64,000 bases of DNA from Dipylidium caninum (taxonomy: Eukaryota; Platyhelminthes; Cestoda; Cyclophyllidea; Dipylidiidae): contig QEYB01000273.1 in the NCBI GenBank assembly GCA_017562135.1, positions 1 to 64,000 of the forward strand, written 5' to 3'. The position numbers were made by a program, and so were the translations under genes. The notes beneath the pieces are model-generated. The model had not been told where the DNA came from and ran no database searches. It saw only the letters and a list, made by a program, of their open reading frames with translations. How positions within the stretch are numbered: position 1 is the first letter of the stretch; each line of letters starts with the position of its first letter. Positions 1 to 64,000 of the stretch are shown piece after piece.

Positions 1-1878
1 TGTGGGTCCTCCGTCGTTTTCAACTTCCATTCTTAGAGTTATAGGCTACCTGTCGGGCGATTGCTATTGACGCGTTACAGAGAGTGAAATTCAGGTGGAG
101 CGCTGTGAGGACCAAGAGTAGCCGAGGCCTCAGCTTGCTCCAAATGATGTTGCCAACTTCTTCAGCTCACTCCGCCAAACAGCCGCATGACGATTGATAT
201 GAGAGGCGGAGATTTGTTGTGCTGTTTAGATCACGCGCATATTAACGGCGGAGGACAAAATACGCCTTGTCTAGAGTCAAAGCCTTCGTGTCGGATGCAT
301 TATCAGCAGAAATCTGCCTTTACGAAGCTTTCCTTCCATCCTTTTCACCAGCATACGCTTCGTGAAAAAGTGTAATGGTGGAGCTGGTTGGATGTGCTAG
401 TGTTTGTCTACGTCGTATGGCACCACAGAGACGGCGGAAATCAGTCGTTGATCCATGCAACCTTTCATGGCCACGTAAACATGTTCCTTTTCGCTCACTC
501 ACTTTATACCACATAAACAACTTTTATTGTTGGTAAAATGTAATGAACGGGGGAATGCTTGCGTTAACTGATGATCACTGATGTTTCACGTAGGCAGGTT
601 GGTGTGCTCTGAGGATGTTCGAAGGAATTGTGAATTGGAGCAGCATAAGGATAAACACAGGTCATCAGCGATCTCTCTGTCAATAGCCCTACTATTTCAT
701 CCGTCACCAACTATCTCGTCTTCAACAAGAGCTTGAAAATTCCTCCCGGCTAACTACCACCGGCACTTAGGCACATCTCCATGAATTGACACCATTTCAT
801 AGTCTAAATGGCAAAGCCGGCTGGTTTTCTCTGTGCTAACGGTTTTAACTCCCACCACCGAAACAAACTTGTGGCGCGCCTTCTCAATGTTCTGTTGGAA
901 GAGTCTTAAGCCATAGGAGATAGCGGATGTCATGTGCGTTCAGCCATTCCAGTGGGAGTCTTTGACGGGTGTGGCTGTTGCGGGAGGCGATGCCTTGACT
1001 CCAAAACGCGTCTTATTCGTTTGGATGCTCTGGCGCACGAGGTACTTGACGACAGGTCGTTGAACACTGGACATAAGAAGCCTTCAGGGCTTCTACACAT
1101 CTGGCTATGGCAACATTTGATGCCTCACCAGCAGACTTCGCACAAACGGCATTGGTCTTTCGTCTTCAAAGTGCTTTTCTTAGGTAGTCATACGTGTGTA
1201 AAATTCGTTAAATGTGGACTCAATTCATCTCGGTCAGGCCAAAACATCCACTTTGATCGAATCATCAAGTGAGCGATCGAAACTCGACGCGATTTCTTTT
1301 AACTTTATTCCGAATCTACGCATTTCAAGATGTTGCAATGACAACCGGTGACTGCTTCAATTCCCGCTCTTCCTGTACGTCGGTGCACAGTCTGTTGGAA
1401 ATGACAGATTGCACAGTTGCGGAAAAGGGACAGCATCGGCGGTAGAGAAAGTTCTACGTCAATGCGGTATGGCAGCAGGAAGTGAATGAGAAGTGTAGGA
1501 GCGTAGCGTTAAATATACTCAACTTATATGAATTTGGTGAATGGTAGCAATATATATCATGAGATTACTTAACTAAATTCAGAGTGGATATTTCCGTGTA
1601 TAAAGCAGGCCACCCATTCTCGTAATTGCGTCAATTCGAGTGATGTTGCCAGTGGACTCACCTTAACTCGTGCTCACCTGCATGGCAAAACACCGCCCTC
1701 TCACTGAAACAAAGCGCAAAATTGGGACATGTTCTTGAGGGTCAACAAAGGAAGTCAAGACCAGTATTTGTGGTCCATCGAGCGGTTCCCACTCTCCCTG
1801 TGGTGCGACGCGTCGTGAGCAAGCACCAGCACATCAACCGCGAGCCAGCTGAACCAATACACTTCTACGCAATGCGTG

Positions 1879-1886
1879 TATAAATG
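1879..1886 (+). promoter_or_regulatory. TATA box of the 1.9-kb pseudogene
   Basis: TATAAATG 45-52 bp before the ATG. In the 45.8-kb duplicate the same site reads TACAAATG. Confidence 0.6.
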
Positions 1887-1930
1887 GAGGCGGATTGAAG
1901 GAGGCCTCAGTGAAGACAGAGCTTAGTAAC

Positions 1931-2682
1931 ATGACGATCCTCGCGACCGTCTATTCACTCGGCCTCCTGACCTCCCACCTCACCGTCTTCGAGTGTTCAA
2001 CGGCTTCCGCATGAGACAAAAGTGGCAGTCTACGTTTCCACCTCCAAAGTACTCACAGGTAATTGCCTATCATCCATCCAGTAAGCGAGTTTATCCCTCA
2101 CTGAATTGTACACGACCCTCATACGATGCATCTCTCTCGTTACACAGCACCTTGTCAGCCACCGACCATCGTCACTGAGCAGCAGGATATCATGAAAAAT
2201 GGCGAAACACTTGACCTACGAGACTTTCAGGCGCATGTTGATCGGAGATTTTAGCAGAAACACGACATTTGGTGGCAGATGTGGAGAAATCCACATGGAG
2301 GATTATTCTGCGCCAAATGGTTGTGGATGGAGGAGAGTATACAATATCAGTGATAGGAGAGGCGGATTCTCTTTGACCTCATCCTGTCTGCTCACGAGAG
2401 TCACGCGTAACGTCTCCTCACATAGGCCCCTTTTGCGCTCTTCATTCGTCCTCTTCTCTAACAGTGTGTTCGGCGGCGCCTACATCGTGGAGACATTTGA
2501 ATTCACAGGACTACTCCGAGTTTGCATGTTACTGGGTGAGGTCTCCGTACAGGAGGCTGGGCACTATTGCGTGCTGGATTCAGCGCAGACGCGTCCTTGA
2601 CAAGTCTCAAGGAGACCATTTGGAGGAAGGTTATGGTGGGCTTTAATTCATCCATTTCAAGTGCTGCTGTCGACCCACCTAG
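1931..2682 (+). pseudogene. Secreted-family gene with at least five frame disruptions (left copy)
   Basis: Exons 1931-2058 (128 nt), 2148-2406 (259 nt) and 2465-2682 (218 nt). Compared with its duplicate at 45.8 kb it has three extra single bases in exon 2 (AAAAATGG, AGAAACAC and GAGGCGG) and one missing base in exon 3, on top of the shared exon 1 insertion. A TATAAATG box at 1879-1886 is intact. The extra bases lie in or next to short runs, a pattern typical of uncorrected long-read consensus, but true decay cannot be excluded. Confidence 0.7.
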
Positions 2683-4591
2683 AATAGCTGATGTCTAACC
2701 AGAATTATTTGACCTCCCATTGTCCATGGTATCTGCACCTGAACAAATCAGTCTCTTTACACGGAATAGTGACCCTTCATGTGAAAACTCACGTTGCTGT
2801 GAGCATGCCCTTAAAGCTGCCTGACACGAACGGCCCTGAGGCATCAGCGGCTAAAGTGCCCATTGGCATTTCCTTTTCTCCGGGAGTAACATCACTCCAT
2901 CCTTGCGGTCTGGTCACTTCGGTGAGTAAACGGCCAAGTGTCCCACAGTAAGAAGGTTACGTCGTCTGACAGTCCTCCGTTAGTATCAGCACGTGGTGTT
3001 GAGCGGTTGGCCTAACGTAGCTGGCGGCGTCGTTAAACGTTAGATCGTGAGAGTGGTGTGTGTCCAAGGAAAACAATACACGCCTCAGATGTATGGAATG
3101 CTTCTTTTGCAGAGATGCCCATTTTCCAGCAGCGAAGACCACATTGACAGTAGGCCACGCTCTGGCCATCATGGGCATTTCAACAAAAACGCGTCCGAGA
3201 TTCGTTATTTCCATGAAAATCAGTTAAAGGGTGGGTAATTCAAACTCGCGGATGAGGGGCGCCCTACGCCGTGAGGGTGCTTCACCATTCACTACGTGTT
3301 CACTTCGGCACGAAAACATGGAGTTGGACATTGCCTCGGCTCGAACGGATACGGGCTTTTCGTCACAATCTACTGCTGGATTTAGTTAACGCCGTCAAGT
3401 CACACCACTCCACGCGTCGGATTCGGAATCCTCGACAAGTTGGCCTCCTTGTTAGAAATGGAGTTGCCAAGTCAAGGCAAGGCCGTCGTCAGAGAGTGAG
3501 AAGTTGTACTTCGGTGCTTAACATAACTGGGCTCTGCCGATATAGAAAAAGCAACAAATGGAAGAAATGAAGGTGCGGTCAAAGTAGTAGATGGAAGTGT
3601 TACATTCACATCGAGGTTGCTGTTTTTAAGGAGAGTTCCTTATGAAATTCTGTGTGAGTTTGTGATTATTTCAATCTCGCTATTAGGCAGCATGAAACAT
3701 CAAAGGCTTTATGAGCATTTCGAAAAACGTGTCTACCAAAAACACCTTCTTAGAACCGGGACAGATGGACTACCACGATAAACGACATGTTGGGGAACAT
3801 CGTCTTCACGAAGGCAGTAATAAGCATCCCCACTGATTTGGGCAGTTTCGTGTTCGCAAGGCGTAACCACATTTGAAAGGCGAATGCAGTGCTTACGTGG
3901 TCGACGTGAAACATATGAATGCGCCTCATCTTAAGAAGGGTGGAAAGAGCTCGGCTGTTTTGAGTCCACTTCAGTCGAAGGAAATAAACACAGAATTGGG
4001 AATTACCTCAACCATTTTGGTGAGTTCCCCAACGAGGCCTATTTCCCTCCACACGACAGGTGAACAAAGGAATGCGCCTCCTTACCCACGTCAGGGGAGG
4101 ATAGAGCAGTTACAGCTACGGTAGACGACAAGTTCAGACTTTTCATAGCCTATGCGGATTTGATCGTTTGATTGGTAAAGACGAGAGGAAATAAGGTAAG
4201 GAGATATTGAGTTTAGTCGATAATGAGGAGGCAGTCTGTTCCTCACAGTGAAATCCTCCTCCCAAGGCCTAAAGTAGAATCTGATTGGGACGTAAGCTTA
4301 GCGATCCTCCATTTGTTGTTCTCTTACTGCAGTGGACCCTGAATAGTTCAGGCCTGTGCTGAGCAGAGTGTACTTACTCCGACTGCTATTGAAATGGACA
4401 TTTGGGCACTAGGAAGCCGATGACCGTTATCGAGGCCGGTGAGATATGAAGGCTTTCATCCCATCCCTTCAAGCAACGGGCCCTCTTGAGATAAAAGCTA
4501 TGACACTACTCCACGTGAAGAGCACAGTTTATTGAGGCATAGACGTCGTAACTATATGTAGCCATATAACTCGGGTCAGGCAGCAGTCATT

Positions 4592-4810
4592 CTAAGTGAG
4601 TTGAGAACAAGTATTTAAAGTGGATGAATTTAAACCCCTCACAAATTTCCCCCAAATACACATTTTGTGATATGCCAAGAACTCTCCTACCACTCTATCC
4701 AGCATATTATAATTCCAAGCCTCGTGTACGTCGACTTGTAGTAACGAATTATCAACTCGGAAGAATGCTGTCGATTCAAGAGCTTGATGATGTAGGCGCC
4801 AGGCACCACT
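4592..4810 (-). pseudogene. Orphan exon 3 of the secreted family (left copy, 1-nt deletion)
   Basis: Starts after TTTCCAACAG with VVPGAYIIK. One missing T shifts the frame within the first third. The C-terminal part still encodes a Cys at the family position. No exon 2 lies upstream; the sequence there resembles 13.56-13.64 kb instead. Confidence 0.6.
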
Positions 4811-5279
4811 CTGTTGGAAAGGAGATTTAGTGAGGGTAAAACTGCTAACTCATGCAACACGCAGTAGGCGAGGTGTTGAGTTAGCCTTATGCATTGAAGG
4901 GAGGAAAACAAGGAGTGGCGGTTGCGCATGATGCAGTGGTGCTGCAGTCGAATGCCATAAGCTTCCCTTTACATGGGGTGCAACCGTCACCTACAAATGA
5001 ACGACACCGTGACCAATGGCTAAATAAACCCTGATTTACTGGAATCCGTGAGTTTTTCAAAGGAATCCTTTCACTTCTCTCACCCTCCACTCATGAAGTT
5101 CGCCTGTTGAGTCCTCCAGCTGGTGGTGCGGTTGGAGGGCGGGAAAACTGCAACCTTAAAAGAGTACGTTTACACATAGCGCTGATATTCGAGTTTGGCA
5201 GTGTGTGACGAGGAGCATCTACGTGGCTGCACGAGAGTGACTTCACCTTTGAGGGCATTGAAACCACCAACATTGGTAG

Positions 5280-7030
5280 GCACCTACTCGATCGTCAAGG
5301 AAGTTATATCGCCCTAGTTCCGCATTAAGTTTCACCTCTCTCTGTCTTCCTATATGTCTTTCTCGCTCTCAAGCATCCTTCTGTTAGCTGATAACAAATT
5401 TTATTATCCCTCAATTGGCGCTAAGAAAGGCAGATGCCGGTTGTGGTGGCGGTTAGAGTCCAGTAAAGAGGGGTCGCGTACATGGGGGATGGGGCGAAGG
5501 GAACGGGAGTAAGCGCACAAGAGCGTCGTAGGCTGCTCTTCGTCGTTTGCTCATCAACATACATCTTGTTTTTTTCAATGCTCACGTGCCGATAACAGCG
5601 TCCTACCTTATGTAGTCACTGCCAACTGAATAGCATCCCTTTATTTGGCCACCACCTCTCCTTCTTTTCTTCTTTCCTTCCTTCAGCCTGCTCTCTAATG
5701 TGGCAAATACAGCCATGACAAGACGAATTTATGGGTGCTTGCAAACGCTTTTAGTGGTTTTCATATATTGCCCGAGAATATCTTTTTCGCAAGCAGAATT
5801 AGCAAAGAGAGTTTCTGATAAAATGCCCATATCTTGCAGCACTGCCAAGGCATTGGCTAGTGGAGGAAGATGGGATTGACGATATTGCAGACAGTCGTTT
5901 CAGCTTTGAAACAACGAAGTTGCAAGTCATGCGGTCAGCTGATGGGTGTGAAGACCATCACCGGATCGAATATGTGCGCACCCTTGTCGCAGGGGACGTA
6001 GCACAAAGGATGGGTAAGAGGAACCACAGTCCCCACTGAGGCATCAACTCACTCCATGAGGACAAGGTGGATGCGGACCCCAAATATCCTCTGCTCGCTC
6101 CCAGTCAGACATGAATGCATGCGCTCTACAAGTTGACGGCTTAACGCAGTGGAACTGGGTGACAGCTCAAAGCCTCCCCTTCTTCTCGGCAATCTGTTTG
6201 TGAGCAAAACTTTCCACACATCGCGCCTTCTCAAAAACACACACCCTTACATTCTGGTGTCCGAATACTGAAAAGTCTGTCTGAGGTCTGGGAGCATTGG
6301 AGGAGATTGTTTGGTGTAAGCGCTGAAGTACTGATGATCGCCGCTCGAACTCAGTCAGGTCTGTTGAAGGCGCCATGCTTCTACTACTTCTCAATGTTGG
6401 GCTTCCAACTTATCCTTGATTTGCCTCTTTCTTCACTGACTCAATAAACAGACAATGCATATGTACTCTTGACCTATCCATCGACCGCCGAAATGAAGCA
6501 CGTCTCTCCACTCTTCCACCTCCTCACAACGTAGCCTTTTATCTCGCATCTACTTCTTCCATCCACTTGTGCTAGATGGAGAACGGGAATTTTGGCCTCC
6601 TCACCTCCCCTCCAGGCGACTCTCCAAGCCAATAACTAACACCTCTCCAATCGTCTCTCCATCGCAACTAATAAAGACTTACCCCCAAGACTGACTACTC
6701 CTGTGCAGACTGCACGAGTGCGTGCCATGCCGCAGTAACGGCACCTGTCTGACCCTGTGAATCTTAAAGCATCGATTTGAGCGATCCGTGGAGCTGCGGG
6801 CTACCCATTAATAATTAACTGCTTTTGAGCGTCTTCCGATTTCCTGCTTGTTTACCTGACCGTATTGCCAAGGTGAGAAGGGCAATGGGAAGACTGACAC
6901 GTGTTGTGCAACGAGGGGCGTAGAATGTCCAGGAATCGTGCGAAAACCTGCAGGCCAAATTAGGCTGTAAGTTCACAGCTCCTCATCTCATTTCTATCCA
7001 CGGCTGTATGGGCACTGTTCAACCATTTCC
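5280..7030. other. No gene seen (duplicate at 49.73-51.47 kb)
   Basis: Pyrimidine-rich stretches and short incidental frames only. The two copies are highly similar, reflecting recent duplication rather than coding constraint. Confidence 0.5.
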
Positions 7031-7486
7031 CCCATGCCATTTTCCGCTGCGAATTCGCTGACTGACTGGGTCGGCTTTGTGATAGCATACTTAATTCCAG
7101 CTTTTCACAGACGTTACTTCCCAGTCGCTTTTCATTTATTCACGCCTTCTATTATGTCTGCTTTTTATCTGCGCATTAGCTTTCAATTCGTATGTACGAG
7201 AGATCTCCGCTGTTACGTCATTCAAATTAACCCATTTTCCATAACTAACTCTGCGTCTCGTATTTTTCTCCTCTATTATTACAACACCGAATGTTCTGCG
7301 ACCAAACGGTGGAAGTTGACTTCATCCCAGCCCAATTGGGTTCTACTTACACGCTACTACGTCGCGCTTTCGAAGTCTATTCAACTGCACTCAGAGAGAT
7401 TAAACAACTTTCTTTCATCAGAGTCTCGGACAAATTCACTAGTCGGCAAAGCCAGCACCAGCCGAGGCGTCAGGTGAAATGTTTGA

Positions 7487-8180
7487 CTATTTTTTTGTTT
7501 GGGGCACTCGACATGTGGCATTGCGCATAGCCGACATGAAGGCGGCTACGAGGCCTTCGCGGATGCTTGTCTCCTCAGCCGACTGCTGGTGTCCCACGAA
7601 AACTTCTGCAATTTCGTGGTCCCAGGTCTTCACCATCGTGAATGCACCTTCGTCCCTGTTATAGCGGATGCGACCCCTGTATTTCAGTGAGACGACTTTG
7701 TGACTGCGAAAGTGCACGCAACTGAAGGGGAAGAAAGAGCGCAGTAACAGTGGCTACTTGACGGAAACGCACTAGTATGTTGGCAGATGGTATTCCACAT
7801 AGTTGATCGGCATGTTGCGAAGTTGCGTTGAGAAATCAAATTCATCCGCGTTACTGCCAATCTGTTGGAGGTTGATGGTCCACTTTGCGGCCCTTAAATC
7901 TGCCCACCAAAATTTCTCATAGTCCGCACTCTTGAGTATGGTTTGATTAAAGGTTTCATAAGCAAATTGAGTGGCAATTTTCGTGACATCACTCTGCAAA
8001 TGGCTACTTGCGTGTGGTTGACACTGTCCTAGAAAGCCAACAGTTAACATGTCACAGCAATGAGGTACTTGAAAATGATGGGGTCCTGTAGATGAGCAAA
8101 TTCTCTTGCTGTGGAGTTGCGCACAAAGAGGAGGTGAGAAAGCATGTCTGAATGGTGAGGAGGGCAAGCACAAGAAACAT
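7487..8180 (-). CDS. Small secreted protein of the three-exon family (intact, 200 aa)
   Basis: I do not recognise this protein. Exons read 8180-8069 (112 nt), 8028-7773 (256 nt) and 7721-7487 (235 nt), giving 603 nt and 200 residues. Introns are 40 and 51 bp; the first is GT-AG, and the second uses a GTGCGT donor and a TTCAG acceptor. Residues 1-21 form a hydrophobic signal peptide ending in LCA. Exon 2 starts with Cys40, then a probable helix containing D51, A56 and E62, a WW pair at 78-79, and Trp87, which aligns with Trp92 of the other members. Cys193 lies near the C-terminus, so a Cys40-Cys193 disulphide is possible. Splice phases (1, then 2) and exon 2 length match the other members exactly. 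The ATG lies 5 bp after the stop of another minus-strand frame, behind TAATCTAG. The role is unknown; extracellular action is inferred from the signal peptide. Confidence 0.75.
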
Positions 8181-8185
8181 CTAGA

Positions 8186-8446
8186 TTATAGCCTTTTCAG
8201 TAGGTCGATGTGTTTTCTTATCCATTCGGCCCCATTCGCCTTTATATCCTGCATGAGCTGTTGGCTTATCGACCATTGGCTTGAAGTCAGTTCGCGCAAC
8301 GGGGTGTTCGTCGCAAGTTGCCACCGACGCGCGCCTTTCCACAGATTCACCTCGTAATAAACCCGTGAATTGACACCTTTGCGGCGTAGCACATGAACTA
8401 ATGCGATGAGACGAGGTTGCCACAGTTGGTTTAATGCTGAGTCCAC
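8186..8446 (-). CDS. Exon-like frame ending 5 bp upstream of the 7.5-8.2 kb gene
   Basis: An 86-codon frame, conserved with few changes at 52.62-52.88 kb, ends in TAA only 5 bp before the ATG of the next gene. It contains four Trp residues and a C-terminal basic helix (about EWIRKHIDLLKRL). Its arrangement of beta-like segment then helix resembles family exon 3. In the right copy the frame stays open to 52,992. I could not define its splice sites, so it may be the last exon of an upstream paralogue in a polycistron, or a relic. Confidence 0.4.
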   Translation of the reverse strand: MDSALNQLWQPRLIALVHVLRRKGVNSRVYYEVNLWKGARRWQLATNTPLRELTSSQWSISQQLMQDIKANGAEWIRKHIDLLKRL

Positions 8447-8769
8447 GGTGGTGGTAAATGTGCCAATTACCTTGCAAATTGTCTTACCAATCTTTCGGCA
8501 TTTATTCGCCCTACCTAAAGATGGGGGACCGACATCGATTCACCCGGCCTTAGCAAGTACGCTGTAACTGAAATTGTCGCTCGTGGTTAGTTATCTTGCG
8601 GGATGTGGAAAGAAAGGTCACTTCACATCACATCACAGGAATTGGAGTGGGCTGTCCTGACGGCGTTAAATTAACGTTGCAATAGACCGCAGTTGCTGGC
8701 AAGGCGGTTCGGGTCTGGCAGATTTCGCCGTTTCCTCCCTAATAACGCGGATTTGCAGATGAAGAAAGC

Positions 8770-8870
8770 CAATAGTTCACATGGAAGTGAGTAGATAGGC
8801 TGTCACAGGTCAACATTATGCAGACGTCTGTCTTCACGAAGGCCTCCTCCAATCCTCTCCACTTACATAG
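8770..8870 (-). pseudogene. Truncated exon 1 and promoter of the secreted family
   Basis: ATG at 8,816 (-) follows a TATGTAAG-type box (8,869-8,862). The signal-peptide codons are shortened by internal deletions and then run into an unrelated flank. The related region of the right duplicate (about 54.98-55.03 kb) has lost most of this segment. Confidence 0.5.
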
Positions 8871-9129
8871 GCTTTGCGAGAAAGTGTTTCGGTTATCTAG
8901 TTCAGCAGGGTGGATGTAGTGGTGTGAGTTCACCTCGTGTCCCACCATAAGGACAATGGAAACTACTTGATGGACTAAAAATACTGGTCCTTACTACCTT
9001 TGATGACCCCCTAAACATGCCCCCAATTTTGGGCCTTGTTTCAGAGTGTGGTTGGTGCTCTGCCATGGAGGTGAACGCGAGCCCAAGTGAGTCCACTGGT
9101 GGCGTCACTCCTGTTGACGCAGTTAGGTG

Positions 9130-11050
9130 AACGAGCAGCCTGGTTTATTGCTCAGAGATATCTTCCTCTAAATTTACTTAAGTAATTCCTACGATATGTA
9201 GTGCAGGATTTCCCCAGATCCACCTAAATTGCTTTACTCAACACTGCGTGTCGACATCTCGCATCCACTTCTTGCTGCCATCATCCGGATTGACATACGA
9301 ATTTGTTTATCGCCAGTCCTATCGTTTCATAGCCACTGTGGAATCAATTTCATTGCCAAGCGGATCTGTGCACTGACGTTCAGGAGAGGAGGACAGTGTA
9401 TGACTTCTCATAAACATCTGCGGATTCCTTCTCATGCCATCAGTGAATCCAATGTCGACAGGAGAAGATGTTTATCTTGAATGGATATAAGCGCAAAGCG
9501 ATAACATGGCGCGTGATAAATGGATTTGGTACCTAACCTGGAATAACTCGTTCCTACTTCTACTCACCTCTCCTTAAATCTCTTCATCCCATTTCCATGT
9601 CCCCTTCTCGAAATGCCGGACCTCAGAACCCTCGCTGCCCTTCTACTTATCACCTCCTCTTGACCATCTTCCCCCGGCGCATGTTTGGCTAACATGACTG
9701 CAGCTGCAGCTGCAGCTGCAACTGTGGCCAATGCGCCAATGTTGGGTGACACATATTACATGCGCTGCCATGTCACATTCAATCCCAGTTCACTACACAC
9801 TCTTCTGGGAATGCTAATGTCTCGAGGTCGAAGCACGAGCCCCATGCATTGCTTTCGGGTTGAAGTGACCTTCCTCTCTAGTGCCAAGGAAAGTGGCTTA
9901 CAGTATGGTCTGGTGTGAAGGAGGGAGTTCTACTTTACATTGCCGCAAGAAACCAACCACAGCGAAAATGGAGTCTTGGTACACGCGTTCTTTCAGAGAT
10001 CAGTGGTGTGAAAACCAATACGACAGCTGATGACAGCCGCTTTACTCACGCAACTTGAAGGGAGAAAAGGAGAGCACAGAGTCAGTAATCGGCATATTTC
10101 ATCTCAAGTCTGGTATAAGAGGAGACGCCTCAGTAGTACTCGAGTTTGGATTTGCAAATTCACCCTCTAAATGTGAGAAGAAAGTGGCGAAGAAGAGACT
10201 AACTGGTGCTACATCAACCACCATGGGGTGACTGAGGAGAAGCATCAATATATCTTCTATATAGAGGAAGTGCGGAATGGTGTCACTGAAATTGCAGTTC
10301 GTGGTTAGTTATCTTGCGGGATGTGGAAAAGACGGCCCCGTCACTGCACGTCACGCGATGGCTGCAGGCTCTCATACTCAAACGAATGAATTAGGCACAC
10401 TTTCTAACTGCTGGAAATGCGGTCCGAGATAGTATTTGTAAAGAAGTATCTCATAGCAGTATATCAGTCACACTGGTGAACGACATCTCCTGTTCTCTTG
10501 AAGTTATCGTACAAGGGAACAAAGGCAACAACATGGAAGCCCTACATGTTCTTCTGGCGGCAGTTGCTGCTGGACAAACTTGAAAAACACCGTGGACTCC
10601 CTGAGAAAACCTCTGCCTTCAGCCCACGACACCTGCATTTGGCTAGTCAAGTCAGCCCCATAAGACGGGAATGTTAGCTGGTTGGAAGACTCTCCTCATT
10701 CCGTGTAGTCCACCTTCGGCATTTGTCCACTCTGCCGAAAGATGGTGTGCCGATGGTTGTGTCTGTCCTGTTTCGTTTCGGCAGGTGTGTTCGTAAGCTG
10801 GGGAGGTCTTACGGTGTCGAGGAAAATTGCCGGACATTGGAGCAAATGCTTTGGGGTTGCCAGTGCCTTGGCACTTGGCCAGAGAGCACAGCCAAATTAC
10901 AGTCTGGCCCACGTGATCTGTTTCTCAGTGCAGAAGGACGCCCATTATTGTTGAAAGCCAACTCCGATGAGATAACAGCCAACTGTGCAGTGTTGAGCAG
11001 TTGACCCGACAGAGCCGATGTCATCGGGAAGTAACCATCTCCGCAGATAC
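9130..11050. other. No intact gene; conserved 5' flank material and microsatellite
   Basis: 9.1-9.5 kb resembles the 5' flank found upstream of family exon 1 at 40.3-40.7 kb (inverted) and 38.9-39.5 kb. The rest has no supported feature. The right duplicate has lost several blocks of this region. Confidence 0.5.
9698..9720 (+). repeat. (CTGCAG)n microsatellite
   Basis: CTGCAG hexamers, shortened in the related copy at about 39,360-39,375. Confidence 0.9.
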
Positions 11051-12072
11051 TGCAGCCAAATAGGCAACCTAGAGCGTGGGGCATCACGGTCATTTAAACA
11101 AAACACTTCTGCCGCATCCGAGAGTTGTCATTCTCATAGGCAGCATATGAACCCACAAAGAGTTCTCCGAACTGGTGGATGGAGGGCGCCTCGCAGAACG
11201 AGGAGGCCCCATGTCACATGAGCGCATTACTCGACTGGTGCTATTGTGGCTTTAACTGACAAATGATACATTAAAATTTATTAATAAAAATGCAACGTTA
11301 TTCAGTTGTTTACTTCAGTTTTGCCGATAAACTTTTGCCACTGCCATAGCGCTTCTGATTTTTGCTATCAAAACCTGAATCAAGTGTGATTTGCCATTTA
11401 AGGGCTTCTAGGTGGAAAACATATGTGGTTGTCCAAAAGCGCGAAGTGAGATTTACATGGGGAATGCGTGGGCAGAAGACTAAACGCCCTCTGTCTCCTC
11501 ATCTTATTGCACTGGCGAGAAATGCCGAAGGCAGGATAAATGGAGTGGGCAGAATCTTCCAGCTAACACACATTTCTGTCTACTACTGAGGCTGATCTGT
11601 GCGTTAGCAATAACCTCAGCTCTCCGGACAGGAAGAGACCCTGGTCGTCACAGACGGAGAATCACGGGCAAATGCTTGAAGAAGTCCATAATTACCTTTA
11701 ATGCACATATCGTCTAAATTGCCTTCTTTGCCTGCAGCACCGGAGCCTCAACAAGCAACGCTGTTCATACACCTGAGATGGCAGCCCTTTTCTCACTAGA
11801 CCATGTCGCTCTCCACGTCTAAAGTAGAATGTGAACAGAACGAAAGCTCAGTGCTCCTCAGTTGGCTGCTCTCTCACTGCAGTGGACCCCGAATAATTCA
11901 TGCATGGTCTGAGTGGGATGAGGTTGCTGCGGCTGATTGTGAATTGGACATTATCGCACCGGCTGGACGATGGCTGAACTCAAGGCGGATGGGATCTGAC
12001 TGCCTTCATCCCACCTCCAAGCAACCGACTCTTTTGGGGCAAAAAGGCCGCTATTTCAAGTGAAGAGCATAG

Positions 12073-12078
12073 TTTATT
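12073..12078 (-). terminator. Poly(A) signal of the 12.1-kb gene
   Basis: AATAAA on the minus strand, about 43 bp after the stop. Confidence 0.65.
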
Positions 12079-12120
12079 GAGATACAAATGGCGCGTAACT
12101 TGGGTTAGGCAGCAGTTATT

Positions 12121-12866
12121 CTATGTGAGTCGACAAGCAGCATTTAGAGTGGATGAGTTAAACCACCTCACGACTTTCCTCCGAATACTCTCCTTGTGAT
12201 ATGCCAACGACTCATCTAAGACTGCATCCAACACATGATATTTCCGAGCCTTGTGTACGGTGACCGCATGCAATGACTTATCAACTCGGAAGAATGCTGT
12301 GAATTCAAAGGCCTTGATGATGTAGGCGCCACGAACCACTCTGTTGGAAAGGAGATGTAGTAGGGGTGGAAAGTGAGTCTACTTTAGGCAACATTACCTG
12401 TGAATATTTTGGGTTGTAAGAACGAGGTCGAAGAAAAGATTTTGAACTGACACTGAAATTTCAAACTCCCGATCAGCCACAACTACTTTACTCAGAGTGG
12501 TCCTCCACGTGCATTTCCCCAAATCGGCCAACAAATACCGTATTCCGTAGCTTTCTCCGATCAGCATAGTTCTGAAAATCTCGTAGGTCAAGTGCTTTGC
12601 CACTCTCATTATATCCTGATGCTCATTGACGATGCTTCGTGGCTGACAAAGTGCTGTGACGAGATAGATGCATATTATAAGAGTTGCATGAATTCATCGA
12701 GTAAAGCACTTGCCGAGAGATAAAAAAGCAGAAAATTACACGCCATATTTGTGATGCTGGAAACATGGAGTGCATCTTCTGTCTCATGCGACGCCGTTGA
12801 ACATGCGAAGACGTTGATGTGAGAGGAGAGGAGGCAGAGAAGATGCGTTATTACGAAGATGAACAT
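12121..12866 (-). CDS. Small secreted protein of the three-exon family (intact, 200 aa), left arm
   Basis: Exons 12866-12740 (127 nt), 12653-12398 (256 nt) and 12340-12121 (220 nt) give 603 nt and 200 residues; donors are GTAATT and GTAATG, acceptors ACAG. Residues 1-21 are a signal peptide with a leucine-rich core, followed by a short Ser/Thr/Glu stretch. Exon 2 carries Cys45, a probable amphipathic helix (about 53-75) including D56, A61 and E67, then Cys90, Trp92 and a beta-like segment around 93-110. Exon 3 has alternating hydrophobics followed by a basic helix, and ends with Cys197. TATATAAG is 49-56 bp upstream of the ATG and AATAAA is about 43 bp after the stop. It lies on the left arm of the large inverted repeat and pairs with the gene at 62.2 kb. 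Function is unknown. Confidence 0.82.
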
Positions 12867-12914
12867 TTTGCTGAACTCTGCCTTCACGGAGGCCTCTTTC
12901 ACTCACTCTCAGCA

Positions 12915-12922
12915 CTTATATA
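12915..12922 (-). promoter_or_regulatory. TATA box of the 12.1-kb gene
   Basis: TATATAAG, 49-56 bp upstream of the ATG, embedded in GCCTATATAAGTG, which recurs before other family genes. Confidence 0.75.
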
Positions 12923-12999
12923 GGCTTTACAGAAAAGTGTATTGCTACAGCAGGGTGAATGCGCTGGTGTTTGCTTACGTTGTGTTGAACCACGGGGAC

Positions 13000-15430
13000 G
13001 ATGGAAACTAATTATTGGAGGAGAAATTCAGGTGCCGACTACCTTTGATGGTCAATTAAACTAACCCCCATTTCGCCTGCCCACCTCTCCATCAAATAAA
13101 CAAACGCAGACCTTTATACTGCGGGGTAAATCTGTACATGATCAGTCACCAAAATAAAATTACCATACCCCACGTGAGATGATTCCTAAGAGGGCTAGTA
13201 ATTCACATCTCGCCTTCAAATACTGATATCTCCTCGTTTCCGTAAAGCAACACATGGCAGCATTTTAATGGACATGGGCACCTAACACCGTCATATTTCA
13301 TTTGAAAAGCAGAGGATGGAAAGCATTCAAATTGACCCTTTTGGTTGACGCCACAAGGATTTTGTAGGCCCCACGAGAGGCACTGTGAGATGCGATATAA
13401 TGAAAGTCGGGAATTGGAGTATTATCAAGAAGAGAATATTCACTTGTGTAAGTTGTGTATTCGTAATCTCCTCAAAAGCCGCACGAAATCAGATTCGAGC
13501 TCGCCTGACAGTCTTAAAACCCCAATCGCCGCGGAGGAAGAATGCACTGTGTGCACAAAGTGGACAAGGGAGAAATTGTGCAACACGTGTTAGGAGAGGT
13601 GTTTAGTTAGCCTTATGCATTGAAGGGACGGAAAGAAGGATCAGCGGTTTCGTTGCAGAGGAGAATTTGGGACAGGCAAGAGAAGCTACACAGTAGACGG
13701 TGAAGGCATGTAATGCGGCCATTGGGAAGGCTATCGGGTCAGTGAGCCTGGCAATTTGTCAGTCTGCCTCATTTCGGTCCACCTATGCATGCCTGCATTA
13801 TTTGCCCCTTAATGCAAGATCCGGGATAGGCTGGGCCAGTTGCAGGCATACTGCATGAACCCTCGCTTCCCTCTTTTCCTGCTAACCAGGTAAATCACTT
13901 TTTCGTGTTTACTTGACGTTATCGCCAATCTCTTCACCGTGTTCCAAAAAGTTGAGCGCCAGCCTTGTCAAAGGGGTACGTCATCAAGAGCTCCCGTTTT
14001 CAGTCAGGTATTCCTCAGCCACTTGCATCTACCGGCAATGATGACTCCAACTGTGGTATACTCTTATGCGCCCACACATGCAGGCACTAACAGCCTGAAT
14101 CTATTTATTTGACCACGACTTAACTGAGAAATCTCGTCAACACCTGAACGAAGTCAAATTGCATGTGCAAGCATGTTCAATTGGAATATAAAATACAGGT
14201 GGAAAGTGGGATTCTGGTTTACAATAACCAGGTTACTTGCTGCTTGTGGCGCGATGAAAAGGCAAACAGGTACCAGGACACCCACGGTGTAGGGGGTAGA
14301 GCCTTGCCTCCACGGCCTGTAAGTGGGTGGTAATCTTGCAAAATTAGGTGGAATCCGAGCCTCATCGACACGATTGCCCTCCTCACCTCCCAGACTTAGA
14401 ACGTCTACGCCCAGAAGGTTACATTCTGCTGCCGGACTTCAATGGGATGTTTTGGATCTCTGTACGGTGATTGCACCTCAGTTTGGGGTGATGTATGGGC
14501 GAAGGAGATGTCTATCACTGTCGTCTGCGTCCTGTTCTGCTACTCGACTTCACATCTTTACCGCACAAGCCTGACTTCTTATCATTTTATCCACCTCTTT
14601 CATAATCGCCCCGTCGAACGCGCTCTGAGCACACTGCATTCTGCGTTCCACGTCACTCTGTCAATTGTCGAGCACTGTCATTAGATATTGGGATGTAATG
14701 TAAATCAAATGATGATTGATGATGGCGTCTGCGAAGCACATTCGTGGGTCTTTGTGGGAAAGAGTGATAATGATCGGGAGAATGATCTGATTGATGTTTA
14801 AAAAGCTTCCTCATTGGCATCCCACTACAAAATTTTGAGGATGTGCTCCACGCTCCGTATTGCGTGTGAGGCGAGAATTGCGAAATGGTGTGTGTGTGTG
14901 CCGTACCCCATGCCGTATCCTTTAAGGCAACTCGAAAGGGAGTGGAAGCACTTAGTCAGACATCGTGTAAGATGTGAGATTTTCAAGGAAACGGTCAAAT
15001 ATGGGTGGGTGGAGGAGAGACTTTTTGCCTCGGCTCATCGGTGAATGTGCCCATTTATTTGGCTCTTCAAATGGCCGTGACACATGGTCATACGAGGCTC
15101 AAATATATTGCAGCCGAGCATTATACGTAGCAGTTTCTGATTGGCACACGACTAAGGCGCTACCGAATGTGCACAACGAATTGTCCTCTGCCCAGTTGAC
15201 AGCATTCACCGAACACAGAGTCCCTTCGACAGATTCAAGAGCGCGGAATACATTACTCTGTCTGCATGACGCATGACTGCCGTGACACAAACCATTTTTT
15301 TCAGAAGTGACTATGTGTGTTCGATCCATGGGGCACGAGTCCCACTAACGGAACACTGAAAACTTGTTGTGGGTAGAAACGATTAATCCCTGACTACCCT
15401 AATCGACAAAGTAATTGGGCTCCATTTCGC
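13000..15430. other. Inverted-arm interior without a supported gene
   Basis: Contains parts of the dispersed element (14.5-14.7 kb) and frames such as 14,814-15,044 (+), 76 codons and conserved in the mirror arm with few changes (LRIACEARIAK...). The mirror conservation alone does not show coding. Confidence 0.4.
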
Positions 15431-15439
15431 CTCCCCACT

Positions 15440-16134
15440 TCTCTACCAAGCAAACAGCGCCTCATGAGATGGAAACGGAACTCTGTGTTTTTACCTCCAG
15501 AGTGCTTGCGGAAAATTGTCCGTCTTCTAGTCCCTCATCAAGTGCCTCACTTATCGCCTATCACATCACCCTCATACGACACGTGTTACTCGTTACGCAG
15601 CACCTTCTCAGCCACAGAAAATTGTCAACTAGCTCCACGACTTAATGGTGGCCTACAAGACTTGCAGGAGCATGTTGATCGTACATACGCCTAGAACACG
15701 GTACTTGCCCACCGTTTTGTGAAAATCCAAATGAAGGACCACTCTGAGTGAAGGTGGTGAGGATGGTCGGTTGTTTCAAGTTTCAGTGCTAGTTGAAGGG
15801 CTACCCTTTGGCCTCGTTCACAGCACTCAGGCGTTTCGCGGATAATGTGGCTTGAAAATAACTGCAAGTTGCGCCGTTCATTGCATCTCATCTCCAACAG
15901 GCCAATCCGCGACGCCTACGTCATCAAAGCATTTGCATTCACAGGAATATTCCAAGTTGACAGGCCGTTGCGAGAGGCGTCTATTCTCGAGCTTAGGGAA
16001 CCATCAAGTGCTGGATAGAGTTGCCCCTGTGTCGTTGACAAGTCTCAAGGAGAGTATTAGAGAGAAAGTTGTGGTGGGATTTAATTCACTTAGTTCAAGT
16101 GTCGCTTGTCAACACACCTACACTGATTACTCTC
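15440..16134 (+). pseudogene. Decayed secreted-family gene on the left inverted-repeat arm
   Basis: The 3' part of exon 1 (about 15,460-15,520) has lost its donor (GGAAAATT for GGGTAATT), and no signal peptide or TATA box precedes it. Exon 2 (about 15,600-15,830) contains stops and indels. Exon 3 begins at 15,901 after CCAACAG, keeps the GDAYVIKAF-like start as RDAYVIKAF, then shifts frame mid-exon before a recognisable ESIREKVVVGFNS segment. The mirror copy is at 58,971-59,640. Confidence 0.7.
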
Positions 16135-16499
16135 CTAGCTTGCCTCGCATTGTCTGCAGCATCTGTGTCTCAATTAAGTCATCTCTTCTCGCTGAATGGT
16201 GGCCTTTTGTCAACGAAATCCTACCCGACCTGGCCATTCAAACACTTCTGTCTAATCTGCTATGCTCTTTATAAATAGCTGCAATTTGCCAGTCCCTCTT
16301 ATTACTTTTAATCCTTTCTACTCTATCTTCTACATTGGTCTTGTGGCAGTTTAATCATGGGGAGAAACCAGCCGAACGCAGCAGTGCAACAGTCTTACTC
16401 GTATTCCACAAATGAAATTGAGCAGAATAGGACTGTACCGAGATCGCAGCGCCTGCAGTAAGACAGCAAGCATGGAGGATGAGTGGACTCATTCGCCCG

Positions 16500-16735
16500 G
16501 CGGAAGTTGTAGACTCGACTTCTCTTGCAAAGAAAAGGCCAATTCAAGGGATTGGAGGAGTTCATTGGAGATCGTGTTGCAGTGAATGTCGTAGGGTTAC
16601 GCAACTGGGCTCATCGAAAATCGCCAAAGTGGATATCGAGAAGCGTGTTTCAGTACGTTCTCCGATATTTTCCCCTAAGTGTCCAGCGACAGATGTTTCA
16701 CCACTCGTCTCACATCGTGGAGCTCATTGACGATG
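16500..16735 (-). pseudogene. Orphan decayed exon 2 of the secreted family
   Basis: Near-duplicate of the decayed exon 2 at 18.14-18.39 kb. Read on the minus strand it aligns with the start of family exon 2 (NELHDVRRVVKHLSL against NEHQDIMRVAKHLTY) and has a TGG where the conserved Trp codon belongs. It contains stop codons. A plus-strand open frame over the same bases (16,525-16,884) is probably incidental. Confidence 0.5.
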
Positions 16736-17099
16736 TAATCATTGCCCACGTCTACGTGCTTGCTCAACCGACCTCTCAGTCAAATGAAAATTTGATAATA
16801 ATCGAGGCGAGAGAGGATGGATTCTGTGGTTTTGGGTTTTATACCGCACTTTGGGTTATGAACGTTCAAAAACAGCACGTGTAGGCTGCAGTCTCCCAAG
16901 GGCGGACCTCATGTGTTGTTTTCCATAACTGGTTAGTAGGGCGGTCCGTAACGACTGACGCAAGTCTCACAAACAGCCTAAATCGGGGAGGTGACGCGGT
17001 CAAAGAGTGAAACGATATCAGCGAACACGCGCTGTCGTGTCATTTCATGTGCATTCAAGCCACGAAAACCAGCCTCTCCTCACAATGTCGGAACGCACG

Positions 17100-17720
17100 G
17101 CGCCATACCAGGTACCTTTGAATGTGTCTGGAAATAGCACACCTACATGAACGTGTTTTCCGACTGATGCGGTAACATTTTGCGACTTTTACAACTGTGT
17201 GGGTGCGAGTGCTGACAAAAGGATCGCATTTCTCGTATCGCGTCTAATCTCTCGCAAAATTACAATGGGGTCTACACCATCTTCAAGTTACTATTTCGCA
17301 GGCTCTAGCAAGATAATACATCGTCTGACTAGGTTTCTTGAATGAGAACAAGGAATTACACGGTGCAGGACACGATCTCGATGCGCGACTTGGGTTGTAC
17401 GAACGTGCATTGTGTGCTTAAATGGTAGAGTACAGGCACTGACGCTCTGACGACAGCTTTGCGTGAGCAACTGCAATACGTGGCAGAAGACTGACATGTC
17501 GAGAACTTGGGTTAGGTGTCTTGACGGTAGTAGTTTAACGTTGCGGTAGACTGCAGCTCCTAGCAACGTGATTCGGGTGTTGGAAATTTCACTGTTTCCC
17601 CCAAACAACGCAGGGTTCCTGATACACCAAGCCAATATTCCACATGGAAATACGGCTTCATTGCGTTAGAGGTACCATGGAAATGCGATGCCATGAGACG
17701 CAAGTCAGGGAGCAGATTTT
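17100..17720 (+). repeat. Downstream flank cassette of the 37.7/40.7-kb gene type, third copy
   Basis: About 600 bp matching 36.9-37.7 kb (same orientation) and 41.5-42.3 kb (inverted). On the minus strand it holds a frame around AAVYRNVKLLPSR that is partly shared with the other copies and with 8.64-8.78 kb. Frames are not consistently open, so I treat it as flank or decayed exon. Its outermost part also occurs at 58.26-58.5 kb. Confidence 0.6.
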
Positions 17721-18388
17721 CTAAACGAGTCGACACGCAGCACTTGAAATGGAAGAATTTAAGGTCAGCACAACATTCCTTCGAATGTTCTCCTTGAGAT
17801 TTGCCAAAGACTTATCTTCAACTCGATCCAACACGCGGTAGCTCTTGGCCTCCAGTACGGAGATCTCACCCAGTGACTTATCAACTCGAAATAGTCCTGT
17901 GAACTCGAATGTCTAAATGATTTAGGCGCCGCGGAGTATGATGCTAGAGGAGAGAAGAATTGAAAGGCGCAAAATGTGCCTCAATTTGTTAGGCCCCCTT
18001 ATTTTTCTTAATCCTTTCTACTCTATCTTCTGCATTACTCTTGTGGCAGTTTTAGTCATGGGGAGAAATCAGCCAAACGCAGCTATGCAACACTCTTACT
18101 CGTATTCCACGAGTTAACTTGAACAGGAGGATGAGTGGACTTATTCGCCCGGCGGAAGTTGTAGACTCGACTTCTCTTGCAAAGAAAAGGCCAATTCGAG
18201 GGATTGGAGGAGTTCACTGGGGATCGGGTTACGGTGAATGTCGTAGGGTTGCGCAACTGGACTCATTGAAAATCGCCAAAGTGGATAACGAGTACTGTGT
18301 TTCAGTACATTCTCTGATATTTTCCCCTAAGTGTCCAGCGACAGATGTTTCACCACTCGTCTTACATCGTGGAGCTCATTGACGAGGT
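17721..18388 (-). pseudogene. Secreted-family relic: exon 3 with two stops and a scrambled exon 2
   Basis: Exon 3 spans 17940-17721, exactly 220 nt, and reads well from FEFTGLFRVDKSLGE to SSAACRLV, but two early codons are TAA and TAG and the acceptor CAG is changed to CAT. About 200 bp upstream, 18,388-18,140 (-) is recognisable as exon 2 from the start, through a VVKHL-like segment, with several frame breaks. No exon 1 was found. The downstream flank (17.1-17.7 kb) matches those of the 37.7 and 40.7 kb copies. Confidence 0.65.
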
Positions 18389-19201
18389 TTGCGACTCACA
18401 AGGCGTTGCGTAACAAAAATGCCCTTTTGAGGGCTATGCGCATGCCGTAAGCCAGATTTTTGGTGAGATGAAGGAAGAAATGTTATTACCAGTAGGCACA
18501 CTTGCGCTTTATTTGTCGCTCCGAAACACGCGAAAACGGTGAAGAAGGAAGTCAGGGAACTGAGCTGACAGACTATCACGATAAGCAGCACTTTACTCAA
18601 GTCTGCCTCTACGCTGCCTTTACGAAGACGGCCCTCAATCCAATCGCCCTACCTCCAGTTTACGGCAAGTCGTATTGGTTAATCAACGTGGATGCGGACA
18701 GTGGAAACCAGTTGTTGGAACAGACATGTTGGTCTAGACAGCTTTAGGTGACGAAATAAATATGCTCCCATTCCGCGTACTCACTTTCTTACCAATCAAG
18801 CACTCGCGACAACTGATAAGGTGTTGTTCGAGGAGGAAGACACTGTGCGCACATCGGAGTACAGAAAACGGTGTAATTTGACCAGGAGTGAAAGTGTTAA
18901 GACGCGAGTTTTTTGAGAGAAGGATAAAATGTCAGCCCATCTCTGAGTATTGAATTTGGTGAACATAAAAGGGTTCACTTTCCTTCGACGCACGACTGTC
19001 TCGCGTTCAATGAAATCGAACTTTTCTTCTTAAAAAAGCTGAATCGGGTCTTTTCGTCCATTATCGCGGTGGCCAACGCTTGGTTGGTACAGAACGAGTA
19101 ATTAAACGTAGACTAAACGTAGACTAAAAAACACGAACTCAGGCAAGGAGAGTCTTTAGATGGCTCTTCAACGCACTGGTGTCCAGAAACGTTCACTCTA
19201 G

Positions 19202-19847
19202 GTGAGAGGACTCATCAGATACCATCCAAAGAAACTGCCTCCCGGAGTTCACAAACTGTGTGTGTCAGCTCATTCACTCCTTCATCCACCATCTCTCAAG
19301 CTGCATTGTCACAAGATGGAGGTCACGTTTGACAATCAGCAAACACTTCCAACACTTCCCACCATTCCGTTTGAACTGTTTAGCCCCACACCGGGGCAAA
19401 TGGGGAGGGTAAGTGAGTGAGCGGATGGCAGGAAGAGCCATTCCTATGTAAGGGCGGAGTGTGGCCTTGTAGGGGTGCACGCGTCTTCCTTTATGCTGTT
19501 AGTATTGTGTCCTTGGTCATCAAGTTGACATAATACCTTTTCTGCAACCCTTTATTAGGGAAACACGGACGCTTTCTATCAACAATTTTTTCTCGTGTAC
19601 GCAACTCCGACGACAAAGCGGGACCGAATGGAGCAATATTTTGGTAAAGTCTCTCGTGCCTTCGACAGGCTCAAGAGAATTTTCTGAAAACGGTGGCGGG
19701 GAAGAAATGACGGGTGATATTGAAAAGGAGGAGCAGTCCAGTTCCCCAAAGGGTTCCAAGAGTCACAGGAATGCAGAGATTTGCCCCTTTCACCGCTCTT
19801 CTCTGAGTTTCCATTTCGTCGGCATCCCAGTCCATAAGTGGCGCTAA
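19202..19847 (+). CDS. Candidate two-exon gene fragment, unrecognised
   Basis: 19202-19408 (69 codons) lies between a CACTCTAG acceptor-like site and a strong GGTAAGTGAG donor. 19503-19847 (115 codons to TAA) begins directly after TTAG; both are phase 0, with a 94-bp intron. The second exon is mixed: an aromatic/Thr-rich N-terminal half, then an acidic, Ser-rich stretch (GGGEEMTGDIEKEEQSSSP) and an aromatic C-terminus. No domain was recognised and no start exon found. Because this block is not duplicated elsewhere in the window, there is no second copy to confirm it. Confidence 0.4.
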
Positions 19848-20947
19848 TCACTCTTCAACCCCTTCGTTCCCAGTGCATGCCTCCCTCGCATTCCTCACAA
19901 CCAGCCCACATTCGAAACCTTTTCACTTCCACATCCCATCACATCGCTAGTAAGACTATCTGCTAAGGAATGAGAATTTTCTCTGATCCCTGGCACATAC
20001 TGTGAAAGCCCAATTGTACCAATCTTAATCTTCATATTATCGTTTATCAGTGGGGAGCAAGTAACCCAGTGGACGTCGAATACAAGAAGAATTGTCAGTC
20101 CATATCAAACAACTCGTCCTACAGACTGTTCCGGTTCAGTAACTGGTATCCTCTCTAAATTGCCTGAGATAAGAGGCACTCACTAGGTCCACAGGACATA
20201 CTGAGCTGTTCCCTTGCTGGCCTACACGCGAATGACGCGCGCAATCTGGAGAAGGCCCACCTGCAATTAGGAGAAACCAACGATGGAGCGCTGAATTTGC
20301 GTCTTTGGCACATATTATTTCAATGTCACCAATGGACGTCAAATGCTACTCAATACGGCTGGCAGATGGCCACTTGCATTTCACTTTGTGTTTCTTTCAC
20401 ACTATCTGCCCTTCTCCCTGACGGATGTACCCACAATGCATAGTCGCCATGTACCCACCAAGAGGAAGTCGAGTCGCCCACGTCCCCGGAGCTACGCAAG
20501 TAGCCTCATGATGCAATATATGTGGACAGATCGCTAAAACATCATTCGAGATGGTGTAGGCTCCTTTGCTGAGGCTATACAGACATGTTAGACTTGAGGT
20601 TTGATTGTGTTAAGTGGAAATTGTCAAAATCGACGTCCGCGTGCCTTATCACTGGTCAGCCGGCTACTCTATGCGCATACTGCAACTCACCGTCCATAAC
20701 GCATTGTCAGTCGTCGAAAATCGTCATCACGCATGGGAGTAAGACGAAAATAGCTTCGCCCTTGACGGATGAGACCATCAGCGAGATTTGGTGGTTGCTC
20801 TGAAGATCGTAGGTGGTCAAACGACTTCCATGCAGAGTTATGCATAGTTCGAGGATAAGACATCCTCCTCCTCCGAAATGTAATGGTATGCGCTATTGAG
20901 CTTTCGATGCACATCTTTTCCAAAAACATTTTAATGACCGAACCTCT

Positions 20948-21564
20948 TCACATTACGACTTCATTGATGCAGATCTCCTGTGGTCTCGATGGTCGTCTCA
21001 AAATTGTCATTTGCGAAGACGACATGCTTTGAAAAGGTGTGACAATACAGCATCGCAACACGGTAGGTAGTTTCAACTGGGCAAGTGTGCGCCTATATCT
21101 CTCTCCCTCTCGTATATGTGACCAAAGTCCTTCCCTGCTAGTCACGCATACACTGAGTCTTGAACTTGATTGAATTAGCGTTTCAAGGCATCTCTGCAGC
21201 CTTTCGCATTCAATCGGGTGGGCGATGATAGTGATAAGTTCAGTCCCCACAATTTGCGTCAGTCCACGCCGCTTGATAGACTGCACACTTGGTGGATCCA
21301 CCTGATAAGTCGTCTGTGCGATTAATCGGAGTGGGTGATTAAAGCCGCACTTGGGATACATTGAGCGGGATAGTCCTCAAGCCAGCAAAGATTTCGTCTA
21401 TCGGGTACTGATTCGCGCAGCCAACTGGAGACATCGTGAGTGAATGGCACTTTTGACATGAAGGTAACCGAGAATTTGAGCGGGCACACAAGTGGCCCCG
21501 CTCCAGTTGAAGCAAGTAGGAGAATGAGTAGCCAATTGCGCCACTCAACAATTAGTTGCCCCAT
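20948..21564 (-). CDS. Signal-peptide frame overlapping a 137-codon frame
   Basis: From ATG 21,564, an 80-codon frame opens with a good signal peptide (WLLILLLASTGAGPLVC). A second frame, 21,361-20,948, overlaps its end by about 40 bp and runs for 137 codons with several Cys and a Leu-rich helix (LQRCLETLIQSSSRLSVC). They could be exons joined by a short intron, but no unambiguous donor/acceptor pair fits. No relative elsewhere in the window was seen. Confidence 0.3.
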
Positions 21565-21667
21565 TTCGAGTTGAGTAATTCAATAACACCCAATACATGG
21601 CACAAATTATTATAAGGCACAGACTCCACCTAACGACCACTTCTGGCCCAACTATTTCGCGGACCCA

Positions 21668-22259
21668 TCAAAGTCTATTCACACAACACCGTCTCCCCTG
21701 AGCCCCTGATTTATCAGCGAGGGAAACATTGATGAAAAACGGTGCGAAGTTTAATTCTGTCCTGTCAACCGCGCTCTGTTGAGCAACACAAGATGGTTGG
21801 TCATTAATCTTACTCACTTGATCGACAAGACATCTACCACATCTGTGCCTAAGAAAACAGTTGCATCCGCCAGCACCGACCTTATTTCTCGAATCGCTCT
21901 GCCAATGGAATGCGGGAGGTGTAGAGAGCCATTGAAGCACGGATTCAGTTAAGTTCAAAAGCTAGCCTATAGATGACAAATACAGGATTGATCCGTATGC
22001 ATTCTCAAGGATGCACACGAGACAATGGGATGGGGCGTTGCCTCGGCAAGACGAATGAGTGCTTCCTTCACAGTCTCCTGCAATGCTGAATTAATATCGT
22101 CAAAGCACCCGCTACAACTGTCGCACTCCGTCAACATGTGCACGCGATGCTGTTGCGAGAGTGTGAGGAGTTGTGTTTTGCTATTCAACAGCGAAAGGTT
22201 CCCTGGAAGACGGGAATTTCAGTCAGAGGTGTCCTTGCGTCGCACGACACGGTGCACAT
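21668..22259 (-). CDS. Cys-rich exon-like frames, unrecognised
   Basis: 22,188-21,967 reads CDSCSGCFDDINSALQETV and continues as a helix. 21,958-21,668 contains CNCFLRHRCGRCLVDQ followed by a GTGAGT donor-like string. A 42-bp GTGAGT...CAACAG segment inside the second frame is a multiple of three, so it could be a retained short intron. An ATG at 22,259 begins a short Cys-containing frame. Evidence is limited to composition and splice-like signals. Confidence 0.25.
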
Positions 22260-22499
22260 GAAATGGCCGGCTTAGAATTCCTCAGTGGCCTTTTGCAGGG
22301 TGTACTTTTGATAGGACAAAGCGCCTATTGAGACCGCATTCTGCACCGTGCAGATCCAGCGACTAATAGGAAAAGTCTACCAATTTCCCGGAGTAACCTG
22401 TCACCCGTGGTGAAAACAGGGAGTATTGGACGTAAGAGTTTGGCTCGCTCTGTGAGTTTTCTTGTGTCTTTTTACTCTTTCATGACAGGTGGTTAGCAC

Positions 22500-23290
22500 C
22501 TAAACTGCTTGTCGCAACTCATAATCTTTACTCTCCACTTGTATTCCTGATCGCCTCGGACATGCTCTTTAGATGGATTTGCCTTCAGATGAGAGAAGGT
22601 GGTACTGTTCGTGTGAAGTGAAGGCTTCATTAGAAGTAATGCTGAGTTTGAACTCGATCTTATTAACCTGGCCGTCTGTAAGCACCGCATGTTTTGAGAA
22701 TGATCCACGACTCGCATGACTAGTAATGCGGCCACTCTCACAGCGTCGCTTTGCTTAAAAAGGCGATGGAGCAAAATACAGGAAGGAGGCGCATCCGACG
22801 TAACAAGAGGAGGCAGACCAATTCGGTACCATTTTGACCTGCCCCACAGGCTCGGTGCAACTGACTATTTTGAGCAAGCTCCAAGCAATTTTCGCCTTGT
22901 TCCCACACGTGGTGAAGATTTTCGACGGCTTACGAAGTTCTGTGAACGGTGAACTGCGGTGTGTGCACAAGGTGGACGACGGAGCAGTGATAAGCCACGT
23001 GGTCGTTGATTATAGAAAATTTTCACATGTCTCAATTGAACCGCGTGTTTAACATGTAGTTACAGCTTCAGCAAAGAAACCTACACCATCTCACATAACA
23101 ATTGGGAATAAATACTGGTGGACAAATGCCGACAATGCGAGTTGGACGACTTGCTTGGTGGCAACGATGGCGCACAATGCTAAGTATTGACTTCATGCAG
23201 CCATTGGAAACGTGACCGTCAACTTCATTGAACACCACAATCCAAACTCAAGGTGAGTTCTTCTGGCTAAGTACACACTAACCCTGCTCC
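22500..23290. other. Mosaic region, no supported gene
   Basis: 22.8-22.97 kb is related to 28.7-28.9 kb and, weakly, to 56.2-56.3 kb (-). No open splice structure was found. Confidence 0.4.
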
Positions 23291-23560
23291 TCGTGGCTGC
23301 CTTCACTTCGGCCATGCGCAATGCCACCTATCGAGTGTGTCAAAAAAGAAATTAGTCCAACATTTCGTCTGACGTCTCGGCTGGTGCTGGCTTTACCTAC
23401 TAGTGACTTTGTTCAAGACTCTGATAACACAAAGTTGTTTAATTTCTCTGAGTAGAGTTGAATAGCCTTGTAAGGCAGGATTTGGTAAATTGTAGGTAGA
23501 CGCCACCATTTTGTAGTAGAACATTCGGTGCGGTACTAAGAGAGGAGAAAAATGTGACAC
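23290..23560 (+). pseudogene. Exon 3 tail and 3' flank of the 7.5-kb gene type
   Basis: About 20 codons (LVAAFTSAMRNAT, then YRV for CRV) end at TAG, and the following 200 bp match the 3' flank of the 7.5-kb gene in inverted orientation. Upstream exons are absent. Confidence 0.6.
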
Positions 23561-24016
23561 GCACAGTCACAGCACAAAGTGAATGCGAAATGTCGACACG
23601 GAGTGTTGAGTAAAGCAATTTAGGTGGATCTAGGGAAATCTTGCACTAAATATCGTAGGGATTACTTAAATAAATTTAGAGGAAGATATTTCCGAGCAAT
23701 AAACCATGTTGCTCGTTCTCCTGATTTCGTTATCTGGAGTGACGCCACCAGTGGACTACACCTTCATGGCAGAGCACCAACCACACTCTGAAACAAGGCC
23801 CAAAATTGGGCGCATGCTTAGGAGGTCAGCAAAGGTGGTTAGGAGCAGTAATTTTGGTCCACCAAGTAGTTGCCACTGACCATATGGTGGGACACAAGGT
23901 GAACTCACACCACAACATCCACCCTGCTGAACTAGATGAACCGAAACACTTTCTCGCAAAGCCTATGTAAGTGGGGAGGATTGGAGGAGGCCTTCGTGAA
24001 GACAGACGTCTGCATA

Positions 24017-24115
24017 ATGTTGATCTTCGTGACAGGCAATCTACTCGGCCCCCTCACCTCCCGCTTCACCGTCTTCGCATGGGCTAGCCGGAAGAGTGAG
24101 ACGTCTATAAAATAG
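24017..24115 (+). pseudogene. Isolated exon 1 of the secreted family
   Basis: ATG at 24,017 encodes a family signal peptide (core LLGPLTSRFTVFA) with Cys replaced by Trp and a TAG after 32 codons. It is preceded by TATGTAAG (23,964-23,971) at the usual distance and by about 400 bp of conserved 5' flank shared with 40.3-40.7 kb. No exon 2 or 3 follows. Confidence 0.65.
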
Positions 24116-24719
24116 GCTTTATTAATCTCCACTTAGTGGTTACAGAGTCGAAGTGCAAGTCGTGAAGGTGCCCCTGCATGCCTCTCCATGCGTGTTCTCC
24201 TCATCTATGTGGCCATTGCCATCGCTCGACTGCGGGGCGATTTGAATGGGAGGCATTACGCCAGAACACAGTAGGAGAATTTAACTAAACAGAAAGGAAA
24301 TTAGGTGACTTATTACTTACCTTTTATGTAGCGTAAACTTTCATCATTGACCATGTTCGGAAGCTGATACTATCCTCCTCCCCTTGTCTCCATTAGTCGC
24401 CTTTGTTATGGCAACGTGCAAAAACACCCATCCATTTAACAAATGCTGATTGTGTGCAAGCATATTTAAATCGTTGGCGCATAAATTTCTTGTTGGTATC
24501 CTGCAGTCCATCGAATGTCCACTTTGAGCGTCTTCGCATTTCTTCTCTCTGCCAATTTTCCTGGCGGTGTTTACTGCTGCTCACCTCCACTGCCCCAAGA
24601 AGCTTCCGCAGATTCGTGTTCACTCCGATGCAGTTGTCAACGGTTAGCCGCCAACTTCGCCTTTTGCCTGCATAATCACTTTCATGGTGCAGGGTTCGCC
24701 CAAACAAAGAAGTCCCTCT

Positions 24720-25061
24720 CGGAAAAGAGACATCAACCAGGCCATTGTGGACTGCTTCGCAGCCACGTTTAAGTTGTTCTCATGCCGTGCTGATTGGAGT
24801 GTGGATCCTAATGTTAATTTGGTTGAATAAACAAGTGAGGAATCACCTTTGCCACTGTGAGCCTCTTAGGAGGGAAAACGAATAGGCCTCTTTTCTTATC
24901 CGTTCCAATCCCCGTCACTATCGAGCTGCCTTTCCGGCGCAGTGGGGATGTAATTGAAGTGAATTTGTTCGTCGCTGTCGTAAGGAGAAGGAAGTGAAGG
25001 CGGTGGAGGGAGTAACGAGAGTGATTTGGCTGTACTCGACAAAAGGATGATGGGAAGGTGT

Positions 25062-25093
<32 letters not shown>

Positions 25094-25366
25094 AACACTA
25101 CGGCCACTCATGAGGTATCTGCAGTCTGAGTTCACATGTGCCTTGCCTAATAGGGTGGTGAGGGACTCTCTATTATGGAAGAGCGAGAGACGCCTACCGA
25201 CTCCTCGTTCCAAACTGTCATGTGGTCGAATCCTTCGTGACTGCATCTCCACTCGCAATGCTTTGTGTGTGTAAGTAGTGGGTAGAGCATCGGCGTCTGC
25301 CAATCGCCTCCCATTCAAAGCGTTCGATTTGGGCATGGAGAATGTGTCATCCTCCGTCTGTTTCAA
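24720..25366 (-). pseudogene. Fragment of a polyglutamine protein gene (copy A)
   Basis: The frame 25,366-24,896 encodes 156 residues rich in Arg and Ser, with a run of ten Gln from a CTG/CAG repeat, a proline-rich patch and a conserved DSDGDWNG motif followed by TAA. In copy B (43.2-43.9 kb) that codon is CAA and the frame goes on. After the stop, the sequence still matches copy B through NLNVAAKQSTMAWLMSLFRE. I do not recognise the protein; it looks like an intracellular low-complexity region. Both copies are broken at different points. Confidence 0.5.
25064..25093 (+). repeat. (CTG)10 microsatellite
   Basis: Ten CTG units, read as CAG (Gln) on the minus strand within the polyglutamine fragment. 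The duplicate at about 43.58 kb has only two or three units. Confidence 0.95.
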
Positions 25367-25652
25367 CTGCCCTTCTTAGAGTCTAGAGACTACCTGTCGA
25401 CTTGAGTGCTACTTGGCGCGTTAACACTGAGGGAAATTCATGTGGACCGCTGTGAAGCCTAAGAGTAACGCGGCAGCTCACACTAATATTAAAGGTCAAT
25501 TGTCATACAAGCAGTGAGAGTAGCTGTACATTGAATGAGGAAGTGAAGGATGTTGCGATGTAGATGGTGAGGGGATGCACTGCTTAGGCTGCTGCGGAGG
25601 GCAAAATACCACTTGTTTAGAACCAAAAGCCTTCGTGTCGGGTGTCAGTGGC

Positions 25653-26150
25653 TCATTTCCACTCGTTACGTCGCAGTGAGACGTGGAGTAAACCAAAACG
25701 TCGTCTTCGAAATGCTTGAGAAATTAAATTTATGGAGAAATCCTTTAAACTTGTACGCGGCGATAATTTTATCCTGTGTCCTTTTCCCCTTGTTGCACCT
25801 TTGGCCGCATTCCTCGCCCCAAGTCCGTTGACCACGAAGCTCGCGCATACTTTCACGCCAAACTCGTACCTCGAGTAGAGACTGTTGTATACAAGCTGGT
25901 TTGACACTTCCACGAGAATCCACCTCCGTCTATTAGATTCCTTACTGTGCAATAGGATCTCATTGTTCTGCAAGCTCGATCCTCCAATTCTTCCCCGCTC
26001 CGTTGTTCATCTTCCCTTCGTATACTTGGTTCACATCCATTTGCTCCTTCACAAACCCCAACCGCCAACCTTTTGCCGCGTTGGAAATCGCGGGCCAGAC
26101 GTGACCTCTATTGACAGAAATCAGTCCTTTCATCTGTACACCCACTGAAG
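25653..26150 (-). pseudogene. Possible highly divergent, frameshifted relative of the secreted family
   Basis: Two overlapping minus-strand frames look protein-like. One (26,145-25,960) has three Trp residues, the last in NWRIEL, spaced from an ISNAAKG helix much as Trp is spaced in family exon 2. The other (25,973-25,653) continues with WILVEVSNQLVYNS. A one-base shift would join them. A comparable ILVEV segment occurs at about 53.2-53.3 kb (-). Assignment to the family is tentative. Confidence 0.3.
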
Positions 26151-27100
26151 ATGCATGGCGACATACTCTAGCGCTTTAATGTCTCGTCCAGTAAACACTA
26201 CCTTCCAGGCAGAGTTACTCGACCCTCGGCTTTTGCGAAGTTAAAAGATGTGATTCGAAAGAGTGGAAAGTGTAATGTCAACGAAATGTGAAAGTTATCA
26301 CATGCAACTGACGAAAGGAGAAGTGGTGGATTGTTGACAGGTGAGGTAGTCTCTTTCACCCTTGCATCAACGTTGCAGACGCGGATGCAACCCGTGTTGG
26401 ATGTTTTGCGGCGGCTCCGTCGATGCTTCAAGCAATTTGAGTCGACACGATGACCACCTTTGCCGAGAAAGAAATGGAAGATTCAAAATGTCAGTTTGGT
26501 TGAAGGTGAATAATGCGAGAATCATATGAGAGAAAGGAAAGATGGCATGTTTCATGCTTTGTGACGATCACCTTTCATCATAAGGCCACGAACATTGAGG
26601 TTCTACACCATCACTTCCGCCTTGAGGGCGGAGGCTGCGTGTGCGTGTTAACATGTGAGGGAAGACGAATGGGGCGCAAAATGAGACTGAGACAGTTCAG
26701 CTTCCGTTGTGTGATTCAAAGGCGGTTAGGTAGACGAAGTGCACAATGAAGCTGTCATGTACGTAGGAAGTATCTCCACTTCCACTCCACTCGTACTCTC
26801 CACCTCGACACGAGCAGTGGACACAGATACATCCAACCAAGACTGGGCAGAGGATGAGGAGGAGGTGGAAGTGGAGGAGAGCAGAGAAGTGTATGTCAGT
26901 AGGTGGTAACCAATACTTGACTTGCGGATATTCCCAACTTCGCCAGAGCAGTTAGAAAGGGAGAGTGTCGGCTCAGGTGCGGAAGAGGTGTGCTGTGATC
27001 GAGTGCATGGTGGCGAAGGCGGGACAGAGGGCGAGCGTCATTAAGGCTAGTCAAGACAAGAGAATTTAACCAAATCAATGACCCCACCGGGACATGGACA
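26150..27100. other. No gene seen
   Basis: Unique in the window; short frames only. A purine-rich, AGG-rich stretch lies near 26.84-26.89 kb. Confidence 0.4.
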
Positions 27101-27106
27101 GCTTAC

Positions 27107-27815
27107 TCACATTAAAGTTGAATGGTAGCCAGCCTTAATGGCGTTCACGATGACCTCTTCCAAATGCGGAGACAAGAGGGTGAAGTGCATATGCTTCACA
27201 GAGTATTTCCATGCCTCGTTGACCCATACTTTGCCCCGTCGGCGGTTGTACTTGAGTTCGACTATAAAACTAAGCTCCCCAATGCGGCTCACATCACGTC
27301 GGATGGGGCTGAAGAAATGGAGTAGAAGGAGGAACAATAGGATTCCGACAATGCTTACTTGCTGCGCGTTTTACGGATTAAGGAATTGCTAATTTGAATA
27401 TCCCTTGCTGACAAGGAAACCACAAACGCATCAATTTCTGCTTTATGTTCTACCAAGGTCGACCTCCACTCAGAGTGATTCGTTTCGAACCACCAGTATC
27501 TCCCCGAGAACAGGTCTTCCAGCCTCAACTGTGTCAGTGTTTCCGAGGCCAACTGATGGGCAATTTTCAAAATATCCAGGTGGATGTTATTAATACGCGG
27601 TATCCGACAGGGAACTAGGAGGAGAAAGTGGGAGTACGGAGCGATGATGCAATGGAAGGTGAAGAAAGGCGACAGTGGGTTTGCTAACCTTCTCCTTCCT
27701 CATTAATGTGAATGAGGACAAGTTCGTCCGGATTGTAGTCTTTCAAATCGCCTCGCAGCCCAGCGATGGCAAAGGTCACATAGATGAGTAAAACACGAAT
27801 GGAATACAGGGACAT
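27107..27815 (-). CDS. Small secreted protein of the three-exon family (intact, divergent, 194 aa)
   Basis: Exons 27815-27689 (127 nt), 27614-27359 (256 nt) and 27308-27107 (202 nt) give 585 nt and 194 residues. Introns are 74 and 50 bp. Both are GT-AG (donors GTTAGC and GTAAGC; acceptors CTAG and TTCAG), in phases 1 and 2. Residues 1-22 are a signal peptide (basic, then a hydrophobic run, then GLRG). Cys45 and Trp92 keep the 47-residue spacing, and D56, A61 and E67 also match the other members; a WW pair sits at 83-84. Unlike its relatives, the protein ends in STLM with no C-terminal Cys. A TATAAAA box lies 56 bp upstream of the ATG. The identity to other members is low, which makes the fixed exon lengths strong support that this is a true gene. 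No second full copy exists in the window, although exon 1-like sequence recurs at about 24,190-24,275 (+). Confidence 0.8.
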
Positions 27816-27870
27816 CCTCACGACTTGTACATCGACTCTGTGGCCACCAAATCGGCACTAATTAAGCCTG

Positions 27871-27877
27871 TTTTATA
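27871..27877 (-). promoter_or_regulatory. TATA box of the 27.1-27.8 kb gene
   Basis: TATAAAA 56-62 bp upstream of the ATG. The surrounding sequence differs from the other promoters, so the spacing is conserved independently of the flank. Confidence 0.65.
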
Positions 27878-28145
27878 GGCAGAAGTACCAACCGCAGTGA
27901 AGAGGTCAGTGGTCCCTTCAGCTTGGGAATGAGAGTTTCCACAAAGGAAATGAGCAATAGTGAAGTCGTATACCAGTTTGATTATTGCTTCTCTGCTAAA
28001 TTCCGGACATTCTATGCTCCTATTTCGAGAATATACGAAACCTAGCACATTGCCTTCGTTGCCTCGCCAATGGGTAACGTAAACACGAAGGATGCCGGGT
28101 AGCACTCACGAGGAGGTCATTATTATTCTTAAGACTGCAGCTCCA

Positions 28146-28475
28146 CTAAAAAGATGAGTGGGTACTTTTCGGTGCAAGGAGGGAAACGAGTGTCCTTTCT
28201 CCGGCATGCCAATGGACTTTCCAGTCTGTGCAGTGGGAGCATGCATTGTGGGATGAAGAGGACATTGGACGGGAGCCAATGATTAGCTCAGATAGGTGCC
28301 CGACGAGAGGGTGGGAGAGGAAGGTGTCTAGTGCCCATGTTTCCGAAGTAGTCGATAGTGTTGGAACAACGGGAAGCATGGTAAGCAGCTGTGACGTACA
28401 GAGGTGTTGCGGTAAAGAACCTAATTCATTTGTGGGGTAGGTTGAGGATAAGCGAAAAGTTGATTCGGCGTGCAC
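28146..28475 (-). other. 109-codon open frame, no support as a gene
   Basis: Ser/Thr/His-rich, upstream of the 27.1-27.8 kb gene on the same strand. No signal peptide, splice sites or relatives were noticed. Its plus-strand complement is also open over part of it, so it is probably incidental. Confidence 0.15.
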
Positions 28476-29814
28476 TTGGAAGCAAAAATGAGGGCCATTC
28501 GAGGCTCCGCGAAGGAAAATACCAGAGCTCCGTTAGTGACTCTTTTCACTTTCCGGCACAAAGAAGTCCCCCAAATGACTCAGCATTACAGCACCTTTGG
28601 CATTCTCCATACCGCTGTCGACCTTGCCCTCAAATCTCTGTTTGGGATGTCTCGCACTGGTTGCCCACCGCATCGCTTTGCTTAGAAAAGCGGTGGACCA
28701 AAATACAGGAAGGACGTACATCCACCAAAGAACGAGAGGCACACCAACTAGGTTCCATTTTGGCCCACTCCACAGACTCGGTGCAAATGGCTATTTTGAG
28801 CAACTTCAAAACCTTTATTTCGTGTTCTTCTTGTCGAGCGGCCCAAGATACCCGCCAAATGAACTGATCTACGAACCTCTCAGCTTTGTTTTCAACCTTT
28901 CCTCGCTCTCTGACCACGCTTGTTGGACGTGCGTCGGTCAGTGCTGACCGCCCCACAAGACATGAGGCCCACCCTCGGAAGACTGTTGCCTACACGTTGG
29001 TTGCTTTGGGTCGTCCATAGGTCACAATGCGGTATAAAATTCAAAAACATCTGAATCCATTCTCTCTTGCCCCGCTTAATAGCAAAGTTTCAGTTGAATG
29101 AGAGGTCAGTTGAGCAAGCATCTAGGCGTTTGCGATAGTTGTACGATCTGATAAATATGAGCCACAGAGCAGCTATTCCGTTTTTCAACATGGGAAGAAA
29201 GGCGATCCGGTAGCCTCTGACAGTAAGGCTGGTTCAGGTGATGTGCCAACAGAGTCGGTTGTCTCGTTTTCTCATCCAGACTGCCTGAGTGGCAGTGCAC
29301 TTGGAGAAGCCGCGCGAATTGACTTCCTTCCCATCGTTTTCTGGTTCAGCGGATAAATACCAAAAGACTTGAGAGAATCTTTGAAATAGCAACTGAAGGA
29401 ATTGCGGATTGGGTTCAAAGCTTTTTTCAGTTAGTGGATAGTGTTTTTGAGATGTAGAGGCGAGCACGATTTAAAGCGCCACCTACGTCATCGACGCGAG
29501 GCAAAACTTAATGTTGCCGAACTAATAAATGATAATTGATGTGATGGGCAAGTGAAATGAACTTGCCAGTGACACCCCTGCGACCTGCCTCCAATGAACC
29601 TATTTGGACGAAACCCGATGTCAGATGACGGGAGTCTGCGGACAACACACCAGGATCTAGAAACGCTCGCCCTAAATGACAGAACTCAGAGGAAACCAGC
29701 CAAATGAGGCCGCTTCCCAAACCTCTCAACCGGACAGCTGCACGGGTCGTGTTAATACTATATTTATTTTCCTTTTCCAAACATTACACAAGGTAGTCTA
29801 AACGGTGGTGGGTA

Positions 29815-30420
29815 CTACTCGACGGGCAAGCCGAAGTGTTTGGTCGAGTGTATTTGCCTTCTCCCACGTCTCAGCAGGCAGTTGTGTTGAGCATGCGCGA
29901 AGGTAATCAGCTGACGCACAAGAGCCAAAGTGATTCGCCCCTCTAACGACTGGTGCGCATTCGTAGCCGTCTGTCCGCTCCATCGACGCGGGGCAGAACG
30001 CGATGCTGCACACATGATTACGTGAGTGACGATTTGATAAACGGTCAGAAGGAAGTCACCATTGAACACCATTTTAGTGTAAACTTAATTCTCCAGCGCC
30101 GTGTGCCGCTGATAAGCCCCTTGGAGCGAGGATATATTAAGTTTGTCTGTGATCAAGATAATATTCCTCTAACATTCTCCCGCCTTTAACCGTATGTGAA
30201 TGGAGGTGTGCGTCGCTCTTGCTGCAAGGCTTGTAGATGAGAATGAAGTGATGACTGTCTTAGCCCCATAATTGAAGCGCATGGGCACAGTAATTACCTC
30301 ACAATCGAGGGCGTTATTTCCCTCGTTTAGTCTCGTTCCAGCAACATCGACGTGATATGCTTGACCCGTCCAGGAAAGACAAGTCTGGTGATTTCTACTA
30401 AAAGGCGGATAATTGTCCAA
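29815..30420 (-). CDS. Two protein-like frames of unknown identity
   Basis: 30,420-30,169 (83 codons) reads GQAYHVDVAGTRLNEG followed by alternating hydrophobic residues, as in beta strands. 30,072-29,815 (85 codons) starts with a hydrophobic run. About 220 bp of this (30,093-30,310) recurs inverted at 39,707-39,926. No splice structure could be resolved. Confidence 0.25.
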
Positions 30421-31429
30421 ATTCGGAGGCCAGCGAGACCTCTACGGCCATCTGAGGGTCTCGGCAGCCGGCTCCCACTATTACTGATCGCGTACCAGTT
30501 CGTAACACACAAGTAGGCGATATTGTTACTTCATACGTGACCGAGAAGTTGTCGGTGGCCACAAAATCTAATGTATTTAAGATACTGAGACGCCATCCAG
30601 TCTTTTAAAATAAGAAGCCATGCGGTCAAATGGCCTCTTTGATAGTGAGGATAATGAGACTGATGCAGTAACAGGGTCGTCCGTTCATGAGAAACCGCCC
30701 ACTTGGATGGATCTACACAATACGTTCTGTTGCCTTATCTTTCATCAGACTCGACAAATGGCGAAGTTGGGATACATGGAGTGAGAAGAGTCTTTCAACC
30801 AGCTGACATTTCAGTCTAATTGGGCTGGTTCGCCGAGCCAACTACAGGCATCGAAGGGTGAGGCCGAAGACCTTCTCAAATAGTCGATGATGATGTTCCA
30901 CGAAGGTGAACAAAGCACAAGCGAGTGTACCAGTGGCTCCACGCCAGCTCGCGCATGTAGGAGAATGAGGAGCCTACTGCACGAAGATCACCTTCTTTAG
31001 CATGCGTTGAGCCATTCAACTGTATCTAATGCACGTTTTCATTTGGCACACAAACGCAAAACATAGTCACCATCATGAGGGTGGAGCTAGTGCCATCGAG
31101 ATTTCCTTGGGAACAATGATGAAATGTGTCATAACGTTTGATACACATGTTAAGCGCAAACTTCACCCGTTTCTTGTGCCAAGATGCGCTCATACCGAGG
31201 GCGGAGAAGAGTGTCTTATACAGACACTGGGAATAAATTTCCATAGAAACCTGATTGAAGTGAAAAACCACTTTACCAAACTGTTTACTATCCACCGAAA
31301 TACGCTTCAAACTTGTGTGCCAATAGGAGAGACGGAACTACTTAGAGGACGCCATCGTCAATCGTCACGCTCTCGTAGAAGTTCTCATGCTCCGAGTTTC
31401 TCGCAATCATCAGCATGTCCCGATGTATA

Positions 31430-31800
31430 GTTGCAATTTTCGACGGCTGACAGGGTGGTTTGGAGAGGTGAATGCAGCGTGTACAGATCGTGGCCGACGA
31501 AGAAGCAATGAGACATTTGAACAGAATGGTGTGAAGTCAGCCTTGTACAGTGAAGAAGTGAAAATTAGAGGTATCGCTCGCGTTTCATACGACCGTCAGG
31601 CCACATGAAGCAGTCATGGTGTAGGTGGCCATGTCGACGAGGCTCGGATTTCACAACATTTTGTCCTAATCCAACCTCTGGCACGTGCCTTGGAGGCGCG
31701 ATTATAGCCCACATTCTGTGAGCGTTTTGTGTCTGTTTGCCCTTTCATTACAAAACTAACAGCCCATTTATTGTTAGCTGAGGGGACGCAAGATGGCATA
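31430..31800 (+). repeat. Dispersed non-coding element, copy at 31.4 kb
   Basis: Begins around TTTTCGACGGCTGACA(A/G)GGTGG and contains GTGAATGCAGTG, a GGTGTGAAGTCAG block and, about 280 bp on, TTTGCCCTTTCATTAC. Copies or parts occur at 3.87 (+), 14.5-14.7 (-), 35.27-35.56 (+), 47.88-48.25 (+) and 60.4-60.6 (+) kb. No terminal repeats or transposase were seen, so its nature is open. Confidence 0.55.
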
Positions 31801-32380
31801 CCTAGTTTGTAACGATCTCAACAATTAATCATTTTGGTGGATTCTACGACGAGGCAGCGGTATTTCCCTCCACACGCCAGTATTGGGAGAGCAGTGGTAA
31901 ACATCCCATTGGCTTAGGAAAGTCGTTGTAGGGAGTAACGACATCCAACAGTGGAATGCGCCTCCTTGCGAAGAGTGGAGAGAGCTCGGCGTTTTAAGTC
32001 CACTTCACCCCAAAGGAAATAACTACAGAATTGCGAATTACCGGACGTCTTAGACAGCTGACCGAAGGAGTACACACATTAGAGAAGATAGAGCAGTTGT
32101 AGCTGCGGTAGGTGACAAGTCCAGACTTTTCATTACCTACGCAGATTGTGATTGTTTGAATAGTAAAGAAGAGAGGTGACAAAGTGAGGAGATGTTTAGT
32201 TGGTCGACAATGGCAATCATGACCTGAATTTGTGATCCAATGAATGGTTGCAATTGTGACTCTGCGGAGAGGTGAGTAGATACACATCTGCACCACAACC
32301 GTGTTTAACCAATAGAATTTGTGGCAAGATTCACAAGATGGGGAGGAGAGAAGGAGCCTCTCGAAAAGACAGCGTTTGAC

Positions 32381-32925
32381 GACATGTCTACATTCGTGGT
32401 GGTCTACCTTCTCGGCCTCTTCACTTCCCATTTCATCATCTCCGCATGTTTAACGGCTCCCCATGAAGCAAAGCGACGGCTTGGGAGTGGTCCAAATGTC
32501 ATTCTCCGCATTACTAGGCATGCGGGGTACTGAAATTTCATACTCCCGACCAACCACAACTGCTGTACTCAGAGTGGTCTTCCATGTGCAGTTCTGCAAA
32601 TCGGCCAGCAAGTATGGCGTTCCGCTGATTTCACCGATCAACATTGTCCTGAAAATCTCGTACGTCAGGTGTCTTGCCACTCTCATTATACCGCGATGTT
32701 CACTGACGATGTTCGAGGGCTGACAAGGTGGTATGTGACCATGGGGTTTGGTGCATGCTTTGAGCAAGGCACGTGTTGGGGGATAGAAAGCACAACATTA
32801 CTTAGCACATTGAAAATGATGGAAGCATTTAGTGCTGCGTCTGTCTCATGCTGCGACTCGAAGCACGTGAAGACGATGAGGTGGGAGATGCGCTATCACG
32901 AAAATGGATGTCTTGCAGAAGTCTG
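32381..32925. pseudogene. Scrambled secreted-family locus: plus exon 1 facing minus exons 2 and 1
   Basis: 32,381-32,470 (+) encodes a family signal peptide (start MSTFVVVYLLGLF) ending near APHEAK. It runs straight into an inverted exon 2 at 32,730-32,475 (-), which is open and typical (IVSEHRGIMRVARHLTYEIF, then Cys and Trp) but has TAC in place of the CAG acceptor. Further upstream on the minus strand, 32,925-32,820 is an exon 1 whose ATG is lost. No exon 3 follows. This is a rearranged, non-functional locus. Confidence 0.65.
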
Positions 32926-33426
32926 CCTTCTGAGGTGCCTCTTCCACTCACCCTTCACACTAGTGCTGGTGTTTGCTTACGTTATTTTGCATCACAGGGA
33001 CAATGGGAACTAGTTGTTGGACCAGGAACTCAGGCGCCGACTACCTTTGAGGGCCAAGTAAACTAACTTCTAGTTCGCCTCCTCACCTTTCCGACAATTA
33101 AACAAACGCGGACCTACGTAGGCCAGGGTAAATCCGGACCGGATCGCTCGTTAAATTGCAAACTCTCTATCTCCTGAGACGCAGGTATATTATGCTTTCA
33201 CCTTCCTCAGAGGTCCAGTATTTCACAATCTTCCCTTTAAACACTGACATCTGCGCGCTGCGACAAAACGACACATGACAGCAGATTCACGAAGATATGC
33301 GCTCAACACCATCGTATTTGCATTTGTAAACCAGGGGTTGGAAAACGCGTAAAATGACCTTCGTGATAGATGGCATTGGGATTTTGAAGGCTCCACGAAA
33401 GGCGCTGTAAGAGATGAAATTTTATG

Positions 33427-34540
33427 ACAAGTCTCAAGGAGACCATTTGGAGGAAGGTTATGGTGGGCTTTAATTCATCCATTTTAAGTGCTGCTGTCGA
33501 CTCACCTAGAATAGCTGCTGTCTAACCAGAATTATTTGACCTCCCATTGTCCATGGTATCTGCACCTGAATAAACCAGTCTCTTTACACGGAATAGTGAC
33601 CTTCTTCATGTGAAAACTCACGTTGCTGTGAGTATGCCCTTAAAGCTGCCTGACACGAACGGCCCTGTGGGCCATCAGCGGCTAAAGTGTCCATTGGCAT
33701 TTCCTTTCCTCCGGGAGTAGCATCACTCCATCATTGCGGTCTGGTCACTTCGGTGAGTAAACGGCCAAGTGTCCCACAGTAAGAAGGTTACGTCGTCTGA
33801 CAGTCCTCCGTTAGTATCAGCACGTGGTGTTGAGCGGTTGGCCTAACATACCTGGCGGCGTCGTTAAACGTTAGATCGTGAGAGTGGTGTGTGTCCAAGG
33901 AAAACAATACACGCCTCAGATGTATGGAATGCTTCTTTTGCAGAGATGCTGACTTTCCAGCAGCGAAGACCACATTGACAGTAGGCACGCTCTGGCCATC
34001 ATGGGCATTTCAACAAACACGTCCGAGATTCGTTACTTTTCCATGAAAATCAGTTAAAGGATGGGTAATTCAAACTCGCGGATGAGGGGCGCCCTACGCC
34101 GTGAGGGTGCTTCACCATTCACTACGTGTTCACTTCGGCACGAAACATGGAGTTGGACATTGCCTCGGCTCGACGGATACGGGCTTTCGTCACAATCTAC
34201 TGCTGGATTTAGTTAACGCCGTCAAGTCACACCACTCCACGCGTCGGATTCGGAATCCTCGACAAGTTGGCCTCCTTGTTAGAAATGGAGTTGCCAAGTC
34301 AAGGCAAGGCCGTCGTCAGAGAGTGAGAAGTTGTACTTCGGTGCTTAACATAACTGGGCTCTGCCGATATAGAAAAAGCAACAAATGGAAGAAATGTAGG
34401 TGCGGTCAAAGTAGTAGATGGAAGTGTTACATTCACATCGAGGTTGCTGTTTTTAAGGAGAGTTCCTTATGAAATTCTGTGTGAGTTTGTGATTATTTCA
34501 ATCTCGCTATTAGACAGCATGAACATCAAAGGCTCCATGG
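33427..34540 (+). repeat. Third copy of a 1.1-kb unit (also near 2.59-3.66 and 46.44-47.56 kb)
   Basis: Starts inside the 3' part of a family exon 3 (about 33,427-33,515) and continues through its downstream flank, with only scattered differences from the other two copies. An AATAAA is present here at about 33,570 where the other two copies read AACAAA. Within it, an open frame of up to 127 codons on the plus strand is shared by the three copies but is broken by indels in the 3.3-kb copy. I see no independent sign that this frame is coding. Confidence 0.85.
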
Positions 34541-36900
34541 GCATTTTGAAAAAAGAATCTCCCTAAATGCACCTTGTTAGGACCCCGAACAGGTAGACTA
34601 CCATGAGGAACGACACGGTGCGTAACACTGCCTTCATGAAGGCCTCCTCCCATCCTCTCAACTTTATATGCCTTGCAGTTTAGTGTATTGGTTAAGAGGT
34701 GGGATTTTGCACACAGGGAGAGAGGAATCTAGTTGTTGAACTTTTGAAGAGCAACTCAGGTCCTGACTACTTTCGTAGAGCGAGTAAACCATCTCAAATT
34801 TCGTTTCCACGCTGCTTTACTGAGCAATCAACCGCGAACCTAACTGGGCTTGTTACCCAAGTGGAATAAAACGCCACAAGTCCTCAGTTGCACTAAAACG
34901 TGTACTCAAGGCTATCGTGTTTAAAGAGGATAAATTGGTACTGCGAGCGTCACAAGTGTACTTATTTCTTCTCGCATGTGTTTCTTACGCTGCTTAACGT
35001 GTTCCGAAATGGGTTGTGAGTAGTGAGGTGGAATGAGGAAAGCAAAATCAGCACTTTTTAGAATGACGACATTTACTCGACTTCGACATTTCTTCGCAAT
35101 CCGTTCCAAGCCTGAAGTAAGTCGAAGTGGAGATCCCCACCGAGTACTGGAACCTTCAACTATCCACCATGACACAAACGCGCTTCAATGTCGTTGGTTA
35201 CTGTGTCTCTTAAGGTCTTACGCGCCAAGCGCCTCCATTTTTACCACATTCTCATGCTTTGTCACACATTTTGAAGGCTTAAACGTGTTGTGGGGAAGGA
35301 ATGCAGTTTGTGCGGAGCGCGGATGATATAGTGTGAAATTGTTCCATTGCAGCGAAGAGGTGAAAACACGGAGACACGGAAATCTAGGTGTGGTAGGCTG
35401 TCCTCTTGAGACGACTCGGATTATCCTACAGTGTGTCCCATTTTTTACGCACCAGCACAAGTCTTAGTGGCAAGGTTCAGGCACGGCCTCTGTAAGTGTG
35501 CTTGGATCTGTTTGGTGTTTCATCACACCACGTATGAAGTGGGAGCTCTTTGCTGGAACTCGCAATCTCCACTTTCTTCTTGTATCTTTGATCACTGTCA
35601 GTAGGCTGTTTTGTCAGCTTTTATCAGGAAAAACGGACTCAATGTGATATGGCAACCTGTAGCTATGTCGTCGATTAATAATTTTTGGACGTGTTCTCCG
35701 ATGCGGCTTAAATGCTATGAGCAGAGTATTCCAGTGAGGAGCCCTCCCGTCTGTGGATTATAGAAGTTAGATTGTACCTCATGTAGTCGAAACGTTTTCC
35801 TTCATTATTTGAAGCACAAATCTGAGGCAATAAATTTCAAATCCTAAGTAGGGGTTGTGAGTCCCCATAACCAGTTAAGGCGCTGCCCTCGCCAAACTGG
35901 AAGTATTCTTTAATCATAAATGTGTATAAAATGTCAGAAAAAAATTGCCATGAACCCAATTGCTACAGCGTCCTCAGGCGATTAGCGGTGTTTCCTCGGA
36001 GCCCTAAGCCGGGAGAAGTATTTCTACCTTCAGTATGGTCAAGAGACTACCAACTACGCAACACTAAGCTTATGATTCCCATCAATCCGCCTTCTATTTC
36101 ATCAATGGCTGCTGACCAGATTGTACAACAAATTTATTGTCGTTGGCAGACGGCCACCGCTCAACATAGGCGATGGTACAAAGACCACTCATTATCCTAT
36201 TTGAGTCACCCACAGTGAGGCCACCAGGGCACTCGCTCGAACTCTTCCTCACCTCCATGTCAAAAGCAGAATCCACTCACTGAGAAAGCCTTTACACCCA
36301 GGCGACAGTGCCTTCACTTGACCGCACAAATCGGTGCCAGTAGACCAAAATGGTAAATAGTTAAAATACTCTTACCAATCTTTCGGCATTTATCCGCTGT
36401 ACCAAAAGGTGAGGGGGGCAGAAATAAATACACCCAGTTTTCCCAAGTGCACAGTCACTCTGACAGTCTGTACGAGCAAACAGAACAATCGACTCTGTTG
36501 GTACATCAGCTCCATTAGCCCACAGTCAAAGACCCCATCGGATCGCTTTTCCTCCCATGTTGAAAAGCTGAGTCGCTGCTCTGTAGCTCATATCCATTAG
36601 ATCATACGATCATCGGTCACGCCTACGTGCTTGCTCAACTGACCACTCAGTCAATTACAACTTTGATGTTAAGCGGCGTGCGAGATAATGGCTGCAAGCA
36701 CTTTGGCGTCTGGGCCGCAGCTCAAAGCAGCTCAACGTGTAGGCAACAGTCTCCCCAGGACGGACTTCATGTGTTGTTTGCCACAAGCTGTTGGAGGGGC
36801 GGTCAGCATTGACTGACGCAAGTCAAAGTGTGAAATACCACCAGCAAACTCACGCCTTCGTGCGAGTACATCTATTTTCACGCCATATATGAGAGGCTTT
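34540..36900. other. Mosaic of dispersed pieces
   Basis: Holds a promoter/leader remnant (about 34.62-34.68 kb, minus: GCATATAAAG then GGAGGCCTTCATGAAG), a dispersed-element copy (35.27-35.56 kb) and the repeat at 36.0-36.4 kb. No gene supported. Confidence 0.45.
35990..36430 (+). repeat. Dispersed repeat shared with 54.19-54.72 kb
   Basis: Direct-orientation similarity over about 450 bp, including ATGGCTGCTGACC and CTTACCAATCTTTCGGCATT. The right end of the match coincides with the 1.77-kb indel junction of the large duplication. Confidence 0.6.
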
Positions 36901-37667
36901 GCCTGGAGAAGACCCATGAGAAAGTGGCATCTCCTCAAAAATGTCGGCTTTTGTGGTCTATCTGGTACTTTGATGGTTTCTGGGAATACCGCATCGACAA
37001 GAACGTGCTTCAAGCCTAATGCGGTCATATTTTGCGACTTTCACAACTATGTAAGTATAAGTACTGACAACCGATCGCATTTCCCGTACCGTTTCTAATC
37101 TCCTACAGAATGACAATGGAGGCTACACCACCTTCAAATGACTGTTCGGCAGACTTGAGAAACATACTATTTCGTCTGAGAAGGTTTATTGAATGAGAAG
37201 AGAGAATTACACGGTGCAGGCCACCATTTGCATGGACGACGTGCTCTGTTGGAAGGAGATGCTGTCGACGGTTATTTCGAGCATTTGTAAGACTTTCACT
37301 TATGTTCCTCCTGTGGTGTGACTCAAGGAACCCACCTAATGAACTGAAAGGCACACTGACTCCACGATGTTCACCCTTTCTCTACATCAAAGGAGCATTG
37401 TGTTGAGAAGTACCATATTACAAAACGCCTCACTCTCTGACGACGGCTTTGCGCGACCATCTCCAAAACGTGACAGGAGGCGAGCTTGTGCAGAAATCGT
37501 AGCTGATTCTGCGAATTGGGGATGGTATGCCTCGACGGCGTTAACTCAACTTGGTAGTAGACTGCAGATCCTTGTAAGGCGGTTCGAATATGGCAGAATT
37601 CACAGCTTCCTACAGACAACGCAGATCTCCAGACACAGAAAACCAATATTCCACATGGAAATATGGC

Positions 37668-37673
37668 TTTATT
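37668..37673 (-). terminator. Poly(A) signal of the 37.7-kb copy
   Basis: AATAAA about 58 bp after the stop on the minus strand. The matching site in the 17.7-kb relic is AATGAA. Confidence 0.55.
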
Positions 37674-37730
37674 ACGGCAGAGATGCCATGAAATGCGGGG
37701 CCATGAAACCCGAGTAAGGGAGCAGACATT

Positions 37731-38477
37731 CTAAACCAGTCGACAAGCGGCACTTGAAATGGAAGAATTAAAGGCCAACACAATATTCCTTCGAATGTTC
37801 TCCCTGAGATTTGTCAAAGACTTATCTTCAACTCTATCCAACACGCGGTAGCTCTTAGCCTCGGGTACGGAGACCTCACCCAATGACTTATCAACTCGAA
37901 ATAGTCCTATAAACTCAATGCCTCAATAATGTAGGCGCCGCGGAGCATGCTGCTAGAGAAGAGAAGGATTGAAAGGCGCAAAATATGCCTGTGTTAGAGA
38001 ACATTACCTTTCATTCTGTTGGGCAGACAGGATGAGGTCAAAGATAAGTCGTTCTCCTAGCACTGAAATTTTTAAACTCCCGACCCTTCACAACAACATC
38101 GTGCAGAACGGTCCTCCAGGTTGAGTTCCCCAAATCGGCAACCAAATGTCGTGTTCTGGGTATGTCTCCTATCAACATGCTCCTGAAAGTCTCGTAGGCC
38201 AAGTATTTCGCCACTCTCAATATGTCTTGGGACTCAGTGGTGATAGTCTTTGGCTGACAAAGGGCTGTGTAACGAGAGAGAGATGCATCGTGTGGGGATC
38301 TTGTGCAATGGGCGAGGCATCTGGCCAGGAGGTAGAAGATAAGAAATTACCCATGGGCTCTCTGGAGATGGTGACATAGAGTGTCACGCTCGTCTCTTGC
38401 TGCCGGCCGGAGCACGCGAAGACCGTAAAGTGGGAGGTGAGGAAGCCCAGTAGATAAGCTGTCACGAAGATGAACAT
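37731..38477 (-). pseudogene. Secreted-family gene with compensating-size indels in exons 2 and 3
   Basis: Exons 38477-38351 (127 nt), 38264-38008 (257 nt) and 37949-37731 (219 nt). Exon 2 has one extra A in a run after the codons for REFK, and exon 3 has lost one T near its start. Both are homopolymer-type changes and each shifts the frame. Exon 1 is open and encodes a good signal peptide. TATATAAA lies at 38523-38530 and AATAAA at 37668-37673. Closest relative is the copy at 40.7 kb, with which it forms an inverted repeat. Confidence 0.75.
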
Positions 38478-38522
38478 TATGCAGACGTCTGTCTTCACGA
38501 GAAACTCCTCCAATCCTCCTCA

Positions 38523-38530
38523 TTTATATA
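38523..38530 (-). promoter_or_regulatory. TATA box of the 37.7-38.5 kb copy
   Basis: TATATAAA 46-53 bp upstream of the ATG on the minus strand. Confidence 0.7.
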
Positions 38531-39924
38531 GGCCTTACGACAATTGCACCTGCTCAGCTGGGTCAGCAAGGTGTATGTGCTGGTGTTTGCTTACGTAGCG
38601 TTCCACCTTAGGGACAGTGAAAACTACTTGTTGGACCAAAAAATATTGCTCCTAACTACCTTTGATGACCTCCTAAACATGGCTCTCAATTTTGGCCCTT
38701 GTTTCAGAGTGTGGTTGGTTCTGTGAAATAAAGGTAAGCGCCAATTCAACTGAGCCCACTGGTGGCGTCACTGCAATTGACGCAATTAGGAAAATGAGCA
38801 GCCTGCTATTTCGCTCAAAAATATCTTTCTCCACATTTGTTCCAGGAATTCCACTTAGAGCAGTAGAGCATTTCCCAGATTACCTAAACTGCTTAACTCA
38901 ACACTCCGTGTCGACATTTCGCATCCACTTCTTGTTGTCATCATCAGGATTGACTTTCAAATTTCTCCATCGCCAGTGTTGTCGTTTTACGGCAACTGTG
39001 GAATCAATGTCAATGACAAGCAGATCTGTGCGCCGACGCTCAGGAAAGGAGGGCATTTTACGACTCCTCCAAAAACACCTGAGGATTCCCTCTCCTGCCA
39101 ACAGTGAATCCAATGTCGACAGGCGAAGATGTTTGGCTCGAATGGACTTTAAGCGCAAAGCGATACCATGGCGTATGATAAATGGGTTTCGTACCAAATC
39201 TGGATTAATTTGTTCCTACTCCTACTCACCTCTCCTTAAGTCTTTTCATCCCATTTCCATGTTCCCTTCTCGAAATGCCAGACTTCACAATCCCCGCTGC
39301 CCTTCTACTAGTCACCTCCTCTTGATCACCTTCCCCAGGCGCGTGTTTGACCAACTGGACTGCAGCTGCAGCTGCAACTGTGGCCAATGAGCCACAATCC
39401 CAGTTCACTACACACTCTTCTGGGAATGCTAATGTCTCGAGGTTGAAGCACGAGCCCCATGCATTCCTATCGGGTTGAATGTACCTTCCTCTCTAATGCC
39501 GAGGAAATTGGCTTATGGTATGGTGTGGTGTGAAGAAGGGAATTCCACTTTGCGTTGCTACGAGAAACTGAAGACAGCGAAAATGGAGTCCTGGTGCACG
39601 TGCTGTCTTGGTGAGTGGTTTTGTGAACGCAAAGCTAATGACGGCCTCTCAATCACGCGACTTGAAGGGAGAAAATGAGAGCAGAGAGTTGGTAATTGGC
39701 ATATTTCGTCGATTGTGAGGTAATGACTGTACAATGCGCTCCAATTATGGGGTTAAGACAGTCATCACTTAATCCTCATCTGCAAGCCTTGCAGCAAGAG
39801 CGACGCACACCTCCATTCACATACGGTTAAAGGCGGGAGAGTGTTAGAGGAATATTATCTTGATCACAGACAAACTTAATATATCCTCGCTCCAAGGGGA
39901 TTATTAGCGGCACACGGCGCTGGA

Positions 39925-40082
39925 GTAACGCGGATGAATTTGATTTCTCAACGCAACTTCGCAACATGCCGATCAACGTTTTCGTGGGACACCAGCAGTC
40001 GGCTGAGGAGACAAGCATCCGCGAAGGCCTCGTAGCCGCCTTCACGTCGGCTATGTGCAATGCCACCTGTCCAGTGCCCCAA
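39925..40082 (+). pseudogene. Chimeric fragment: end of exon 2 fused to exon 3 of the 7.5-kb gene type
   Basis: Plus-strand bases encode the last part of exon 2 (NADEFDFSTQLRNMPIN) joined directly to the middle of exon 3 (VFVGHQQSAEETSIREG...). The intron and about 110 coding bases are missing. Left of the junction the sequence is an inverted copy of 30.09-30.31 kb; right of it is the 3' flank of the 7.5-kb gene. Confidence 0.65.
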
Positions 40083-40680
40083 ACAAAAAAATATTCAAAC
40101 ATTTCACCTGACGCCTCGGTGGTGCTGGCTTTTGCCGACTAGTGAATTTGTCCGAGACTCTGATAAAAGAAAGTTGTTTAATCTCTCTCCACCGTTTTGT
40201 CGCAGAAACATTCGGTGTTGTAATAAGAGAGGAGAAAAATACGGGAAGCGAAGTTAGTTACAGGAACTGAGTCAATTTGAATGACGATGGCAGCAAGAAG
40301 TGGATGCGAAATGTCGACACGCAGTGTTGAGTAAAGCAATTTAGGTGGATCTGGGAAAATCCTGCACCAAATATCGTAGGGATTTCTAAGTAAATTCAGA
40401 GGAAGATATTTCCGAGCAATAAACCATGTTGCTCGTTCTCCTGATTTCGTTATGTGGAGTGACGCCACCAGTGGACTACACCTTCATGGCAGAGCACCAA
40501 CCACACTCTGAAACAAGGCCCAAAATTGGGCGCATGCTCAGGAGGTCATCAAATTAGTTAGGAGCAGTAATTTTGGTCCACCAAGTAGTTGCCACTGTCC
40601 CTACGGTGGGACACGACGTGAGCACACCACCAGCACATCTACTTCTGACCAGATGAACTGAATCCCTTTTCCGCAAAGCC

Positions 40681-40688
40681 TATATAAG
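40681..40688 (+). promoter_or_regulatory. TATA box of the 40.7-kb copy
   Basis: TATATAAG 46-53 bp upstream of the ATG, followed by the conserved GGAGGCCTTCGTGAAGAC leader. Confidence 0.75.
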
Positions 40689-40733
40689 TGAGGAGGATTG
40701 GAGGAGGCCTTCGTGAAGACAGACGTCTGCATA

Positions 40734-41484
40734 ATGTTCACCTTCGTGACAGCCTGTCTACTCGGCCTCCTCACCTCCCACTTCACCGTCTTCGCATGTG
40801 CCGACCGGAAGAGTGAGACGCGCACGACAATCTATGCTTCCACCTCAAGAGTGCTCACGGGTAATTGTCTAAATTTCACTCGCTCATCTGATGCCTCGCT
40901 CACTTCATTGTATACGATTCTCACACGATGCATCTCTCTCGCCACACAGCACCTTGTCAGCCACCGGCCATCGCTACCGAGTCCCAAGACGTAATGTGAA
41001 ATTGCTAAGCACTTGGTCTACGAGACTTTCAGGAGCATGTTGATAGGCGACATGCCCAGAACTCGACATTTGGTCGCCGATTTGGGGAAATCCACCTGGA
41101 CGACTGTTCTGCACGATGTTGTTGTGAAGGGTAGGGAGTTTAAAATTTCAGTGCTAGGAGAACGACTTATCTTTGACCTCATCCTGTCTGCCCAACAGAA
41201 TGAAAGGTAATGTTCTCTAACACAGGCATATCTTGCACCGTTCAATCCTTCTCTTCTCTAGCAGCATACTCCGCGGCGCCTATATTATTGAGGCATTTGA
41301 GTTTATAGGACTATTTCGAGTTGATAAGCCACTGGGTGAGGTCTCCGTACTCGAGGCAAAGAACTACGGTGTCTTGGATAGAGTTGAAGATGTGTCTTTA
41401 ACAAACCTCAAGGAGAACATTCGAAGGAATGTTGTGCTGACCTTCAACTCGTCCATTTCAAGCGCCGCGTGTCGACTCGTTTAG
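40734..41484 (+). pseudogene. Secreted-family gene with a single +1 frameshift in exon 2
   Basis: Exons 40734-40860 (127 nt), 40950-41206 (257 nt) and 41265-41484 (220 nt) follow the family plan exactly except for one extra base. The insertion is near the start of exon 2, where GTAATG stands for GTATG, and brings TGA into frame. If that base is removed, 603 nt remain open, with signal peptide, Cys45, Trp and C-terminal Cys all present. TATATAAG is at 40681-40688. Because only one base is wrong, this could be a functional gene with an assembly error or a very young pseudogene. It forms a head-to-head pair with the copy at 37.7-38.5 kb. Confidence 0.75.
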
Positions 41485-42604
41485 AATGTCTGCCCCTAAC
41501 TCGCGTTTCAAGGCTCCGCATTTTCGCGTAATCTCTATCGCAATACAGCAGTACTTCCATGAAATATTAACCTGTATTCTGCGGAACTCGGTGTTATTTG
41601 GGGGAAATCGGTGGAATCTACCAGACACGAACCGCCTTCCGCGCAGCTGCAGTCTACTGCAACGTTAAGCTAACGCCGTCAAGGTAAGCCACACCACTCC
41701 TTGACAAGTTAGTCTCCTGCCACGTATTGGAGTGGCTCATGCAGAGCCGTCGTCAGCGAGTGAGGTGTTTTGTGATCTGGGCACTTTTCAACACAATGCT
41801 CCTTTGGTGTAGAGAAAGTGTGAAACACGTGGTGTCTGTAGGCATTCAGGTCATTTGGTGGGATCCTTGATTCACACTGGCAGAGGCACATAAGTGAAAG
41901 TCTTACAAGTCCTCAAAATAGCCGTTGGCAGCGTCTCTTTCTGACAGGGCAAATCGCTCATGGAGATCGTGCCCTGCACCATGCGATTCCTTGCTCTCAT
42001 TTCAGAAAGCCGGTCAGATGATGTATTATATTATGATGCTAGAGCCTGCTAAATGATGACTTGAAGATGATGCAGGCTCCATGTCAATTCTGCGAGAAAT
42101 TAGATGCGGTACGAGAAAGGCCATCCTTTGTCCGTAACTTACACCTACACAGTTGTGAAAGTAGCAAAATATGACCGCATCAGCCATATAAACACGTCCG
42201 TATAGGTGTAGTATTTGCAGAAACCTTCAAAGGCACCAGAGGAGAGGATGGTTTCCTGTGGGTCTGCCCCAGATAAGTCTGTTGAAGTTGAATAGCCTTG
42301 TAGAGCTCGATGTGGTATAGTGTAGGCAGACCACAATTTGTCTGGGGGGAAGTCAACTTCCACACTTTTCTCGTAGAACATTCGGTGGTGTAACAAGAGA
42401 GGAGAAAAATACGAGAAGCCCAGTTGGTTATAGAAACCAGCTTAATTTGAATGATGCAACCGCGGAGATATCCCCTATATACGAATTGAAAGCTGATTTT
42501 TAGATAAGAAGCAGACATTATAGAAGGAGTGAATCAATGGAAAGCAAATGGGAAGTAAAGTCTGTAAAAGGCTTGGATTAAGTATACTTGCACAAAGCCG
42601 ACCT

Positions 42605-42634
42605 AGTCAGTCAGTCAGTCAGTCAGTCAGTCAG
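42605..42634 (+). repeat. (AGTC)7.5 microsatellite
   Basis: Perfect tetranucleotide run of 30 bp. Confidence 0.95.
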
Positions 42635-43204
42635 CGTGTCCGCAGCAGAACGCGACATTGCCAATGCGCGCATACGCCGATGCAGTTGTCAACGGTTAGC
42701 CGCCAACTTTGCCTCTTGCCTTTATAATCACTTTCTCTGCTGCAATCTTCTCCTCGTATATTTTAACCCTTCCCCATAGAACCTTGTCAACCTGCGAAGA
42801 GCACTCATTTGGACCAGAATGTTATGAGTATTGCTGTCAACTCTCGCCTACTTGACAGTTGAAGAGCCTGGTGCGAATAAAAATGGCGGTTAAATGCCTA
42901 TGAAATTGAATGGCGAACGATTCTGTTAGACGACAAACCAGCAACCGAGCGGATTGGCGGTTCCATGAGAGCCAAACACATCCCTGTCAGTAGCACTCAA
43001 ACTGTGGACCCCAATCGGAAGTATGATTACTTCAAGTTGACTTCTCTTTTCTTCACCTCTCCCTCTCTGCCTCCCTCCTCCTCTTCAGCCAAACCGAATT
43101 CAACGACTACGTAATCGAGGAATTCTGAATCAAGGCGGTGTGAAGTTATTACTGGGAAAGCAGGACAGTTGCAGTAGTGGACACGTGGGATTACAAGTTG
43201 GTGT

Positions 43205-43862
43205 AGTGTTCGCCCAAACAAAGAGGTACCTCTCGGAAAAGAGACATCAACCAGGCCATTGTGGACTGCTTTGCAGCCACATTTAAGTTGTCCTCATACC
43301 GTGCTGATTGGAATGTTGATCCAAACGTCATTTTGGCATAATACATTACGTGAGGAATCACTTTGCTACGTGGAGCATACGAAAAGGGAAAGCGAATTGG
43401 TCTCTTTTCTTGTCCATTCCAATCGCCGTCACTATCGTGCTGACTGTTCGACGCAGTGGGCCCTAACTGAAGTGATTTTGGTAGTCGCTGGCGTAAGGAG
43501 AAGGGAGTAAAGGCGTTGGAACCAGTAACGAGAGTGATTTGGCCGTAACCGACAACTGTGTGAGGGGAAGATGTTCCTGCTGCTGTTAAACACTACATCG
43601 ACTCATGAGGTATCGGCAGTCTGAGTTCACATGTGCCTTGCCTGATAGGGTGGTGAAGGGACTGTCTATCATGGAAGAGCGAGAGCCGCCTACCGACTCC
43701 TCGTTCCAAACTGTCATGTGGTCGAATCCTTTGTGACTGCATCTCCACTCGCAATGCTTTGCGTGTGAAAGAAGTGGGTAGAGCAACGGCGTCCGTCAAT
43801 CGCCTCCTATTCAAAGCGTTCGATTTGGGCATAGTAAATGTGGCATCCTCCGTCGTTTTCAA
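43205..43862 (-). pseudogene. Fragment of the polyglutamine protein gene (copy B)
   Basis: Same sequence as copy A with the Gln tract reduced to about three codons and at least one frameshift near it. From about 43,480 down to 43,200 the frame is open through DSDGDWNG, a basic/aromatic stretch (RPIRFPFSYAPRSK) and NLNVAAKQSTMAWLMSLFRE, ending at a GAGGTACCT string that may be a donor. The beginning of this unit is also present at the left window edge. Confidence 0.5.
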
Positions 43863-45779
43863 CTTCCATTCTTAGAGTGTATAGACTACCTGTCGGCGTA
43901 TTGCTACTTGACGCGTTTACAGAGAGTGAAATTCATGTGGACCGCTGTGAGGACCAAGAGTAGCCCGAGGCCTCATCTTTCTCCAAATGATGTTGCCACT
44001 TCTTCAGTCATCACCTCCGCCCAACAGCCGCATGACGATTGATATGAGAGGCGGAGATTTGTGTGCTGTAGATCACGCGCATATTAACGGCCAGTTGGCT
44101 TAAAAGGGCTTCTTGCGCTACTGCGGAGGACAAAATACGCCTTGTCTAGAGTCAAAGGCCTTCGTGTCGGGTGCATTATGCAGAAATCTGCCTTTACGAA
44201 GCTTTCTTTCCATCCTTTTCACCAGCATACGCTTCGTGGAAAAGTGTAATGGTGGAGCTGGTTGGATGTGCTAGTATTTGTCTACGTCGTATGGCACCAC
44301 AGAGACGGCGGAAATCAGTCGTTGATCCATGCAACCTTTCATGGTCACGCAAACATGTTTCATTTCACTCACTCACAACTTTCATTGTTGGTAAAATGTA
44401 ATGAACGGGGGAATGCTTGCGTTAACTGATGATCACTGATGTTTCACGTAGGCAGGTTGGTGTGCTCTGAGGATGTTCGAAGGAATTGTGAATTGGAGCA
44501 GCATAAGGATAAACACAGGTCATCAGCCGATCTCTCTGTCAATAGCCCTACTATTTCATTCCGTCACCAGACTATCTCGTCTTCAACAAGAGCTGAAATT
44601 TCCTCCCGGCTAACTTACCACCGGGCACTTAGGGCACATCTCCATGAATTGGACACCATCATAGTCTAATGGGCAAAGCCGGCTGGTTTTCTTGTGCTAA
44701 CGGTTTTAACTCCCACCACCGAAACAAACTTGTGGCGCGCCTTCTCAAGTTCTGTTGGGAGAGTCTTAAGCCATAGGAGATAGCGGATGTCATGTGCGTT
44801 CAGCCCATTTCCAGTGGCGAGTCTTTGACGGGTGTGGCTGTTGCGGTAGGCGATGCCCTTGACTCCAAAACGCGTCTTATTCGTTTGGATGCTCTGGCGC
44901 ACGAGGTACTTTGACGACAGGCGTTGAACACTGGGACATAAGAGCGGGAGCCTTCAGGGCTTCTACACATCTGGCTATGGCAACATTTGATCCTCACCAG
45001 CAGACTTCGCACAAAGCGGCATTGGGTCGTTTCGTCTACTCTCGTCGCGGCCAGTGCTTTCTTAGCACAGAAAAATTAACTGTAGTCATACGTGATGTAA
45101 CATTCGTAAATGTGGACTCAAGTCATCTCGGTCATCTCGCCAATTCGTGTTGCCGCTCTTCAAAATACCGTATCCACTTTGGCATCGAATCATCAGTGAG
45201 CGATATCGAAGGAAACTCGACGTGTTTCTTTTAACCTTATCCGAATCTACGCATTTCAAGATGTGTGCAATGACAACCGGTCACTTATCCCATGACTGCT
45301 TCAATTCCCGCTCTTCCTGTACGTCGGTGCACAGATCTGTTGGGAAATGACACCGATTGCACAGTTGCCGGAAAGGGACAGCATCGGCGGTAGAGAAAGT
45401 TCTACGTCAATGCCGGTTATGGCAGCAGGAAGTGAATGAGAAGTGTAGGAGCGTAGCGTTAAATATATCAACTTATATGAATTTGGTAAATGGTAGCAAT
45501 ATATACCATGAGATTACTTAACTAAATTCAGAGTGGCAAAACACCGCCCCCTCACTGAAACAAAGCGCAAAATTGGGACATGTTCTTGAGGTCAACAAAG
45601 GAAGTCAAGACCAGTATTTCTGGTCCATCAAGCGGTTCCCACTCTCCCTGTGGTGCGACGCGTCGTGAGCAAGCACCAGCACATCAACCGCGAGCCAGCT
45701 GAACCAATACACTTCTACGCAATGCGTGTACAAATGAGGCGGATTGAAGGAGGCCTCAGTGAAGACAGAGCTTAGTAAC

Positions 45780-46545
45780 ATGACGATCCTCGCGACCGTC
45801 TATTCACTCGGCCTCCTGACCTCCCACCTCACCATCTTCGTGTGTTCAACGGCTCCCGCATGAGACAAAAGTGGCAGTCTACGTTTCCACCTCCAAAGTA
45901 CTCACAGGTAATTGCCTATCATCCATCCAGTAAGCGAGTTTATCCCTCACTGAATTGTACACGACCCTCATACGATACATCTCTCTCGTTACACAGCACC
46001 TTGTCAGCCACCGACCATCGTCACTGAGCAGCAGGATATCATGAAAATGGCGAAACACTTGACCTACGAGACTTTCAGGCGCATGTTGATCGGAGATTTT
46101 AGCAGAACACGACATTTGGTGGCAGATGTGGAGAAATCCACATGGAGGATTATTCTGCGCCAAATGGTTGTGGATGGAGGAGAGTATACAATATCAGTGA
46201 TAGGAGAGCGGATTCTCTTTGACCTCATCCTGTCTGCTCACGAGAGTCACGCGTAACGTCTCCTCACATAGGCCCCTTTTGCGCTCTTCATTCGTCCTCT
46301 TCTCTAACAGTGTGTTCGGCGGCGCCTACATCGTGGAGACATTTGAATTCACAGGACTACTCCGAGTTTGCATGTTACTGGGTGAGGTCTCCGTACAGGA
46401 GGCTGGGCACTATTGCGTGCTGGATTCAGTCGCAGACGCGTCCTTGACAAGTCTCAAGGAGACCATTTGGAGGAAGGCTATGGTGGGCTTTAATTCATCC
46501 ATTTCAAGTGCTGCTGTCGACCCACCTAGAATAGCTGCTGTCTAA
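45780..46545 (+). pseudogene. Secreted-family gene with exon 1 frameshift (right copy)
   Basis: Exons 45780-45907 (128 nt), 45997-46252 (256 nt) and 46311-46529 (219 nt) plus a readthrough to 46,545. Exon 1 has one extra base in the codons after the signal peptide (GCTCCCGCATGAG where the intact 62.2-kb gene has GCGTCGCATGAG), giving TGA. Exon 2 is fully open. A missing T near the end of exon 3 removes the C-terminal Cys and extends the frame by a few codons. The TATA box is weakened to TGTACAAATG. The exon 1 shift is shared with the 1.9-kb copy, so it predates that duplication or is a feature of both; that argues for real decay rather than read error here. Confidence 0.7.
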
Positions 46546-47879
46546 CCAGAATTATTTGACCTCCCATTGTCCATGGTATCTGCACCTGAACAAATCAGTC
46601 TCTTTACACGGAATAGTGACCTTCTTCATGTGAAAACTCACGTTGCTGTGAGTATGCCCTTAAAGCTGCCTGACACGAACGGCCCTGAGGGCCATCAGCG
46701 GCTAAAGTGCCCATTGGCATTTCCTTTTCTCCAGGAGTAACATCACTCCATCCTTGCGGTCTGGTCACTTCGGTGAGTAAACGGCCAAGTGTCCCACAGT
46801 AAGAAGGTTACGTCGTCTGACAGTCCTCCGTTAGTATCAGCACGTGGTGTTGAGCGGTTGGCCTAACATACCTGGCGGCGTCGTTAAACGTTAGATCGTG
46901 AGAGTGGTGTGTGTCCAAGGAAAACAATACACGCCTCAGATGAATGGAATGTTTCTTTTGCAGAGATGCCCATTTTCCAGCAGCGAAGACCACATTGACA
47001 GTAGGCACGCTCTGGCCATCATGGGCATTTCAACAAAACACGTCCGAGATTCGTTATTTCCATGAAAATCAGTTAAAGGGTGGGTAATTCAAACTCGCGG
47101 ATGAGGGGCGCCCTACGCCGTGAGGGTGCTTCACCATTCACTACGTGTTCACTTCGGCACGAAACATGGAGTTGGACATTGCCTCGGCTCGACGGATACG
47201 GGCTTTCGTCACAGTCTACTGCTGGATTTAGTTAACGCCGTCAAGTCACACCACTCCACGCGTCGGATTCGGAATCCTCGACAAGTTGGCCTCCTTGTTA
47301 GAAATGGAGTTGCCAAGTCAAGGCAAGGCCGTCGTCAGAGAGTGAGAAGTTGTACTTCGGTGCTTAACATAACTGGGCTCTGCCGATATAGAAAAAGCAA
47401 CAAATGGAAGAAATGTAGGTGCGGTCAAAGTAGTAGATGGAAGTGTTACATTCACATCGAGGTTGCTGTTTTTAAGGAGAGTTCCTTATGGAATTCTGTG
47501 TGAGTTTGTGATTATTTCAATCTGGCTATTAGACAGCATGAACATCAAAGGCTGTATGAGCATTTCGAAAACGTGTCTACCAAAAACACCTTCTTAGGAA
47601 CCGGGACAGATGGACTACCACGATAAACGACATGTTGGGGAACATCGTCTTCACGAAGGCCTCCTCCGATCCTGTCGGCAAATCAACGACGGTGTGGGCG
47701 TTGCACAACAGGCTGCGTATTTCCCTGGAAGCCCGAATAGCTAAAAACGACATTACAAACCTGTTTACTATCCACCAAAATAAGTTTCAAACTCGTCCGA
47801 CAAAGTGTGTTGGCCAATGGGACTTCTCTGTGGTCGAGTCTCTTGCCATCATTGGCGTATCCCGAGGAATAGTGACAAT

Positions 47880-48250
47880 TTTCGACGGCTGACAAGGTGG
47901 TTTGGAAAGGCGAATGCAGTGCTTAAAGTGCGTGGTCGACGAAAAAGCGATGAAACATATGGACAGAATGGTGTGAAGTCAGTGTTGTACAGTGAATAGA
48001 TGAAAACTAGGAGCATCCCACACGTTTCATGCGGCACTCAGGCTGCATGAAGCGGTCGTGACACATGCCTTGGAAGCACGGTTATTGTTCACACTTTGTG
48101 AGGGTTCGGTGTCTGCTTGTCCCTTCGTTACAGTACGAACAGCCCGTAAGCTGATCAGTGGCACCCACAACCCAACACTTCCGCCTGAAATGGTAATCAT
48201 GGCAAGATTGTTGTTTTCATAGATTTTTGTTAGGAAGGGGAACACAAGAT
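47880..48250 (+). repeat. Dispersed non-coding element, copy at 47.9 kb
   Basis: Closest to the 31.4-kb copy. Short frames in it (for example FRRLTRWFGKANAVLKVRG) are shared between copies but are interrupted at different points in each. Confidence 0.55.
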
Positions 48251-49035
48251 GGTATGCCTAGTTGGTAACCATCTCACCACTCAACCATTTTGGTGAGTTC
48301 CCCAACGAGGCCTCGGTATTTCCCTCCACACGCCAGTATTGGGAGAGCAGTAATAAGTATCCCCACTGATTTGGGCAGTCGTGTTCGCAAGCAACCACAT
48401 CCAACAGTGGAATGCGCCTCCTTAAGAAGGGGGGAAAGAGCTCGGCTGTTTTGAGTCCACTTCAGTCGAAGGAAATAAACACAGAATTGGGAATTACCTG
48501 ACATATTAGACAGGTGAACAAAGGAATACCCACGTCAGGGGAGATAGAGCAGTTACAGCTACGGTAGACGACAAGTTCAGACTTTTCGTAGCCTATGCGG
48601 ATTTTGATTGTTCGATTGGTAAAGACGAGAAGAAATAAGGTAAGGAGATGTTGAGTTTAGTCGATAATGAGGAGGCAGTCTGTTCCTCACAGAAAAATCA
48701 TCCTCCCAAGGCCTAAAGTAGAATCTGATTAGGACGTAAGCTTAGCGATCCTCCATTTGCTGCTCTCTTACTGCAGTGGACCCTGAATAGTTCAGGCCTG
48801 TGCTGAGCAGAGTGTACTTACTCCGACTGATATTGAAATGGACATTTGGGCACTAGGAAGCCGATGACCGTTATCGAGGCCGGTGAGATATGAAGGCTTT
48901 CATCCCATCCCTTCAAGCAACGGGCCCTATTGAGATAAAAGCTATGACACTACTCCACGTGAAGAGCACAGTTTATTGAGGCATAGACGTCGTAACTATA
49001 TGTAGCCATATAACTCTGATCAGGCAGCAGTCATT

Positions 49036-49255
49036 CTAAGTGAGTTGAGAACAAGTATTTTAAGTGGATGAATTTAAACCCCTCACAAATTTCCCCCAAA
49101 TACACATTTTGTGATATGCCAAGAACTCTCCTACCACTCTATCCAGCATATTATAATTCCAAGCCTCGTGTACGTCGACTTGTAGTAACGAATTATCAAC
49201 TCGGAAGGATGCTGTAGATTCAAGAGCTTTGATGATGTAGGCGCCAGGCACCACT
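49036..49255 (-). pseudogene. Orphan exon 3 of the secreted family (right copy, premature stop)
   Basis: This is 220 nt like intact exon 3 and starts after TTTCCAACAG. It is open for about 65 codons, then ends at TAA (49,060) about seven codons before the family stop position, because one base differs from the left copy. AATAAA (48,972-48,977 on the minus strand) follows. Exons 1 and 2 are missing. Confidence 0.65.
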
Positions 49256-51924
49256 CTGTTGGAAAGGAGATTTAGTGAGGGTAAAACTGCTAACTCATGC
49301 AACACGCAGTAGGCGAGGTGTTGAGTTAGCCTTATGCATTGAAGGGAGGAAAACAAGGAGTGGCGGTTGCGCATGATGCAGTGGTGCTGCAGTCGAATGC
49401 CATAAGCTTCCCTTTACATGGGGTGCAACCGTCACCTACAAATGAACGACACCGTGACCAATGGCTAAATAAACCCTGATTTACTGGAATCAGTGAGTTT
49501 TTTAAAGGAATCCTTTCACTTCTCTCACCCTCCACTCATGAAGTTCGCCTGTTGAGTCCTCCAGCTGGTGGTGCGGTTGGAGGGCGGGAAAACTGCAACC
49601 TTAAAAGAGTACGTTTACACATAGCGCTGATATTCGAGTTTGGCAGTGTGTGACGAGGAGCATCTACGTGGCTGCACGAGAGTGACTTCACCTTTGAGGG
49701 CATTGAAACCACCAACATTGGTAGGCACCTACTCGATCGTCAAGGAAGTTATATCGCCCTAGTTCCGCATTAAGTTTCACCTCTCTCTGTCTTCCTATAT
49801 GTCTTTCTCGCTCTCAAGCATCCTTCTGTTAGCTGATAACAATTTTATTACCCTCGATTGGCGCTAAGAAAGGCAGATGCCGGTTGTGGTGGCGGTTAGA
49901 GTCCGGTAAAGAGGGGTCGCGTACATGGGGGATGGGGAAGGGAACGGGAGTAAGCGCACAAGAGCGTCGTAGGCTGCTCTTCGTCGTTTGCTCATCAGCA
50001 TACATCTTGTTTTTTCAATGCTCACGTGCCGATAACAGCGTCCTACCTTATGTAGTCACTGCCAACTGAATAGCATCCTTATTTGGCCACCACCTCTCCT
50101 TCTTTTCTTCTTTCCTTCCTTCAGCCTGCTCTCTAATGTGGCAAATACAGCCATGACAAGACGAATTTATGGGTGCTTGCAAACGCTTTTAGTGGTTTTC
50201 ATATATTGCCCGAGAACATCTTTTTCGCAGCAGATTAGCAAAAGAGTTTCTGATAAAATGCCCATATCTTGCAGCACCGCCAAGGCATTGGCTAGTGGAG
50301 GAAGATGGGATTGACGATATTGCAGACAGTCGTTTCAGCTTTGAAACAACGAAGTTGCAAGTCATGCGGTCAGCTGATGGGTGTGAAGACCATCACCGGA
50401 TCGAATATGTGCGCACCCTTGTCGCAGGGGACGTAGCACAAAAGATGGGTAAGAGGAACCACAGTCCCCAGTGAGGCATCAACTCACTCCATGAGGACAA
50501 GGTGGATGCGGACCCCAAATATCCTCTGCTCGCTCCCAGTCAGACATGAATGCATGCGCTCTACAAGTTGACGGCTTAACGCAGTGGAACTGGGTGACAA
50601 CTCAAAGCCTCCCCTTCTTCACGGCAATCTGTTTGTGAGCAAAAACTTTCCACACATCGCGCCTTCTCAAAAACACACACCCTTACATTCTGGTGTCCGA
50701 ATACTGAAAAGTCTGTCTGAGGTCTGGGAGCATTGGAGGAGATTGTTTGGTGTAAGCGCTGAAGTACTGATGATCGCCGCTCGAACTCAGTCAGGTCTGT
50801 TGAAGGCTCCATGCTTCTACTACTTCTCAATGTTGGGCTTCCAACTTATCCTTGATTTGCCTCTTTCTTCACTGACGCAATAACAGACAATGCATATGTA
50901 CTCTTGACATATCCATTGACCGCCGAAATGAAGCACGTCTCTCCACTCTTCCACCTCCTCACAACGTAGCCTTTTATCTCGCATCTACGTCTTCCATCCA
51001 CTTGTGCTAGATGGAGAACGGGAATTTTGGCCTCCTCACCTCCCCTCCAGGCGACTCTCCAAGCCAATAACTAACACCTCTCCAATCGTCTCTCCATCGC
51101 AACTAATGAAGACTTACCCCCAAGACTGACTACTCCTGTGCAGACTGCACGAGTGCGTGCCATGCCGCAGTAACGGCACCTGTCTGACCCTGTGAATCTT
51201 AAAGCATCGATTTGAGCGATCCGTGGAGCTGCGGGCTACCCATTAATAATTAACTGCTTTTGAGCGTCTTCCGATTTCCTGCTTGTTTACCTGACCGTAT
51301 TGCCAAGGTGAGAAGGGCAATGGGAAGACTGACACGTGTTGTGCAACGAGGGGCGTAGAATGTCCAGGAATTGTGCGAAAACCTGCAGGCCAAATTAGGC
51401 TGTAAGTTCACAGCTCCTCATCTCATTTCTATCCACGGCTGTATGGGCACTGTTCAACCATTTCCCCCATGCCATTTTCCGCTGCGAGTTCGCTGACTGA
51501 CTGGGTCGGCTTTGTGATGGCATACTTAATTCCAGCTTTTCACAGACGTTACTTCCCATTTGCTTTCCATTTATTCACGCCTTCTGTTATGTCTGCTTTT
51601 TATCTGTGCATTAGCTTTCAATTCGTATGTACGAGAGATCTCCGCTGTTACGTCATTCAAATCAACTCACTTTCCATAACTAACTGTGCGTCTCGCATTT
51701 TTCTCCTCTCTTATTACAGCACCGAATGTTCTGCGACCAAACGGTGGAAGTTGACTTCCTCCCAGCCCAATTGGGTTCTGCTTACACGCTACTGCATCGC
51801 GCTTTCGAAGGCTATTCAACTCCACTCAGAGAGATTAAACAACTTTCTTTCATCAGAGTCTCGGACAAATTCACTAGTCGGCAAAGCCAGCACCAGCCGA
51901 GGCGTCAGGTGAAATGTTTGACTA

Positions 51925-52615
51925 TTATTTTGTTTGGGGCACTCGACAGGTGGCATTGCGCATAGCCGACGTGAAGGCGGCTGTGAGGCCTTCGCGGATG
52001 CTTGTCTCCTCAGCCGACTGCTGGTGTCCCACGTAAACTTCTGCAATTTCGTGGTCCCAGGTCTTCACCATCGTGAATGCACCTTCGTCCCTGTTATAGC
52101 GGATGCGACCCCTGTATTTCAGTGAGACGACTTTGTGACTGCGAAAGTGCACACAACTGAAGGGGAAGAAAGAGCGCAGTAACAGTGGCTACTTGACGGA
52201 AACGCACTAGTATGTTGGCAGATGGTATTCCACATAGTTGATCGGCATGTTGCGAAGTTGCGTTGAGAAATCAAATTCATCCGCGTTACTGCCAATCTGT
52301 TGGAGGTTGATGGTCCACTTTGCGGCCCTTAAATCTGCCCACCAAAATTTCTCATAGTCCGCACTCTTGAGTATGGTTTGATTGAAGGCTTCATAAGCAA
52401 ATTGAGTGGCAATTTTCGTGACATCACTCTGCAAATGGCTACTTGCGTGTGGTTGACACTGTCCTAGAAAGCCAACAGCTAACATGTCACAGCAATGAGG
52501 TACTTGAAAATGATGGGGTCCTGTAGATGAGCAAATTCTCTTGCTGTGGAGTTGCGCACAAAGAGGAGGTGAGAAAGCATGTCTGAATGGTGAGGAGGGC
52601 AAGCACAAGAAATAT
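51925..52615 (-). CDS. Duplicate of the 7.5-kb secreted-family gene, start ATG changed to ATA
   Basis: Exons correspond to 52615-52504, 52463-52208 and 52156-51925. All three remain open with the same splice sites, for 200 codons including the stop. The initiator is ATA instead of ATG and no nearby in-frame ATG replaces it. In the two later exons, I count five amino-acid changes (Thr to Ala; Phe to Tyr; Val to Thr by two base changes; Met to Thr; loss of a terminal Lys) and three silent ones, so the body of the protein is still conserved. Either the gene is newly inactive, or translation starts on an AUG delivered by a trans-spliced leader joined after TCTAG, which would be in frame. The mature domain keeps the Cys/Trp pattern of the family. 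Confidence 0.6.
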
Positions 52616-52620
52616 CTAGA

Positions 52621-52992
52621 TTATAGCCTTTTCAGTAGGTCGATGTGTTTTCTTATCCATTCGGCCCCATTCGCCTTTATATCCTGCCTGAGCTGTTGGC
52701 TTATCGACCATTGGCTTGAAGTCAGTGCGCGCAACGGGGTGTTCGTCGCAAGTTGCCACCGACGCGCGCCTTTCCACAGATTCACCTCGTAATAAACCCG
52801 TGAATTGACACCTTTGCGGCGTAGCACATGAACGAATGCGATGAGACGAGGTTGCCACAGTTGGTTTAATGCTGAGTCCAAGGTAGTGGTAAGTGTGCCA
52901 ATTACCTTGCAAATTGTCGTTGCAAATACTGCAGCTACTAACGAAATTTTGTCATCAAAAGTGACAACTCCCCAAACAAGTAAACAGTCCAC
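52621..52992 (-). CDS. Exon-like frame upstream of the 52-kb family gene (123 codons open)
   Basis: Right-hand counterpart of 8,186-8,446, open for 123 codons, with a hydrophobic segment near residues 17-30. Only a few residues differ from the left copy. Gene limits are uncertain; a CAAGGTAATT string near residue 29 could be a donor but gives a phase that does not fit. Confidence 0.35.
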   Translation of the reverse strand: MDCLLVWGVVTFDDKISLVAAVFATTICKVIGTLTTTLDSALNQLWQPRLIAFVHVLRRKGVNSRVYYEVNLWKGARRWQLATNTPLRALTSSQWSISQQLRQDIKANGAEWIRKHIDLLKRL

Positions 52993-53934
52993 ACTTACAC
53001 CAGCGCCCCCAAACCATTCTCTGTGTTCGAAATCATCTCAAATGAGGAGATTCGAGGGATGACCGTTCCAAGCCCAATGCAAAGGAACGTGATTCACAAA
53101 TTTGAGTACGAGACATTTCGCCAGAACGCAGTAGGAGAATTTAGCTAAACAGAAAAGGGCAATTCACGATTTAGTGCCTATTTAGCAGAAAAGAATCGGA
53201 AACGAAATTGTGCCACTTGGTGGTCACCTCAACTAAAATAACTTGTCTGAGAATCGTCGGGGACTGAAATCTTGTGTCTGAACTTAATGAAATGCCCGAC
53301 GCTCTACCTCTCGTCATTGCCCATGGGGGACACTTGGAAATGGGCAATGCATGTCCTATCAAAGTAGGTGGTTTAGCAGAGTGAAGCTAGCCGGCACCTC
53401 CGAATTCCCTTACATTGTCTGCACTTTGTTGGGGATCAGAAAATTACCACCCTCTCCTTGTTTTTGATACTCCTTTAAATGCTGATAAACAAACACTGAA
53501 CGTCCGGCCTGATTGACGCCTTCTCCATGGTGAGGAGGCGGTTCTTATGGGGACAAATTGAAGTGGTCACAGGGGTCTCGGCATTGTTGGCACGGAGGCA
53601 GCAATTAAATGTTTATGATCCAGTGTCGTGGACCTCCTCCATGGACCAGACCAGACGTGATCAGTTGCCGTGGTGGTGATGGACATGGGGAGCCACAGAG
53701 ACAAGGAGATCACGAGGAAGTAAGGCATTGCAAACGGGCTCATTGGTGTCTCGATTAGCTACCCAAAAGAGCCACTTAGCAATGAGCTGCATCAAGTCTG
53801 AACGTCAGATTTTGTGCAACGTGGGGAAAGTAAACAGCAGCACACCAACTCTACTGGACCAAAACACTTTCTCGAATGTCCTAAATAAGTGCGAAGGAGT
53901 GAAGGAGACTTTCGTGAAGTCCAAGTTCAGCGCA

Positions 53935-53997
53935 ATGCCGATATTCCTGATAGCCTCTCTACTACTCGTCCCCACCCCGCACCTCAACGCATTGTAA
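53935..53997 (+). pseudogene. Remnant exon 1 of the secreted family
   Basis: MPIFLIASLLL-type signal codons follow a degenerate TATA (CTAAATAAG, about 53,880) and the usual leader spacing. The frame stops right after the signal sequence and no other exon is found. It lies in the 1.77-kb segment missing from the left duplicate. Confidence 0.5.
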
Positions 53998-55939
53998 TTG
54001 CTGTTTTGAGAAGGTGGGCAGCGTGTGCCCGATTTGAGTAAAGTCCCGTCAGCCTCGTTGTGTGTACGGTGTCAATTTGCGAATTCAACACGCCAAATTA
54101 TGCCATTTCTCGCCATAACAAGATATGAAAACAGATAATAAGAACAGAGTATGGTCAACATTTCAAGTCGCAAGTATGGGCTGTGAGTTCCCATATCAAG
54201 CCAAGGTGCTGCCCACGCCAAACAGGAAGTATCCTGCAACAACAGATCTGTATGAAAGCTCAGAGCGAAATTGCCATGAAGCGGCCTCAGTGCGATTTCC
54301 TCAACGCCAGAGAGTTAAACGCTATCCGAGAAGAATGTCCAGAGTAAGTGTTAAGCGACAACCACTTACGTAACACAAAGTCTATGAATTCCCAGCAAAC
54401 CGTCTTCCATTCCACCAATGGCTGCTGACCGGATTGTACAACATCCGATTTCGTTAACAGATGAACACTGTCTAGCATAGGCGATGTGGATGGTGCAAAG
54501 GCTACTCATTCTTCCATCTGGGTGAGCCACAGTGATGCCACCTTGGCACTCGCCGAACTCTCGCTCACCCGCATGGCAAAAGCAGAATCCACTCACTGAG
54601 AAAGCCTTTGCACCCAGTCGACAGTGCCTTCAGTTGACCGCACCAGTCGGCGTCCAGGAGACTGAAATGTTAGCCAGTTGAAACACTCTTACCAATCTTT
54701 CGGCATTTATTCGCCCTACCTAAAGATGGGGGACCGACATCGATTCACCCGGCCTTAGCAAGTACGCTGTAACTGAAATTGTCGCTCGTGGTTAGTTATC
54801 TTGCGGGATGTGGAAACAAAGGTCACTTCACATCACGTCACAGGAATTGGAGTGGGCTGTCCTGAAAATTAACGTTATAGACCGCAGTTGCTGGCAAGGC
54901 GGTTCGGGTCTGGCAGATTTCGCCGTTTCTCCCCTAATAACGCGGATTTGCAGATGAAGAAAGCCAATAGTTCACATGGAAGTGAGTAAGAGGCTGTCAC
55001 AGGTCAACATTATGCATACGAAGAAAGTGTTTCGGTTATCTAGTTCAGCAGGGTGGATGTAGTGGTGTGAGTTCACCTCGTGTTCCACCATAAGGTGGCA
55101 AACTACTTGATGGACTAAAAATACTGGTCCTTACTACCTTTGATGACCCCTAAACATGCCCCCAATTTTGGGCCTTGTTTCAGAGTGTGGTTGGGTCTGC
55201 CATGGAGGTGAACGCGAGCCAAGTGAGTCCACTGGTGGCGTCACTCCTGTTGACGCAGTTAGGTGAACGAGCAGCCTGGTTTATTGCTCAGAGATATCTT
55301 CCTCTAAATTTACTTAAGTAATTCCTACGATATTTAGTGCAGGATTTCCCCAGATCCACCTAAATTGCTTTACTCAACACTGCGTGTCGACATCTCGCAG
55401 CCTTGTTTCATAGCCACTGTGGAATCTGATTGTCTGTGCACTGACGTTCAGGAGAGGGACAGTTTATGACTTCTCATATACATCTGCGGATTCCTTCTCA
55501 TGCCATCAGTGAATCCAATGTCGACAGAGAAGATGTTTATCTTGAATGGATATAAGCGCAAAGCGATAACATGGCGCGTGATAAATGGATTTGGTACCTA
55601 ACCTGAATAACTCGACCACTTTCCACTTACCGACATCAGAGAGAAAAGTGAGAAGAAAGTGGCGAAGAAAGAGACTAACGGGTGCTGCAGGGTGACTGAG
55701 GAGAAGCATCGCTGGTGTCACTGAAATTGCAAGTGCGGGATGTGGAAAAGACAACGTCACGCACGTCACGCGATGGCTGCAAACTCAAACGAATGAATTA
55801 GGCACACTTTCTAACTGCTAGAAGTGCCATCCGCTCATAGCAGTATATCAGTCACACGGTGAACGATCTCCTGAAGTGGCAGTGAGCCCACGACACCTGC
55901 ATTTGGCTATCAAGTCAGCCACTGGTTGGAAGACTCTCC

Positions 55940-56302
55940 TCACTCCGTGTAGTCCACCTTCGGCATTTGTCCACTCTGCCGAAAGATGGTGTGCCGATGG
56001 CTTACAGGAAAGTTGTAGCGAATGCCAGTGCTTGGCACTTGGCCAGTATGGCGAGCTGAAGTCTTGACTGGCATCAGTGCGAGACTTTGTAAGTTGAGTT
56101 TAGTGCCATCAAGGCACTCACTCAAATCGACGAAATGGTCCATTAAAATAGCGAGCTTGCAATTAGGCCTGAGAGATGTGTAAATCAGTTCAGTTTGTGG
56201 GTCTCTCGTGCCCAACGCGAAGAGACACATGAAATGAACGTCTTCAAGTTGCTCACAAATGCCATTTGCTCCGAACCTGTGGGGTGGGAAAACTGACACC
56301 AA
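55940..56302 (-). CDS. Open frame overlapping the 3' end of the 56.3-kb candidate gene
   Basis: The 120-codon minus-strand frame includes a TRDPQTELIYTSLRPNCKLA stretch. Related but decayed sequence occurs at about 28.75-28.93 kb (+) and 22.82-22.95 kb (+), suggesting a dispersed paralogous exon. It is out of frame with the 56.43-56.28 kb exon and I could not place a convincing acceptor; TCTCTCAG near 56,180 is one option. Confidence 0.3.
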   Translation of the reverse strand: MVSVFPPHRFGANGICEQLEDVHFMCLFALGTRDPQTELIYTSLRPNCKLAILMDHFVDLSECLDGTKLNLQSLALMPVKTSARHTGQVPSTGIRYNFPVSHRHTIFRQSGQMPKVDYTE

Positions 56303-57326
56303 GAGCCGTGTCCCGCATCATGTAATTCCAGTTCTTGTCGAGTAACTCTTTGATGTCGCTATCTATTTTAGAATTACGAAGTAATATGCCGATTAGCACC
56401 TTAAGGCTCTCCTTTTCTCGCCTCCAAGTTGCCTGAAATTGGGAGCTGCTGTCAGCGCGTCCACTTGACTAAATCATCGCCATACCTATAACGCATGTCA
56501 CCAGCACTGCTAAGATGCAGCAAGAGGTGAAATTCCTACCAGCTGCTGAAGGAGGACCTTCTGGATGTAGGCCAGCAAATTAGAGGGTGCCTTCTATTTA
56601 TCGTTGTTCGATGGCAGTTAACTGATCGCTCCCAGGTACCTCACCAACCGCAGAAGTCGGTAACGGTACCTTGTAATGTGCGCAATTATACGAAGATAGT
56701 TGTTCTGCTCCGACTTCTGCTAGACTTTCTATTTCACTTTTTGCTACAGTGAAATTAAGCTGGATGCAAAGAAAGACTAACTGGCCTGGTACGGGCTCTT
56801 CATACACTCGGCATTTCACTTGGTTTGACTGATCCTCCTGAACCACTTTCCACTTTACGGAGCACTAGCAGGCACACGATTGTTCTTCTTACCATACTCC
56901 TTCATCCATTCACACATTCTTCACCATAATCTCTTTAACGGAGACCTTTCACTCACGCTCATTCACAGGAGGTCATAAAAAGACCCTGTGGTATCAGCCA
57001 ACGCCTCTGCTCATTTGGGTGTGTTCAGTGAAGCACAATATCTCCCTTATTTTTGTCGCCATAAGCTAGTTCATGAACCTCAGTTGGTCCACTCTCTCCG
57101 ACAAACACATTCAGAATACGCTGTTGCATCATGTCCACAATAAAGGCAGTTCTTGGCTGGTTTATTAGCAGAGTGATGAGAGCCATGGCGTGCTCTCTGT
57201 CCGTCTGCACTTGGCCAAGTTCACAAAATCCTCCTCGTTAGCCGCTAATTTCCCCTCGTGCACTGTCAACCGGGGAGATGTGAGGACTAATTGCGCGTTA
57301 AACTCCTTGTGGAACAGTGTCCTCAT
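56277..57326 (-). CDS. Candidate multi-exon gene with a CARD-like segment
   Basis: Two exons fit well together. The first, 56837-56670, is 168 nt, with acceptor TTCAG and donor AAGGTACCG. The second, 56432-56277, is 156 nt, with acceptor TTTCAG and donor CAGGTTCGG. Both are phase 0 and encode 108 residues, including KESLKVLIGILLRNSKID and KNWNYMMRDTALG. Upstream, 57,210-57,025 is open and reads TDREHAMALITLLINQPRTA, reminiscent of helices 4-5 of CARD domains (Thr, then charged, Leu-rich helix). The preceding frame (from ATG 57,326, LFHKEFNAQ... to EEDFVNLA) could supply earlier helices but needs a one-base shift. If real, it would be a cytosolic protein-interaction protein (Apaf-1 or CARD-caspase style), but the family call is tentative. 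Confidence 0.4.
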
Positions 57327-57329
57327 GAC

Positions 57330-58850
57330 GAGTGACGATTCGATGAAGGAAAACTAGTAGTCTGTTAAACACCCGGAACACTGAACAAGAATTTGGGACT
57401 CAGTTTAGTCGATGAGTATGGAATAAGAAATTTAAACTGAAGATAGCATAGGCCACGCCTCACGACTTGCTCGTTCCCATTTCTTTTCTCCCAATTACCC
57501 TTTCATGTCCCACTAGTCCGGGTGTCTAGTTTTCTTTCCCCTTCTGATTTAATTAGTTTAAAGAGCGATTTTGTATTTTCCATGCGGCGACTGTGTGACT
57601 TGAAATTCACACTTCCCTTGGGATTATGCCGTCTTTAAAGTAAGCCAAACTTGATGTCCGCATGCGACCAATTAAGGGTGTCCAATTTCCAGAATTTACT
57701 GGTTAAGTTCTAAGAGGAAAGCAAACCCAGCCAGGAAGATGAACTGGTCTGTTCAAATATATTCACGGTGGTGGTAAAAGTTAAGAATCAGCCACCCACC
57801 TCGCTCCTGTCTTCTCCTTCTCCCTAGTGACTCGCCTATATTTTATGTTTGGTAAGGTGCTTCGGCGTGTTAATATTTCACGTCCCACATGCGTGCTGTC
57901 ACCTTGTCTCGCGTCTGGCCTGCAAATGGAGTCCATATGCATTTTCGTTCCACACCTACGAGTAACAATTTCCCCATGTGTGGACGCATTGAATCGAGGA
58001 AACGTGCCTCACTCGACAAGCGGTGACAGATTCCTCGACTCCTCTTACGGATCTCCTCCATTTGTATAGACTACAAGGGAGGAGAAGTTCCCCTGTTATG
58101 AAATTGCGATAAATCCGGAATAGCCACAGTTGCATGTATTCTCACGTCTATTACGCACGAGTACCTTTATCTACCTTCCATTGTGCTTTATTTAGGCAGA
58201 GGGTTAGTGCCGAGTTCCTTTCACTCGCATACCACCTCGCCAGTCACATAATCGTGGAGGCAGTGCAGATCACCCACGAAGATCGAACCGTGCACCGTAA
58301 GACTATATATTATATTGCTGGAGCCTGGTAAATGCTAACTCGAAAGTGGTGTTGGCTTCGTTGTATTTCTGCGAGAGATTGGAAACGCATTGAGAAATGT
58401 GATCCTTTATCAGTACTTGCTCCAAAATATTGCCGCATCAGCCCTAAAACACGTTCGTATAGGTGTGTTGTATTTAACTAAATCGGTATTTCTAGAAACC
58501 CTCAAAAGCCACCAAATAATCCGATATTTTGAGAAGAGGCCAATTTCTCTGGTGCCTTCTCCATGTGAGGCCGCTCATATACGTCTGCCTGTCTGCCTGT
58601 TTCTATTTCTACCCTTTCTACATCGAACTAGCATAACACCCTTCCACTCATGTCATGTTGCCATTGCGCGGAGAGAAGAAACAGAAGTACATATTGCAAT
58701 ACATGGGTGGATGCAAAATACCTGTCTGCCTTTCTGCTTGTCTGTTCATATTTCTTCCCTCTCCAACTTGGGCGCGATAGAAGGCTTTAAAGGATCATCC
58801 AACGACGACATCTTGTCTGTTGGGCCAAATGCTCAACACTTCCCGAAGAC
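57330..58850. other. No supported gene; junction with the right inverted arm
   Basis: 58.26-58.5 kb matches part of the flank cassette at 41.96-42.22 kb. A 63-codon minus frame (58,061-57,870) and a 160-codon plus frame (58,390-58,872) were noticed without other support. Confidence 0.4.
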
Positions 58851-58970
58851 ACTACGGGTAGGTTTTCGTTGACAAAAGGCCACCATTTAGCGAGAAGAGA
58901 CGACTTAATTGAGACACAGATGCTGCAGACAATGCGAGGCAAGCTAGGAGAGTAGTCAGTGTAGGTGAGT

Positions 58971-59640
58971 TGACAAGCGACACTTGAACTAAGTGAATTA
59001 AACCCCACCACAACTTTCTCTCTAATACTCTCCTTGAGACTTGTCAACGACACAGGGGCAACTCTATCCAGCACTTGATGGTTCCCTAAGCTCGAGAATA
59101 GACGCCTCTCGCAACGGCCTGTCAACTTGGAATATTCCTGTGAATGCAAATGCTTCCATGACGTAGGCGTCGCGGATTAGCCTGTTGGAGATGAGATGCA
59201 ATGAAGGGCGCAACTTGCAGTTATTTTCAAGCCACATTATCCGCGAAACGCCTGAGTGCTGTGAACGAGGCCAAAGGGTAGCCCTTCAACTAGCACTGAA
59301 ACTTGAAACAACCGACCATCCTCACCACCTTCACTCAGAGTGGTCCTTCATTTGGATTTTCACAAAACGGTGGGCAAGTACCGTGTTCTAGGCGTATGTA
59401 CGGACAACATCCTCGTACAAGTCTTATGGGCCAGGTGCTTCGTCACCACCATTAAGTCGTCGAGCTCGTTAACAATTTTCTGTGGCTGAGAAGGTGCTGC
59501 GTAACGAGTAACACGTGTCGTATGAGGGTGATGTGATAGGCGATAAGTGAGGCACTTGATGAGGGACTAGAAGACGGACAATTTTGCTCAGGCACTCTGG
59601 AGGTAAAAACATAGAGTTCCGTTTCCATCTCATGAGGCGC
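58971..59640 (-). pseudogene. Decayed secreted-family gene on the right inverted-repeat arm
   Basis: Reverse-complement partner of 15,440-16,134 with the same lost exon 1 donor and the same mid-exon 3 frame change, so the decay predates the inverted duplication. Confidence 0.7.
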
Positions 59641-62100
59641 TGTTTGCATGGTGGAGAAGTAGGCAGGCGAAATGGGTCGCACTTACTTTGTCGATTAGGG
59701 TAGTCAGGAATTAATCGTTTCTACCCACAACACGTTTTCAGTGTTCCTTTAGTGGGACTCGTGCCCCATGGATCGAACACACATAGTCACTTCTGAAAAG
59801 ATGGTTTGTGTCACGGCAGACATGCGTCATGCAGACAGAGTAATGTATTCCGCGCTCTTGAATCTGTCGGAGGGACTCTGTGTTCGGTGAATGCTGTCAA
59901 CTGGGCAGAGGACAATTCGTTGTGCACATTCGGTAGCGCTTAGTCGTGTGCCAATCAGAAACTGCTACGTATAATGCTCGGCTGCAATACATTTGAGCCT
60001 CGCATGACCATGTGTCACGGCCATTTGAAGAGCCAAATAAATGGGCACATTCGCCGGTGAGCCGAGGCAAAAAGTCTCTCCTCCACCCACCCATATTTGA
60101 CCGTTTCTTTGAAAATCTCACATCTTACACGATGTCTCACTAAGTGCTTCCACTCCCTTTCGAGTTGCCTTAAAGGATACGGCATGGGGTACGGCACACA
60201 CACACACCATTTCGCAATTCTCGCCTCACACGCAATACGGAGCGTGGAGCACATCCTCAAAATTCTGTAGTGGGATGCCAATGAGGAAGCTTTTTAAACA
60301 TCAATCAGATCATTCTCCCGATCATTATCACTCTTTCCCACAAAGACCCACGAATGTGCTTCGCAGACGCCATCACCAATCATCCTTTGACTTACATTAA
60401 ATCCCAATATCTAATGACAGTGCTCGACAATTGACAGAGTGACGTGGAACGCAGAATGCAGTGTGCTCAAAGCGCGTTTGACGGGGCGATTATGAAAGAG
60501 ATGGGTAAAATGATGAGAAGTCGGGCTTGTGCGGTAAAGATGTGAAGTCGAGTACCAACGATGGTATTTCATGCGGCACTCTGTAGCAGAACAGAACGCA
60601 GACGACAGTGATAGACATCTCCTTCGCCCATATATCACCCCAAAGTGAGGTGCAATCACCGTACAGAGATCCAAAAAATCCCAGTGAATTCCGGCAGCAG
60701 AATGCAACCTTCTGAGCGTAGACGTTATGAGTCTGGGAGGTGAGGAGGGCAATCGTGTCGATGAGGCTCGGATTCCACCTAATTTTGCAAGATTACCACC
60801 CACTTACAGGCTGTGGAGGCAAGGCTCTACCCCCTACACCGTGAGTGTCCTGGTACCTGTTTGCCTTTTCATCACGCCACAAGCAGCAAGTAACCTGGTT
60901 ATTGTAAACCAAAATCCCACTTTCCACCTGTATTTTATATTCCAATTGAACATGCTTGCACATACAATTTGACTTCATTCAGGTTTTGACGAGATTTCTC
61001 AGTTAAGTCGTGGTCAAATAAATACGCTCAGGCTGTTAGTGCCTGCATGTGTGGGCGCATAAGAGTATACCACAGTTGGAGTCATCATTGCCGGTAGATG
61101 CAAGTGGCTGAGGAATACCTGACTGAAAACGGGAGCCCTTGATGAAACACCCCTTTGACAAGGTTGGCGCTCAACTTTTTGGAACACAGTGAAGAGATTG
61201 GCGATAAGGTCAAGTAAACACGGAAAAGTGATTTACCTGGTTAGCAGGAAAAGAGGGAAGCGAGGGTTCATGCAGTATGCTTGCAACTGGCCCAGCCTAT
61301 CCCGGATCTTGCACTAACGGGCAAATAATGCAGGCATGCATAGGTGGACCGAAATGAGGCAGACTGACAAATTGCCAGGCTCACTGACCCGATAGCCTTC
61401 CCAATGGCCGCGTTACATGCCTTCGAAGTCTACTGTGTAGCTCCTCTTGCCTGTCCCAAATTCTCCTCTGCAACGGAACCGCTGATCCTTCTTTTTCGCA
61501 CCTTCAATGCATAAGGCTAACTAAACACCTCTCCTAACACGTATTGCACAATTTCTCCCTTGTCCACTTTGTGCACACAGTGCATTCTTCCTCCGCAGCC
61601 ATTGGGGTTTTAAGACTGTCAGGCGAGCTCGAATCTGATTTCGTGCGGCTTTTGAGGAGATTACGAATACACAACTTACGCAGGTGAATATTCTCTTCTT
61701 GATAATACTCCAATTCCCGACTTTCGTTATATCGCATCTCACAGTGCCTCTCGTGGGGCCTACAAAATCCTTATGGCGTCAACCTAAAGTATCAATTCGA
61801 GTGCTTTCCATCCTCTACCTTTCAAATGAAATATGATGGTGTTAGGTGCCCATGTTCATGAAAATGCTGCTATGTGCTGCTTTACGGAAACGAGGAGATA
61901 TCAGTATTTGAAGGCGAGATGTGAATTACTAGCCCTCTTAGGAATCATCTCACGTGGTATGGTAATTTTATTTTGGTGACTGATCATGCACCTAAATTTC
62001 TCCTCCAATAATTAGTTTCCATCGTCCCTGTGGTTCAACACAACGTAAGCAAACACCAGCGCATTCACCCTGCTGTAGCAATACACTTTTCTGTAAAGCC

Positions 62101-62108
62101 TATATAAG
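62101..62108 (+). promoter_or_regulatory. TATA box of the 62.2-kb gene
   Basis: TATATAAG at the same distance from the ATG as in the 12.1-kb partner. Confidence 0.75.
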
Positions 62109-62156
62109 TGCTGAGAGTGAGTGAAAGAGGCCTCCGTGAAGGCAGAGTTCAGCAAA

Positions 62157-62902
62157 ATGTTCATCCTCGTAATAACGCATCTTCTCTGCCTCCTCTCCTC
62201 TCACATCAACGTCTTCGCATGTTCAACGGCGTCGCATGAGACAGAAGATGCACTCCATGTTTCCAGCATCACAAATATGGCGTGTAATTTTATGCTTTTT
62301 TATCTCTCGGCAAGTGCTTTACTCGATGAATTCATGCAACTCTTATAATATGCATCTATCTCGTCACAGCACTTTGTCAGCCACGACGCATCGTTAGTAA
62401 ACATCAGGATATAATGAGAGTGGCAAAGCACTTGACCTACGAGATTTTCAGAACGATGCTGATCGGAGAAAGCTACGGAATGCGGTATTTGTTGGCCGAT
62501 TTGGGGAAATGCACGTGGAGGATCACTCTGAGTAAAGTGGTTGTGGCCGATCGGGAGTTTGAAATTTCAGTGTCAGTTCAAAATCTTCCCTTTGACCTCC
62601 TTTTTACAACCCAGAAAATTAACGGGTAATGTTGCCTAAAGTAAACTCACTTTTCACCCTTACTACTTCTCCTTTCCAACAGAGTGGTTCGTGGCGCCTA
62701 CATCATCAAGGCCTTTGAATTCACAGCATTCTTCCGAGTTGATAAGTCATTGCATGCGGTCACCGTACACAAGGCTCGGAAATATCATGTGTTGGATGCA
62801 GTCTTAGATGAGTCGTTGGCATATCACAAGGAGAGTATTCGGAGGAAAGTCGTGAGGTGGTTTAACTCATCCACTCTAAATGCCGCTTGTCGACTCACAT
62901 AG
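62157..62902 (+). CDS. Small secreted protein of the three-exon family (intact, 200 aa), right arm
   Basis: Mirror copy of the 12.1-kb gene. Exons are 62157-62283, 62370-62625 and 62683-62902, with introns of 86 and 57 bp. TATATAAG at 62101-62108 and AATAAA at 62945-62950 are both conserved. Exon 3 differs from its partner by one silent base in 220. Exon 2 differs at 19 of 256 bases, about 13 of them amino-acid changing: Ser to Arg, Asn to Ser and Glu to Lys before the helix, and Phe to Pro, Val to Leu, Leu to Phe, Asn to Lys, His to Asn and Arg to Gly near its end. The invariant Cys45, Cys90, Trp92 and Cys197 are kept. Two open genes with a diversifying middle exon and a frozen last exon suggest both are functional. 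Extracellular location is inferred from the signal peptide. Confidence 0.82.
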
Positions 62903-62944
62903 AATGACTGCTGCCTAACCCAAGTTACGCGCCATTTGTATCTC

Positions 62945-62950
62945 AATAAA
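62945..62950 (+). terminator. Poly(A) signal of the 62.2-kb gene
   Basis: AATAAA about 43 bp after the stop, identical in position to the mirror copy. Confidence 0.65.
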
Positions 62951-64000
62951 CTGTGCTCTTCACTTGAAATAGTGGCTTTTTGCCCCAAAAGAGTCGGTTG
63001 TTTGGAGGTGGGATGAAGGCAGTTAGATCCAATCCGCCTTGAGTTCAGCCATCGTCCAGCCGGTGCGATAATGTCAAATTCACAATCAGCCGCAGCAACC
63101 TCATCCCACTCAGACCATGCATGAATTATTCGGGGTCCACTGCAGTGAGAGAGCAGCCAACTGAGGAGCACTGAGCTTTCGTTCTGTTCACATTCTACTT
63201 TAGACGTGGAGAGCGACATGGTATAGTGAGAAAAGGGCTGCCATCTCAGATGTATGAACAGCTTTGCTTGTTGAGGCTCCGGTGCTGCAGGCAAAGAAGG
63301 CAATTTAGACGATATGGGCATTAAAGGTAATTATGGACTTCTTCAAGCATTTGCCCGTGATTCTCCGTCTGTGACGACCAGGGTCTCTTCCTGTCAGGAG
63401 AGCTGACGTTATTGCTAACGCACAGATCAGCCTCAGTAGTAGACAGAAATGTGTGTTAGCTGGAAGATTCTACCCACTCCATTTATTCTGCCTTCGGCAT
63501 TTCTCGCCAGTGCAATAAGATGAAGAGACCGAGGGCGTTTAGTCTTCTGCCCACGCATCCCCCATGTAAATCTCACTTCGCGCTTTTGGACAACCACATA
63601 TGTTTTCCACCTAGAAGCCCTTAAATGGCAAATCACACTTGATTCAGGTTTTGATAGCAAGAATCAGAAGCGCTATGGCAGTGGCAAAAGTTTATCGGCA
63701 AAACTGAAGTATAACAACTGAATAATGTTACATTTGTATGAATAAATTTCAATGTTTCATTTGTAAGTAAAAGCCACAATAGCACCAGTCGAGTAATGCG
63801 TTCATGTGACATGGGGCCTTCACATTCTGCGAGGCGCCCTCCATCTACCAGTTCGGAGAACTCTTTGTGGGTTCATCTGCTGCCTATGAGAATGACAAAT
63901 CTCAGATGCGGAAAAGCTACGCAGCTGCCTTTCAGCGCGACAGAAGTGTTTTGTTTAAATGACCGTGATGCCCCACTCTCTAGGTTGCCTATTCGGCTGC

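Follow-up and report, generated by a model that had tools for sequence, protein, structure and literature searches.

Our analysis of the first 64,000 bases (the window) of a 106,270-base contig of the tapeworm Dipylidium caninum, whose assembly comprises 106,277,105 bases in 920 contigs, revealed a cestode multigene family whose gene plan, copy number, clustering and coding constraint are observed directly in the DNA, and for which a fold resembling the TULIP lipid-binding proteins is predicted. On balance we favour the explanation that the family consists of secreted TULIP-like proteins which bind hydrophobic molecules outside the cell. These proteins would have about 180–200 residues, in which a signal peptide and a short N-terminal extension precede a single domain of about 155 residues. 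The first-pass annotation of this DNA had proposed a multigene family of small secreted proteins; a real family with a hydrophobic, signal-like N-terminus, a single exon plan and strong expansion is borne out.

Gene structure and copies in the window

Four loci of the window have all three exons open (7.5–8.2, 12.1–12.9 and 27.1–27.8 kb on the minus strand, 62.2–62.9 kb on the plus strand), and in a fifth copy at 51.9–52.6 kb (m52) the exons are open with ATA in place of the start codon, exactly as annotated at first, with the same coordinates and the same missing ATG. Four further full-length copies with frameshifts had been counted as well; disrupted copies do exist, but at least six have near-complete exons 2 and 3 (at about 2.2, 15.6, 38, 41, 46 and 59 kb). 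The disruption lies in the first exon of the 46 kb copy and in exons 2/3 of the other five, those at 2.2, 15.6 and 59 kb being judged from exons 2/3 alone. The window contains more family fragments in addition (Table 1). Ten other open reading frames in the window gave no Pfam match at E 0.01, and the window holds no Rfam match above the gathering score and no tRNA. Its GC content is 46–48% (4-kb steps), compared with 41–43% at three nuclear loci elsewhere in this genome.

Table 1. Exons, broken copies and fragments of the family in the window
Feature	Position	Strand	Remarks
m8 exon 3 (intact gene), ends in stop	7487..7721	-	also exon 3 profile match
m8 exon 2, 256 nt	7773..8028	-	motif scan, profile search
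m8 exon 1, putative signal peptide, 112 nt, phase 1	8069..8180	-	
m12 exon 3 (intact gene)	12121..12340	-	
m12 exon 2, 256 nt	12398..12653	-	motif scan, profile search
m12 exon 1, 127 nt, likelier GTAATT donor	12740..12866	-	alternative 12803-12866, donor GTTCAA
m27 exon 3 (intact gene), without C-terminal Cys	27107..27308	-	
m27 exon 2, 256 nt	27359..27614	-	motif scan, profile search
m27 exon 1, 127 nt	27689..27815	-	
m52 exon 3	51925..52156	-	
m52 exon 2, 256 nt	52208..52463	-	motif scan, profile search
m52 first-exon region, start codon ATA	52504..52615	-	sequence comparison with m8
m62 exon 1 (intact gene), 127 nt, likelier GTAATT donor	62157..62283	+	alternative 62157-62220, donor GTTCAA
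m62 exon 2, 256 nt	62370..62625	+	motif scan, profile search
m62 exon 3, ends in stop	62683..62902	+	
m46 exon 2, 256 nt, open	45997..46252	+	profile search
m46 exon 3, open, C-terminal Cys lost	46311..46545	+	first exon disrupted versus sister copies
Broken copy, exons 2 and 3	2150..2671	+	profile match
Exon 3 fragment	4595..4786	-	profile match
Broken copy, exons 2 and 3	15609..16112	+	profile match
Exon 3 fragment with stops	17727..17939	-	profile match
Exon 2, 3' part lost	32522..32728	-	motif scan and profile match
Broken copy, exons 2 and 3	37737..38262	-	motif scan and profile match
Broken copy, exons 2 and 3	40992..41478	+	profile match
Exon 3 fragment with stop	49039..49254	-	profile match
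Broken copy, exons 2 and 3	58964..59491	-	profile match

The genes follow one plan: the first exon encodes a hydrophobic stretch and ends in phase 1, the second measures 256 nt and ends in phase 2, and the third, C-terminal one has 202–235 nt. Introns span 40–86 nt in the four intact genes if the preferred exon 1 ends are used. The proposed exon 2 length of 256 nt holds in all five open window copies, and the exon coordinates and phases given earlier stand, except at exon 1 of the 12.1 and 62.2 kb genes. There a GTAATT donor (127 nt) is a likelier exon end than the weaker donor (64 nt), since the frame is then common to the sister copies and the length equals the 127 nt of other members. An exon of this length covers the signal peptide plus about 20 residues. 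First-exon models, for which the accepted donors were listed by hand, were obtained for 18 of the 26 genes described below whose exons 2 and 3 are intact, and 12 of the 18 measure exactly 127 nt.

A profile search blind to splice sites gave 32 full-length copies of exon 2 in the DNA examined. At the exon ends predicted with a profile of 15 members, which had themselves been selected partly on splice sites, AG is found in 31 of the 32 copies, GT in 29 and both in 29; with a profile of four window sequences selected by the Cys/Trp motif only, GT and AG are both present in 28 of 32. Among the 28 non-identical copies the predicted sites carry GT in 25, AG in 27 and both in 25, against maxima of 16 for GT (+5) and 13 for AG (+11) at 24 other offsets, although these copies are related and the DNA was partly chosen for open frames, so that they are not an independent sample. 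Plan and splice sites are kept even between members that are about 20% identical, and RNA is presumably spliced at the predicted junctions, to judge from the DNA.

The window was scanned in all six frames for a Cys and a Trp at a distance of 47 residues, plus two or more of Asp (+11), Ala (+16) and Glu (+22). Eight matches resulted; all eight are family loci and seven have all three residues. The spacing motif thus occurs in the window beyond chance. We chose 15 diverse members from the 26 intact genes, omitting near-duplicates and some others; all 15 share Cys 2, Asp 13 and Trp 49, and Pro 4 reaches at least 90% conservation. Of the motif described earlier, Cys, Asp and Trp are retained, whereas Ala and Glu vary. 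In detail, these 26 genes, in which exons 2 and 3 are intact, encode proteins that are all different and derive from one contig analysed whole, three in part and 12 short stretches; to enter this filtered set a gene had to show splice sites, to be open in frame and to carry three or more of the five motif residues. A C-terminal Cys is present in 20 of the 26, and the six without it belong to two subfamilies.

Family size, duplication and coding constraint

Exon 2 queries from four subfamilies gave 123, 53, 62 and 98 matches in the whole genome, which merge (within 400 bases, per strand) into at least 169 loci on 27 of the 920 contigs; this number is a lower bound, as only the best candidates were scored, and includes broken and partial copies. 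On contigs of 328,567 and 281,542 bases the exon 2 matches listed fall in the first 26 and 19 kb, respectively. Many window copies lie in large segmental duplications, the direct ones being 96–98% identical over most of their length and 87% at the start, the inverted ones about 95% identical. The pattern suggests a single rearranging array or a few of them, which may have broken the assembly. As to a possible telomeric location, runs of two or more TTAGGG units were absent from four long stretches (about 256 kb) and from 12 short ones, and a genome-wide search for telomere repeats counted 3488 and 1959 matches.

It is possible, if doubtful, that the majority of copies are passengers carried along by a duplicating block and now decaying, and that only a handful work, in which case copy number would say nothing about function. 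Indeed, most window copies are broken and many sit within the duplications, direct and inverted, that are mostly 95–98% identical. However, this is countered by 26 different genes having intact exons 2 and 3 in the DNA examined, by splice sites kept at such low identity, and by the coding constraint. The 325 possible gene pairs comprise 224 saturated ones (dS of at least 1.2), 98 usable ones and three without a synonymous difference, the latter having 4, 4 and 1 non-synonymous differences. In all 98 usable pairs, which overlap and are not independent, dN/dS is below 1 (median 0.44, range 0.16–0.91).

Sequence searches for relatives

Pfam searches with four and then 15 members gave isolated weak matches only (bMG6 at 0.066 and 0.043, GH65C at 0.19), and PDB searches by sequence gave at best aureocin (0.2) and a rhinovirus coat protein (0.12); all of these were judged to be chance matches. 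The PF01273 profile had no match in the 15 members at E up to 10 (HMMER filters drop most matches above about 0.1), nor had the Pfam profiles of takeout/JHBP and group 7 allergens, and PF05596 was absent from the Pfam matches of family members. The fibronectin type III domain, a trait of EG95/TSOL18, had no Pfam match, and the predicted order is helix, strands, helix. A dynein light chain, prompted by a helix motif, was dropped as dynein light chains are not known to have a C-terminal helix and a Pfam match was lacking. In the genome, no BPI-type exon passed the cut-off (best E 0.69). Two alignments searched against a protein database gave 1769 and 415 candidates, none of them under the cut-off; these negatives carry no weight for tapeworms, because a PF05596-type control exon from the same genome was equally matchless. 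The initial statement that no named family could be matched is therefore valid for relatives in Pfam and among PDB sequences, whereas predicted structures tentatively give the TULIP class.

Two other genes of this genome were also inspected. A triosephosphate isomerase exon is identical at 90 of 100 positions to PDB 6oog, which we take to be the Taenia solium enzyme. COX1 in the mitochondrial genome can be read through with either the flatworm or the invertebrate mitochondrial code, and reading AAA as Asn fits positions which we assume to be conserved.

The family may be identical with an already named tapeworm family, either GP50 or the 'expressed conserved protein'. We consider it unlikely that it is a part or short branch of the GP50 diagnostic antigens, in which case its members would be glycoproteins at the immune interface instead of lipid carriers. 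GP50 is described as a multigene family peculiar to tapeworms and highly divergent, with duplications in Taenia, Echinococcus and Hymenolepis (PMC5036155, available part), and for six highly expressed isoforms of E. multilocularis potential signal peptides are given in all six and a GPI anchor in one (PMC4836691, available part). Both families are thus divergent and duplicated. However, the same text lists several GP50 homologues matching T. solium GP50 at E values of 5e-65 to 9e-68 and about 38–41% identity, suggesting that GP50 proteins are longer than those studied here; by these descriptions GP50 is set apart by its apparent length and by the GPI anchor of some members, unlike the present family. 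GP50 itself might have a TULIP-like fold, which would merge both readings.

Predicted fold

The predicted model of m62 has a helix (residues 10–27), four strands (48–58, 62–79, 102–124 and 129–144) and a second helix (147–169), with additional short strands at 30–32, 38–42 and 172–175 and an intron-encoded helix at 95–101; the order of elements in the m8 model is the same. The TULIP domain is defined, in the available text of PMC5507252, by six elements, i.e. a helix, a meander of four strands and a helix, and both predicted models show helices and strands in this order. They also resemble solved TULIP domains over the whole domain, the ten best TULIP matches of the better model aligning 131–146 residues (between residues 6 and 176) with scores of 8.1–10.8. 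From this, the family is tentatively assigned to the known fold class of TULIP lipid-binding proteins. The first Cys (residue 2) lies in a beta bridge in the better model and the end bearing the last Cys is a strand, which fits a disulfide joining both ends.

An NTF2-like, Aha1-like or other fold of helices and sheet, which would share only a common arrangement with TULIP domains, is slightly less probable still than the connection to GP50. The TM-scores of the structural matches are low and one Aha1 match is full-length, which keeps such a fold under consideration and limits our confidence in the TULIP-like reading to a modest preference. Matches to an isomerase and to ARC6, however, align about 100 residues only (model residues of about 5–143) and leave out the C-terminal helix, compared to the longer alignments of the best TULIP domains.

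Comparison with known lipid-binding proteins

In comparison to BPI/LBP/CETP and the short PLUNC proteins (SPLUNC1/BPIFA1), the present family is found in cestodes, has three short exons and showed no sequence similarity. The BPI-type core has at least 175 residues and a disulfide between elements 5 and 6 (PMC5507252, available part), whereas the present domain is shorter (151–162 residues in the 15 members) and has Cys at both of its ends. Arthropod takeout/JHBP proteins and group 7 mite allergens (Der p 7) differ in that the present family is smaller and has no Pfam match. The cestode family of hydrophobic-ligand-binding proteins (HLBP) or antigen B (PF05596, with five matches above the cut-off elsewhere in the genome) is likewise multigene, and its genes have a signal-peptide exon followed by a domain exon as well; it is nevertheless a different Pfam family, with subunits of about 8 kDa that are smaller than the present proteins. 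It is described as cestode-specific and as having a proposed role in parasite-host lipid transport (PMC4358968, available part). On this ground its five matches mark the genome as that of a cestode; PF01060 had no match in this genome, nor in any control genome.

A literature search covering few subscription papers retrieved no report of a tapeworm TULIP or BPI family, and none is named in the available parts of the tapeworm-genome literature including PMC9128525, PMC5036155, PMC4413821 and PMC5634658.

Proposed function and significance

We suggest that the domain, with four or five strands, of which three are long, between two helices, would form a curled sheet that encloses a hydrophobic groove together with the helices, and that the Cys at its start and the C-terminal Cys probably form a disulfide linking its two ends where the tube has its head. 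Outside the cell the groove could hold hydrophobic molecules such as host fatty acids, sterols or phospholipids, perhaps also bile or bacterial lipids. Host lipid is the likely cargo, since harvesting of host lipids is stated for Echinococcus granulosus (PMC4358968, available part). The ligand would be carried or sequestered for a worm dependent on host lipids, direction of transport and role both being putative, and segmental duplication followed by quick decay would multiply the genes and diversify ligand range or surface epitopes. A role at the host interface seems plausible. Expansion, divergence and clustering would also suit ligand-free variable antigens or decoys diversified to confuse host antibodies, roles that are presumably common in secreted parasite families, but this is improbable given that the fixed Cys, Asp and Trp and the unchanging domain layout point to a conserved core function and that pairwise dN/dS in the 98 usable pairs gives no sign of positive selection.

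More speculatively, tapeworms may have a TULIP radiation of their own, with more than 150 copies or relics of compact, disulfide-tied secreted lipid carriers in a few fast-rearranging arrays, which would constitute a system for capturing host lipids that runs in parallel with antigen B and far exceeds it in size, its members differing in the host, bile or bacterial lipids that they take.

Cestode lipid-binding proteins already named include antigen B/HLBPs (PMC4358968) and a fatty-acid-binding protein (PMC5036155), in the available parts of these papers. If the TULIP-like reading is true, a large family of this kind would supply new candidates for lipid carriers, diagnostic antigens and stage markers, widen the TULIP fold by a radiation that escapes sequence searches and provide a clear flatworm case of a fast birth-and-death gene array. 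Recombinant protein and existing RNA-seq data offer a direct test of this reading, and as some tapeworms depend on host lipids, tubular lipid carriers would matter to them.

Organisation of the window

Much of the window consists of large segmental duplications, one direct and one inverted (see table).

Segmental duplications, open frames and upstream-type blocks in the window
Feature	Position	Strand	Identity
Direct segmental duplication	7-8483 vs 43846-52918		96-98% over most, 87% at start
Inverted segmental duplication	11052-16227 vs 58855-64000		~95%
Open frame beside m8-type gene	8189-8539	(-)	
Open frame beside m8-type gene	52624-53037	(-)	
Block sharing homology with sequence 5' of other members of the family (~55 kb block)	~55024-55402		
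Blocks similar to the ~55 kb block	8790-9285 and 23570-24100		

At the C-terminal end of the intact family gene m27 (27040-27115, minus strand) the C-terminal Cys is absent. A consensus-like GTGAGT is located at the stop codon, and because of this placement a fourth exon is possible.

COX1 matches were found on three contigs of the assembly. C637 (27,030 bases) carries a full-length COX1 which is open under the flatworm mitochondrial code (code 9), and the matches on C471 (36,636 bases) and C261 contain in part TAG or TAA stops. These contigs possibly represent a multimeric mitochondrial contig together with divergent or nuclear copies.

Modules adjoining the family genes

Around the ~55 kb block, the interval from 52.5 to 58.9 kb yielded neither a family exon 2 nor a family exon 3, so modules comprising the upstream region or the first exon may undergo duplication independently of the rest of the family gene.

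Just upstream of the m8-type genes, i.e. those resembling the intact gene m8, lies the end of an open frame of ~105-138 codons. This frame has 12 matches in the genome with identities down to 65%, nine of them free of stops, and a Pfam search with it gave no match. The matches occupy 10 places, and each place adjoins a strong m8-type copy, of which one of the exon-2 queries gave 11. As all of them adjoin m8-type copies, the open frame may constitute a linked second gene.
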